Of a stretch of 64,000 nt of DNA, positions 1 to 64,000 are shown in pieces (position 1 is the stretch's first letter; every line of letters begins with the position of its first letter). The notes under the pieces were generated by a model. That model did no database searches. It worked only from the letters and a program-made list of their open reading frames with translations, and was not told the origin of the DNA. Both the position numbers and the translations under genes were made by a program. The stretch comes from Ischnura elegans (lineage: Eukaryota > Arthropoda > Insecta > Odonata > Coenagrionidae). The stretch is from the NCBI RefSeq assembly GCF_921293095.1, contig NW_025791658.1, positions 4,588,001 to 4,652,000 on the forward strand, read 5' to 3'.

Positions 1-149
1 TGCCCTCTGCCTTTTCCACACGTGGCCTCCGGCTTCCCGGAAGGTGCTGATGGCAGCATCACTCCCACGCACTCACATGAGTGACTAGGCATGGGGATCA
101 GAATAGCATTACCATCCGGTTTCACGTCTCTGCGAACTCAAGATGTTCC

Positions 150-1015
150 GCTTACAATATTATCTTTAAAATTATTTTTAAGTTTAAAAGTTTATATGAA
201 TAAGGTTTTTTAAGGCTATTAATATGGATATATATGGTTTATAGGAAATTCGATACCCAACACCTGTGCAACCAGGAACGCATCCTTATCTTCCCGATGT
301 TATAATGCTCTCATGCAATGCAAATTCATATAGTGCAAAGACCCCAAGGGACGCATCCCTTGCGCTATACGAGGCATGGGTACAGTGGAACCTCGTTAAA
401 GCGAGTACGGGCTATAGCGACACCCCCGCTATTACGAGAGATAGCCGATGCACCGTCAATTGACCCTATAATAAGCGTGTTAAAAAATTCGTTTTTACGA
501 GACCCTATCGGTGTTGGCTCTCGCCATAGCGAGGGTTTCACCGCCGGAAGACTTTCATCAAGACTCCTTAACCTCTATAATTGCTAGCGATCTGTTAGAA
601 ATGAAGTTAATGGAGTGCTCAGTCTCAAATTTATGTGGTAAACTGTCGTTCGATAAATATAATGATTGACGAAACAATGCTTTGCATGATTTTTATTCAG
701 TGCGGCGCTTATAAATTGTTTGAATAGTTAGTCGTTATTTGAGTAAGGAAATTTAGTGATGCAAAAAAACATCGCCTTTCGTCTGGATTTATGCTTACGT
801 TTATCGGATAGATGTTTATCTGTCGCCGCACCACTCCTGTTCCTGTATATCTGTTCGCAACAGGTATATTGGCTATTATTCGCTCCACCTCCGGTAAAGC
901 GACAATTCGCTATAGCGAGTGTTTATTAGTGCACCGTGGGGTGTCGTTATATCGAGGTTTCACTGTATATATCGAAATTGTGCTAATCAAGATTGCGCTA
1001 TACGAGGCATGGGTG
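150..1015. repeat. Family D ends flanking family C copy 1
   Basis: 150-382 matches the family D terminal region at 9116-9345 (inverted), closing with GCGCTATACGAGGCATGGG. 968-1015 matches the other family D end at 10820-10867. Between them only family C remains. Bases 1-150 show nothing recognisable. Confidence 0.6.
383..965 (+). mobile_element. Family C pogo-like MITE, copy 1
   Basis: CAGTGGAACCTCG to CGAGGTTTCACTG, TA on both sides, 583 bases. GCTATAGCGA-type words at both ends. Confidence 0.88.
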
Positions 1016-1039
1016 TATAGGTGATTAAGATATAAAAGT

Positions 1040-1370
1040 ACACAGGTGGCACACGGCCAGTTGCACAGCGTAATTTATACGCCACGGGTGTCGGGTTCCT
1101 GTTGCCGATCTAAAAAACATTTTTTACTTTACTTTTTGCGTTAAACACTCATGCTTCAGACAATCAAAATGTCATTGTAAGAATGCATGAGGCCATTCAA
1201 GAAACGCAAAGCACGTGCTACACGGCTGGTAGCGCAGCGTAATTTATACGCCATGGGTGTCAGATCCACTTGCCGATTTAAAATAAATTAGCAACAATAG
1301 TTAGTGGTTTGAAAACTCGCACTGTAAACAGTCAAAGTACATTGTTAGAATACATGAGGCCATTCTAGAT
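1040..1370. repeat. Tandem duplication, two ~166-bp units
   Basis: GCRCAGCGTAATTTATACGCCA and CATGAGGCCATTC recur with a 166-base period. Confidence 0.75.
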
Positions 1371-1504
1371 CAGAATGTACGTGCAATGTTGAAATCCTTG
1401 GTTTTCGAAGATTGGCGTATTTGATACACCAGCATGCCCGGTTGAGGGTTAATGATACCGGTTGAAATGACTGTTGCTGGCACTTTAAGGAATATTGGCA
1501 ATTG

Positions 1505-2826
1505 CAGTGGAACTTGGTTAGTACGTTTCTGAAGGGACCACGAAAAATGAACGTACTAACCAGGAAAACGTACTAACGAGGAAAGTAAATAATAGCAGTC
1601 GGGGTTATTGCAATCAGTGAAAAAGTCGTCATAATTACAATTACTATCGGTAGTTCTCATAGGATCGCCTTCCTGAACTCTTTTCACATTTAAAATCAAG
1701 GAAATGAGCGCTACCATGAAAAACAATACCACGTGAATAAAAATCGCAATTTTTCATGGACATCCCGGAGACGATTTCATGATTACGGCGTCTATCTCCC
1801 GTGATTTATCCTATATATATTTACGGAACGAGGACGAGTGAAGCTCAGACAAGCGAAGACAAGTCATTTTTCTTTCTCACAGCATACTCGGAGAATATAA
1901 CAACAACCCGGAGTAAGTCAACTGGTTTTTTAAACATCATAAAAATTGGGCAAAATTATATTGACTTTCAAATTACGGCAACAGCCGTAGACATTCGCTT
2001 CTGGAATGATACCATTTCGATTGTAAAATCGATCGATATATCGACTGATGACATGCAAGACTATTAGATTATGACGTAATTACAAGAAAATTTTATATTA
2101 AACAGTTGAAATTTACTTTCAAAATTTGTCTAATGTCGTCTGCATTCGTTCCGAGATCAAGTATTTTTAAGCTAAGCTTCGCGTGGAGATCCAGAGGATC
2201 GTCTGCTCCCGCAACAGTAGTCAATTAAATACGCACGACGTCGAGTTTATGGAGCAGTACTGCTTTAGATAATGTGGGAATTGTCTAATACCGTTAAGAC
2301 TCATTTCTTCATCATGATAACTCGTGCAATAGCAACAATTGCCCACTCACGAACTTTGTGCGCAGCAGTGGGCACTCCCAAGCGCTCCGAAGGCAACAGA
2401 AGGTGAGGAGCTCGGGGTGGGGAAAATTGGGGCTTCTTATTGGCTGTAGTTTTTCATAGTCAGACATTCCCGAAAAATGGCCGCATTTTATTTTTCATCA
2501 CGTCACAAGAATTCAGAAATGCATTTGGATAAATTACGGTTGAAGAAAGAGATGTGGAATGAATGGAAGAATGTTAATGGCTAATAATAAAAAATTAAAT
2601 CATGAATTCAGACGTTTGCGACCGTTAAGAAGACACTAGAGAACGAATTGCGGGTTGCGTCAGGGCAAGCAATTGAGCGTACTAACCAGGAAAGCGCACT
2701 TTTTTTCAAACGTACTAACGAAATTCTTTTACCTGTATTTTGTTCGGATGGTACCGGGACCGAGGGAGATCGCCGTACTAAGGAGGAAAACGTACTAAGA
2801 AGGAACGTACTAACCAAGTTCCACTG
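1505..2826. mobile_element. Pogo-like element with iterated CGTACTAAC
   Basis: Ends CAGTGGAACTTGGTTAGTAC and GTACTAACCAAGTTCCACTG, TA at the right flank (left flank TG, probably mutated). ACGTACTAAC or a close variant occurs about eight times within 330 bases of the two ends. The interior has no transposase. Confidence 0.8.
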
Positions 2827-3022
2827 TAATCTTGAATCCACTGTAACCGATGCAGCCGGTAATAATAATTTTTGGTATTTGGTCGGAGAAAAAAAAATTT
2901 ATTGAACACATTAGTTACGGGGGTGTTAGATGAGCAGCAATTTGTAGCATGTGAAAGAACGTTTGTTTCGAAGTCATTTATATCGAATTTATCTGAATTG
3001 TCAGTCGGAAAATGGGAAATAT

Positions 3023-3991
3023 TAGAGGTGGGTTAAACTGTTCATTTTTATGAACCGTTCACTTTGATCCTGTTCAGTAAAAAGAACAGTTCAAAATATC
3101 GGTTCATAGTGAACAGGTAGGGTCATTCGGTAGAAAATATTGTTTATCATGCGTTTAGAGTACATGAAAGCTTAGTGTGGTATTGTAAGGTTTGTGGAGA
3201 GTGTTATGGTAATTTCGAGCAAGAATCGCGTTTTAAACAATATTTTTGGAGATGCATCCACATTAAAAAATTTCATCGTAGGCGCCAAAAACTAAGTCCA
3301 AAGATCATCTTGGTAAAGGGACCAAAAAAATGTTCCACAATCATGAGTTCAATCGTTTCCTAAGTTCATGAATCGCGTTTTAAACAATATTTTTGGAGAT
3401 GCATCCACAAATCCACAAATGTTCAAAAAACTAAATCAAAATGAACGCGATATCCCAACTGAACGCCCCGAGGAAACTAATATTTAATCTAATATTTCGA
3501 ACGGTTTGAAAGAACTGATATTTTAAATATCAGTTCAAATATTAGTTATGTCGAACGGTTCGAATGAACTGATATTTTAAATATCAGTTCAAATATTAGT
3601 TAGAACGAACGGTTCGAATGAACTGATATTTTAAATATCAGTTCAAATATTAGTTAGAACGAACTGTTCAGTGGCGAACTGTTCGTTTTCGTCGACGGAG
3701 GGGAATAGTAGAGAAAGAAGGGGAGGGGCTCGGTCGTCTACGACGCACTTCGGCGGCCTTGGATGGCCTCCGTCGTAACCGCCATCTGTTGTACCCACAA
3801 CGCACTTGCTCGAGTAAGCTGCAGTTCAAAATGCCTCTTGATGATCATACCTACTGTACCGAGTATGCCGCAATTGTGCAGTGCCGACATGAACACTGAA
3901 CAGGGTGTTTTAGAGAACGGTTCATTTTCGAACCGGTTCATTTCAGTGAACAGTTCGTTTTGGCAGTTCGGTTCTTTTTGACCCATCTCTA
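3023..3991. mobile_element. hAT-type MITE with 8-bp target duplication
   Basis: Ends TAGAGGTGGGTTAAACTG and GACCCATCTCTA, flanked by GGAAATAT on both sides (3015-3022, 3992-3999). 969 bases, full of GAACGGTTC/GAACTGTTC words. No transposase. Confidence 0.9.
3487..3668. repeat. Minisatellite of ~62-bp units in the hAT MITE
   Basis: Three units, each with the palindrome GAACTGATATTTTAAATATC and the word AACGGTTYGAA. Confidence 0.85.
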
Positions 3992-4361
3992 GGAAATATA
4001 CACGCTTCACATTCCTCGATACCCAACGGCGCAGCGAGAGGGGGAGGGGTTTGGGGGATAAATCCCCCCCCCCCCCAGAACTCAGAGGAATTTTAAAATT
4101 TTATCCATTTCACTTAATTGGGTAAACATTACTTATAGAATAGTGTAAGGATTAATGAAATGATCCTCAGAAATCCGTGAAACTCATCATTTTGAACCAT
4201 TTGTCTTAAAACATTTCTGCGTCAATATGACCCATAAGAGAATAATTATGATTATTTTGAAATTAAGAAAAATTTTAGGCCCATATTTCTTGGCTTTTAA
4301 TTATTTAGTTTTGTTAACCTCTGTGACTATCAAATTCATTTGAAGCCTTTCTACTGTTCCC

Positions 4362-4556
4362 AGGGGCGGATCCAGGATTTTTTTCTGGGAGGGGCACAAG
4401 CAAGGCCGTATCCAGGATTTTGTTCTGGGTGGGGCACAAGGATACCTCGTAATACAAAACGAATGCAATGATAATGGGACCGTATTAAAAATCTTGCATA
4501 TTTTTGAGGGTCTAGGGGGGGGCACGTGCCCCCGTGCCCCCCCCCTGCATCCGCCT
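4362..4556. repeat. MITE-like repeat with GGGGCGGATCCAGG ends
   Basis: GGGGCGGATCCAGGATTTTT opens it and CTGCATCCGCCT closes it. An inner copy of ATCCAGGATTTTG-TTCTGGG suggests tandem duplication. The sequence from 4560 to 5059 shows nothing recognisable. Confidence 0.45.
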
Positions 4557-5059
4557 ATGACTGTTCCTTTATATTCAATGTTGCGGTGTGTGTTATACTA
4601 AAGTTTTTGTCAAAATATAATTTTAAATTTTTTTGAACTTGATACCATTGTAATTCATTGTACCTCCCAAACCCATCAGAGGAAAAGTGATATGTATTCA
4701 CAAATTTGTGGAAGCTAGTTTCCCATATCAACATCGAAATTGTTGAACAACTATTATTTTAATATTTTTCGTCTAATTAAATTTTCTACTACCCTTCCAA
4801 ATGCTTAATAAACGATATTGAAAAAAAAAGACTGGTAAAAAATGAATTATTTTGAGTAAAATGTGCAAACATGGTCATATTGGGTGAAATTGACCCACTC
4901 CGGCATAACAGGGTGAGAGGATTGGTCGTGCGTGCTAGCGTTAAAGTCCATTGTTAACCATCGTGAAGGTGTAGGAGACCAATTGGAATTCAAAAACGGT
5001 AAAAATGACCGCTGCAGCACTCTTCGTGTTAACCTTTCGTTAGGTGCAATATTGGAATA

Positions 5060-5717
5060 GGGTAGTTTCCTTCATCAAAGAAAACGAAAGTTATTAATTG
5101 CCATTAGTTACCCACCATTAGTGTATTCATAACATACAAATTATTAGGTTTAAAAATCCCAATTCAGACGAATGATAATAGCCAATTTTAACTGCATTTG
5201 AAAAAGGCCAGATTGGTGCCCATGCGATTCCACTCCACGTGACGTCACTGGGACCTAGTTTCTACACGTGTAGATAGGAGTTTTACATCGTCTGAGATTA
5301 CCAATGCACGCATGAGGCACAGAGATCAGGGAAACATGTCTTAATAATCACCTATTAAAATTGCCTATGGTCGGAAAGTTTTCTTCGTTTGATAGGGTAT
5401 TAATAATCCTTATTTAAGCCAAGCGCTACCAGCTAAAAGGGTACTCTGCTACCTGCTAGCAGCCTGTATTATATCGGCACTGATAGCCTCGCACCAAGGC
5501 GGCCTCACACGGCATCAGCTGGAACCAGAATGATGTCACATGGGCTTTTCCCAGCATTTATACTTAGCTGTCACATTTTTGCGACTTGAAAGTTTTCACT
5601 TTTCATTTAATCGCGAAAAATAGATATTGTCATTTAAAAATCTAAAAGCGTGAGATACGTACTCCAGGAGTAATAATCTTTCGATTCAGGCAGTTAAAAC
5701 GAAATAGGAAACTGCCC
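5060..5717 (-). mobile_element. Family B TIR element, copy 1
   Basis: Reverse copy, GGGTAGTTTCC to GGAAACTGCCC, TA on both sides. Diverged, with AACGAAATAGG near the right end. Confidence 0.8.
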
Positions 5718-5776
5718 TATCGCTGAGTTCAGACGCTGTGTGCCTGACAGGCACAGATGTTAATAAACATTAATAA

Positions 5777-5950
5777 CAGTTATCATGGGTCAGTGGTACA
5801 CCCTAAAAGTTTAAAGCGTCATTATTAATGTAGCTGAACTCTTACATGATTTCTTATGTGCTATTCATAGATCCCTTTAAATGCTGTCATACAACCCCTG
5901 ACCGATTAAGCAAGGTGGGATATAACAAGTTCTTTAGGCTGTTAACCTTT
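5777..5950. repeat. Direct repeat, first copy (second at 7569-7737)
   Basis: About 170 bases (TTATCATGG...CACCYTAAAAGTTTAAAGCG...GACCGATTAAGCAAG) recur 1.8 kb downstream. The copies bracket the 504-bp duplication. Confidence 0.75.
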
Positions 5951-6179
5951 TCCCTACTAAAGATGAATATATACGTGTGGACGTTTCTTGACCCGGGAGA
6001 CGAAAGCAGCATATTTTCATCGAAGGTTTTCTAACTAATGCCGAATATTATACTATTTCTAGCTCTCCCCCTTTTATGATGGTCACAGGTGTAATACGTC
6101 TTTGTTTCGGGTCCCAACACTGCGGGGCTCGAAATCTGGGAGCAGGTACCCGGACCCCTCGTCTTATATTACCCCTCTC

Positions 6180-7190
6180 GGCGGTAAGGGACCTCAGTCA
6201 TACAATTGTTTATCCAGTCAGTTTTCGAAATAAATATTTCTTCTTTTCTCAAGAAATATAAACTAAGAATTGAATTCTTTGTCTTTTGAGCTGCGTTTAC
6301 AATTTTTAAACAAATTTCTACGATAAATATTAACTTATATCTCGAGTTCTGTATAAACATTAATATGGAAATTGTTGATGCATTAAATGCGTTAATATTG
6401 ACCTTATAACTTTGTTAAAAATTGACAATGTTCAGAAAAAAATGAGGAATTCAATTCAAAGTCTGCAATTTACATGCAAGCAACAATTATCCATTTGCTA
6501 AATACATATAAGCAATACATAAGTTGACCGCGAACCAATGCCGCAGGTATGGTCGTAAACCCGAAAAGGAGGGAGCACAAATACTCTTGGAGTCCGAGAT
6601 AATGCGGAGTCCCTGCGTGGAGGGGTCGGAAAAGGTTAAGCGAGACCCTTCTTAACGAATGTCCTCCAAAAATTAGCCCTCTTAGCGGTAAGGGACAGCG
6701 GTCATACAATTGATTATCCAGTCAGTTTTCGAAATAAATATTTGTTCCTTTCTCAAAACTATAAACTAAGAATTGAATTGAAGTATTTGAACAGCATTTA
6801 CAATTTTTAAACGAAATTCTACTATAAATATTAACTTATATCTCGAGTTCTGTATAAACATTAATATGGAAATTGTTGCTGCATTAAATGCGTTAATATT
6901 GACATTAGAAATTAGTTTAAAATTTGACAATGCTAAAAAAAATGAGGAAATCAATTCAGTGTCTGTAGTTTACATGCAAGCAACCATTATCCATGTGCCA
7001 AATACAATAAGCAAGTTGACCGCGAACCAATGCCGCAGGTAGGGTGGTAAACCCGGAAAGGAGGGAGCACAACTACTCTCGGAGTCGGAGATAATGTGAT
7101 GTCCTCACTGGGAGGGGTCGAAAAAGGTTGGAGCTAAGAGCTTGTGATTATTGGGGTGATCCTTCTTAACGAATGTCTCGCAAAAATGCT
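6180..7190. repeat. Tandem duplication, two ~504-bp units
   Basis: TAAGGGACC/AGYGGTCATACAATTG opens each unit (6185 and 6689). ATATCTCGAGTTCTGTATA and GACCGCGAACCAATGCCGC recur at the same spacing. Diverged by point changes and small gaps. Confidence 0.8.
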
Positions 7191-7320
7191 CCATTATTCG
7201 GAGGGGATGGAAGAGTCTCTTGCAGCTCAGTACAGCAGTCATGCAAAGACGAAAACTCCACCGTCTCGAAAGGGTGAAGGATCATTATATGTCATGTATG
7301 TTAGCGTGTGAATGCAATAA

Positions 7321-7451
7321 AGGCCGTTTTACATGGTACACGGAATTGCGCAATCTGACGTACGTGGGAAGGCGCAATAAAAATTCCACGCCATTTTAGA
7401 AATTAATGCAGCTCTAACCTGCACAATTCTGTGCCCCGTGTAAAACGGCCT
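7321..7451. mobile_element. 131-bp PIF/Harbinger-like MITE
   Basis: AGGCCGTTTTACATGG and CCGTGTAAAACGGCCT with TAA on both sides, the 3-bp duplication typical of this superfamily. Confidence 0.75.
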
Positions 7452-7741
7452 TAAGATCTGTGTTTTTATTTTGCAAAATTAGTTACCTAATCATGCTTTT
7501 CTTTTGCATAAATATGCGGAATAATTAAGCAAAATACATTAAAAAACCGAAGAAAAAATTATTAGCTCTTATCATGGCTCAGTAGTACACCTTAAAAGTT
7601 TAAAGCGTCAGTATTATTGTAGTTGAACTCTTACATGATATCTTACGTGCTATTCATAGATCCCTTAACGTGCCGTCATAAGACCCATGACCGATTAAGC
7701 AAGTTGGGATTTAACGAGTTCTTTAGGCTATTAACACATTA

Positions 7742-7814
7742 AGGCCGCAATACACGGCAAATGGTTTCATTTGCATGATCATTCAGCATGATCATGCGCA
7801 TGAAATATCGGCCT
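7742..7814. mobile_element. 73-bp PIF/Harbinger-like MITE
   Basis: AGGCCGCAATACACGG to ATATCGGCCT with TTA on both sides. The centre GCATGATC...GATCATGC is palindromic. Confidence 0.6.
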
Positions 7815-7959
7815 TTAAGGACCAGAAATTTTTTTTTTTTCGCACTTACTGCAGTGGCTGGGTATTTTTCAAGGCAGGCTGTTTTTTTGCATGCAACTTT
7901 AATTTGGTTTACATCTGAATAACTTTTTACGATATCCCTTTCAAATTTTTAGTGTTTTA

Positions 7960-8314
7960 AGATAAAACCTTATGTCATTTTTCGGAGCCAGATCTTTGGG
8001 ATTGGATATTTTCGCATCCAAACGCATTTTCCTGCAATTCCTGCTATTAAACGAAGTAATTATTCAAGTTGTTTCTGGGTACGTACAATCGAAGGAATGC
8101 TTTTTAGATTTTCATACAGATTTTAATATATTTATGAATTTAAAATCACTTTTATAGGCTTTCAAGTAATTTTTTTTAACATCATTACATGATCACGACC
8201 TAAACTGTTACGCTTGGGTTTGGAAATGAAAATAGGATAAACCACTGACCAGTGGCGTAGGACAAGAATCGCATGCGAAGGCACATTCAAAGAGAGAATC
8301 GGAACTCTTTCCAC
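7960..8314. repeat. Outer family F fragment
   Basis: Matches the left part of the hAT element at 42950-43200 (AAGTAATTATTCAAGTT, GGAATGCTTTTTAGATT), then a GGAACTCTTTCCAC piece also present inside the next copy. So one family F copy abuts or interrupts another. Confidence 0.5.
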
Positions 8315-8762
8315 TAGGGATGGAACGGATCCAGGATTTATTTTTCGGATCGTATCCTTGATTTTCGGAGCCGCATCTTTCGGATCGGATATTTTCGGAT
8401 TCAAATGCATTTTCAAATTCCTGACGCTGAGATTCCCCCGATGATTGTTCAATCTCTTGGGAAGAGTCACACTATGTGCCAGTCGTATTTTGCCTTTTTT
8501 TATTTTCCACGGCTGAAATTCTCCGTACGTAACGTCTGCGAGAGCTTTCAAACAAAACGATTCATGAGTAGGACAAAAATCGCATGCGACGGCGCATTCG
8601 AAGAGAGAATCGGAACTCTTTCCACCCTTATTGTTGCATTCACTGACGCTATTATTCAAAATTTCGGATCCAGAACCGATGCCTTCAGCGACTTTGGATC
8701 CAATGTATCCGATGAAGGGCAATATCCGCGGATATCCGAGGTATCCGATCCGACCATCCCTA
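8315..8762. mobile_element. Family F hAT-like MITE, short copy
   Basis: TAGGGATGG to CCATCCCTA. GGATCCGAT/ATCCGGAT words fill both ends. The interior aligns with the big hAT element at 42920-47118 without its ORF block. The flanks do not match as a duplication. Confidence 0.7.
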
Positions 8763-9115
8763 CATATTATGAAGAAATAATTTTTAGTGCTTACCTAAAA
8801 TTAATAATTTCTAATAATGTCGTTACAAAATGTATCATTTCATGTGGCATATATAGGCAGTGGGTGGAAAACACAAGTATACTCGTGATCCGTGCACAAT
8901 GTGTTAAGTATCATTATATGTGACGCATTTTAACGTGTGGATTTAATAAGATGAGTGTTTTTCATTTTGATATCTCATTTATCTAATAATTCTTTTATTT
9001 TGCTTTATTGTGACATTATTTTGTTTAACTATGCTGAATAATCTGCCTATGATCTGCCTGCTTGAATGCAAAAAATGAGAGGCTGCATGAAGCATTTCAA
9101 AACAAAAAGCTACTA

Positions 9116-10867
9116 CACCCATGTCTTGTATAGCGCAAGGGATGCATCCCTTGGGGTCTTTGCGCTATAGGAATTTGCGCTATACGAATTTGCGCTATAC
9201 GAGAGCGTTTTAACATTGGGAAGATAGGGATGCGTTCCTGGTAGCATAGGTCTTGGGTATTGAATGTCCTCTAAAACATATATATTGCCATAAATAGCCT
9301 TATAAAACATTATTTATATAAATGTTTCTAGTTTAAAACATCTTTAAAGATAGTATGCACGCATTTGAAGACTTTTATTCACGTTAAAAAAAATTCTTAC
9401 GTGCTTTTGAAATTCCCTCCTGTCGTGCAGGTGGGCTAACATCTGCTATCTCAGGGGTTCATAATGCGATGCCGACAGTTGACGAATTTTTTAACCAGTC
9501 TAAAAACAACTATTGTGTCACTCAGGCCCTTTTCTCGCTCATCGAAGTGACAGGCAAATGCTACTTTGAATGCCATTTCATAGTTAGCACAGTTTATGAA
9601 TGATAAATCGTTTTGATTTGAAGTCCTCCGAGTCATTAGCAGCTACGTGAAACAGTATTTAAATGCCTTGAAACCTGACCCAGGTTTTCCTTCCCTGAAA
9701 ATGAATGAACGAGAATGCATTCTTTTCCAAAAGAATATCGTCTCGTCAACACTAAAAACTAGTTGAGGGGGAAAGGAGCCACTTTCAATCACAGCTTGGA
9801 GTTCATCAGAAAATGTTGTGGTGACTGCGCTATCAACACTTGCAGATTCACCTGATATCGCCGCACTGAAAATACCTGCTTGCCGTTTAAATTCTGGAAC
9901 TAACCGAAGCTTTCACTAAATGTCTCGGAGCGATTACCACTCTCGTCTTTTTGTACTGATTCACTATGAACTTTCCGTATGTGTAGACCGCTTGGTTGAA
10001 GTTGGTGCGGCAGAGGTCACTGATGTTTTAACTTCGTCTTTATTCAGAATAAGGCATCGTTCGTTTAAACTTCCGCGCAATATCGCTTTGACGTTCTCCA
10101 TTTTCAGAGCAGTTGACCTATATCAATTTCTCTTCTAGGTTTATGGTTTTTCTTGATAAATTCTTGATTTTTCTACCCACATTCCTATTTTTTGCCATTT
10201 TCTATTGGTTTTTACTCTGCATGGCTCTATCGAAATCACCTTCTACTGCTGAACTGTATTCTTGAGACGCAGAGGGCCTACGACTGCGGGGAGGGAACGA
10301 AGCTATTGTGTTTGAGACTCTATAGCGGACCCTCTTATATGTTGATGCTATTCATGCACAACTCGGCCACCGCTCTAATTCTCCCCCGTGAATACCGATG
10401 ACCTTGAAGGCTTTGGCGTAGACCCTCTACCTGGAAGTCAACCGTCCGATAACCTACGACGGCAAAAATTACATCTCAACCAGTATTGCTTAAAAAAAAC
10501 TCATTTCCACTCGCCCCATGCTTAATTAACGATCTAAATTATTTATTATCATTCTGTTAAGGAGACGAGATAAATTACTTCGGTGGGCCGGCTATCTGGA
10601 CCCAATGACGAGTAAAACTTTTGGCCATTGCACAGCAATGGATTTCGATTAATATATAAACAAAAAAGAAGATTTGAGGCAAGCAATAATAATAATATGC
10701 GTAAAATGATAGAAATTTCGTGTGTACTTAGCGCAAATCACGTTTTATCACGAGAACGTTTAAGATTTTTGATTAGGCAACACTGCGTTGCAATGTTTCC
10801 CCGAGGAATGAATTTGCGCTATATCGAAATTGCGCTAATCGAAATTGCACTACACAAGACATGGGTG
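9116..10867 (-). mobile_element. Family D Tigger-like element
   Basis: Ends CACCCATGTCTTGTATAGCG and ACACAAGACATGGGTG, TA on both sides. GCGCTATACGA repeats three times at the left and GCGCTAATCGA-type words lie at the right. On the minus strand, decayed transposase: NERCLILNKDEV and APTSTKRST (about 9965-10100), and SFPPQLVFSVDETIFFWKR (about 9715-9800), where VDET carries the first catalytic Asp. Multiple stops. Confidence 0.8.
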
Positions 10868-10870
10868 TAC

Positions 10871-11026
10871 ATTAAAACCTCTATGTAGTGAACCTCTTTA
10901 CATCATAAACCTCCATACTTCATACCACCCCTACGGTTCCATCAGATTTACATGTAAATTTATAGGCAAACCTCTTTGTAGTGAACCTCTTTATCTTGTA
11001 AAACCTCCACTTATCATACCAAGGAG
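10871..11026. repeat. AACCTCTTTRTAGTGAACC iterated block
   Basis: AACCTC followed by A/T-rich 6-10 bases repeats about eight times. It looks like the subterminal part of another pogo-like family. The following 11027-11458 shows nothing recognisable. Confidence 0.45.
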
Positions 11027-12128
11027 ACACCCCTGAGACAGCCTAACTACCTCTGAAATCACACTGAGACAACTAGGGACCATTAATGCAGCCAAGATTA
11101 CGTACGTGGAATGACATTTTCAGCGATAAATGATTCACACTTTTTTTTCTTTTACATTTTAATATGCAGTAATTTTCACGTTAATCATTAGTTGTGGTAA
11201 TTTGGTCCATATGAGAGCATGCCTAACAGTAAATAATTAAAAAGATACCCAACAATCCTAATCTTTTTAAGTGATTGTTGAATTGAGAGAGATCATATTG
11301 TTTTATCTAGAACCATGGTAAAAATCATGCGATAGCACTTGCTTTCTGTAATTATTTAATAATAAATATATGTTCACTAATGCATGCATCTTTATTTAAA
11401 CACATGTATATAATGGTTTAAAAGACCGTAGTACCTTTCATTCCCAAAGTACCGTATAAGCACGTGTAAGAGGCGCACCTTTTTTCCCAGAAATTGCAGC
11501 CAAAAATGGTGGTGCGCCTCTACACAAACTTCTTATCTTCCCCCCTCTCCTTCACCGGTCGCAAGTCCAAGAGGAACTGAGTGGCCTTGGTTTTCAGCGT
11601 GAGTCAGTCATCTGTAATCCTAGGTCAAAAACAAGCGGCAGGCAGGGGAGTTTCTCCCTTAGTGACGTATTTTTAAAATGCTCCTGTTTGCTTTTCTTGA
11701 AAGCATCGCGCCGTCACGTCGGTACCCCAGAGGTGAACATGGAAGATCGCACGGGGGTTTTCGCTCCGGAGGGTGCGCTAAATTTACTGCCATGAGTGGG
11801 CATCCTGCGGCATTTATACTGCATATAGTAATCGTTTATCAAACGTAGAGAAACGCGTATTTTTGGATGACATACCTTGTCAATAGTCAATATCTGTCTT
11901 GCCGAGCAATTTCCATTACGCTGAGGACCTGATTTTTTTAAATCATCTTCAGACGCTAACATGAGGATTTTTTCAACTGAAAATTATATTGGTGTCAAAA
12001 CATGCTGTTTAAAAAATTCAAACGAGTTGTTCATTGTTGGACTAAATGGTAGATAGAAGAAATCAGAAATGCTTATAAGTGAAGAGCGCAGAAGGAGCGT
12101 GATCCCTCCGTCTTCGAAGCAAGCAACG

Positions 12129-12171
12129 AAATACGGAGGGGAAGGAGCGCGCTCCCTCCCCTCCGTATTTC
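12129..12171. repeat. Perfect-looking hairpin
   Basis: Arms AATACGGAGGGGAAGGAGCG and its near inverse meet at GCGC. GGAGGG-type words continue on the left side. Confidence 0.6.
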
Positions 12172-12429
12172 AAGCAACAAGGCTATGAGCGAAGGAGCAA
12201 GGAAAGAACACGTCCGATCTTGCATGTGACGTCATTGCCTTCAAAGCAAAGGGGCGAAGGCGCAGCAATATGATATAAGCAGTTTGCGTTGCCTGAAGTT
12301 TCCAGTCCGTCTCGCCTTGTTTGAATACGCTTATGCTAAGCTTGTTTCTTCCGAAATTGTCCTGTTTGGACTATTTTGAATATTATTAGCCTTGTTGTAA
12401 CTATAAATCTATGTGTAAAACAATTAGAG

Positions 12430-13000
12430 CTTAAAAAACTTAAATTCTGTTAGATATGCGTCGCGTTAGATCTCTTTCTTTTTTTGAACCTCGTGCGTGT
12501 CATGCAATTATTGAAAGCTATCGAGATATCTTCGGGCTCAGTAGATGACTCACCTAGCATTTGGCCTCCAGAAACTGAGAGATCGATCAAGGTCAGTTGG
12601 TGAGACGGGGTAGGGATGAAACACGTTTCCATTGTTCCCTTGATATTTTCCTATTTTCCTGTGGGGTCTCGGAAAGGAAAAAAAACGGCAGAGGCATTGG
12701 CTGATGGAGGGCCGAGTGTGGCACCATTAAATCTACGACGTGGCTATTATCCTACGGCGCTGAGATTGCCCCGATTGTTGTCCAAGCTCTTGGGAAGGTT
12801 CATGCTATGTGCCTGTCGTGTATTACCTTAAAATTTTCCTCGGCTGCAATTCTATTGCAAAACTCCTGCGAGAGCATTTTAACAAAATTCTTCGTGAATA
12901 GGACAAGCATCGTAGAGTAACGGCGTATGCGAAGAGAGGATCGGAACTCTTTCTACTCCCTCTTATGCCGCTATTACCGCCGCAGTTATCAAAATTTCCT
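12430..13000. mobile_element. Family F (hAT) fragment
   Basis: Shares GGCCTCCAGAAA, GGAAAGGAAAAAAA and GGATCGGAACTCTTTC blocks with the hAT element at 42920 and with 8315-8762. Both terminal repeats are missing. Confidence 0.5.
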
Positions 13001-13182
13001 CTTTTAATTAGTATTGAAAGAGGAAAGTTCGATAACTGTCGAAATTCCAGGCGTACCTCTGCAACACTGCGCGATAGTATTAAAAAAATGCCGCAAATTT
13101 TTTTTCTTCATAGCTTCGATGCTCAAAATAGGGGTGCGCCTCTTACACACGCTTAGACGGTATATGAAAAAATTGTGCCTGT

Positions 13183-13268
13183 CACTGAAACCTCTCTATA
13201 GAGAACCTCCATTCACCAAATTGCCCAAATTTTGGTACCCTCCATTTCAATGTGAAGAGGTTTCACTG
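13183..13268. repeat. Minimal 86-bp pogo-like MITE
   Basis: CACTGAAACCTCTCTATAGAG at the left and GAAGAGGTTTCACTG then TA at the right. Almost nothing but the two ends. Related AACCTC words fill 10871-11026. Confidence 0.45.
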
Positions 13269-13302
13269 TATAGGCATCAAGGGTGTATGCTGCATAGTGT
13301 TA

Positions 13303-13335
13303 ATAATAATAATGATAATAATAATAGAACGTCTT
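13303..13335. repeat. (AAT)n microsatellite
   Basis: TAATAATAATAATGATAATAATAATAG-type run, followed by AACGTCTTTATTGGGCG. On the minus strand that looks like a LINE 3' end with a simple-repeat tail. Confidence 0.6.
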
Positions 13336-13707
13336 TATTGGGCGAGATTGGGACTAGAAAGTCCCATCTTCCATCTAACCCCTCGTCAAACATGAAATAT
13401 ATGCAGTTAAATACATTGTCAAGTTGCTCATGAAATTAAATGCAGAGAAATTACATAAAAATAAATAGAAGTTCCATTTTCAATCAACAAACAAAATCAT
13501 AAGTTAACAAAGTTACCATTGACTAAGAGTAACAAGATGTTAGTGAACGTGGGAAAAAACCTAAGGATATTGACTGTCGTCCTTATTGGAAAAAACCCAC
13601 TGCAGGAAAATGCCCACACATTAGAAGGGGGAGGGGAAGTGTGATGGAGGAATGAAAAAAAACTCTCTCTGTGATCCATTGCACCCAAACGGAAGTTTAA
13701 ATGCATG

Positions 13708-14190
13708 ACTGCACCTTGAATATGCGGTAAGCGTATGGGATCCGGTGCAGAAAGACTTAATCTGCTGCTGCGCGTTTCGGAAGGCTGCGCGTTTCGTCAA
13801 AAACTGCTACGGGTGTACAGACAGCGTTACCCAAATGTTAAGCAAATTAGGCTGGGAGCCATTGGAGACTCGGAGGCTGCGCGCTAGGCTTAGATTGCTT
13901 GAACAATTGAGAATGGATACCTTTAAGGGCAACTCAGAACTTAATGTTAGAGCCACACTATATTTCCAGGTCCGAAAGAAGCAATAGATTAAGAGAGATG
14001 TTTTGCCGAACGGATAGGTATGGGAATTCGTTGTTCCTTCCGAACCATAAAGGACTTTAATAAACGCTAGTCCCAACCTCGTTAGAGGACTTCATTTTTT
14101 TTATTAGCTGTATACGGCTGGTGTCGTAACACCCCCTGCGACATGCCTTTTAGGCGGCTTGCGGGGTATTATGTAGATGTAGATCAAAAC
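13708..14190 (+). mobile_element. LINE ORF2 C-terminus and 3' tail (CR1/Jockey-like)
   Basis: Plus frame LHLEYAVSVWDPVQKDLI, then FRKAARFVKNCYG, SVTQMLSKLGWEPLETRR, the usual C-terminal block of such RTs. A stop follows, then the out-of-frame relic YGNSFLP and a PFRRLAGYYVDVD ending with GTAGATGTAGAT. Strongly 5' truncated. Confidence 0.85.
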
Positions 14191-14220
14191 AGTGAATAAA
14201 ATTATTTTGTTTGTTTACAG

Positions 14221-14472
14221 GTTGTAACGGATGCTGAGCAGAAGCTGTCTCAACTTGGATCTGCCAGACTCAACTGGTACTTGAAAAATGCGTTGGAGTG
14301 GAAAACGCCGGAAGCGAAAGAGATTGCCCTGATTTCTGCAGTTCCCGGCATCATAGCGCATTACGGTCGCTCGGAAGGAGTTCATATACTGCGAGAGCAA
14401 CTGCCCTCTCTACTGAATTACTACCGTGATTACGTGATCACCAAGTTTGAGAGAAACACGCGAGGCTCCTGA
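14221..14472 (+). CDS. Terminal coding exon of an unrecognised host gene
   Basis: Acceptor TTTGTTTGTTTACAG, then 83 codons in phase 0 to a TGA at 14470. The peptide (LNWYLKNALEWKTPEAKEIA, ISAVPGIIAHYGRSEGVHIL, LLNYYRDYVITKFER) is well-behaved and helix-prone, with balanced codon use unlike the AT-rich repeats around it. It matches no transposon protein I know. Upstream exons are not found in 1-14 kb and may lie before the window or be hidden among repeats. It starts 30 bases after a LINE tail, so that LINE sits in its last intron. Confidence 0.55.
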   Translation, partial: VVTDAEQKLSQLGSARLNWYLKNALEWKTPEAKEIALISAVPGIIAHYGRSEGVHILREQLPSLLNYYRDYVITKFERNTRGS

Positions 14473-15220
14473 TACTCAAATGTCGCCATGATACTAGGTG
14501 CGGAAGTATGGAAGCGAAGTATTTTTGTAAGAATTCAAGCGTCTGTTATTTCGATACCTGTATGAGCTCTCAACAATCGCCTACTCAATGAAAACCGCTC
14601 ATGTGGTATTATGCAGTGGAGGTATCGATTTGAAAATTAAAAAAATGTTTAATTCAAAATAATCTCCACTGGAATTCTACATGTTTTTTCCACCTCTCCG
14701 GAAGGTTATGAGTGCATAACCAAAAAAAAAAAAGAATTCTTCCTCTGTTCTCAGCTAATCAGTTCTCGAGCTATTCTCGTGCGTTTTCTTACAAAAAAGT
14801 GTTGTTTCAATAGTGTATCTACCAATGATGCGAGCCGATGGTGATCTTATGAAGGCAAGTCTACGGAATAAGCCACACGATCTGGTTTTTCCAAATTGAA
14901 TGCCTTGATCATATTGTGTTATTTGAAAAATTAAAAAAAAATATTTCATGGAAAATAACCTTCACTGGAATTATATGCATTTATTCCAACTATCTGGTAT
15001 GTTGTGAATGCCACGCCGAATATTGGATTCGTCCCTTTGTAACGAACCAGTTGTGGAGCCATTCTCGTGCGTTTTTTCATACGAATCAAAGTGTTTTTAG
15101 ATGGTGCGTGTCCAATGATGTTGTAACGTTTTAAGAATATCCACTACTAATCAAACAAATAATTTTAGTACAATTCAAAAACCAGCTCTATATTTTAAAA
15201 CTTTGGAGCAAAAAAAACAA

Positions 15221-15595
15221 CATCAAAAAGCCACCATGATTATCACAATCCCATTTATATTTTGTTCTACCACTCACTGAACCACCGCCATGTACTGCAC
15301 CATTGTGGATCTTGAGTTCTTCGTATCCCTTTCCTCCCATTCTCTTCTCCTCTCGTTGGCGCCTCCTTTTCTCAGCGTTCTCTTCTTCTCCCTGCCGATC
15401 TTGAATTCTGCCGTATCTCTTCGTCTGCTCTCTCAATACACTGCTACTTTAGTCTTTCTCCCGATCTTTCTTTTTAACACGTCTGCCTCCTCCTTCTCTC
15501 CATACACGACTGCCCTTTTTCCCTTCACAACAATCTCCCCGTCCCTCACTACCATTGTTAATTTTAAATTATATACAAACAACATGGTGGCTTGT
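15221..15595. repeat. Pyrimidine-rich insert with GCCACCATG / CATGGTGGC ends
   Basis: Short inverted ends (GCCACCATG and CATGGTGGC) bound a CT-rich block. The long open frames through it arise from the skewed composition. Confidence 0.35.
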
Positions 15596-15634
15596 CTATG
15601 TTATGTTACAATGTGAACTGATGGTAATCACTGG

Positions 15635-15898
15635 CTTAGCCAGGAGTTTTCGTTTGTTGGGGGGGTCAAAATGCAGGGGGTACAATATTTTAAAAACAAG
15701 GTGCTCAGCAATGGGTTTTTAACTAATTTAAACACTTTTCTTGATCGAAAAAACTTCATTTGTTAAAGAAATATTTTGTAAATCCATCATTTTTCAATAT
15801 TTTGTCTTCTTTTATGGAGGAAAATAATTGTTTTTTTTATATTTCGGTGGGGGAGGGGGGGTCCAGGCCCTTCGGACCCCCTCTGGCTACGCAGCTGA
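15635..15898. repeat. MITE-like repeat with TGGCTTAGCCAGG / CTGGCTACGCAGC ends
   Basis: About 264 bases with a G run near the left end and GGACCCCCTCTGGCTACGC at the right. Probably a non-autonomous DNA element. Confidence 0.4.
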
Positions 15899-16090
15899 TG
15901 CTAATCGTATGAAGCCAAGTGTGGAAAATGAGCTGCATGTATTAGTATTTCCAAATAGAATGCCTTGATCATATTCTTTTATTTTAAAATTAATAAAATA
16001 TTTTATTCTGAATAATCTCCACTGGAATTTTGCACATTTTTTCCACTTATCCGGCAGATTATGAATGGATTGGATCGAAATATTAGTAAT

Positions 16091-16950
16091 GTGCGCGTAA
16101 TTTAAAAAAGAATAAGACCAAACACTTCCTATTTCTGACTTCATTTAAGCATTTTACGCAAGAAAATTAATGTCGGAAAGACAAAGAAATACGACAGAGA
16201 CTTAGCATTCTGGCGAGACTCGATATGAGCTTCTCGGAAGTTGATGCAGTTTTTTTTCCGAAAACATATATCAAGTTACAATTTATGAGTTATGCTATAA
16301 ATCTCTATTGTCACAGTCACAGACGAAGGGATATTTTCTCAGGATATTTGGTTTCTTCCTGCTAGCAATTCGAATTCATCTTCTTATCTCATGAGAACTT
16401 CCAAAGATGGGCAGAAAAGAATTGAAGAATATGCGGTGGAGAAGCGCGTGTGTTTTGCAAAATGCCTCGGATTGTCCGCCAGCAATTGACAGTAGGAGTG
16501 AGGGTGAAGCGAGCTACCTGTTGAAAATAAGAAGTTGGATGAAGCCGAGTATCACATGAGTGTGCCAATGAAATGTCATTTGGTAGATAAGAATGTATAC
16601 ATCAGACAGAAATCCATGGAATCAGTGTAAATGCCGAGACGGCATGCAATCATTTTTCGTGAGGTGGTGTGTCCCCTTAAAATATTTGAAAAAGATGTTA
16701 GTTGAATCAGCTATTTGCCCAATTGTTTCCATAAAATTAAAATATTCCATTAATCAGCTGAATACCTGTTCGAATCCTTTAAAGGAAATCAAAACTACTC
16801 CCAAAAATATTGTGTTTCTTGCTGCATAGGCAACCGAGTCAAACATTCCCGCATTCATCATTTAGTATTCGAGGTATTCGAATATTCGAGTAATGATTTA
16901 ATGTTCGAGAAATCTGCTATTCGACCCATCTCTAGATATTATGATTATTA
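16091..16950. other. Intergenic, no gene; hAT-type end near 16935
   Basis: Plain AT-rich sequence. CGACCCATCTCTAG near 16922-16935 resembles the right end of the hAT MITE at 3023-3991. Confidence 0.3.
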
Positions 16951-17637
16951 CAGTGGAACCTCGTTAAAGCGAGTACGGGCTATAGCGAGACCCCCGCTAT
17001 TTCGAGATGTAGCCGATGCAGCGTCAATTGACCCTATAATAAGCGTGTTAAAAAATTCGTTTTTACGAGGCCCTTTTGGTGTTGGCTCTCACCTTAGCGA
17101 GGGTTTCATCGCCGGAAAAACTTATATCAAGACTACTTAATCTCTGTAATTGCTAGCGATCTGTTAGAAATGCAGTTAATGGAGTGTTCAGTCTCAAATT
17201 TATGTGGTAAACTGTCGTTTGATAAATTAGTAGTTCATTTTGGTGAAAATATTGTGGTATTAGCATTCGCGAATGCTTGATCTTCTTTTGTTCCTCGGGC
17301 GGCAGAAAGCAGTCGTCAGCATACCCGCACGTCCATGAGTTGCATGAATAGAAAGCATTTGATGGAACACACCATGGCCAAGAAAACACCAAACAATTAG
17401 TCGTTGTTTGAGTAAGGAAATATAGTGATGCAAATAAACATCACCTTTTGTCTGGATTTATGCTTACGTTTATCAGATAGAAATTTATCTGTCACCGCAC
17501 CACTCTGTTCCTGTATAACTGTTCACAACAGGTATACATATTGGCTATTATTTGCTCCACCTCCGGTCAAGCAACAATTCGCTATAACGAGTGTTTATTG
17601 GTGCACCGTGGAGTGTCGTTTTATCGAGGTTGCACTG
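16951..17637 (+). mobile_element. Family C pogo-like MITE, copy 2
   Basis: TA-flanked, CAGTGGAACCTCG to CGAGGTTGCACTG, 687 bases. It keeps about 100 internal bases (near 17280-17390) that copy 1 lacks and copy 3 has. GCTATAGCGA-type words recur at both ends. Confidence 0.88.
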
Positions 17638-17757
17638 TATTTGGCTGTGATATTAAGTACTCCGTGTCGCTCATATGATGGGAAGAGGCGGCACTAATAA
17701 TCGGAAAAGCACGAGTAATCCAAACTTTCACTTTTATTCCGCATAATTTTCACATTA
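17638..17757. repeat. Family E-like left end fragment
   Basis: Contains GGCGGCACTAATAATCGG and AATCCAAACTTTC, matching the left end of the family E element at 44401. Cut by family B copy 2. Confidence 0.5.
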
Positions 17758-18290
17758 GGGTAGTTTCCTATTATTTTTTTATTGCCTAAATCGAAAGATT
17801 ATTACTCCTGGAGTACGTATTTCACGCTTTTAGATTTTTAAATGACGATATCTATTTTTCGCGATTATATGAAAAGTGAAAATTTTCAAGAGCGTGGAAA
17901 TGCTACAGCTAAGTATGAATGCTGGGAAAACTCCGTGTGACGTCGTTCTGGTTCCCGCTGCCACAAATGAGGTGACCTTGGGGCGAGGCTTAGCGCTGAT
18001 ACGACGCAGGCTGCTAGAGGGTAGCTGAGTACCCTGCTAGCAGGTAGTGCTTGGCTTAACCCCTTCAGTGGTGTTTAAATTTTCCCCAAGTTGTACCCCC
18101 AGGGCGGGTTTTTATAATGTTTAGCTTAAAAATGGATTGAAAAAGTAAATACGTCTTACAAAAATATATTTAATATAGTATTAAGCACATTACAGGTATT
18201 TAAAGTATGATCATACTGTGCCCCATGATGTAAATTAATATAAGCATACCCAATTTAAACAAATAATGTTATTGCTATTTCAAACAAAAT

Positions 18291-21200
18291 CTAATACTTT
18301 CTCTTTGTGTGATACATTTCAAAGCAGTGTTCGGGATGCAATGGAATATTCCCGCACTGTTTGCATTCCCACCTAGTTTCTTTCCTTCCGGGACAAACTC
18401 GGCATACTCTACTGGGAAACTTCTTCTTTTCTGTGGCTGGTATATGCGTTGGGAAATGTCTTTCAGTAAGACGAACAGGTGGGTCAGTTTTCGAGGGTCT
18501 TCCTCCTTTGGCCACTTTTCTTTCCATGGCATACTTCTCTAGAAGTCCATGAATGACTTTATGCCTAAACTGTAGGAGAGTGCATTTTTCTCTGCCACTT
18601 TTTCCATGCACAATATGAGCATTTACAATGCTAATGTCCATCAAATGAAAGAATAGCTTCCTGTACCATCGGAGACTTTTTCTGAGGCACTCGTACGGTT
18701 TTATTTTTTGGTCCAATCGATCCACTCCTCCCATATTAGCATTATACTCTATCACGGCGTCTGGTTTCTTCACTGCTTCTTTGGTTTTCCTGTCTACTTT
18801 TCCTGTCTCACATATTTTTCCCCTGTGATACGTGGATAACATTGTCACATCTTTTTTGTCACGCCATTTTATTGCAGAATAAACTCCTGATGTGTAACAT
18901 AGTACGTCACCTTTCTTCAATTTTGCTGTCTGCAGTTCTTTCGGCATTTCCTTTCTTCGCAAGTCAACTGTTCCACAGGCTCCGAAACCATGAGATTGCA
19001 GCTCTTGGAATAGATTTGGACTTGAGAACCACCGGTCCATGAATATAACATATCCTTTTGCAATAAGTTGGGGACACATCACAAGTTTAGTAACAGAAGC
19101 ATGGCTTATTAGTTTCCGCGAAGCACTTTCATCACCCCGCCTTTCCTCCCCTTGACCAGTGTAAATGAAAAAGTCCCAGGCATATCCTGATTGAGATTCA
19201 CAAATGAAAAATATTTTTATACCAAACCTTGATCTCATTAGAGGAAAATATTGTTTCATCAGTGACCTTCCTTTGAATAGCATAAGGCTTTCATCTACCG
19301 AAATATTTTGTTCCGGCAAATAGGTTTTTCTAAAAGATAATCGAAGCATTTCCAGCAGTGGCCTAATTTTCCTGAGGCGATCAGTGTTGCCCGCATCTTC
19401 ATCATTGACAAAGTGCAGGTAACGCAGAATCAACTGAAACCTTTTCAGAGAAAACGTTTCGTAAAAAATAGGAGTCTGAAGTATGTAGTCTCTGGTCCAA
19501 TATAGCTTCAATTCGGGCTTGCTAATAATACCCATTGCCAAAATCAATGCAATAAAAAGTCTAATTTCATTCTCACATGTATCATTCCACAACCTTATCC
19601 TCGCATTGGAACCAATGCCTGAATTTAGAGCATCCTCGCGGCACTTATTGGCATATCTATTTGTCTCGACTACAACATGGTGCACGAACTCATCAGTGAA
19701 GAAAAGTTCGAAGCATTGCAGAGGAGAAACATCTGAACTAAGTGGAACACACACACCTGCAACACCAGCAAATATTGGTTTCCCATACCCATCTTCTGCT
19801 TGGTCAATGTCATATTGAGTCCACTGGAAATTACGTTCTTGTGTACCTGGGGAAACATTTTGCGGCAAAATGTCTGGACTCTCCGCGTCAGATAGTTCCT
19901 CATATGACTCGTAATCATCGCTGCTACTACACTCTAGGTCAGATTGACTTTCAGATGGGCTATACAGTAAACTCTTGATTTTACGAAGTCAGTGGGACCG
20001 GAAAATTGGCACTTCGTAAAATCGAGTTTCGTAAATTCAAACCTTTTTCATAAGTCACGAAAAAAATGTTCGCTTTTGTTTCTTCCGCCGTTTTTTGTCT
20101 TTAGTGGTCTTATTTAAATGTTTTCGGTGGTTATTCTCGGTATAATTCATAGAAAAGGCTTTTTGCTATCGATTTATGATGTGAAAAATCGTTAAATAAT
20201 TATACCACCATAAAATTCCCATTTCTTATTCATACTTCAACATCAACGATCGCTAAAGAAATTCCCGACCAGTTTAGAAAACGTAATCAAATAATGAATT
20301 GCAATGTTTATTATAAGAATTAACAGTAATAAATTTGTGGTTAGGCTCGAGCCAATAGCTACTATTAAGTATGCAAAAGATAGATATTTGTTTCTGACAC
20401 CCACGGAATTTTAGCGGCAGCCGGCCTAACCGCCATTTATGTCGCCCTCTATCGCTCAGTGACGAGAAAAAAAGAAAAACAAGGGTCTTAGCCCGTTTCC
20501 AAAATAACCTTCGTAAGTTAATATTTCGAGTTACTTCGTATTTTCAGCAGAATGTGCTATATTTTCACTGAGATTCAATTACGATCATAAATAACGTAGG
20601 ATGTGACTATCTTCTGGCGAATATTTGAATTAAATTCTGTTTGAGTTCTCCGTCCGACTACTGTGTTCCATCATCTTCGCAGACGTTGCCATAAAAGACT
20701 TAATTCTTCATCAGGACAGTATTCTTCATACCGGGTGTGAGGTGACCTGTTCATATAGCATGTTTCTCTCCTTTTATGCTGACAGGAGCAAGGTTCCAAC
20801 CGGAAAACGACAGGAGAAACATCTTACAGTATCGGAGAAATATAGATAGAAACGTTATTATCCACATTGATTGTTTTCCTACAAGAGACGTTGTATCATT
20901 TCTCAACGTGGTTAAGTATTGGTTCGCTAGCGTGAATTCCCAAAAAATGGCACGCAAAAACCTGTACCGTCACCTCATTTAGTTTTCGTGTTCCTTTCTC
21001 CGCCGAATTGAAAGTTAGGCAAAGGATCATTGACATAGAGAAAAGATTTTCTTAGTTTTAGCACTAAAAAATAGTCGCGCCATAATCGTAAATAAATATA
21101 GTGTGGAAAGAGAAAAGAAATTAATTTCAATTGAAAAGTCAACTGAGAAGAAGAGAGAAAATTATAAGCGCGGCACCATTTTCCCGATAGTGGAAGATAC

Positions 21201-23086
21201 TTCTTCCGCCTCTCTCCGGTTAATAACTTCCCTCCGTTGCAGGTAAAGATGAACCATGCCCTTCTCCACAATCGGGGAACGTTCTCAGTGGGTGGGGTGA
21301 ATAAGAGTGGGATGGGGATTGCCTGAGGGAAGAAATGTGGTCATCACAAGGACTGGTGAAGGGGGCAGGACAAAGAAGGGTGGGGAAATGGCCTTCAGCT
21401 CTGCCTCAGTCTACTTTTGGGGGCCGTATTTTTTTGCGACGCACACAAGCTCAGTCTCCTTAGGGAGGGAGTGAATGGGAAATGCTGGGGAAGGAGGGGT
21501 TTGGGATGCGTAAGGTGGGTGTCAGCAAGATCAGCCAAAGGCTGCAGGAGGGAAGGGAAGGCTTTGGAAAGACAGAACCCCGCAGAACCCCAGCATGGGA
21601 GAACGGGGAAGCGCGTGAGAAGAAAGTTCATGGTTAGACTTGGAAGTGCGTCTTCATTACGAGAAGCTTGAAATATAAATTGGCGGTAAATAGAGCCCAG
21701 TACTAAAGATATTTAAGTTGTTCATTCACAAAGGCCAATATATACACGAAAAGATATTATGGCGCGGATTGCATGTATCAACGTCCATTTCGGGATGTTA
21801 TTAATTTCTGTTCCGATGTATAAAAGTAGCAAATAGATTTAAAAGAATGATAATCATGAATAAAAATATTTAAATCGATATCCAAACGCACATGAGCAAA
21901 ATAGATGAATGTATACATACCGATCCATCGCAAGTAATACCGCTCCAGCTTCTTCCGGTATAGGACTTTAAAATCCTGGATAATGCCTTGGTCCAAGGGC
22001 TGGGACTTGCTAGTCGAGTTCGGGGGTAAAAAGAGGACTCGAACATTAGCCAATTTTAGATCTTCCACGTATTTATGAACGGTGGCATTATCCATTATTA
22101 AAACAATTTTACTGTTCTCTCCAGCAATTTTTCTCTGTAGACGTATAACCGTTTGCTGGAAAATTTCTCGGGTCATCCAGCTGTTTTTATTTGCATGGTA
22201 AAAAACGGGGAGGGCTTCCAATTTTAAATGTTTTAAGCACCGTGGCCTTTCAAATTTCCCAATGACAACGGGCTTATTTTATCCGTGCCCGTTTGGTTGA
22301 CGCACAGCCCCACAGTAACACGCACTTTACTCTTTTTCCCCCAATGGCACCTTTGCCCTTTGAAACCCAGGGTTGCGTCAGGTAATGCATTAAAAATAGC
22401 CCAGTTTCAGGGGCCAGCGAGGGTGAGCTCGTCGAGGAAAGGGTCCCGGATTAGGGACCCTTCGAAGTGCTTCGGCGAAAAGTAGTCAAGTAGTCTTCGA
22501 AGTACGTTCACAGCAGTGCAAAGGGTTAATTAGGGGTGTACGAAATACTCCGCGCGACCTTCCTGACATGTTAAACTACGAATTATTGTCGATGCTATGT
22601 TTACGAACAGGCACGTAAATAGGGGCATAATGTCAGCCGCGATATTTTAACTGAACTCCTACTCCCCCTAAATTCCCACAGTGAGGTTTTTGGCGACCCA
22701 TTTCTCTCCAAAGTTGCATTATCATTTACGATTTCGCACTTTTGATGGACCACAGTTGGAAGCGCTGATTTTTTAGCTACTTACGCCGGCGTAACTAGTT
22801 TTGTTGACAAATTTTTCGCCGTAGTTCGTATAAACGAATGCCATTTGCTCCTAGGGACCGAGCCGAGGTTCGTAAATTCAAAAAATATCGTATAATCGAA
22901 TAGCGCCATGTATTTAGCATAGGCTTTTCACCGGGACCGCAATATCACTTCGTATAATCGAAAACTTCGTAAAATCCTGCTTCGTAAAATCAAGAGTTTA
23001 CTGTATTCACTTTCTGAGTCATCTTCTCTTTCTAAGAAAGAACAAATTTCATCAAGGCGAAGTTTCTTTTCTTTGCTTTTTGCCAT
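18291..23086 (-). CDS. piggyBac transposase, split by a Tigger insertion
   Basis: ATG at 23086, 27 acidic codons to 23006, then the nested Tigger. Reading resumes at 19964 in the same frame once one TA is removed and runs to a stop at 18291, about 584 codons, a usual piggyBac length. Catalytic aspartates stand in NISVDESLMLF, YVIFMDRWFSS and NANMGGVDRLD. The C-terminus has a Cys-rich zinc-binding tail (CRVCPG...WECKQCG...HPEHC). There is no other stop or frameshift, so the nested element is the only visible lesion. The enzyme cuts and pastes DNA at TTAA. Confidence 0.9.
19965..23003 (-). mobile_element. Tigger-like element nested in piggyBac
   Basis: Ends CAGTAAACTCTTGATTTTAC and its inverse at 22980-23003, with TA duplicated at 19963-19964 and 23004-23005. 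CTTCGTAAAATC-type words recur near both ends. About 3.04 kb with a decayed transposase. Confidence 0.92.
21778..22390 (-). pseudogene. Tigger transposase (DDE) remnant
   Basis: The minus strand reads ALPDATLGFKGQRCHWGKKS and TVGLCVNQTGTDKISPL, then after a frameshift LEALPVFYHANKNSWMTREI, IVLIMDNATVHKYVEDL, VLFLPPNSTSKSQPLDQGII. The second Asp (DNATVH) and the PPNSTSKSQPLDQG motif of pogo/Tigger enzymes are clear. The N-terminal DNA-binding part is not found. At least one frameshift. Confidence 0.85.
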
Positions 23087-23716
23087 CGTTCAGGGTTACA
23101 CTGCACAGTGCACACCATACTATACATATCACTAAACAATACCCAAAAACACCGCTAGGTGGTATAAGCTTCCTAATAAGAGTGAGACATCTAATGGGCA
23201 ACATATAAACTACTAGCATAATAGTACCATTGCCCCGGAAAGGTTTCGGGAGTGAACGAACTAGATTCTAAGTTAACCACGGAAATCTTCCGGGGTAGAA
23301 CGTTTTGGGCAGTGGGGCAAGGCCCGGAACTTTTCCGGGCGTACCACTGAAGAGGTTAAATAAGGATTATATTAATACCCTATCAAACGAAGGAAACTTT
23401 CCGACCATAGGCAATTTTAATGGGTGATCATTAAGAGATGTTTCCCTGAGATCTGTGCCTCTTGCATGCATTGGTAATATCAGACGATGTAAAACTCCTA
23501 TCTACTCGTATAGATACTAAGTCCCTGTGACGTCACGTGGAGTGGCATCGCATGGGCGCCAATCTGGCCTTTTTCATATGAGGTTAAAATTGACCATTGC
23601 CATTTGTCTAAACCGGTATTCCTAAAACCAAATAATTTGTATATTATGAATACACTAATGGTGGGTAACGAATCGCAATCAATGCCTTTCGTTTTCTTTG
23701 ATGAAGGAAACCACCC

Positions 23717-24878
23717 TATTCCCAATAAAGACAAAATTAAAATGTCTGTGATATCAGCCACACCAGCTTCAGCCAAGCAGTCAACACGTATGCGAAGTTC
23801 ATTGCAGGAAAAAATGGAAAGGCTTATGTTGGGGTAGGCACAGGGAGTGTCGAGGAACACATCCCGTTCCCTCTTTCCTTATCCCTTTCTTGGGTTTTTT
23901 CCCTCCTTTCCTGGGTTAAGGTTCCCTCCCTCTCTCCTCATTCCAGGTAAGTGGCGACCGAGCGTATATAAGGCGGACACGAGGAGGAGAAGCACCTGAT
24001 TGTGTCATGTAATGTCATTGTGTTATTCGACTCCACCGATTAAAACCCCATTGAGAAAAGTTCGGTTGATTGACTGACCAAAAAACCCAACAGCTTAAAA
24101 TTACCTGGATCTATCGCACACGTACGGTCAAATGATGTTCCTCTATCGCAGGCAGTAATTTGTGCAAAAGCTTTTGCTTTATTTGACTCTGTAAAAGAAG
24201 ATGAGGGCGGTGATTGCATCGAGTCTTTTAGCTGCAGCTCCGATTGGTTCCAGAATTTTAAATGGCAAGCTGTTATTTTGGATTTTAGTGGTGCGATATC
24301 AGGCAAATCTGCAAGTGCTAATAGCACAATCACCGCAACATTTTCTGATGCACTCCAAGCAGTGATTGAGAATGGCTCCGTTCGCCCTCAGCTAGTTTTT
24401 AATGTTTAAAAGGTCTCCAAAGTAGCATTTTCCTATCATTTGTACAAGCAACAAAAGAGCCTGGGTGGAACAAGAATTGCTTTTAGACTGGCTTGAAAAT
24501 TTATCAACTGGCGACCATATAAATTGCAAACCCTGAGATAGCATGCATTTTTTCCTAGATGTTAGCCCACCCGCACGAAAAAAAGGCATTTCAAATTCAC
24601 CTACAAATTTTTTTTTCACATTTAAACGACTTCCAATGCCTGCCTGATATCTTCAAATATTTTTTAAACAATGAATTTTAATATAAATACGGTTTTTCAA
24701 GGCTATTATTAGCAATATATATGGTTTATAGGAAATTCGATGCCCAACACCAATTCTACCAAGAACGCTTCCCTGATCTTCCGAAAGTTAAAATGGTCTC
24801 AAATTACGCGAATTAGATTAGATATCGCAGAGACCCCTAGGAACGCATCTCTTGCGATAAGCGAGGCATATATGGGTG
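23717..24878 (+). pseudogene. Tigger-like transposase relic (family D right end)
   Basis: Plus-strand pieces of a pogo/Tigger transposase. 23723-23821 encodes NKDKIKMSVISATPASAKQS and SSLQEKMERL. After a solo LTR, LSQAVICAKAFALFDSVKE and AVIENGSVRPQLVFNV follow at about 24130-24410. The right end reads GCGAGGCATATATGGGTG then TA, the family D terminus. Several stops; dead. Family B copy 2 and its nested cargo interrupt it on the left. Confidence 0.75.
23827..24092 (+). mobile_element. Solo LTR with 5-bp target duplication
   Basis: 266 bases from TGTTGGGGTAGG to AAAACCCAACA (inverted ends TGTTGGG/CCCAACA), flanked by GCTTA on both sides (23822-23826, 24093-24097). It has a TATA box (GCGTATATAAGGCGG near 23963). 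It splits the Tigger relic, whose reading resumes after it. No internal retroelement remains. Confidence 0.9.
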
Positions 24879-26007
24879 TACCTAGTATTTATTTTTTAGA
24901 ACTACTTAGAGTAGTATTTTGCTTATAGTTATAAATTCATGGTGGTCTCTTAAGAGGTGAATTTTGTGGGCATTTTCCCGCCAAATGCTTGCTGTGAAGT
25001 AATGAGTCTGGTTGGCAGGAATAGACGGGCCTCACCAGAAATACCGATGACCAAGGATCAAATGTGTAATATTCACTTGTTATATTTCAAATGTATGAAG
25101 CACATAATTTACAAACACACATGCGCCGAGGAAAATTATTCATGAAGAAAATCGGGAGGGACGACACTTACCTTACCTCTCCCATCAAAACACGCACGCA
25201 TTGCGAACACATCTCATAAGAATTTAAAGCAAAACATCATGAGACATGATGCATGCATCTGAATGCCATTATTTTCATTACAATACTTATGAGCAGCTGC
25301 TTTTTCTTTGCTTCCCATTGTCAACCAGAATTGTTGTCCACTACATTGTTAAAACTAGACTAAATTAAATTTAAAAGTTAACACATTGTTTTAAATTATT
25401 TCCAAATTAGGCTAGGGGAAAAATTATTCTATAGGGCACTTTTAGCATACTCAGAAAGATAATAATTTAAAAATCAGTTTTAATATTGCAAAACATTTTA
25501 ATGACATTTTAATAGAAAAATACTGAACATATTCCAATATACACATTGAATATTTTCCTTTTATTGTATGAAAGTAATAATAATTATAATAGAATCAAAG
25601 CATAAATTATAAAGCCTTGTACAAGCATTATTAAAACATCAAACATTTTGAAGAGTAAAATCATTTGAAATGCAGACACACAACAACCAAGAAATATTCT
25701 CTGAAATGACAAACTCGAACGAAACGAAACAGGTCCTTTACAAATAACATTCGTGCCTTTCACCAGGGCACAGTACATAATACACAATTAAGTTGACTGC
25801 ATACGAAGGTGATTTTGGAGCATACCCTCCAAGTCTCCCACCAAAAATGTTGTGTGTGGCTGGTATAACCATTGTCTGCTTCATTTAAACTGTGTTTACA
25901 TTGGCTACCCAGCAAATTAAAAACCACTCGCCAATTGAGGGCATTAGACTTGATTCATTCACCATGATCATTCATTTTGATTGTTAATTTTCTTCCTCAG
26001 ACACCAT
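24879..26007. other. 3' flank of the PRDM9-like gene, AT-rich
   Basis: AT-rich sequence between the Tigger relic and the stop codon. The part above 25560 may be 3' UTR. I see no further gene and no clear repeat here. Confidence 0.3.
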
Positions 26008-26013
26008 TTTATT
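26008..26013 (-). terminator. Polyadenylation signal AATAAA just after the stop
   Basis: AATAAA on the minus strand three bases downstream of the TAG stop. A second AATAAA lies at 25565-25560. The later one is more likely used if the gene has a normal 3' UTR. Confidence 0.35.
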
Positions 26014-26015
26014 AT

Positions 26016-28006
26016 CTACTCTTCACATTGTACGTGAGAGTTGAGGATGTGTTTCCTTAACTTTGATTTTTCCTTGAACACAAAAGAGCAATGATGACAC
26101 CTATACAAATTTTCTGATTTATGAGTACGCATGTGCCTACTAAGGCTGCTACCGACACTGAAAGACTTTGCGCACGCACTGCATTTGTATGGTTTCTCTC
26201 CCGTATGAATACGAGTGTGTTTTCGAAGGTCACCATTCAGAGTGAAATTTTTTGAGCACGCACTGCATTTATATGGTCTCTCTCCTGTATGTATACGCAT
26301 ATGTGTTTGAAGGTTAAAATTCTGACTGAAAGTTTTTGCGCACGCACTGCATTTGTACTGTCTCTCTCTCTCTCCTGTATGTATACGCATGTGTCTCTGA
26401 AGGTTAAAATTCACAGTAAAAGACTTTGCGCACGCACTGCATTTGTAGGGCCTCTCTCTCTCTGTGTGTGTGTACATGTGTCTTTGAAGGTTACCATTCT
26501 GAGTAAAAGATTTTATGCAGACACTGCATTTGTGGGATTTCACTCCAATGGTACATTTTCTCCTTTCGTGGCTCACAGGATTCTCATCCACTAGTTGTAA
26601 AGAGCCTGCTTGGATTCTTCCATCGCCTCCTTGCTTAAACCATTTCTCTCCTTTATTATCCTGCTCCTTCAACGTCTTGGTGTCTTTTACCATTTGATGG
26701 GAATTGCTGCTGAAATTTTCTGTTATACCATCACATCCTTGACTAATTACAGCTGATGTGTTTTCACTCCCGCTGCGAGAATATGGGACACTGTGCGTCA
26801 ACACTTTCCTAATTGTACGAACTGGAAAGAATGAAGAAGAAAGGCCATTAATGGTGCAATTGCTAGAATTGTGTTCAACCATTTTCTTTGAATCACAAGC
26901 ACCATTCGTCATCTGTTGATTTTTTTCTTGTGTTTTGATAATGCTGTCACAAGATTGTGATTTCTCAATATCACTCTTTTGTTTATTTTTGTCATTGCTT
27001 TTTGATAAATAACTGCCAGCAGTTCTCATATTGTTCCTTTTACGAAGGCGAACCTCCAAAACGTCGGGCTTCAGATTATTATGACTGGAAAATTCCTTTA
27101 AACATAACTTGCAGGGTAGTGAGTTGTTGCATACTGCTCCCAAATCTCCTTGCGAATGTCCCTCACGAAATTTATTTGTATTTTCTCGATTTATTTTGAT
27201 ATTTTCATAGCACTTACTCGCACCCAATCCGTTAATGGTGGCACTTTCATTAAATATTCTCTTTTCTGCTGATTGAGCATGAGAATCATGTGGAACATCG
27301 TCGCCATTAGTTTCATCTAATCCATGAGAGGAGTTTGAAAATGATATTTTAGGTGTTTGCTCGAGAGAATTACTTTTGCTTCCATTCCGCGTACAGGGTA
27401 GTTCCTGATCCTCAACTCTTTCTTCTTGGTCTTCTGCTTCAAAGTCTAACGAGTAGTCACCAAAATGAATCTTTAAATGTTCGATAAGGTCATTTTTTCG
27501 GTCGAATACATCTCCACACTCATAGCAATGAAAAACTTCTTTGCTTGATCCACATCCATTATTGGTATTTCTTAGTGTACCATTGCAAATCTCTTTCTTG
27601 CCTTTTTTGACTACCTCCGAGTCATTTATACCTTTAACATTAATTCTATAATCCCTAGCTGTCACAGTTGGTGCTGCGATACTACCTCTGCCCCCATCAT
27701 TCTTGCTCATGGGTACATTTCCACCACTTTTAAATGTGTCATTGGATTCCGCATTACCATTTCCATTTCTGAGTTTGGAGCAAGACATTTCATCTTCACC
27801 ATTGAGTACACAATATGTCTCCAAGTTTCCTTTAGACAATATGCTTTCCTTCTCTTGATGTATTGTTTGAGACCCAGAATCAATGCTATTTCCAGAAGCT
27901 GAAGGAGACGCTGAGCCATCACTTTGACAAATCCTTGCTTTTCTTTTCTTCCGCACATGTGAAGTGGATCTTGTCTGCACTCGCATACAGCTGTGATTTG
28001 GGAGGC
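26016..28006 (-). CDS. PRDM9: PRDM9-like exon 8, linker and zinc-finger array
   Basis: 1991 bases after the acceptor TTTTCTAG, phase 1 in, ending at a TAG at 26018. The long Ser/Asn/Lys-rich linker holds a basic patch (RKKRKAR, a likely nuclear signal) and an isolated C2H2 finger ([21 protein letters not shown]). It also holds a degenerate finger ([14 protein letters not shown] with no histidines). A tandem array closes the protein. The large final exon carrying all fingers is as in vertebrate PRDM9. Confidence 0.92.
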
Positions 28007-31000
28007 CTAGAAAAGAATTATTACGTACTTGTTACAATGTGCCAGCACTTTTACATTCATCCTAATGTTTTTAATTTTGGATACAGGATTAGTTCCTGGT
28101 GGCCCTTCATCTGAGTCCCAAAACAAAATATTCTCATCATGGTGAGAAAAATGCTGGAATAAAATGTAATAATACATTGAAGTGTTGGGAAAAATGATAT
28201 AATTTCATTAATACTAGTTACTCAGAATCACCCCATTTAGGGGAAAACTATATTCCAGACAGGATTTTTAGATTTTACTTAAGGTCAAAATGGCTAACTT
28301 AATGCCAGCTTCTCCTTTTTTTAAACAATTATATGGTAACTCAATTCAGGCTGCATCTTGAAATCATACATCAGAAAGGTTTCAGATTATTTTTATTTTG
28401 CTAGAATGGGTGATTCTCATAATTTTTAGGAGTTAATTAAAGCCCCATATTGGGTGGATACTTGAGAATGCATTGTTTCAGAATGCTTTCTTTTGTAATG
28501 CATTCACATTTAAAGCATTGGAGTTATTCAAGCTAAGCAGTTTGATGTCTTTATTCATTAACCATATGATAAGGAGGTGCAGGCAGGTGATAATAATGAT
28601 ATTATTTTTGTTATTAGCATAATTATGACATTATTTTTGTCATTATTTTCTGGAAGTACGGTCAGGAAATTATTATTCAAGTTGAATTAATTTAAAGTGA
28701 TTTAGTGAGCCTTTCGGTTAGCACCATGACATCTGTTCCTTAACTTCAATCTGAGTACCCCTGTCACAATAATGTGTAATGATAGAGGTTTGCCCTGCCC
28801 AATAACAAGTAAGTGATATTATTAGTAAGTGATATCATAAGAAAGGGAAGATCTTTGATTCTAATTACAAGCAGCCTTAACATTTTTTCCAATTTGTTCC
28901 TGCATTTGCCCCTCTGAATTCATCAGGCACCATGGCACTTTTTGTTTTTATACTACCACAATGTCATCGTCCAACCAATCCAAACCCTTATGAGTTTAGT
29001 GCTCATTATTTCCCTAAAGTTTCACCTGCAGAAGCAGCAGTGAAGCCATCCCTAAGATGTCTCCGGGCAGACCACCCCTTCACACCTATTCTTGCTGTGC
29101 CACAGCATGAATATAATCTACTGGCTGCTTCCTTACTGCTATCATAAGGCTAAAATCTTTCTAGACACTGCAACACTGTTAAGAACAGTGCTGAGGAGAA
29201 AACCAAGACCAACCAGACATCTGTAGAAGATCATCCCATAATTAGAAGCAGAGGTTTAACCGAGGAATATTTTGTGCTGAAGAAAGAACCAAAAAATATG
29301 CCCAGGAGCACTGACGGTGAGAAAGAGCTTTTCTCATAAATTGTAAATACCCATTTGAATGGCATTGAGCATAGCATCAAACTTCATAATAAAGTTCTTT
29401 CATTGACCACCACGACCAAAACTGAGGTTCCTGATATTGGAAAAAGGAATAATTTGTAATATCATTTACCACATGTTAATGCACCCCTTTAGTCAGTACC
29501 ATGAATGTACTTCGTAATAAAAAAAACATTGTAACAGCACTGTTTGTAATAGAGAGAATCCACTCCATTTCCGCAAATGTGACCATTGCTTTACTTTTTT
29601 AAATTGAAGATTTTAATGATCGCATAAACATTGATATTACTCTGTCGTCAGCTTTCAATAATACCATATATCAGTACATGTATGTAAAGACTAAGAGCGT
29701 GAAATTGAGTAAAACATTGTCACTACCACCAAGATCTTGAGTGACTTGTTCCAACGGTGCAAAATAATGCTGGTGGCTATCAACATGAGTTATAGTTCAC
29801 CACATAAATATTAATTCCGTCACAATTTAAGTTGCGCTATGCTTGCAAGTTGGAATTTCAGTTTTTTTTGCAATGTATTTCAAAATTATGAGCATAGTAG
29901 ACTAGAGGGTTAGATTCTTGGTTTATAATCAGGGGTTATATAGTCCCGGACTCTGTTCCTAGATGAAGCCTCCAGATATCCTAAAATAAAATCCTCACTG
30001 ATCAGGTTTTCTCATGGAAAGGATGTGGTCCCCCCTACCTAAATTTGTGAAATTCTTAAAACACATGACTCAATATGGAGTGATATCTAACCTCAAAAGC
30101 CAAACCAACTGCCAGGCTCAACTATTGAATAAATGTTTTGAAATTTCATGGCACATATATTGGAAAAAATCATGCAAGTTGCTACATGAATTCAACCCTT
30201 GTTGTGGAATTCAACCCAACTGCAGTTGTGACACGTTTTCTGGAATAAGATTGAATTTAGGCAGGCACTGGATTTTGTAATCTGAATTTAAGCTGCTATG
30301 CTAAGTATACATATATGGGAACAAAGTGGTGAGTATACCAAGAACCATAATAGGGTGGTTTCCTATTATTTTTTTATTGCCTTAATCGAAAGATTATTAC
30401 TCCTGGAGTACATATTTCACGCTTTTAGATTTTTAAATGACAATATCTATTTTTCGCGATTAAATGAAAAGTGAAAATTTTCAAGCTCGCGAAAACGCGA
30501 CGCTTAAGTATGAATGCCAGGAAATATCTCCGTACGTCGTATTTCTGGTTCCCCCTCCCGCCCGGTGAGGTGACCTTGAGGCGAGGCTTAGCGCTGATAT
30601 GTCGCAGGATGCTAGCGGGTAGCTGAGTACCTTGCTGGATGGTAGCGCTTGGCTTAAAAAAGGTTTATTAATACCTTATCAAACGAAGAAAACTTTCCGA
30701 CCTTAGCCAGTTTTAATAGGTGATTATTAAGACATGTTTCCCTGAGCTCTGTGCCTCGTGCATGCATTGGTAACCTCAGACGATGTATAACTCCTATCCT
30801 CTCGTGTAGAAACTAGGTCCCTGTGACGTTAAGTGGAGTGGAATCGCATGGGCGCCAATCTGGCCTTTTTCAAATGAGGATAAAATTTGACCGTTGCCAT
30901 TCGTCTAAACCGGTATTTCAAAAACCAAATAATTTGTGTATTATGAATACACTAATGGTGGGTAACGAATCGCAATCAATGCCTTTCGTTTTCTTTGATG

Positions 31001-34000
31001 AAGGAAACTACCCTATTGCATAACAATCAATTATAATAATGAAAAGAAGGGTAAAAGATAGATGAATAATGGACAAACGATAAAAATTTTGGGCTTTTTG
31101 TTTGCTTCTTTATTAACATTGCACGATTCGGTGTCTCTTCTTAAAAGATTCAACTCATGAAGCACTAGCAGGGAATTCAAATCCTGGAGATGTGTGCTGA
31201 AATCACGCATAAATAGCATATTCTTGTAAAGTCCGAGTCATTGTCTCATTCCTGTTCCTGCCTTTGACAAAGTGATCGTATACCCATCTGTCGATCATTT
31301 CAAGCTTGTCGAGTTTCGTTCCCCCTGATTTTATATCTTTCTCCCGTATGTAACCGGGGAGACTCTCCGGAGACAATATGTTTAAAATATTTTGCTTTGG
31401 AAATGAGTTCCCTTCACTTCGAAGCCAGCACCACAGTTTTACCACTCCTGCTTTGATGAATCGATGGCACGGAAAGAATAATTCGAAGGGTCAGCTAGCG
31501 ACAAAAATGTCAGTTTAGGGCTTACTCTCAACCAACAGTCAAGTAAAAAAAATGTAAAACGTCCAAAATGAACAAATTAGAAGAGGATGGAACGGATTAC
31601 AAAAAAATGGAGGAGGTGGCAGACTGGAAAAAATTTACTCTCACAGTCTCTCGAACCCTGGAATTTCACATCAGAAGTGCGGTACGCTACCACTAGGCCA
31701 AATCGCTTTTAAACAATTAGTGAAATTTTTTAAATTAAATTCAACGTGACCATATTTTTCAATTTTTAAATGCTTTTTTCTAACAAACCCGGGCGTATTT
31801 GGACAAAACCCTTCATCTGTGTTCCTATCTAAGTGTCCACTTTCAAATAAAAAAGGTTTCATCTTCTTTCTTGACATCAGTTGGGCATAGTCTCCTCGTA
31901 AGCTCCGAATTCATTGAATGCTAATTATACATAACAAAACACACTATTATCTAGCAATCAGTGAATAAATTGATCTGGGAATATTAAGCAGTGAATTCAT
32001 TGATCACATATTTTCAAATTGAAAATAAATGAAAAACTGAATACAAGTACATAGGTACCACACATAGGTGACAGTAATTTATTAGGTAAAATCTACAATT
32101 AATTATTTAACTCCAAACATGTATTTCACCACTATTCCCAAAAAAAATATGACTAAAATTTTAAAACATCAGCAAAAACTTTTGTGGCAAGAAAAGAATG
32201 GTAACGAGAAAATGATAAAAATATGTCAGATGGAATATAATTTGTCTGGTTTGTGACTGAAAGCGAGAACTTAAAAAAAGTCTGACTTTAAAGAGAAAAT
32301 CCTCGCTCAGTTACAATTTTTATGCAGATGACCGCACCTTAGCACTATCTGTGTCCAGTCCATGGCTTTACGTAAATTTTGTGACCACCTTAAAGTGCAA
32401 AGAAATGAATTTAAAAGCAAATGAATCACATTACCATTGTCACGTCCACTATGCTGAGGATTTGAATATTTCTCAGAGGCTGTCCCTATCTTCTGACTCC
32501 TCTCATTGGTTTTCTGGAATCCTGGTACATCAATTCCAAGCTCTTTTCCATAGTCATCTCCGTACCACACCAGCAATTCTACACCTGGCATTATCTCTTG
32601 AGTTGTGCGGTAGTAAATTTCACCCTTGTACTGAAATGCCACGAGGTTCTGTTCTTCCTCATTCCGCGCACAGTTCACATATCTCATCCAGTTTGATCTT
32701 GATGGATTGTATGCATCGATATAGTGAATAACTTTCTTTTCTCTCTTGATCTGTAGGAATAATTTATGGGATTTATGCAATGACCTTACAGAGATAACCT
32801 TCATCCAAAAATGCATGAAAAATACCTATATGCAAAATATAATAAATCTATAGTCTATAGTATATAAAAGATAGTTGAAAATTGTGTTAGGTACACCACT
32901 TATAACTCCAGAACAGCTATACCGATTTTAATTATATTTGGTTTTCTGGATTTGTCTCAGCCCTGGATAACAGAATAAACATTAAAAATAGTAAAAGTTG
33001 ACAAAAAATTGACCTTGATCGTAAGGTTCTTGTTTAAGTAGTTGGTAGCACTGCAAAAGCTATCAAGTGTGCCCTCCTGAAAACATGCAATTCCCTCCAA
33101 ACCCTGTAGCACCTGGTCCATATTTCTTTGAAAAATTGCAGGGGCTGAAGCAATGCCAAAGGGAAGTGTACTATATATAAAGAGGCCCTTGTGTGTATTG
33201 ATGGTACATAGAGCCTGCGAATCCTTATCCAGTAAGAGCTGTTGAAAGGCATTGGACAAACATAAGTTTGGACATTTCCATCTGTGGAATTAAGAGAAGA
33301 TGCAGTTCGATCAGAAATCTTTATTGTGGAAAAGAATTGGTTAGTACCGTTAGTACCCAAGTAAAGGCATTGAAATTTTCAGTGTTAGCAATGAACGCTG
33401 TGAAAAAGGGTAGAAAAAGTCGACACGATATTAATTGCCTACTTGTTTACACGTTTCTGGCAACTGGGTACTGTGTTGTATTTTGCAAAGATTTTATTAA
33501 GCTGCATTTTCTCATTCTCTCATATTGTGTGCAAATGTAAATGAATCCTGCGTCATTGAAAGCTTTTCCCCACTAACTTTGCTGCACGTTAATGACTGCG
33601 TTGGCTGAATAAAAGCTCACTTTTAATTTGCTCCATGCATTGGAAATACTCTTCGATGTTTTGAAAAACTTCTCGGGATGGCGCTCTCATATAATCTTAC
33701 CCGCACGGTATCCTGAGAAGAGTTTTCAAAAGTTGTTCGCCGGGAAAGTGTTAAATCTCTTCGATGTTTCCAGGGAAATAAATATTCAAATGATGATAAT
33801 TTCACGTTATTTTATTGAGATATGAGAGAATGAGAATCCACGCGATTGGTCAACTCAGGGAATAATATTACGAATTTGATTGGCAATGCTCGAGATGCAA
33901 CTCTCAGACTATATTAATGGGTATTGATTTTGTATCTAATAACGTAAGAATACGCGGAAGAGTTCATGAATGAAACTTCACAGTGAATTGAATGAAATTT

Positions 34001-37000
34001 CACAAAGAATTTACCGCGCATTTCTCCGCTGAGAATTCACCGCACCAAATGAAATCTCAGAAGCACTAACGCAGAATGTTCGACTTATGTAAATTTCGAC
34101 TTACGCAGAGTCTGCCGGAACGCATCTCTTACGAAACTCGGGGGATGCCTGTAGTTGAGTACTATTCGAAATTCCAGCCAGATTTAGCCTCAGTGTTGTC
34201 ACCCTTGCATCAGTTGCTGAGGAAGGAGACTACATGGAATTGGTCGGCTGAGTGTGAAACAGCATTCAATAAAGTAGAACAGCTAATCACATCTACCAAA
34301 GTATTGGCTCATTATGATCAGTCACTGCCGGTTATTTTGCAGTGTGATGCTTCTCCATATGGGTTGGGGGCAGTAATCTCCCACTCCTACCCTAATGGTG
34401 AGGAAAGGCCAATTGCCTTTGCCTCTCAGACCCTCAGCAGGGCAGAATCTCACTATCTTCAGATAGACAGGGAAGCATTAGCACTTGTATTTGGGGTAAA
34501 ACGTTTAATGCAGTACCTGTATGGACGAGAGTTCATTTTGAGAACTGATCATAAGCCATTGATACATATTTACGGGGACAAGAAGGGAATCCCTGATCCA
34601 ATGGCAGTAAATAAATTACAAAGGTGGGCAATTATCCTTCAGGGTTTTAATTATAAAATAAAGCGTGTGATTGCTGAGGGAAATAAAATTGCAGATGGGT
34701 TATCAAGATTGCCACTGCATTGTGAAGGGGAAACATTTGAAGGACTATCCTATATAGAAGCAGGGGAAATGGAGTTTCTGCCTGTTACTGCCAATGATAT
34801 CAGTTCTGAAACTAGAAGGGATGATGCACTGAGCACTGTACTGAGCTATTGCATGTTGGGTTGGCCAAGAGAAGTAGAATCTGAATTAAAAATATATTTT
34901 CTCAAGAGGCATGAGTTAACCGTGGAACAAGGGTGTATTATGTGGGGAAACTGGGTAGTGTTTCCAGAACAGTTGAAAATAAAAATTTTGGACGAGCTTC
35001 ATTCAAGTCATTCGGGGATAGTTAAAATGAAATCACTGGCTAGGTCTTATGTGTGGTGACCCAATTTAGATCTTGATTTGGAGTTGTTAGCAAAGTCTTG
35101 TTCATCGTGCTTAATGAACAAATCCATGCCAAATAGAGTACCGCTAAAATCTTGGGATTGGCCTGAAAGGCCTTGGTTCAGGCTTCATGTGGATCTGGCT
35201 GGCCCCTTTTTGGGAAAAATATTTTTGGTCATTGTGGACAGCACAACAAAATGGCCAGAGGTTAGAGAGATTAAGAATGGGGGAGTGGAAGAGATATTGT
35301 TTCAACTGAGATCACAGTTTGCTACATTTGGGTTGCCAGAAGAAATTGTTTCGGATAATGGTTCCCCCATTTGTGTGTCATCTTCATTCAAAGAGTTTTG
35401 TAGAATGAACAATATTCGTCATATCCTCTCTCCACCATACCACCCCGCCACAAATGGAGCGGCAGACAATATGGTCAAGTGTTTCAAAAACAAAATTAAA
35501 ACATTAACGTCTTCCCATGTGCCATTTCATTTAGCTCTACCACGTTTTCTTCTACATTGTAGGATCACAACAACAACTGGGGTGCCCCCATGCCGACTCA
35601 TATTCGGGTGACTCTTATGGTCTAGACCAGGGGTTCCCAAACTGGGGTGGGGGGGCGTTGAGAAAGTCCAGGGGGGACGTGACACCCGAATGAAATATAT
35701 AAAAAATTACAAAAACAATTTCCTCAGATCTTTGAAATAAAGTCTTCCTAATTTTTCATAATGGTTTTTGTAAAGTTTCAATAACGTTGTAAACTTTATC
35801 AAAGAAGGTTACAGTACTGGTTAAAGTACTTAAAAGTTTACCCCAGTGTTTCAGAGAAAGCTGCTCGGATGTACTTGCCTTTTTCAACAACATACATGAG
35901 CGAAAAAGCGTTTTCAACTCTTGTGGCGATCAAAACCAAGTGCCGCAACAAACTTGATGTCGAGAGTGACCTACGCTGTGCTTTGTCTGAAACTCAACCC
36001 AGGATCTGTCAACTTATCTACATACAAGCGCACCCATCTCACTAAATTACATTTTATGTTTGGTTTTTTAAGTAGGTAGGCCTATTGTTTCACCTTCCTT
36101 AAATTGAAAATGTATCTGTGTTACAATGTTAAATTTTGTATCAGTAATTATATTCGTTTTTCATGTAATACTTGTTTTAATTTTCATCATACAATTTTCA
36201 CCCACTCACCGTATCAAGTAGGCACATACTTGTACGAGTACAAGTAGGAGTTGGTATGTACGGCACCGTGGAAATAGGGTATTGCAAAATGGAAAGCTGA
36301 TATGTGTAGCGGGGGGGGGGGGGCGTGGTACAAAAAAGTTTGGGAACCTCTGGTCTAGACTCATGTGTGTCATGGATAGAGTCCATTCCCTACAGAGGGC
36401 ACAACAGAAGGGTCAGTTTTGAAGAACTTTACTGTGGGAGACAAAGTGTTGGCTCGAGCCGAGGGGAGGTCAAGGCAGACGGGTGGAGGGTATTGTCACA
36501 GCCGTGTGTGGGCCCCGAAATTATCAAGTGAAAACTAGAGAGGGACTCATTTGGAACCGTCATATTGACCAGCGGGAGAGAAGTGGCCATCACTGAGAGC
36601 GGGAATAGTACCTCTGGTGCAGTGAGGGCGGATGAAAACTGTGGTGAAGCAAGGAAAAATTTATCTGATACGGATAGCTCAGTAGGGCACTGGGAGCATA
36701 GTGGGGAAAAGTCTCAGAGTGAAGTGGAAACAGTTGTAAGATGATATCCTGTGAGGTATAGACAAAAGAAGAAAGAGTTCGATTTATAAACTATGATTGG
36801 TATATTTTGCATTTCCTATTCATCATCATCATTAGTCAACAATCCTAAGATTGGTTTGACGCAGCTCTCCATTTCTCTCTCCTATCCACTAATCTCTTCA
36901 TAGCTACATATTTATTCTCTTTTACATCCTTTATAACCTGTCCGATATAACTCATTCGGGGCCGTCCCTTGCCCTTTTTCCCTTCCACTTGTCCTTCAAC

Positions 37001-40000
37001 GATTGTCTTCATCAGACCATCGTGCCTCAAAATGTGGCCAACTAAGTTGTCCCTTCTTCTGCTTAATGTTTTTAGGAGGCTTCTCTTTTCTCCTACTCTC
37101 CTTAGCACTTCCTGGTTACTCACACGGTCAATCCATTTTATCTTCATCATTCTTCGGTAGCACCACATTTCGAATGCTTCCACTCTTGACTTCTCTGCTG
37201 CTGTCAACGTCCAAAGTTTCCTATTGTTTATATATATAATCTTCAGTTTTTTTTTGTTTGCCCCCCCCCCCCCCCCTGCGTGGGGAGGAGTGTGATGTAA
37301 AGGCTGAGTGATCGTCAATTGTTACCCAATAAAGGAGAAGGCGCCAATCCTTTTGGCAGTCTTCTTGGATGCTATAATCACGGTCACATCATTCAATGGG
37401 ACATTACACTATGGTTGTTATTATTAACGTTAAAATACTGACAATAACATTTTCACAAATAGGTACTCTATCACAGAATTGGTCTAAAATTTTTATTTAA
37501 ACCTCTTAGTGCATTAACGTTACTATTTTAAAAATAAAATTTAGTTCCAAGTCATTATTAGATTTTAAGAAAATGTTTAAACATTTAAGTATTTTCACCT
37601 GCACGGTGTTACGCCTTCTTCATAGGAAATACATGCATAAACACTGATATAAACGCACCATGGGCTACTTTGCTGACGTGCGATATTGAGGACGTTCCAT
37701 GGAAAATGGCTAGCCAAATCTCTACTATTTTTTGGGGTGTTGAGAAGGGGTGATGTGAGGGAATTTGATGGGCCATCATGATCTATTGGTAATAATTATA
37801 TTGAACAGTAGAGTATTGATCGATCGGCAATCCACGGATTCCCAGCAGATGGAGAGCGGAGCACACGGATGGAACTCAAACAGTGATGGGTGTAAACTAT
37901 TAAACCAAGTGTCAGCCATGCCATCAGGAGTGAGCAATAAACACCTATGTTCCATTTGTCTTTGTTTCATTCAAGTGCAACATTACTGCAGTAGTTGCTG
38001 ACAAAGTCATATTCAACAAGTGAAAGAAAATATGACTAATCACCATTACATCAAAGTGTGTCTGGTGCTGGGATTGGAAGATAAAGAGTGAAGCATTATA
38101 TAAACACAGATCACCTGGCTTATGAGCCAAGGGATCGTGGCACAGCTTTTATGTACCTACAAATGCCAATGATGAAGCACTACCTGGTAGATTCAATCAA
38201 TTCATGCTAAAGTTTCATGACAAAATTCTTGTTGAAGAGCAGAAATTCAAAGAGGAGAGATTTTTCAAGGCTCTAAGCCGTTATTGCTCATTCATTACCC
38301 TAATTATAATGGAAATTGCAACATGTGTTAAATTGCTCACTGACTAGCAACAATTTAAAACTGAAAAAATCTTGATTCAACAATAACTTCAAAGTGTTCA
38401 AGGTTATTGACCTTCCAAAGCAGATCAAAAATACTCAATCGTGAATCACAAGAGGTTGCGTGAATCCGCTTATGTTTACATTTTATTTTAGCGTCAAATT
38501 GTGAACACATGTTTTCATCAATATCTAAGATATGCTGAGTATTAAAGATGACTTTATAGAGATAGCAATGGCAGTACTGTACCTCCCAGCAGTAACCTCG
38601 CCTGCATGGCTGAGAAACTTTGATGCCTCCATACGGTCCAAAGCGCAGGCCCTGTGGCAGCTTCTCCTTGCTCCAAACCCCCAGGCCAGCTACCGTAATT
38701 TGGGAAGGTGCAATATGGAGGGAGCTCGGAACTGTCTTTATGGCATACTTGGGATCAGGCTTCACTCCTGAACCACTGGCAACCTAGAGATGAAGAAAAC
38801 AACTTGAGTTACCAGAGAAATACTTTTATCAGAGTTCAAAGAATGAAGTCAAGTTTAGAAGTAACAGAAATTTGATGAAAATGAAAAATGATAAAGATGA
38901 AATGGATACATAGATTGCATAATGAGGAAGTTTCAAGAAGAGTGTGAGAGGGGATCAATCTTATGAAAACCAATAAGGAAAAGATGGAACAACTTCGGTC
39001 ACATCAAGAGATAGGATGGCCTGAGGAAGACCATCATTTTATTTTGAAAAGCATGTGAAGGCACCAAATGACTAACATAGGACACACTATTCAGGTAAAT
39101 ATAATTAGGTTAGCTGATGGGAAAGCAGTATGGAGAGATTCATCAAAATAATCTTCAGATATTTACTTATGGTGATGATATATGTTACAACTTACACAAA
39201 CATAAGAGTCAACATTGGCTTTAAAATCTTCGGTTGTTATTCACAGAAAAATTGCCTACATGAGACTTCCTTATATTTTTTTTAATTTTCCCAAAACTTA
39301 AGCCACAAAATTAGGGGGGGAACATATTCAGTGGGGGACAATACTCAGAGAAATATGGTATATTGAAATCTGGCAAATACGGTGAAGATTACTTAGGAAA
39401 GACTGGCTGAACTATCAAAACTACAGTGAAAGAACACGCATTAGGCTAGGCTAATCTTAAAAATCAGTTATCACCTAGCACAGCCTAACACAAGACCGCT
39501 GTATTGGCTTTGACGAAATGGAATTGATCTGCAGAGAGATATTGGGATGTATGATAAAAGAAGCCACTGAGATACCAATGGAGGTGAAGAATTTAAATAT
39601 TAAAATTTAATCGGGGTTCCCACTCTAACTACATTATAAAATTCACGGTTTTTTCCAGGTTTTCACAGTCTAAATATCATCAAATTCACGGTCTGTTGGT
39701 AAGGCATTTTAGGCAGAAATATTGATTGCGTAACAATCATCAGCCGCACGTTAACTACAAATTTAACAAACGCGACAGATGCCTTGAATGCAATAGCAGC
39801 AATGACAGTGCTATCTCTCATGACGTCACCTACAGTTAGCAAAATTCATGTCCGGCTAAAAGGGTGTGTGTGGGAAAATGGAGAGAGCAGGGTGGCAGGG
39901 AAGTGAAGAAGTGCCTGATTTTTTGCCAGGATTAACGTCTTCCAATCGCAGGCTTAAGGTCAATGTGCTGTCATGGCACACACGGACCAATTAATAGTTG

Positions 40001-43000
40001 CGCTTTCGAATACACGTGTGCAGGTAAATGCATGGACAGTATCTGCACGTGACTCGGCCTTGAAATACGATCGAAACATCAATTTCTCTTTTAATCTGTC
40101 TATCGTAGTTCTAAAATCAAGTTTGAGATATTTTTAAGGTCTTATGACGAAATTCACGGCTATTTCCAGGTTTTTTCACGGCGGACGAAATTCACGGCTG
40201 GGATAAAGGTGGGAGGAATGATGTTCAAATGATGTTCGTGAATGACCTTGAAACATGATAGGAATATCGTTTTTTTTTTCTTTTAACCCATCTCTTGTTG
40301 TTCTACAATCAAGTTTGAGAGATTTTTAAGGTTTTATGACAAAATTCATGGCTTTTTCCAGGTTTTTTCACGGTAGACGAAATTCACGGTTTTAAGGTTT
40401 TCACCGTTGAGTGGGAACCCTGTTAATGATTAACAGCAGAAGAACTTCCTCGGTTGGAAACCCAAGAAGAAGTCATCACAACAGAATCACAGCTTTTTAA
40501 GATTGTTCAAATTTTGTACACAAAAGGTGAACGGTTGACTTAGGAAACTTTTTTTTGATAGCATAATACAGTGGAACCTCGATAAAACGACACCCCACAG
40601 TGCACCAATAAACACTCGCTATAGCGATTTGTCGCTTTACCGTAGGTGGTGCAAATAATAGCCAATATACCTCATATTACTCCTTTATTTTTATTTTCTC
40701 GCTTAGACGTTTTTGGTGTTTTTTTGGCCATGGTGTGTTCCATCAAATGCTTTCTATTCACGCAACTCATGGACGTGCGGGTATGCTGACGACTGCTTTC
40801 TGCCGCCCGAGGAACCAAAGAAGATCAAGCATTCGCGAATGCTAATGCCACAATATTTTTACCAAAATTAACTACTTATTTATCGAACGATAGTTTACCA
40901 CATAAATTTGAGACTGAGCACTCCATTAACTTCATTTCTAACAGATCGCTAGCAATTACAGAGATTAAGGAGTCTTGGTGTAAGTTTTTCCGGCGTTGAA
41001 ACCCTCGCTATGGCGAGAGCCAACACCATAAGGGCCTCGTAAAAACGAAATTTTTAACATGCTTATTATAGGATCAATTGACTATCTATCGCTAATAGGC
41101 TATCTCTCGTAATAGCGGGGGTCTCGCTATAGCCCGTACTCGCTTTAACGATGTTCCACTGTATGTAAATATTCTGGAATAAACTCCATTCGAAGAACTT
41201 CAAGGAGAAAAAACTATTGTTACTGTTGGGGAGAGAGTTAACCGCTCAAAACAGTGATACTCTGAAAAATGTTTCAGACATTTTGGGCCAGTTTCATAAT
41301 GTCTGGTTAGCCTTAACCGGAACATGGCACAGCCAAAACCTTAGGTGGAGAATGTTAGTTAGCTACAATAAGTAAAAGTAGTTCAAAATAAAGTTTCATT
41401 TTACTTATGATCTCCAACGCAAGGATGAGTTAACTCCAGTTTTCATTCTGCGCAAAATTTTAACCAGACATGGCTGAAAGTGTCAGATCCAATTTTGAAT
41501 TTTCCCCCTCATGGAATTTTAAATTTTCCTTTTCCAAGAAGATGAATACATATGATAAATGACCCAAAATAGTGGCTATGATATGATATGATATATTTAG
41601 AGAAGGCAACCGACAGCCGAGGTTATTTGTGGCACGAGTGATGGGCAGGTGCCCAGTAAACATACAGAGCTGATGCAGTACTGCATCAGTCCTGCTAGTA
41701 CAGCACATAACAACTGAAGCACGTCAGCAGTACCCCAGCAGCACTCTCATTAAGTGCAGCCGCAAGTTGTGGACGCACTGCCACAGCAATGTCAACAGTG
41801 TCTTTTGAATAAGACTCTTTATGCTATAGAGGCGCTACGTGGTGACAAAAATCCTTATCTGTGAGTGCTAGCGAGAGAGGCAAGAGTGCATATAGAGGTT
41901 AAGGAAAAGTAAGAGAACTGAAAGGTAGGTGATTAATTTCATAATGCTATTTCATTATAGTGATTAAGTGCAATTATTTTATTACAACTTTTTAGTAGAT
42001 TTACCCTCTGTGAGTTTCTAATTAATTTTACTGGGTAATGGTAATTTTATGCAGTCTCTCAAGTTGCAATGTCATAATGGGTGTGTGTGTTACTGTATTT
42101 TTCAAGAATCTATGTTTCAAAAATGTTTCCATGTATAAATTGTTATTTTTTTGCTGAAATGGGTATCCTTTGATTCATTTCAGATGTATTCTATAGAAAG
42201 CCAGCTCTTTCCCACATGAGCACAGTGAAAATTGAAAAGGAAATTGGGAAGAGGTTTAGGCAGACTGGAACAAGGATGGAACAAGGAGGGTCCAGTTAAA
42301 GGCTGCCACTGATCTTATACTTTAAAGACCATAATGATGAATAAAGTCATGCATTGTAGCCCTGTGTTTTCAATTTATTCTTATTGCCCCTTATACTTAG
42401 TTAGTTTAGTGCTTTATTAGTGCTTTTGACGATTACTAGTTGCACATCAGGGATTCATTTTCAGCCATTCTAACATGCATTTGAAGCGATCGTGGCACAC
42501 TTGTGCAGCGCTCCTGACACCCATTTGCAGCGCATCTGACATGCAAAAAAGGGGAGTTTAGGAGTACTAGACACACTGCAGCAGTGCCTTCGCCACTGCT
42601 ACAGCACTGGTGCATCAGATGTGCATCAGCAGCTTTTTGTGTTCACTGGGCAGGGAAGGGAGGAGAGAAACTAGGCATCACCACTGCTCTCTGCTCTGAA
42701 CGAAAGATACCAAGGAAATGAAGGGAGGGCCTTAGAAGACCATGGCTTAGTGGCCCAACCAACAGATGGATTGTTATGTTTGAAGTGTTTTCCACACAAC
42801 ATTCAAGCAAGAGTCAGGTGACCTCTGAAAATTCACTATCACTGTCATGGTTTGAACATGCATCTCCAGGGAAGAAATAAGTTTGCCAAAGGATTAATCC
42901 ATATCTAACATGTATAAACTTGGGATGGACGGATCCAGGATTATTTTATGGATACAGATCCGGATCAGATACTTTATTTCAAGTGTCGGATCTTCGGATA

Positions 43001-46000
43001 TTTTCAGATCCGAATGCATTTTTAATTGCCTGCCATAATAGAAAGTAATTATTCAAGTTTCAACTACGTACTTACAGTCAATTAAAGGAATGCTATTTAG
43101 ATTGCCATACACATTTAAATATTGTTTATAAATAAAAATCAATTTTAAGACCTTTCAAGTTATTTTTTTAAATACTCTTTAGATGGTCAGGATCATAGCT
43201 TGCATTTGGCAATGAAATTAGTTTTCAATCTGCTGGTAAACTGATTGATTGTGCACTTCTTTCCCTCACAAACTTTTTCCCCAAAATTTATCACTTTCTC
43301 ACAACATACTGACTTGTTTCTTTACGCACAATAGGGTGGTTTCCTATTATTTTTTTATTGCCTAAATCGAAAGATTATTACTCCTGGAGTACGTATTTCA
43401 CGCTTTTAGATTTTTAAATGACGATATCTATTTTTCGCAATTAAATGAAAAGTGAACATTTTCAAGTGCGCGAAAGCGCGACGCGTAAGTAGGAATGATG
43501 GGAAAAAGTCCGTGTGACGCATTTCTGGTTCCCCCTCTCGCCTTATGAGGTGACCTTGGGAGAGGCTCTGAGCGCTGATACGACGCAGGATGCTAGCGGG
43601 TAGCTGAGTACCATGCTATCTGGTAGCGCTTGGCTTAAAAAAGGTTTATTAATACCTTATCAAACGAAGAAAACTTTCTGACCTTAGCCAGTTTTAATAG
43701 GTTATTATTAAGACATGTTTCCCTGAGCTCTGTGTCTCTTGCATGCATTGGTAACCTCAGACGATGTATAACTGCTATCCTCTCGTGTAGAAACTAGGTC
43801 CCTGTGACGTCACGTGGAGTGGCATCGCATGGGCGCCAATCTGGCCTTTTTCAAATGAGGATAAAATTTGGCCCTTGCCATTCGTCTAAACCGGTATTTC
43901 TAAAACCAAATAATTTGTGTATTATGAATACACTAATGGTGGGTAACGAATCGCAATCAATGCCTTCCATTTTCTTCGATGAAAGAAACTACCCTATTCT
44001 GATTATTGGGATAGTCTTGTTGTGACTAAAAAAACTTAGTGTCAATCAATTACAGCTTAAAAAAAGGAAACTCTTAGAAATGCATTGCGTTTGGTCTCAT
44101 TCTGTTTTGAATCTCGTGCATGGTCTACAATTTCCAAAAGTTATCGATACATCTTTGGCCCAAGTCAGTCACTCTCCGAGCATTTGTCTTCCAGAAAATG
44201 AGAATTGAAACGGGTAGAAAAAAAAAGTCACTGGGCGAGATGGGGTTGGGCTGAAACACATTTTCATTATTCTCGTGTAACTAATTGATATTTTCCTTTT
44301 GAAGAAATAATGATTTATGGTCCGTGTGGTCTTGAAAGGAAAAAAATCAGAGGTACAGGCTAATGGAGGGCCGAGGTAGTTTTTTGACACATGTGACATA
44401 CAGATACACTCCCAATTATCCGGGCTAAAGATGGGGAGAGACGGCACGAATAATCGGAAAGCACGGATAACCCAAACTTTCTCTTTAGTGACTTGCAATG
44501 TTCTTAATTTACCTAAAACAAACAATGTAATATTATTTATGCAGGTATTCTGTTATTTTAGAGTGCTTCCCGGACTCAATGAGAGCTTTCTTCGCCAGTT
44601 TGCGATCTTTTTAGTGGCAATAACATCGCTGTACTCGTATTACTAATGCTCCATGTAAGGCCTGGTTTTGAAAACCACACATCGGTGGCTGTGTGATCAC
44701 CGATACAGAAAAGTGGTTTGCACAAATGCTTCAAAACCACTGCTCGACGTTGGAAACTACACTGTCAGGCACCACGCCACGTTGTCGCGTCTCGCTCAAG
44801 TTGCCCGAGTATCAACTGCTGCGGGACGTGTATCCGTCATCACGGAGCGCGGTCGCGCACTGCGAGGCTTGGAAAAGAGGAACATGGTGCTCCCGTGAAT
44901 GCAGCTAGAGCGCGATCGCTTCCGTTTTACAAAGGGGATTCTAACGGAAATAATAAGCCCAGTGTATCCTAGCATTAATGCAGTAATTCTGATGATTTTG
45001 CATCCAATTTTATTTTTTTTTATAAAGATCACAAAAAAATTAAGCGAGAGTGAAAATCATGCACGGATAATCCGCAACCCGGATAAACCGAAGCCGGATA
45101 ATCGGGAGTCTGCCGTAGTTACTTTTGACATGGTTATTATTCAACGTCACTCAGATTCCGCTGACGGTTGTTCAATCTCTTATTATCTGTTCATTTTATC
45201 TCTGCGGGTCAGCTTTCATGAGATCCCGGACACTATCGGAGGGCCTCGCTGAAGGGGGAGGGGCCTCGCTGAAGGGGAAGGGGTAGTACCGAGAGAGAGA
45301 GAGCAGGAGCGACCTTAACGTTGCCAAATGTAAACAGGCGCCCTAGTGTCCCACTGAAAAGGTGTGACGCATACGTGGCCACAGATATTTTGGGCCCGAT
45401 ATGCAAAAAGAATGGAGAAAAGTAGCACGACGGGTATTTTATTAAATAATTTATTTTGTAACTTATTGCTGGAGTGGTGTGGCTAATAAATCAACCTCCT
45501 CGTCTTCCCTCCCGTCATTGTCTTAATTTTCGGAGTCACTTTCGGAGCCTTCAATAAACACGCTCGGATGTTACTCTTTTAAATCAGAGGTATACAAAAC
45601 TATATAGGTTGTAATACCCAAAAGTAAATACAGAGTTGAGGAAAAGGGTTAGGGTTTGGTAATAAAGGGATCGGAAAAGTACTGAGAGGGAATAGTTGGA
45701 GGGAGGGAGTCGGTGCTGATGGGAATGCAAAAGGTGAATAAATATTTTCTGGAAAGGCGATGGAAAAGGATTGAAGTGGAAGAATAAGGAACAGTAAGTT
45801 ATAAGTTGGATTTAAATGGAAGAATCAAAGAGCACCAAGAGAACGCGCGAGATTTGGCAACACAGCAAGCAGATTCACGAAGTTGACACGACGGTGGTCT
45901 GAGAGCGACTGAAATTCCGAAGTGCTAGGCCACGCCTACTGTCTGCTGATTGGGAGAGGGAAAGTCACGTGTAGATAAACTTTCCCTCCTCTCACCCCAA

Positions 46001-49000
46001 CTCGGTTAAGCCACACCAGCTCACCCGCAAAGATAAAGTGAACAGACCTTAAAAAGTGTCACAATTGCCTATAATATTTTGCCGTAAAATTTTCTGCGGC
46101 TGAAATTCTGTTGCATAACCCCTAGCGAGATTTTAAACAAAATGGTTCACGAGTAGGACAAGCATCGCAATGTGATGGTGAATGCACAGAGAGGATAGGA
46201 ACTCTTCCCATTCCCCCTTATGGGACGACGTGAGGGGAAGGTATGTCTCGATTTTAACCAAAGAAAAACACCTGCAATTTCATAAATGATTCTCTATATT
46301 TCTGCCACAGAAACTAAATTTAATTACATAAGACACCTTATATCTAACAGACACTTTTAGAAAATTACAAATATTGAGAGCATCAACGGAATCTGGTGGA
46401 ATGCATCCAATATACAGGCTGGGTAAACACCGTACACTACCACTGTCTTTAAGCATAACCCAAATGTCTTTGTAAGCAGCATTCGCATCTTTCAGCAAAT
46501 AGTCTTTGCATTTTAAATACTTTTTGCAACCAGGATATAGCAACAATCGAGTATTAACATGTCTTGAATACTTAGAATTGTCTATATCAGTATAGTCACC
46601 AACTTGTATAGCAGCAGGAACAGTATATACTTTATAATCTTCTGCATTATAAAGTCTACTAATGAATTTAGTGAACACAGCTTTCGCATCTTTCTCAACA
46701 AGAGCTGCGGTAACGGCATCTTCTTTACTCGGAGTAGGAAGAGCGGTACCCCAGGCAAGATCATTGACATATTTTTTAGCGACCTGATCAGCATTTTCCC
46801 CATAATAATCAAATTCCTCCACGGAAGAACTTAACTGTTTGACATAAACCTTTATATTTCGTATCATGAATCTAGAATATTGTTCACAAAACCCTTTTAA
46901 CTCATGAGAACAAGATAAACAAACGACTCCAATCTAAACGCCTCAATTCAGTCTGCCACGTATCGTTCACTAAGTAAAAATAACGATGCATTCCCTGAAG
47001 CATCCATTAAAATTTCAGATCAAGATCCAATGTCTTCAGCTACTTCGGATCCAAGAATCTGGTGAAGGGTAATATCCACAGATATTAGGATCCAAGGTAT
47101 ACGATCTGGCCATCCCTAGTATAAACCACAGGTTGTCAAAAAGTAATTTTAAAAAGCCAATCATGCTGTTGATAATTCAAGGTGTTTACTCCTCACATAT
47201 GGAATCTGTACTTGTCATTCTCAGAGAAATCTTACAAATCAATATACCGTACGCAATCTTATCAATCGCTTGAGTTCACATAATGTAAAGTCAAGTAAGA
47301 GTTTCAAAAAAGTTACACAGAATATCATACATTGTTCAATGTGTCTTCAATTGAATATGAATGCTTAAAACCACCTTTAAAGAATGCTTACAAATCAAAA
47401 TGCTATTCAAAATCTTCATCTATGAATACATCTATGGAACAACGAGCTCACATAAAGTTTAGCCATATAAGACTTCAGGCACGCCGACTTACAAAAAATA
47501 TTGGGGGGGCCCAAACCGGGCATCTTTTCCCGGAAAATTTTAAAAGTAGTGAATTGTAAGTCTTTTATGCATTTTATAAGAGTCATATGATCAAAGTTAG
47601 AACCCTGATAACTCTAATCTCGATATCTGGACACTCCGGGGAAAATCGACAAGCCTGACACTTTTTTCCTCACACCCATAACGAATTATTGGGGGGGCTC
47701 GGGCCCCCTCAAGCCCCATGGAGTCGGCGCCACTGTAAGACTTTCAAAAAAGTTACAGAAACTAGGCATTACCTCAGCATCTTCAATAATAGTTAATGGA
47801 CCGTGTTGTGGACAGTCACCTTCCCATTCCATCTGACAGTCATCGCAATCTGTTCAATGGAGAAGAATATATTTTAATTGCGATGCATAAAAAAGAATTA
47901 TTACATTCCTGATGTTATACTTTTCCATATCAATTACGTATTTTCCATTTCATGATTGAGCCAATTTTCAATACAGATACATAAAAATGTAGAATTCCAG
48001 CCAAAAAGTTGAAGTTACTTACATCAGCATAAGATCCATGTATATACACCTTAAATGTTTGAGCACCAATTACAATTGATATGATTTATCACCAATAAAA
48101 GTTAACAATTAAACTTGCCCAAACATGGATTCTCACTTATTTAAGTGTACCGGGACTAGCTACGGTGATAACTTTTTACGGAGTCACCCGCAATGCACAA
48201 ATAGTGCGAAAAATCCACAGAGGAAAAATCATTCGCCTTGACCGGGATTCGAACCCGGATCCCTCGATTTCCGGTTGAGTGCTTTAGCCAGTTAAGCTAC
48301 CGAGGCGTCATTCTCCCCTGTGGAATAGTCCACAAATTTCCACGGGGGAGAATGACGCCTCGGTAGCTTAACTGGCTAAAGCACTCGATCGGAAATCGAG
48401 GGATCCAGGTTCGAATCCCGGTCAAGGCGAATGATTTTTCCTCTGTGGATTTTTCGCACTATGGATTCTCACAATAGGGATTGCATTTAATAAGGTTACC
48501 AAATTCATTTGGTGGTATCTGCAGTATGATTCATCAATTTTATTTCTTCACTGTGGGAAAATGCTAAACCTTAAACCATACAAATTTTTGGCAGAAAAAA
48601 ATCCACCAACTCTGGGTAAAATATTCCACCACATTAATGAACTGATCAAAGAAATTATATCACCTCAAAGCCACCACCTTAAGAATTTAAAGTAAAACAA
48701 GATATAAAATTTCTCTTAAATGAAAAAATGGGAGGGCACATGCCCCGATGCCCACTCGCTAAATCCGCATATGAATATAAGAATCACCATGCCATTTCAT
48801 CCATCAGGTACATATTTATGCATATCAGTTATGACCTGGTCAAACAAATACAGAGGTTTATAGTATAAAAAAAGGAAATATATAAACATTAAAGAAACAT
48901 GTAAGGGCAAAAGCATTGGACCAGAAGTGCAAATGATAAGTACCACTTGTTAGAAGAAAAAAAATGAATGAAAAGAAATTCCATCCAAAACAAAAATGCT

Positions 49001-52000
49001 GGGAATGCTGTGTGGACAAAATAAATGGTTGCCTATACTGGAAACATACTTAAAGGGACATTCTTAAGGGACTTAACTACACACTCCATCATCAAGGCAA
49101 TTTTGTTGTGATTGTTTTTGTTTGAATATGGCTGGTAATCTCCCAACTATCGTATTACTGTATTCATTTGTTTTTTTGTTCTTCACCGGAAGTTTGTTCT
49201 TTTAATAAATTGCAGTTTCGCCATGTTATTCAACACGTGTGGTCGTGTTCATTTACCACTCCTCCTGAATCTAAAACCATCGTCCCCCCAGTAACTATTT
49301 ACAACAGGTTATGGGCCCATCGCACTTTCCACTGCGCTGCTGAATTCAGATTTCTTTATTTTTGTGGTAAACCGTGTGGTAGCAAAGATGCAAGAATCTC
49401 AGGTCACTTCGCAGGCGTATGGTTTCGAAAAACTCGTTGGGCGGGAAAACTATTATGACTGGTCGTTCGCGATGACGAACTATTTACGTCGTAATGGATT
49501 GTGGAGTTGTGTCCAGGGAAGTGATAATGGCGAAGGTAAAGAACGTAGGGACGAGAAAGCTTTAGCAGACATTTGCCTTATGGTGCAGCCTGTGGTATAT
49601 CCCCATGTAAGGCCAGCTAAAACGGCAAAGGATGCCTGGAATGCTTTATCCAAGGCATATGAGGATAAAGGCAAGTGGCGGTATGTATCCCTGCTTCGTT
49701 CTATGTGCCAAATGAGGCTAGAAAAGTTCGAAACCATGGACACTTATATCAGCGAGGTGATAATGTTGGCACACAAGCTCGAGGGTATCGGTGAGCCGAT
49801 GGCGGAAAACTTTGTTGCAGCAATGTTGCTTCAGGGGCTGCCAAATTCGTATGACAATCTTGTCATGGCCATCACGAGTGGGGAGAATGTCTTAAATTTG
49901 GATCGTGTGAAGACGATTTTGTTAGACGAAAGCTACCGGAAGAGCGTGAGTGCCGGTCAAAATGCGAGTGTTCCCGAAACCACTGCCCTGTATTCCAAGG
50001 GCAAGAAGTACAACTCTTCGACCATGGCTGGGAGTTCATCAGTTGTGAAGGCGTGGAAGTGCTGGAACTGTGGTGAAAAGGGGCATCTTAAAACACAATG
50101 CCCGCAGTCGCAGAAGAAGAGGGATCCGAACGAGAACAGAGCCGAGGTTAAGGGAGAGAAGAAAGGAGAAAATAGGAAACCGCTGAGAAGTCTTCTGTGT
50201 GCCCTGTCGGCTGCATCGTGTGACTCAGATTGGTTTGTAGATTCCGGAGCATCCGTGCATATGTCACCCCATGAAGACCGTATGCATGATTATTGTCGTG
50301 ACGTTGACGGTCATATTGAGATTACTGTCGGAAATAACGGTAAGCTTAAAAGCAGAGGTGTTGGATCTGTGAACCTAAATGTAAGTGATCACATTTGTGA
50401 ACTTAAACATGTTGTGCATGTTCCTGGATTGAAAGAAAATTTGATTTCTGTAAGTCAAGTTGCCGACAAAGGGATCACTGTTGTTTATGATAAAAAGGGT
50501 TGTAAAATGTATGATGATGACTTTGTCTGTAATGGTACAGAACTAGCTACTGCAAGTAGAACGAGTAATGGGTTATACCGTTTGGATGTTAAATCAAAGC
50601 AGGCATTTGTGTGCAATATTAATGATTATGAATTGTGGCATCAAAGAATGGGTCATTTGGGTATGCAAAATATGATATTGTTGCGGGACAAATTAAGTGA
50701 TTGCATTGATTTCAAGTATGAACCTGCTGATGATTGTAATGCTTGTGTTCTTGGAAAACAGCACAGAAATCCTTTTCCCAAGGAAGGAGGTACTAGGGCA
50801 GATGAGGTACTAGGTCTTGTTCACTCTGATCTGTGTGATTTTGGTTCTAATGTAAAGTCATGGAGTGGGTCAAGGTACATTCTTACTTTGATAGATGATT
50901 TCTCCCGCAGAACGACTGTTTATTTCTTAAAGAGCAAGTCTGAAACCAAGCAGAGAGTGATTGATTTTGTCAATATGGCTGAAAATGTAACTGGTAAAAG
51001 GTTGAAAATTTTCAGGTCTGATAATGGAACTGAGTTCTTGAGTGATGAGTTACAGAATTTCTTTAAAAGTAGAGGAATCACACATCAGAGAACTGTAAGG
51101 TATACTCCACAGCAAAATGGTGTAGCAGAGAGACTGAATCGCACCATTCTGGAGAAAGTGCGATGCATGCTCTTTCACGCAGGAAGTCCTAAGCAGATGT
51201 GGGCAGAAGCAGCTAACACTGCTGTGTACTTATTAAACAGAAGCCCCCACAGGAGTGTCCCTGACAATGTCCCTGAGGTCCTGTGGTCAGGTAAGAAAGT
51301 CAGCTATGATCAGCTCAAGGTGTTTGGTTCTGATGCATATGCTCTAATCCCTGAGGAAATAAGGGGGGATAAACTAAATCCTAGGAGCAAGAAAATGGTC
51401 TTTGTGGGTTACTCTTCAGCTTCCAAGGGGTATCGTTTGTTTAATCCTGAAAACCCGAGAGAAATTCTTGTTGCTCGTGATGTTAAATTCATTGAAAATA
51501 GTTTCACTGCAATTAAGGCTATTGGTAAAGGGAAGAAGGGTTCTTTCAGTATGCCTGTGCCTGTAAACTTAGATGATGATTTGCCATTTACTTCAGTGTG
51601 TAATGTCAGTGATGATGTTCATTGTCAGAGTGAAACAAATGCCAATGTCAATCACATTCATGGAGCAGAGAATGATATTGAAAATCTGTCTTTTGCGGAT
51701 GCAAATGAGGTGCAAATAAATCCTGGAAATAATGTCGATGAAGGTGAAAGGAGGTATCCTATGAGGGAAAGGCAAAGGAAGGAATTTCCTGGTTTTGAGT
51801 TATATTTAGCATGTGATGAAAAGGTAGAACCTACATCAGTTACCGAGGCATTAAATGGTACTGATAAAATTCATTGGAAAGAAGCTATGGAAAGAGAGAT
51901 CAGTTCTTTTCAGGAAAACGATGTGTGGGATCTTGTAGACAGACCTAAGGGTGGAAATATAGTGCAATGCAAATGGGTTTTTAAATTGAAGCGGAATGGG

Positions 52001-54482
52001 GAGGGAGAAGTGGACAAGTATAAGGCTCGCCTGGTAGCTAAGGGTTTCTCTCAGCGTTATGGTATTGATTATCTTGACACTTTTGCTCCTGTGGTGAGAC
52101 ATGATACCTTACGATTGTGTTTTTCAATTGCTGTTGCTCATGGTTTGCATGTACATCACTTGGATGTTTCCACAGCCTTTTTGAATGGTTCACTAAGTGA
52201 AGACATTTTCATGTACCAACCGGAAGGTTTTGTTTCAGATGCAAGTAAAGTGTATAAGTTAAAGAAGGCCATTTATGGCCTGAAACAGGCTTCGCGTTCC
52301 TGGTATGAGAGAATGGATGAAGTCGTATTAAGTGTTGGTTTTAAGAAATCTCAACATGAGCCTTGTGTTTATTTTTGGAGAGATGGTGCATCCATGGTTA
52401 TAATATGTGTTTATGTTGATGACTTTTTTGTATTCTTTAATGATGAAGTTCAAGCTGAGAAACTGAAACAAAAGCTCCACTCTTGTTTTAAGGTAAAAGA
52501 CTTAGGATCAGTCGTGGATTGCCTGGGAATGAGGGTAGAAATGGGTAATGGTAAAGTAAAGTTGAACCAAAAACAGGTAATTTTGAACTTGCTGAGTAAG
52601 GTGGGGATGGCAGAATGTAAATCTGTGTCAACCCCTATGGTTCCTGGCACTCGACTGACCAAGGGTGAATCGATAACGTGTGATAGTGTACCTTACCAAC
52701 AAGTGATTGGAAGTTTACTGTATTTATCAGTGTGTACCAGGCCTGATATATCCTATGCTACCAATTACCTCAGCCAGTTCAACAACTGCTATGGAAATGA
52801 ACACTGGCAGTGTGTGAAAAGAGTGTTAAGGTATTTAAAAGGAACAATTGATGCAGGAATAGAATTCCGAAGGACTGAGAATAATCCGGATGTTTGTGGT
52901 TTTGTTGATGCGTCATTTGCTAATGACGTCAACAGAAAATCAGTGACTGGGTATGTTTTTGTGTCTGCTGGTGGACCAATCTGCTGGGAGAGTAAAAAAC
53001 AAAGTGTAACTGCCTTGTCTTCAACCGAGGCAGAGTATATTGCCATTGACTCTGCAGGTAGGAAGGCCACTTACTTGAAGGGGTTACTCTCTGAGTTATG
53101 TGGTAGGAAGGGGCCAATTCTTTTATGGAATGATAACCAGAGTGCACTAAAATTAGCCTCTGACAATGGATTGCATGCTCGCACTCAGCATATAGAAGTG
53201 AAGTTTCATCACATCAGGGAACTTGTTAAGCATAAGAAGGTTGTCCTCAATTACATGGAATCTGAAAAAATGATTGCCGATGTGTTTACTAAGGCACTTA
53301 ATGTGACTGCACACCGCAAGTGCATTATTCCTCTGGGTATGGTTAATTGTAAAAATGCAATGTAAAGTTGGTAGATTAAGGGAGAGTGTTGTGATTGTTT
53401 TTGTTTGAATATGGCTGGTAATCTCCCAACTATCGTATTACTGTATTCATTTGTTTTTTTGTTCTTCACCGGAAGTTTGTTCTTTTAATAAATTGCAGTT
53501 TCGCCATGTTATTCAACACGTGTGGTCGTGTTCATTTACCACTCCTCCTGAATCTAAAACCATCGTCCCCCCAGTAACTATTTACAACAAATTTCATATA
53601 CTGAATTGATGATGAGTAAAAATGCAAAAGAAAAAATAAATACTCACAAATATAGTCGTCATCATCAGGCACTTCTTCCTCTTTGTAATTCACACGCGCC
53701 AAGCTTCGCTTCGGATAGCGTCTTTCTGGCTTTGCATCCTCTTTCTCTGTTACAGAAATACAGAATACATTATTGACTGCATAAAATACACTACGAAAAA
53801 CACAATTTTATCCTGTTGTACTCATTCAAAATGCAAACGAATGGGCAAGTCTAACTGAGAAATACTCATCCAAACTATTCTAACCTTCCAATCTTGTGAT
53901 ATTAAAAATATTTTCCATGCATAAAAACACATTATTTCATTTCATCAAGATGCATTTCCCTAATTTTTTATGCTATACAATAATATTTACTATACACATA
54001 CTGGTTCTTTTGGTGAGGAGTTTCGATATCTGTTCAAATTTTGAGCTAACAATTTTGGTCACAGCATTGACAATCCTTCGTAATGCAACTGCAACTCTCA
54101 AGCTCCTGCAATATCAACAATACCTTAGTTTTACATTATAAAATAAGACGTCTACATAATAATTATTATTTCTCAATGTTACTGTCACACAAATTCAAAA
54201 TATCCTTCACCTGAAAATTTGCTCATGGTATAGTTACTGTATTAATGAAATACAGAACACGTAAATAGGTACCTTTTAATATCCTCAGTAGTGAATCCCA
54301 AAAATTCCTCTGTTTCCTCATCATTTTCAACAAACTCAACCTGAAAAGATCATTGCCAAAATCATCAGTTTGTGAGACAAAAAGTAGACCATAACAGCAA
54401 CTAATCACTCAGGAGCATAATAAATTACAAAATTATTACTTTCTGGCATTTACGTCCTCTCGATCGGCTCATCGTGATCAAT
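26016..54482 (-). CDS. PRDM9: PRDM9-like histone methyltransferase with C2H2 array (whole gene)
   Basis: Eight coding exons, 962 codons: 54472-54440, 54340-54273, 54105-54002, 53746-53648, 47849-47773, 38783-38583, 32750-32435, 28006-26016. All introns are GT-AG and all phases join without a stop. Domains in order: SSXRD-like [13 protein letters not shown] (residues 79-91); zinc knuckle with C103, C106, C114 and H117; PR/SET about 150-267 with [18 protein letters not shown] and WYGD motifs; a lone C2H2 finger about 460-480; a tandem C2H2 array about 792-956. Known of the family: PRDM9 methylates H3K4 and H3K36 where its fingers bind, and directs meiotic double-strand breaks in many vertebrates. 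Inferred: the same nuclear, germline role here. PRDM11 shares the SET type but lacks a finger array, so PRDM9 is the better match. No KRAB box was found. The introns are heavily invaded by transposons, yet the exons are clean. Confidence 0.88.
26037..26531 (-). repeat. Tandem C2H2 zinc-finger repeats (84-90 bp units) in exon 8
   Basis: Five near-identical fingers of the form KCSxCxKxF...L..H...H and a divergent sixth ([17 protein letters not shown]). Using positions -1, 2, 3 and 6 of the helix, the five read Q-G-N-R, V-F-N-R, Q-F-N-T, L-G-D-K and V-S-S-R on an otherwise shared frame. Two linkers carry an extra Glu-Arg pair (TERER, TGERER) encoded by an expanded CT/GA run, against the usual TGEKP. 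Confidence 0.9.
28007..30351. other. Intron 7 of the PRDM9-like gene, distal part
   Basis: 2.3 kb of AT-rich intron next to the last exon. No transposon ends or coding exons are recognised. Family B begins at its far end. Confidence 0.4.
30353..31013. mobile_element. Family B TIR element, copy 3
   Basis: 661 bases, ends GGGTGGTTTCC and GGAAACTACCC with TA on both sides. Same length as copy 4. In intron 7. Confidence 0.85.
31030..31445 (-). pseudogene. Tigger/pogo transposase N-terminal (HTH) remnant
   Basis: The minus frame encodes [20 protein letters not shown] and [11 protein letters not shown], then after a stop and frameshift [10 protein letters not shown]. The spacing resembles the CENP-B/Tc5-type helix-turn-helix of pogo transposases. 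No catalytic part. Weak match by eye. Confidence 0.4.
31446..32434. other. Intron 7 next to exon 7, nothing recognised
   Basis: AT-rich sequence without supported exons or element ends. Confidence 0.35.
32435..32750 (-). CDS. PRDM9: PRDM9-like exon 7, C-terminal half of PR/SET
   Basis: 316 bases from ATTCCTACAG to a GTAATG donor, phase 0 in and 1 out. It encodes [20 protein letters not shown], then IYYRT and [15 protein letters not shown], almost identical to the vertebrate PRDM9 SET core. The tyrosines of YYRT and WYGD, important for methyl transfer in the family, are present. The open frame reads on past the donor, but that tail is intronic. The donor phase fits exon 8 exactly. Confidence 0.92.
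33040..33330 (-). mobile_element. Gypsy reverse transcriptase fragment
   Basis: The minus-strand frame reads [19 protein letters not shown] sequence, then [18 protein letters not shown] and MDQVLQGL, standard gypsy RT motifs. Only about 70 codons remain and the catalytic YxDD block is missing. It points opposite to the gypsy fragment at 34142, so the two are not one simple copy. Confidence 0.8.
33331..34141. other. Intron 6 between the gypsy fragments
   Basis: No coding or element ends recognised. A self-complementary stretch around CTTCTCGGGATGG / CCTGAGAAGAG lies near 33668-33722. Confidence 0.3.
34142..36575 (+). mobile_element. Gypsy retrotransposon fragment (RNase H and integrase), broken
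   Basis: The plus-strand frame opens in RT/RNase H ([51 protein letters not shown]), then the integrase zinc-binding part and catalytic core ([23 protein letters not shown]). A TGG-to-TGA change makes an in-frame stop at 35057-35059 inside the HHCC region (VW*PNL). The expected catalytic Glu of the NGxAE motif is Asp here. The frame breaks at a hAT insertion and resumes after 36361 with [11 protein letters not shown] and a frameshifted WNRHIDQ. No LTRs found. Dead element in intron 6. Confidence 0.9.
35628..36352 (+). mobile_element. hAT element nested in the gypsy fragment
   Basis: Ends CAGGGGTTCCCAAACTGG and TTTGGGAACCTCTG, flanked by the 8-bp duplication GTCTAGAC (35620-35627, 36353-36360). 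Inside, 35844-36046 encodes the C-terminal hAT dimerisation motif ([16 protein letters not shown], then ESDLRCALS), as in ZBED5/SCAND3-type transposases. It is internally deleted. A G13 run lies near the right end. Confidence 0.93.
36823..37240 (-). mobile_element. LINE 3' end (endonuclease-RT type), truncated
   Basis: On the minus strand the frame reads ...[20 protein letters not shown]... to a stop, then a TGATGATGATGA tail. This is the C-terminus of a non-LTR retrotransposon ORF2. The same family is at 61755-62311. 5' truncation is usual for LINE copies. Confidence 0.8.
37241..38582. other. Intron 6 next to exon 6, mostly plain sequence
   Basis: Begins with a C16 tract (37261-37276). The rest is AT-rich intron without recognised elements or exons. 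Confidence 0.35.
38583..38783 (-). CDS. PRDM9: PRDM9-like exon 6, N-terminal half of PR/SET
   Basis: 201 bases between CTCTAG and GTACAG, phase 0 both ends, 67 codons. It contains [20 protein letters not shown] and a GYCWE end. These match the family pattern AGLGVW...LPLGLHFGPYEG...GYSW. The FGPY tyrosine of the active site is kept. Confidence 0.9.
38784..39611. other. Intron 5 next to exon 6, nothing recognised
   Basis: AT-rich intron with no element ends or coding exons that I can support. Confidence 0.35.
39612..40422. mobile_element. hAT-like MITE with GGGTTCCCACTC ends
   Basis: Ends CGGGGTTCCCACTC and GAGTGGGAACCCTG. Internally AAATTCACGG and TTTTTCCAGGTTTT recur several times. The 8-base flanks are similar but not identical, so the insertion is old. 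Confidence 0.65.
40569..41161 (-). mobile_element. Family C pogo-like MITE, copy 3
   Basis: Reverse copy with CAGTGGAACCTCG at one end and a mutated GTTCCACTG at the other, TA on both sides. 593 bases. In intron 5. Confidence 0.85.
41650..42652. mobile_element. TIR element of unknown superfamily in intron 5
   Basis: Ends TGCCCAGTAAACA and TGTTCACTGGGCA (imperfect inverted copies), about 1.0 kb. Subterminal zones on both sides are full of TGCAGC, CAGCAGT and GCATCAG words. No clear target duplication and no ORF. Confidence 0.5.
43334..43994. mobile_element. Family B TIR element, copy 4
   Basis: 661 bases with GGGTGGTTTCC and GGAAACTACCC ends, TA on both sides. Nested in the hAT element. Confidence 0.85.
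44401..45115. mobile_element. Family E pogo-like MITE
   Basis: Starts CAGATACACTCCCAATTATC and ends GGATAATCGGGAGTCTGCCG, TA on both sides. The word GGATAATC and variants recur near both ends. No transposase; the GC-rich middle gives only chance frames. Confidence 0.75.
45116..46279. other. Interior of the hAT element, no gene seen
   Basis: Contains family F-specific sequence (GGACAAGCATCGCA region near 46155), a GGGCCTCGCTGAAGG duplicate at 45240-45275 and a GA run near 45295. No coding region is supported. Confidence 0.35.
46280..46867 (-). CDS. Unrecognised 195-codon ORF inside the hAT element
   Basis: ATG to stop, 195 codons, same strand as the PRDM9-like gene. I do not recognise the family. 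The product has a mixed globular composition with several Lys-Tyr pairs and cysteines ([15 protein letters not shown]), with no signal peptide, transmembrane run or transposase motif. It is not low-complexity or a repeat shadow. The matching stretch is absent from the shorter family F copy at 8315-8762, so this roughly 750-base block is either cargo, an insertion, or part of the longer ancestral element. No splice sites suggest it is an exon of the host gene. Confidence 0.4.
   Translation of the reverse strand: MIRNIKVYVKQLSSSVEEFDYYGENADQVAKKYVNDLAWGTALPTPSKEDAVTAALVEKDAKAVFTKFISRLYNAEDYKVYTVPAAIQVGDYTDIDNSKYSRHVNTRLLLYPGCKKYLKCKDYLLKDANAAYKDIWVMLKDSGSVRCLPSLYIGCIPPDSVDALNICNFLKVSVRYKVSYVIKFSFCGRNIENHL
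47480..47746. repeat. Short DNA repeat with GCCGACT / AGTCGGC ends
   Basis: Starts GCCGACTTAC with a run of seven G, and ends CCATGGAGTCGGCGCC after GGGCCCCCTC. The ends are imperfect inverted copies. Probably a non-autonomous DNA element. It lies 27 bases from exon 5. Confidence 0.35.
47773..47849 (-). CDS. PRDM9: PRDM9-like exon 5, zinc knuckle
   Basis: 77 bases between CATTGAACAG and GTAATG, phase 1 in and 0 out. It encodes [18 protein letters not shown], the C-x2-C-x7-C-x2-H knuckle that precedes the SET domain in PRDM9. It aligns residue for residue with the family's YCEMCQ...C..HGP. Confidence 0.88.
48234..48306 (-). tRNA. tRNA-like sequence, left arm (tRNA-derived)
   Basis: 73 bases fold as a cloverleaf with T8-A9, a GG-containing D loop and a perfect B box (GGTTCGAATCC). 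The acceptor stem has a mismatch at pair 5-68 and the anticodon stem has one mismatch. By position the anticodon would be GGA, but base 33 is C instead of T and there is no long serine variable arm. Probably a retired or SINE-type tRNA, not a translating one. Confidence 0.4.
48357..48429 (+). tRNA. tRNA-like sequence, right arm (tRNA-derived)
   Basis: Inverted copy of the left arm. Here the anticodon stem pairs fully (CTCGA/TCGAG), but the T stem has an A for G change. It shares C33 and the acceptor mismatch, so both arms descend from the same altered tRNA. Confidence 0.4.
49104..49306 (+). repeat. Copia 5' LTR
   Basis: 203 bases from TGTTGTGATTG to TTTACAACA. AATAAA occurs inside (CTTTTAATAAATTGC), the likely polyadenylation signal. 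No clear TATA box. Confidence 0.95.
49388..53365 (+). CDS. Copia gag-pol polyprotein
   Basis: One open frame; the first ATG is at 49388, giving 1325 codons (the frame is open a little upstream with no ATG). Order: gag ([12 protein letters not shown]), zinc knuckle [14 protein letters not shown] (about 225-238), aspartic protease [12 protein letters not shown] (about 282), GAG-pre-integrase HQRMGHL, integrase with HSDLCDFG and RSDNGTEF (about 542), reverse transcriptase with [10 protein letters not shown] and YVDDFF (about 1008), then RNase H with SSTEAEYIA and NQSALKLA. Integrase before RT is the copia order. All catalytic motifs are present and there is no stop or frameshift, so it may be active. 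Confidence 0.96.
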   Translation: MQESQVTSQAYGFEKLVGRENYYDWSFAMTNYLRRNGLWSCVQGSDNGEGKERRDEKALADICLMVQPVVYPHVRPAKTAKDAWNALSKAYEDKGKWRYVSLLRSMCQMRLEKFETMDTYISEVIMLAHKLEGIGEPMAENFVAAMLLQGLPNSYDNLVMAITSGENVLNLDRVKTILLDESYRKSVSAGQNASVPETTALYSKGKKYNSSTMAGSSSVVKAWKCWNCGEKGHLKTQCPQSQKKRDPNENRAEVKGEKKGENRKPLRSLLCALSAASCDSDWFVDSGASVHMSPHEDRMHDYCRDVDGHIEITVGNNGKLKSRGVGSVNLNVSDHICELKHVVHVPGLKENLISVSQVADKGITVVYDKKGCKMYDDDFVCNGTELATASRTSNGLYRLDVKSKQAFVCNINDYELWHQRMGHLGMQNMILLRDKLSDCIDFKYEPADDCNACVLGKQHRNPFPKEGGTRADEVLGLVHSDLCDFGSNVKSWSGSRYILTLIDDFSRRTTVYFLKSKSETKQRVIDFVNMAENVTGKRLKIFRSDNGTEFLSDELQNFFKSRGITHQRTVRYTPQQNGVAERLNRTILEKVRCMLFHAGSPKQMWAEAANTAVYLLNRSPHRSVPDNVPEVLWSGKKVSYDQLKVFGSDAYALIPEEIRGDKLNPRSKKMVFVGYSSASKGYRLFNPENPREILVARDVKFIENSFTAIKAIGKGKKGSFSMPVPVNLDDDLPFTSVCNVSDDVHCQSETNANVNHIHGAENDIENLSFADANEVQINPGNNVDEGERRYPMRERQRKEFPGFELYLACDEKVEPTSVTEALNGTDKIHWKEAMEREISSFQENDVWDLVDRPKGGNIVQCKWVFKLKRNGEGEVDKYKARLVAKGFSQRYGIDYLDTFAPVVRHDTLRLCFSIAVAHGLHVHHLDVSTAFLNGSLSEDIFMYQPEGFVSDASKVYKLKKAIYGLKQASRSWYERMDEVVLSVGFKKSQHEPCVYFWRDGASMVIICVYVDDFFVFFNDEVQAEKLKQKLHSCFKVKDLGSVVDCLGMRVEMGNGKVKLNQKQVILNLLSKVGMAECKSVSTPMVPGTRLTKGESITCDSVPYQQVIGSLLYLSVCTRPDISYATNYLSQFNNCYGNEHWQCVKRVLRYLKGTIDAGIEFRRTENNPDVCGFVDASFANDVNRKSVTGYVFVSAGGPICWESKKQSVTALSSTEAEYIAIDSAGRKATYLKGLLSELCGRKGPILLWNDNQSALKLASDNGLHARTQHIEVKFHHIRELVKHKKVVLNYMESEKMIADVFTKALNVTAHRKCIIPLGMVNCKNAM
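53387..53589 (+). repeat. Copia 3' LTR
   Basis: Same 203 bases as the 5' LTR; no difference seen by eye. It starts directly after the polypurine run. Confidence 0.95.
53648..53746 (-). CDS. PRDM9: PRDM9-like exon 4, SSXRD-like motif
   Basis: 99 bases between CTGTAACAG and GTGAGTA, phase 1 both ends. It encodes [17 protein letters not shown] followed by a DDDDYI stretch. Vertebrate PRDM9 has a matching YSLRERK...YKE...DDDYL segment just before its zinc knuckle. The copia element sits in the next intron, 59 bases away. Confidence 0.85.
54002..54105 (-). CDS. PRDM9: PRDM9-like exon 3, basic helix-prone segment
   Basis: 104 bases between TGATATTGCAG and GTATGTG. Phase 2 in and phase 1 out, exactly what exons 2 and 4 require. 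It encodes a basic, hydrophobic-alternating segment ([16 protein letters not shown] inside) with no named domain. The exon was found from the phase constraint, then supported by its good splice sites. Confidence 0.6.
54273..54340 (-). CDS. PRDM9: PRDM9-like exon 2, acidic N-terminus
   Basis: 68 bases between CAG and GTACCT, phase 0 in and phase 2 out. It encodes an acidic stretch containing [17 protein letters not shown] do not recognise a named domain; it is not a KRAB box. Confidence 0.6.
54440..54482 (-). CDS. PRDM9: PRDM9-like exon 1, start codon
   Basis: The acceptor is TTTCTACTTCAG with a pyrimidine run. The exon holds the ATG at 54472 and 11 codons ([11 protein letters not shown]), then GTAATA. 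Phase 0 out. It is short and basic. A start further upstream would need an exon I did not find. Confidence 0.6.
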
Positions 54483-54709
54483 CTGAAGTAGAAAGAGTTG
54501 AGGATTAAAAAAAAAACAAGTTAATGTTCACTACAGAAAAAGTTACTTCATTCATGCATTTAGAATGTGTTGTAATATTAATTGCATCACAATTACATAA
54601 CCAATGACATTACTGAACACTTTAGCATCAATAATACAGGCATCATTTTAATAAGAGTGAAGAGAACCAAACAAAATCATTTTGATTGGATTAATGCACA
54701 TGTACTTAC

Positions 54710-54840
54710 CAAATAAAAAGCACTTTCCGTACACTGAAAGAATGGGCTACTTTACAAGTAGCAACCACTCTTCTCTGATGCAGCTTTCCACAATAATGCC
54801 CAGAGATAGGCAAGAATAGCCACGCATCTGGTAGGTGGAG
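54710..54840 (-). other. Putative 5' UTR exon of the PRDM9-like gene
   Basis: On the minus strand the sequence ends in TATTTG followed by GTAAGTAC, a strong donor at 54710. Joined to the acceptor before 54482, the last base of this exon makes a TGA in frame just upstream of the ATG at 54472. That supports this ATG as the start. The 5' limit is unknown; a pyrimidine-rich stretch ending in CAG lies just inside, so the exon could be as short as 24 bases. Confidence 0.45.
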
Positions 54841-56051
54841 AATACTACATGATTTAAAAATTTTATGCATTGATAAAGATATTTAAAGTCTTGGTAATGT
54901 TTCACTTAATTTTATTATTAGAGCTAGCATTTACAAAATTTTATATTGTATTAATCATCATATTCAAGAACAGACGATAAGACATCATGAAATATGATCT
55001 TGACATAGAGGCACGTTGCTATACCATCATAATGTAATGCGATCGGGCTCTGATACTGACGAGGTTCCAGACTATTCATAAAAGATAATTATATTAACAT
55101 GGAATTGGAGCACAACAATATTTAAGGTGAAACTTAAGAATAAACACCATACGAAGTACTGGCTCGAAGACTGAAGTCGAACTCCCCGGGGAGTGGATAT
55201 GGTTAACAAGATATCAGTTTTTTCAAAATAAATGCTTTAAAATATTAGCGTAAATTGCTCGTAGGTATGCGATTAAACAGTTGGATTCCTACTTCTTAAA
55301 GATACGTTACGACGACGACGATTCTCAAATTTCGTTCGGGAATATAAACTCGGAGGAGGTCCAGCTTCCGCTGAGATTTGCCACCTCTTCACCATGAATG
55401 AATGCGCATTTACTCAAACAAAGAAGGCAAATGGCACGACGAGAGTATAGGCACCAATGTAATTTAAATACTTCCACGTTATTAATAACATATGACACTC
55501 AGTAGATACAATTAAAATTTCACGAAAACCGTCAAAGCGGGGTAGGGTTCAGCAATACCCTCAAGTCATTCATCCCGCGATACTTAGTTTTCATGATTGG
55601 CTCTTCGGCGTTCATTAATAACTTTTAAGAAAAAATCATTTTTATACTGGAATTGTTCCACAGACAATTGCTTACTACAAATTAACCAACTTCTGCGAAA
55701 GTCACACAATGGCGGCATATGCTATTTGAATTGTTAGTAACTTCTGTTTGAAATAACCAACTGTTTCCTAGGTTACGCGCTACAAACCGCCCCGTTTGAG
55801 CTTCGCGACAGTGTTTTGTCAATTCGTTGACGCGCATTACTTGAATAGCTGATTAAACGGTTCAAAATAGATAAACGAAGTAGCTGCTGTGTATAACGAT
55901 AATTCTGCTTCCTCCTACTACCGTAATGCCTTTTATTAAATGCATTATCTGTTACATGCAGATTCAATCCTTTCATGGTCCGTGTATAATGTCTGGCACG
56001 TAAAAGTTAATTATTATTTTTCCTCTTCTATTCTTGACCTTGTTTAATACA
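54711..56051. other. Upstream region of the PRDM9-like gene, no further gene seen
   Basis: This 1.3 kb lies between the 5' UTR exon and the Penelope-like element. It is AT-rich and has no convincing coding exon on either strand. A more GC-rich patch near 55780-55850 could be the promoter, but I see no TATA box or other decisive motif. An upstream KRAB-type exon was looked for and not recognised. Confidence 0.3.
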
Positions 56052-56093
56052 TTTTATGATATTTCTTGGAGTTAAGGTCAATGTAAAACAAGT

Positions 56094-56138
56094 TATAGCC
56101 AACGTTTCGATTTATCTAAAATCATCCTCAGGGCTATG
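56094..56138 (-). ncRNA. Hammerhead ribozyme-like motif at the Penelope terminus
   Basis: On the minus strand: stem I ATAGCC pairs with GGCTAT, core CTGAGGA (fits CUGANGA), stem II GATTT/AAATC with a TAGAT loop, then GAAAC and GTT as the cut site. Very short stem III, as described for Penelope-type hammerheads. Confidence 0.7.
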
Positions 56139-56244
56139 AAAGAGAAAACATGAACAATATAAAATAAAAAGATGACAACGATATACAATATTTTTACATA
56201 AAAATGTTACGATCGCGTTTTTTATACAGTAATAAAATTTAAAG

Positions 56245-56249
<5 letters not shown>

Positions 56250-56302
<53 letters not shown>

Positions 56303-56303
56303 C
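56250..56303. repeat. (CA)n(TA)n microsatellite
   Basis: About 15 CA units followed by about 11 TA units. Confidence 0.9.
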
Positions 56304-56554
56304 ACTTCGAAATGTTCCTCGGCGAGGTAAATATCATTAAAAAAAACCCTAGGATGGGCAGTAACAGAACACACAATAAAGAATAGAAACTCAAACTCAC
56401 TAAATAACTAAATTTTCGGTGGCATTACCACCTTCCTCGGAGTTAGGTGGAAGACTGTAGGTAGAGGGTAAAGGATAGCTGAGGGAAGGGGAAATAGAGG
56501 GGAGGTAGGGTCCAAAGAGGGGGGGGAAAGAAGTGGGTTGAGGCAATTAAGGGA

Positions 56555-57889
56555 TTAGCGGTGGATGTTTAAGCCGGGAGGAAGAAATGCTTTGAATAGC
56601 CAAATGTAACTTAATTCAATAGAATTAAGTTTGAGTGGGTGGTCTGTGGGGGGAAGGGAGGCTAAAACTGAAACATTGTAGCAATCATTGAAATGACGCT
56701 GATGAGCGGCCGCATGTTTCGCCACCGGGAAGGATGCAAAGTCAGAGGAAGAGCAAGATGCTCTGTGGTTATTGATTCTAAGGTTAAGGGGAGTTGATGA
56801 TTTGCCTATATAAAAGGAGGGACAGTGCTTGCATTGAATAAGGTAAACTACATTTTTTGAAGTACAGGAGGCCGCAGGAGGTGGTGGTAGGTAGGAGACG
56901 AGATGACTGGGGATAGAAGGAGGGGTAAAAATTGGGCAGGTCTTACATCTAGGACGACCGCAGGGCGAAGGTGTGCTGATGGGAGTAGTGGGTGACTTCT
57001 GTAAGGGGTTAGTTGAGCGGAATAAATTTAAAAGGTTTGCAGGTCGTCTGAATGTGACAATAGGGGGTTTGGCAAAAAGATTGGCTGTCGCCTTGTTGTT
57101 TTTTAGAATAGGGAAGAGGTCTTTAAGGATAGATTGCAGGGATTGTATTCCAGGAAAGTAAGTGGTGCAGAGGGAAAGGTCTCGTGGTTTGATTCTATTG
57201 CACGGTTCTGGGGGGCATTTGTGTTTGAGAATTTTTTTACGTAGGAGGGACTCTGGGTAGCCTCTCTGGAGGAGGGAACGGTGAAGGTTGTGAAGAAAAT
57301 TATTTAAGGCATCAGGATTATTACAGATACGGTGGCCTCGAATGGAAAGGGAATAGGGAAGGGAGCGTTTAGAGTGGGAAGGATGACAACTGCTGAAATG
57401 AAGGTACTGCTGCTTATTCGTGGGTTTTACATGGACAGAGGTGAGAAATTTGTTGTTGACAATAGAGATATTGACATCAAGGAAGGTAATCTGGGAATTA
57501 GAAATGGCTGAGGTGAAAGAAAGAGAGGATGAGGAATTGAGAGTAGCAATAAAATTTTCGAGGGAATCATTACCATGTGGCCATAGGAGGAATATGTCAT
57601 CAATAAATCTGAGCCAAAGGAGGGGTTTCAATGGATATTGGGAAAGGAAAATTTGTTCAAAGTGGCCTAGGTAGAGGTTTGCGTAGGAGGGACTGAATCT
57701 ACTACCCATTGAGCAACCTTTGATCTGTAAATAATGCTTATTATTAAATGAGAACGAATTGTGCGTTAGGACGATATTAGTTAGGTCTAGGAGGAAGTCG
57801 GTGCTAGGGGTATGAGGAGTTGGGCGTTGGGAAAGGAAGTGGCGGAGGGAGGAAAGACCTTCAGAATGAGGAATTCTGTTACTGCCCAT
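56555..57889 (-). CDS. Penelope-like RT with GIY-YIG endonuclease, N-terminally truncated
   Basis: 444 codons. RT palm motifs: QIKGCSMGSRFSPSYANLYL and WLRFIDDIFLLW (the catalytic FIDD pair at about residue 94). After a linker comes the GIY-YIG nuclease: NVVYLIQCKHCPSFYIGKS and LNLRINNHRAS. The family order is RT then GIY-YIG, as here. The N-terminal RT third is missing; no stop inside. Such elements retrotranspose and cut target DNA with GIY-YIG. Confidence 0.9.
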   Translation of the reverse strand: MGSNRIPHSEGLSSLRHFLSQRPTPHTPSTDFLLDLTNIVLTHNSFSFNNKHYLQIKGCSMGSRFSPSYANLYLGHFEQIFLSQYPLKPLLWLRFIDDIFLLWPHGNDSLENFIATLNSSSSLSFTSAISNSQITFLDVNISIVNNKFLTSVHVKPTNKQQYLHFSSCHPSHSKRSLPYSLSIRGHRICNNPDALNNFLHNLHRSLLQRGYPESLLRKKILKHKCPPEPCNRIKPRDLSLCTTYFPGIQSLQSILKDLFPILKNNKATANLFAKPPIVTFRRPANLLNLFRSTNPLQKSPTTPISTPSPCGRPRCKTCPIFTPPSIPSHLVSYLPPPPAASCTSKNVVYLIQCKHCPSFYIGKSSTPLNLRINNHRASCSSSDFASFPVAKHAAAHQRHFNDCYNVSVLASLPPTDHPLKLNSIELSYIWLFKAFLPPGLNIHR

Positions 57890-57934
57890 CCTAGGGTTTT
57901 TTTATGATATATATATATATATATATATATATAA

Positions 57935-59204
57935 TGTAGCGGTACGGACCGGAGCCGGCCCGACGCATCATGTTTTTAACATCGCGGCTGGGGGGGTTAC
58001 GTCTGCGCGCACACTCACAATTTTAGCATTTATTTGTTTACAGAGTTCTATCCTGAATTTATGTAAAGGGTTTATTTTGTTTTTTCATTGTAGAATATTT
58101 TTTTTACGTATGTGAAATTTTGTGAGAGTGGATTTCCGGGAGAGGCGACGCAGTGGTTCTCTCCCGGAATACGTTTGAAAACCCGCCTTTCGGTCGGGGC
58201 AAAAAAGAGGGCGTTGTGGTGCACCAGAGGTGATTGTGGGTAGTGCAGAGTTTATAAAAGGGAGAGACAAGAAGGATAGCTCTCTCTCTCCTACGGTCTG
58301 ACACGAGATAAGTCAAATAGTGGCGTGCAGTGACAAGCAGCAGCAGCCAAGCTACGGCACGTGGAGGAGGCCGATACGCGGACAGCTCTTCAGGGGTGGC
58401 GAGAACATCGGATAAAGGAAGTAAGCTTGGAAATTACCAAAGCCCGAATAGATCCTTTTGTGTCCAGATGGTTCCCCCCTTTGAAAGTCCCAAGTGCGCT
58501 CCCCACAATAAGGCCCTAGTGAATTTACTGTTGGCTGGTCTTAGTCACGGCCCTGCAAGACTTAAGTGCGGCACGTGGTGAAGCTTGAGCATAATATTTG
58601 AATGTTAGTGTCACTTGGCGGATCATTGAGCCCGACTTCAAGACGGGTGGCCACTTGAACAGTAACGCCCAATTTATAATTGCTTTGCACGGAAAGTTTT
58701 TTTTTGTGTAAGTTTGATGTCACTATTTTTTACGTTGCTTATTCGCTAAAGAGCGTGGGTATATTTTGTTGTTGGAAACATCAATTTTTTATAATCATTG
58801 AGAAAGTGCTATTGTAATTTTGAAGGAGAAGCCGAAGGTGAATATTTCATGTTGGAGGTGACGCCGATGGATTTTGGAACGGGGATTTATTGTGTGTGTT
58901 TGGGAATGCTTTAGTGTCAGTGTAAATTTTGGAACCTATGGTAGTTCAGTTATTAAAAATCAATTGTAAAAGGGATGTCATTGAAGTTATTTGTTTTGCT
59001 ATTGCCACGATTTCCTTAAATCCTGTTGTAAGTGAGTGTGCGTGCAGGCACGAACAATTGGGGAACTTGATTTTAAGCCCGGATACGGTAAGTCTCCGTT
59101 GGGGCAATTTTCTATTTTGGGGGAGTGGAGAGTTAACAATCACATGTACGGGGAGATATCGAACGAGAGGCGAGCGGGCGGCTCTCGCGGTTTGAACCGT
59201 TACA
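57935..59204 (+). mobile_element. Solo LTR, 1.27 kb
   Basis: TGTAGCGGTACGG to GAACCGTTACA; the ends are inverted (TGTARCGGT/ACCGTTACA). A TATA box (GTTTATAAAAGGG) lies near 58249. It sits in an (AT)n run, so the duplication (ATAA against ATAT) cannot be read clearly. No internal retroelement follows. Gypsy or BEL type is possible. Confidence 0.65.
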
Positions 59205-59215
59205 ATATATAAATA

Positions 59216-60130
59216 AATGCCATGATAGGCCACAAAAACATACACACACATAAAAGAGAACTCACACGTTAGTTTCTTTCAAATTTTCGACCTCTTAGGG
59301 TCTTCGTCGGGAAGGAGACAAGGAGATACTGAGGAGGAGGACAGAGGATGGCCAAAGGCTGAGGGGATTAGGATAAGATAGGGGGAGGGAGAGGGTGGGG
59401 AATGGGGGATGGGAAAGAGGAGAAGGCTATGGAGATCAGTGGGCCCGGGTGGACAGCTAGAGAAGATTTTTCCAGTCGTGACATTGTTAGAAAGAATCGG
59501 AAAAAGGCTTTTGATGATTCTGTTCAAAGCCTGCACGCCCGGGAAGTATGTGGTGGAAAGGGAGAGATGTGTGGTTTGTTTCTTGGTGTGAATTTTGGGT
59601 TTGTAAGTATTGTGTAGGATTTTCTTACGCAGAAGGTTCTCAGGATATCCTCTACGAAGAAGGGAGTGGTGAAGATTATTAAGAAAAATGTCCAAGGAAT
59701 GCTTCGCTTCCTGTCCCTACCCACGCCTTTTCCCACAATTTAGAATTTGATGACTGCTTTAACATAGGAATCCTTGCCTCTCTCCCACCCTCTGCCTCAC
59801 CGCTAGAATTAAAAACTCTTGAATTGTCTTCCATTTGGCTACACCAAGCTTTCAACCCGCCTGGTCTTAACAGGGCCCACTGATCTCCATAGCCTTCTCC
59901 TCTTTCCCATCCCCCATTCCCCACCCTCTCCCTCCCCCTATCTTATCCTAATCCCTCAGCCTTTGGCCATCCTCTGTCCTCCTCCTCAGAGGTAAGGAAA
60001 GAAAGGGATAGGAACATATAATGGAAAAAGGACGAGGACAACGGTGCTGTGGACAAAAAATTTTGACATACCTCTTAACTTTTTACATATTTTTCGGATG
60101 ATTTTAAATAAATCGAAACGTTGGCTATAA
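59216..60130. mobile_element. Second Penelope-like element, folded back and broken
   Basis: Minus strand 59455-59695 encodes NNLHHSLLRRGYPENLLRKK and TTYFPGVQALNRIIKSLFPI, matching residues after the RT of the first element. Plus strand 59738-59880 encodes ASLPPSASPLELKTLELSSI and FNPPGLN, the C-terminal end. The two parts point outward from about 59700, and both finish in the same GGGCCCACTGATCTCC-type sequence. A hammerhead-like GAAACGTTGGCTATAAC stands at 60114-60130. Confidence 0.7.
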
Positions 60131-60139
60131 CTTGTTTTA

Positions 60140-61340
60140 CATTGACCTAAACTCCAAGAAATACCAAAAAATGTGTTAAAGTTAATTAAATCTACAAGTG
60201 CGCTTAATTAAAAAATTGAAGGTCTGAAGTTGTTCTCAACCCAGTACACGAATATTTCAAAATTCTACATCATTTTCGCAATAACAAATCACGACATAAC
60301 ATTTTCACTCACAGAATTGGGGGAGGGAAAATTGATACCACAGGTGAAATATTTTTCTTTAAGAGGTAATTGCTTTGAATCTGTAGAACGGGAGACTTCA
60401 ACAATTTTTCCATTGCAAGGCAATCGAAAGTTTTTAATAGACAATTTGGAAAATTAATTGAAAACAATATTTATTCTTTCTTTCCATATATTTTTATCTT
60501 TTGTGTGAGTCAAATTATCTGAAACTGTGTTCTATTGAGATTATAGTTCGCTAATTCCTGGAATATTTTTCTAGAGTAACCGCACGACTCTCCTGTATCG
60601 CGTGAACTGAATATTTAGTTTCAAATTGAAATTCTTGAAGATTATGCCTCACTAACTAGATAAAGGCTTCATGAAATGAGTGGCTGCTTCACAGATTTGA
60701 ATATAGGTACTTATAAATGACAAACGGGTGCCCGTAATTGCATTTCGTAAATATTATTTTGTAATCTACTTGTTAGTGCATGAAGAGAAAGAGCAGAGGG
60801 CTGCTGAATGGAGAATGGAGAATTTAACCCGGGCAGCCGGGTAGAAACATTTACCCACATTATTCGCCGGGAAAGCACCAAATCCATAGATCTTTAATAC
60901 TGAAAACTAATAAAAGTTGTCAACATATTGAGCAAAATACTGCAATAAAAAATAATTTACCTACCCCGTGCGGGTGACTGAAAATTCTTTCAATGCCATG
61001 TCACACATAAATGCTTCTCAAGTCTAAAAATTCAAGGAGTCAACTAAAATATTAGCGGGGCGGTGAAGACAGACATCCATTTGAGCTTAATATAGTATCA
61101 AAATGTCGCACAAGTCAAATGGAGCCCAGAAAAAATTAAATACCCGCTTACGATATATCGGACTCTATTCCCTAATGGGTTAAGGCAATCTAGAGACCAC
61201 TAATACACAAAACAATCACTAACACTAAAGCAGTAACAATCACTAACTCGATTAACTCAACTACAACTAGGCCTGTTTACATTAAAACAATTTACTCATA
61301 ATAAGTCAACCGGTCACCAAAACAAGGTATTCTGCAACAC
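60140..61340. other. Intergenic, no gene seen
   Basis: AT-rich sequence. No coding exon or element end that I can support. Confidence 0.35.
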
Positions 61341-61343
61341 ACC

Positions 61344-61440
61344 AAGATTATACGTCCGCCGGGCGGCGCGGCGGTGTCAACTCACTAGATACGTCGCTCT
61401 GCGCATGCTCGGGCGGCGCACATTGGTGGCGGCGCACACA
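61344..61440. promoter_or_regulatory. CpG-rich patch, possible promoter
   Basis: GC- and CpG-rich island (GCCGGGCGGCGCGGCGG, GGCGGCGCACA) in AT-rich surroundings. It has a TGCGCATGCTC word close to an NRF-1-type site. It could also be the end of a transposon. No adjacent coding exon found. Confidence 0.25.
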
Positions 61441-61754
61441 AAAAGCTGGCCAAAACTCATTTTTCGACTTTTTACACGGAAGTTTTGAATCATGTATTAG
61501 GATTCTACAGGATATGGCCTACAATATTTCGTGCCTGATTGGTCTGTGTGATTACGTATTATGTTGACCTGTGTAACCCGTCAAACAAGGGCGTGCTCAG
61601 CCCAAAACACCCGACGTATGGGAATAGTCGATTTTAGGGAAATTCAACTTAATAAACGACTATTTTAATTTCATTGGGATTCATCTGTGAATTTTTATAC
61701 GGTAAGCTTGCATACTTTCGCTTAATTTGCTGGTAAGTTTTGTTCGTTTTAAGT

Positions 61755-62311
61755 GACGGGAAAAGTAAGGAAGAAATTATCAGCAGAATAGCCCAGGCGA
61801 AGAGAGCATTCCACCAAAAGAGAGACCTGCTTACAGCGGGAAACTTAAATATGGAAGTAAAGAAACAATTTATAAGAACGTACATCTGGAGTATGCTCCT
61901 ATACGGAAGTGAGGCATGGACAATGACCGCAGCGGAGAAAGCAAGGATAGAGACCTTTGAAATGTGGTGCTACAGAAGAATGATGAAAATCAAATGGATC
62001 GACCGAGTTAGTAACGAAGAAGTCCTAAGAAGGGTAGGAGAGAAGAGAAGCCTCATGAAAACCTTAATAAGAAGACGGAACAACCTTATAGGCGACATCT
62101 TGAGGCATGATGGCCTGATGAAGACAATCGTCGAAGGACAAGTGGAAGGCAAGAATGGAAAAGGAAGACCTCGAACAAAATATATGGAACAAGTAAAGAG
62201 AGATGTGAAAGAGAGGAAATACGTAGGTGTGAAAAGATTAGCTGATAGGAGAGAGAAATGGAGAGCTGCGTCAAACCAATCCTAGGATTGTTGACCAATG
62301 ATGATGATGAA
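61755..62311 (+). mobile_element. LINE ORF2 3' end, second copy
   Basis: Plus frame about 61755-62285: QTYIWSML-type RT end (FIRTYIWSMLLYGSEAWTMT), [37 protein letters not shown] to a stop, then a TGATGATGATGA tail. It extends further 5' than the copy at 36823. Truncated, but open to the stop. Confidence 0.85.
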
Positions 62312-62639
62312 TTACAACAATATTTAATTATTTATAATGTTAGCTATTTTTGGGCCTATTTTTAGTAAATGTGTCGATATAGTTTTGTGCTCCTCCGTGC
62401 TCCTCGAAGATTACCATGCAGAATCCTTGGGAAGAGTATATACAACAAGATGGAGAAAAAAATCTTGCCTATCCGGCACTTAGAGTGTTTTAAGGCGGCT
62501 GGCGGAAGACTGAATGGCATTATCGCTCAAATATTCCTGTATCGGTGGTCGAACTCGCATGGTGTATACCTAACAATTCTACATACTGTGAGATTTCATA
62601 CTTTAAGTGTTTCACGCCTATCGTATGAACTCTTCTCGT

Positions 62640-63190
62640 ATGTACACTCTCCTTCAAATACTCATGAAATCAATCATGGCTGATAACGATTTTAATTTTT
62701 CCTGGTGAATACTCCTCTACCTCTTCTGTAACCAGACTCCTCTCTCTCTCGGGTTGGGTTCGTGGGTTGCCTGCGGTCGTTGGTGAGAAAAATTGTGGAA
62801 TGAAAGAGACTCCACTTTTCAATTTGGTTATATTGAATTCCACACTAAATACAATCAACCAGACTCTTATTATCCTGAACAACAGAAGAAAAAAACTAAA
62901 TCCCGGGAGGCGTTCAGGTGCCCGACCCTTCCGTGAATAAGCCTCTCCTCCGTCCGTCCGCCTGCACCTTCTCCCATCGTCAGTCCGTCTTTTTCTCTCT
63001 GTGTCTCTCTGTCCGCCGTCCGTCCTCTCCAGGTTTCGTGAACTGCTCCTTGTTCCTATTCCGGCCGCTGGCGCTAGCAGTGCCGGAGCGAACACCGGAT
63101 TGGTCACAGTACACTCTCCTTCAAATATTCATGAAGTCAATCATGGCTGATAACGATTTTAATTTTTCCTGGTTAATACTTCTGACGAAT
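62640..63190. repeat. Direct repeat pair bracketing a ~400-bp insert
   Basis: CTCTCCTTCAAATAYTCATG to TTTTCCTGGTKAATACT (about 70 bases) occurs at 62647 and again at 63113. The insert has TGTAACC...GGTCACA-like edges (62727-63108), possibly LTR-derived. Confidence 0.6.
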
Positions 63191-63436
63191 ATTTCTCGGG
63201 TTTGTAGCCAGGTTAATGCTTTTATACAAGCCGACGTTTCGGAAGACGACTTGTCTCCCATCTTCAAGGCTGTGTTACTAAATGGAAGTCCAATTTCACA
63301 CTGAAAATTGAAATCAAAATTGAAATTGGACTTCCATGAAGTAACACAGCCTTGAGGATGGGAGATAAGTCGTCTCCCGAAACGTCGGCTTGTATAAAAG
63401 CATTAACCTGGCTGCAAACCCGAGAAATATTTGTCA
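63183..63436. repeat. Inverted pair of hammerhead-like Penelope termini
   Basis: Two arms of about 115 bases, one per strand, meet near 63315. Each reads AGCC, TTGARGA, a stem II pairing GGGAGA with TCTCCC (or a near match), GAAAC, GTC, GGCT. That is a hammerhead layout with U in place of the first core C. Confidence 0.65.
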
Positions 63437-63690
63437 CATTGATGGCTGATTTTCTTGATCTTAATGAGGCAAATTATGAGTGATCAAATGCGACTACATA
63501 AGTCACTATGCGAGATCTTACAGTAACCACTAGATGCTTTTCTCCGCAAAATTTTCCTCATGTTTCTATAAAGAAGAGATCCTTTACATGCTGGACAGCG
63601 TTGTCAGCACATTATTCCGAAATAAGGTCTTCGCGCTAGGAGAAATAAATGCTCCCTAATCCCCTTGCCGCCCCAATGCCGCCAATAATA

Positions 63691-64000
63691 GGGTAGTTTC
63701 ATCATCAAAGAAACCGAAAGGCATTGATTGCGATTTGTTACCCACAATTACTGTATTCATAATATACAAATTATTTCGTTTTAGAAATACCGGTTTAGAC
63801 GAATGGCAATGGTCCATTTTTATCCTCATTTGAAAAGGGCCAGATTGGCGCCCATGCGATGCCACTCCACGTGACGTCACAGGGACCTAGTTTCTATAGG
63901 AGAAGATAGGAGTTATACATCGTCTGAGGTTACCAATGCATGCATGAGGCGCAGAGCTCAGGGAAACATCTCTTCATAATCACCTATTAAAACTGGCTAA
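63691..64000 (-). mobile_element. Family B TIR element, copy 5, cut by the window end
   Basis: Reverse copy beginning TA-GGGTAGTTTC. It aligns with the right half of copies 3 and 4 and runs off the window. Confidence 0.85.

Follow-up and report, generated by a model that had tools for sequence, protein, structure and literature searches.

The 64,000-nucleotide window of the Ischnura elegans genome analysed here carries on its minus strand a PRDM9-like gene (copy A) of eight coding exons spanning 54472-26016, all with GT-AG splice sites and consistent phases. The 2889-nt coding sequence is translated into 962 aa with no internal stop, and residues 1-300 are 100% identical to the NCBI "PRDM9-like" protein of this species. 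The rebuilt model (Table 1) reproduces, with canonical splice sites, the eight phase-consistent exons of the original prediction, including its SSXRD-like motif, zinc knuckle, SET and C2H2 array, and the catalytic tyrosine motifs FGPY, YYRT (as IYYRT) and WYGD described there as intact are all present in the protein. Of the extent proposed at that time, 26016..54710, the 26016 end was retained and the start was revised: coding begins at 54472, and 54710 immediately precedes a GT donor belonging to what may be a non-coding leader exon. Chance open reading frames were rejected, since splice sites, phases and three paralogs all agree. A further candidate exon, 28155-28029, located in the interval that separates exons 7 and 8, was also discarded, as this short open stretch, when joined, leads to a stop or to the wrong array frame. 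A recent copia insertion is situated within intron 4.

Domain content and paralogous copies

Pfam searches of the 962-aa protein identified PRDM2_PR (3.1e-45), SET (2.4e-7) and zf-C2H2 (4.6e-27), and the PRDM4-type zinc knuckle model scored 21.1, below its cut-off of 25.8. The SSXRD-like motif ahead of the knuckle is present by pattern and position, and the Pfam SSXRD and KRAB models gave no match at E<=1 in this protein. The C-terminal array, encoded in the last exon, has an 84-bp period with 4.3 copies and 79% matches.

Table 1. Features of copy A and of the surrounding duplicated unit (window coordinates). Human tyrosine numbering follows PMC5519329.
Feature	Position	Strand	Basis or remark
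Duplicated unit (DNA collinear with copies B and/or C)	24099..56013	-	DNA homology comparison
Exon 1, coding part	54440..54472	-	Exon begins 54482 after AG; identical in copies B and C
Exon 2, acidic linker	54273..54340	-	Rebuilt gene model; copies B and C have 80 nt here
Exon 3, predicted helix	54002..54105	-	Gene model, structure prediction
Exon 4, SSXRD-like motif	53648..53746	-	Gene model, motif pattern
Exon 5, zinc knuckle CDDC...CPQH	47773..47849	-	Gene model, Pfam, motif pattern
Exon 6, PR/SET first half	38583..38783	-	Gene model, PDB sequence alignment
FGPY tyrosine codon, aa 178 = human Y276	38631..38633	-	PDB alignment; invariant in 25-row alignment
Exon 7, PR/SET second half	32435..32750	-	Gene model, PDB sequence alignment
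YYRT tyrosine codon, aa 241 = human Y341	32610..32612	-	PDB alignment; 25-row alignment
WYGD tyrosine codon, aa 257 = human Y357	32562..32564	-	PDB alignment; 25-row alignment
Exon 8, linker and isolated finger, then C2H2 array and stop	26016..28006	-	Gene model
Isolated finger in exon 8 linker, between SET and array	27530-27462	-
C2H2 array, 5 canonical fingers and variant last finger	26034..26531	-	Pfam, finger parsing
In-frame GT-AG segment omitted by NCBI model, 504 nt	26073..26576	-	P0001 comparison

Three intact PRDM9 copies (A, B and C, with 6, 6 and 9 fingers) were found on one contig, and in each of them the frame is open (864-962 codons), the splice sites are canonical and all three catalytic tyrosine motifs are present. 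Among the copies, dN/dS of the SET domain ranged from 0 to 0.14, and this domain is under purifying selection. For the overall array the ratio was 0.39-0.44, not above 1, so that positive selection over the whole array was unsupported. When copy A was compared with B or C, silent divergence was about 0.04 in exons 1-7 and 0.23-0.24 in exon 8 ahead of the array, an unevenness along the gene suggesting that its 5' half underwent gene conversion. Additionally, PRDM9-like relics occur on contig C13, two of the three bearing a stop.

Relationship to PRDM9 and distribution in arthropods

Among solved structures, PRDM9 was the best relative by sequence, with 150.9 bits and an E-value of 2.5e-43 compared to 90.8 bits and 7.6e-25 for PRDM2 and 76.0 bits for PRDM11. 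This match to PRDM9 crystal sequences, along with the exon structure found intact again in two paralogs, places the locus far above chance. The fold search returned 4c1q at 1.1e-21 (TM 0.89 on target) and PRDM11 at 1.8e-15. A phylogeny of the SET domain, proposed earlier as a check, was computed from 41 rows, PRDM11 not among them. It placed the odonates, a group at 100/99, among the PRDM9-like genes of arthropods and left PRDM2 and MECOM outside. A PRDM gene other than PRDM9 was rejected by the PDB sequence search, the SET tree and the fold search. PRDM11 is not known to have a finger array, and its PR/SET is related to that of PRDM9; it reached half of PRDM9's score against the damselfly protein, and an identity with PRDM11 (SET closest to PRDM11, fingers absent) was dismissed by Pfam, PDB sequence and fold. 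The expectation of a PRDM9-group gene in an arthropod was thereby borne out, in a damselfly. Judged from its sequence, the locus is a true PRDM9 ortholog in an arthropod, of the type that lacks aKRAB, and vertical inheritance of a PRDM9 ortholog, now one of three paralogous copies, is the best explanation for it.

Compared to vertebrate PRDM9 (Meisetz, KRAB-SSXRD-SET-ZF), the damselfly gene shares the SSXRD-like motif, the zinc knuckle, a PR/SET with the equivalents of Y276, Y341 and Y357, the isolated finger between SET and array, and a C-terminal C2H2 array encoded by the final exon. It differs in that no aKRAB was detected, in its less homogenised arrays of 6, 6 and 9 fingers, and in the presence of three copies. 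Membership in the PRDM9 group and a C2H2 array are also shared with the Nematostella, Lottia and Capitella genes reported by Oliver in 2009 (PMC2779102), for which that source describes concerted evolution in all three and positive selection in Nematostella and at one codon in Capitella; its main text contains neither "arthropod" nor "insect". PMC2082429 and PMC3445564 put the number of arthropod PRDM genes at three. In our searches, PRDM9-like proteins were found in odonates, cockroaches, termites, a stick insect, thrips, hoppers and a beetle, as well as in barnacle, spiny lobster, tick and horseshoe crabs. Many of them bear an aKRAB (18 of the 29 arthropod rows), and several deposited models have no fingers. 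Cockroach and termite proteins (P0009, P0011, P0012) are among the closest non-odonate insect relatives, with the same knuckle and SET motifs; unlike the damselfly copies, P0011 and P0012 possess an aKRAB, which P0009 as deposited does not. No report on insect PRDM9 function appeared among the literature matches listed, bioRxiv being outside the scope of that search.

The N-terminus and variation of the finger array

PRDM9 picks recombination sites in many vertebrates, and the KRAB domain is thought necessary for that role. Profile searches detected no aKRAB in 104 kb around copy A or in 110 kb around copies B and C; matches around the three copies were chance-like (13-18 residues in those inspected), the best having an E-value of 0.077 on the wrong strand. 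A genome-wide search with a single termite sequence as the query likewise revealed none for the PRDM9 copies. The original prediction had called the gene complete. Since no aKRAB was found by the local profile searches and the one-sequence genome search, the predicted copy A protein is not a complete PRDM9 in the sense of PMC5519329, whose definition includes the KRAB domain. According to PMC11600626, aKRAB is needed in mouse, and in fish its loss is interpreted as having altered the function. The cited sources also indicate that aKRAB-less PRDM9 can persist in fish and platypus, by their reading with no role in hotspots. The damselfly gene resembles teleost PRDM9-alpha and platypus PRDM9 in the absence of aKRAB, but it keeps the SSXRD-like motif and all tyrosines, is present in three copies and belongs to an insect.

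Regarding the fingers, six paired fingers were compared between paralogs, with 24 contact and 84 other positions. Amino-acid differences at contact and other positions amounted to 15/24 and 28/84 for A-B (p 0.01), 14/24 and 31/84 for A-C (p 0.051), and 8/24 and 11/84 for B-C (p 0.027), the p values of the three tests being uncorrected; contact codons of B and C showed 10 replacement differences and 0 silent ones. Finger differences between copies are concentrated at DNA-contact residues. Within arrays, the contact signal is barely above that of other damselfly arrays. The contact share of diversity was 0.38 in A, 0.37 in B and 0.35 in C compared to 0.27-0.37 in 12 other I. elegans arrays, of which A exceeded 12, B 11 and C 9 by small margins, 12 arrays being too few for a 5% rank; the rapidly evolving array of a "complete PRDM9" is defined in PMC5519329 as lying in the top 5% of a species' arrays. 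These shares are far lower than those in mouse (0.83) and in termite and cockroach (0.65-0.67; P0009 0.67 and P0012 0.65, which vary mainly at contact residues, with P0011 at 0.44). Where four or more fingers could be scored in further arthropod sequences (15 rows), contact enrichment at rank 0.05 was present in 9 and absent in 6 (four barnacle, Homalodisca and one thrips). Unusual homogenisation of paralog fingers was not supported, mean nucleotide identity being 0.75-0.78 within arrays and 0.74-0.78 between copies.

Proposed function and alternative explanations

A single zf-CW match at E<=1 was identified in the I. elegans genome, in a protein nearest to ZCWPW1 (1.2e-8) and ZCWPW2 (2.4e-7), with MORC4 behind (9.7e-5). 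On the same strand, 8-11 kb further downstream, there are PWWP exons, probably in the same gene, and a Hetaerina relative carries zf-CW followed by PWWP. I. elegans thus encodes a predicted zf-CW and PWWP gene resembling ZCWPW1/2. The presence of ZCWPW1/2 is coupled to PRDM9 in vertebrates, according to PMC8892340, and the apparent retention of such a reader argues for function. Two observations weigh against the functional PRDM9-type system inferred in the original prediction: the small margin by which the finger array exceeds the 12 other I. elegans arrays at contact positions, and the loss of that array by splicing in the NCBI model of copy A. The reading that we favour, with a probability of roughly 60%, is that of an aKRAB-less PRDM9 ortholog that would act in the germ line. 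There its PR/SET would most likely methylate histone H3, on K4 and probably on K36 as well, with the C2H2 array choosing the sites, and the reader of the double mark would most likely be a ZCWPW1/2-like protein. On these predicted features, DNA-targeted H3K4/H3K36 methylation by damselfly PRDM9 is likely and hotspot control plausible; placement of meiotic breaks is possible but less likely than not. We can only tentatively propose that damselflies direct meiotic recombination via an aKRAB-less, three-copy PRDM9 with arrays diverging between copies and a ZCWPW1/2-like reader. If true, PRDM9-directed recombination would be ancestral to arthropods, still used in insects and separable from aKRAB. 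As the damselfly retains an SSXRD-like motif, the catalytic residues of SET, its fingers and the reader partner, it provides a test of whether aKRAB is indispensable. With its intact copies that lack a detected KRAB part, it also allows the use of the PRDM9 system by insects to be examined directly. The occurrence of PRDM9-like proteins across arthropods brings the origin, loss and mechanism of PRDM9-directed recombination within reach of tests in insects amenable to crossing and mapping.

The absence of a detected aKRAB and an array diversity close to that of other damselfly arrays are also compatible with a gene outside recombination, serving as a germ-line or somatic chromatin regulator (a methyltransferase with fingers) like aKRAB-less fish PRDM9, with breaks falling at promoters or elsewhere; swordtail fish, in which the gene has neither KRAB nor SSXRD, resemble knock-outs according to PMC5519329. 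We regard this as unlikely but worth serious attention: the SSXRD-like motif and three tyrosines are kept, in contrast to the fish beta genes, the ZCWPW1/2-like reader is retained, and the paralogs differ most at contact residues.

A less probable explanation concerns copy A, which might be becoming similar to PRDM7, its main transcript skipping the fingers to yield a free methyltransferase, with DNA targeting left to B and C. The NCBI model of copy A (P0001, 794 aa) equals the 962-aa protein minus exactly 168 residues, the finger array being spliced out with the 504-nt segment, and the NCBI protein for copy B retains its array. Primate PRDM7 is likewise a PRDM9 paralog able to lack fingers, a finger-less human form being described in PMC2082429; however, copy A keeps all catalytic tyrosines, the gene still contains the array with its frame intact and its finger cysteines and histidines conserved, the NCBI model has the look of an automatic prediction, and the CCTGTGAG donor-like site was found in copies B and C too.

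Somewhat more improbable still is that aKRAB was missed in a distant or diverged 5' exon, which would make this a complete PRDM9 that functions as in vertebrates. Exon 1 is open from its ATG upstream to the acceptor (A TTG ATC ACG ATG), the MSRSRGRK start sits, by eye, where aKRAB-B proteins have FM and then basic residues, and the genome-wide query was one sequence only. Against this, the local profile matches were chance-like, splicing from the 54709 donor into exon 1 produces a TGA in that frame, and the duplicated unit extends only 1.5 kb upstream of exon 1. Finally, the copia insertion and the relics on C13 would fit young pseudogenes, which are highly improbable given the three open frames, the canonical splice sites and the low SET dN/dS.

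PRDM9 identity and structure of the Ischnura elegans gene

A search of 5.8 billion proteins returned 383 matches at E<=0.001, and among the best 120 of these 383 were P0001, the NCBI 'PRDM9-like' model of Ischnura elegans, 100% identical to residues 1-300 of the protein encoded in the window (copy A), and P0002, a 94% paralog. The identity of P0001 bears out the original prediction that the DNA comes from an arthropod. The window spans C15:4588001-4652000 of the genome assembly. The coding sequence of copy A comprises 2889 nt (962 codons plus stop) in eight exons on the minus strand, with AG acceptors and GT donors at all junctions and consistent phases. The product begins with a short N-terminus, a predicted helix, an SSXRD-like motif, a zinc knuckle, and the PR/SET domain, after which a long linker with one isolated finger leads to a C2H2 array of five canonical fingers and a variant last finger. 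Pfam detected the PR domain (3.1e-45), SET, and C2H2 fingers; the knuckle scored under its model cut-off, and neither the SSXRD nor the KRAB model matched the protein at E<=1. Equivalents of human Y276, Y341, and Y357 (numbering according to PMC5519329) are all present.

Compared with solved structures, the SET sequence scored 146-151 bits with PRDM9, about 90 with PRDM2, and 76 with PRDM11. The predicted structure of copy A was confident for SET and the knuckle, most remaining parts having pLDDT <50, and a fold search with this model ranked 4c1q (PRDM9) first, the first non-PRDM9 chain being PRDM11. In a SET tree of 41 rows, the three Ischnura copies and Hetaerina formed one clade (100/99), nested with weak support (80/80) in an 18-gene insect and barnacle group; Panulirus, tick, and horseshoe crab genes fell elsewhere within the PRDM9 part. 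The phylogenetic check of the predicted PRDM9 assignment, run without PRDM11, came out in its favour, with the damselfly genes inside the PRDM9 part and both PRDM2 and MECOM outside it (92/78). Because the outgroup branches were long and PRDM11 was left out, the tree supports the finer placement of these genes rather than proving it.

Intron 4 of copy A carries a copia-type LTR element whose LTRs are 100% identical over 203 bp; as this intron measures only 424 bp in copy B and ~1 kb in C, the insertion is A-specific and very recent. Intron 4 of copy A also holds an inverted pair of tRNA-Ser(GGA) genes or tRNA-derived repeats. Adjoining the gene upstream is an ORF that matches reverse transcriptase (below cut-off) and GIY-YIG and that we take to be Penelope-like, and the window also carries an intact transposase ORF (DDE_Tnp_1_7, E 1.6e-86), presumably of the piggyBac type.

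Coordinates of the PRDM9 copies and associated features (positions without contig refer to the window)
Feature	Position	Strand
Copy A, coding exon 1	54472-54440	minus
Copy A, coding exon 2	54340-54273	minus
Copy A, coding exon 3	54105-54002	minus
Copy A, coding exon 4	53746-53648	minus
Copy A, coding exon 5	47849-47773	minus
Copy A, coding exon 6	38783-38583	minus
Copy A, coding exon 7	32750-32435	minus
Copy A, coding exon 8	28006-26016	minus
Segment left out of P0001	26576-26073	
Copia-type LTR element	49104-53589	
tRNA-Ser(GGA) or repeat pair	48233-48307, 48356-48430	
Upstream ORF	56555-57901	minus
Transposase ORF	18291-19988	minus
Copy B	C15:714667-747564	plus
Copy C	C15:673208-651332	minus
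Inverted pair B + C	C15:651332-747564	
zf-CW match	C5:34525288-34525389	minus
Three PWWP exons	C5:34516973-34514477	minus
zf-CW and PWWP exons, overall	C5:34514477-34525389	minus

Paralogous copies and finger-array evolution

When the whole 1.72-Gb assembly was searched with the SET query, 13 matches were obtained, six representing the two SET exons of copies A, B, and C and seven being diverged or broken pieces. Three pieces on contig C13 (17376277, 17443859, and 19656661) are diverged PRDM9-like PR-exon relics (59-65% identity; a stop in two of three), and finger arrays near them share 54-66% identity with the copy B array. The copy B protein is identical to P0002 (864 aa) and that of copy C has 948 aa; including the variant last finger, the arrays contain 6 (A), 6 (B), and 9 (C) fingers. 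No two copies differ in SET by more than one replacement (dN/dS 0-0.14). At silent sites, exons 1-7 diverge by about 0.02-0.04, whereas exon 8 upstream of the array reaches 0.23-0.24 when A is compared with B or C, so gene conversion may have homogenised the 5' part. Near the start of contig C15, copies B and C lie as an inverted pair. Provided that this contig corresponds to chromosome 13 unlocalized scaffold 2, the two could belong to the zinc-finger genes that PMC10781644 reports for the female colour-morph locus.

Over six paired fingers, amino-acid differences were concentrated at contact residues (helix positions -1, 2, 3, and 6) relative to other positions (one-sided Fisher, uncorrected for three tests), with 15/24 vs 28/84 for A-B (p 0.01), 14/24 vs 31/84 for A-C (p 0.051), and 8/24 vs 11/84 for B-C (p 0.027); the B-C contact codons held 10 replacement and 0 silent differences. 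Within arrays, the contact share of diversity was 0.38 (A), 0.37 (B), and 0.35 (C), with exact subset ranks of 0.003, 0.038, and 0.009. This signal is weakened by 12 other damselfly arrays, taken from the best-scoring non-PRDM9 matches (two, L047 and L048, being copies of one another), which reach 0.27-0.37; A exceeded all 12, B 11, and C nine, by small margins throughout. Recent homogenisation of the Ischnura fingers was not seen. Shares were higher in mouse (0.83), Hetaerina (0.55), and the cockroach P0009 and termite P0012 (0.67 and 0.65), whose diversity lies mainly at contact residues. Among 15 other arthropod rows scored, nine reached enrichment at rank 0.05; the six that fell short were four barnacle rows, Homalodisca, and one thrips row. 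In Timema and one thrips row, the fingers that could be scored were too few. The Cryptotermes PRDM9 protein carries the ancestral KRAB box (aKRAB), and as candidates for PRDM9-directed recombination the cockroach and termite genes look stronger than the damselfly gene. A survey of C2H2 arrays (239 matches; 150 of 3181 first-look candidates scored) placed most matches listed on a few 10-21 Mb contigs (C13, C14, C16, and C17); the finger genes there form a large expansion, which may sit on a single chromosome.

The aKRAB box, a candidate reader, and the putative pathway

A profile of 58 non-redundant aKRAB segments, from 98 present in fetched proteins, matched 18 of the 29 arthropod rows, each at E<=2e-13: Limulus, two termites, the cockroach Diploptera, a tick, a barnacle, and a beetle, as well as both Frankliniella thrips, Macrosteles, and Laodelphax. 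Of these 18 rows, 14 were outside the training set and four within it. The 11 rows without a match were Periplaneta, two of three Zootermopsis models, Timema, Tachypleus, Homalodisca, one thrips model, Panulirus, Hetaerina, and both Ischnura rows; some of these models look N-terminally truncated. An aKRAB exon that is far away or very diverged in Ischnura is possible; yet the profile found at best 13 residues on the wrong strand (E 0.077) in 104 kb around A and 110 kb around B/C, and termite aKRAB against the whole genome gave E 1.7 with a stop within the match. Since these searches gave nothing better and the duplicated unit includes no more than 1.5 kb of DNA upstream of exon 1, we treat aKRAB as absent from the Ischnura copies.

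At E<=1, zf-CW matched the Ischnura genome just once (7.5e-8), and the solved proteins nearest to this match are ZCWPW1 and ZCWPW2. The Hetaerina protein P0197, named 'transcriptional regulator ATRX homolog', has zf-CW (86-130; solved match ZCWPW1) followed by PWWP (149-242; alone, best solved match NSD2), and the Ladona fragment P0198 has zf-CW. With the Hetaerina PWWP as query, three Ischnura exons were found on the strand of the zf-CW exon, 8-11 kb downstream from it, which identifies, by sequence, a ZCWPW1/2-type gene in damselflies. In vertebrates, according to PMC8892340, ZCWPW1/2 presence is coupled to PRDM9, and possibly to its KRAB.

PRDM9-like genes as such were already known: many arthropod proteins among the matches listed bear this NCBI name, concerted or accelerated finger evolution is described for sea anemone, snail, and worm (PMC2779102), and aKRAB sequences of insects and mussels are mentioned in the literature. 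PMC2082429 and PMC3445564 give the number of arthropod PRDM genes as three. No paper on arthropod PRDM9 function came up in the literature searched. The Ischnura gene adds a better described example whose traits are combined in an unusual way.

By analogy with PRDM9, the array would bind DNA, SET would trimethylate H3K4 and H3K36 near bound sites, the ZCWPW-like protein would read the two marks together, with a downstream influence on recombination or its repair; such a pathway, its parts observed and each step inferred, is the most likely reading. Against a hotspot role, the lack of aKRAB weighs most heavily (PMC5519329, PMC11600626); in favour of this role are the SSXRD-like motif, the tyrosines, and the reader, all of them retained. 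P0001 equals the 962-aa protein minus exactly 168 residues, an in-frame GT-AG segment of 504 nt within which the array lies, and this splice form, if real, would make the copy A product a finger-less enzyme. The array is kept in P0002, the NCBI protein for copy B.
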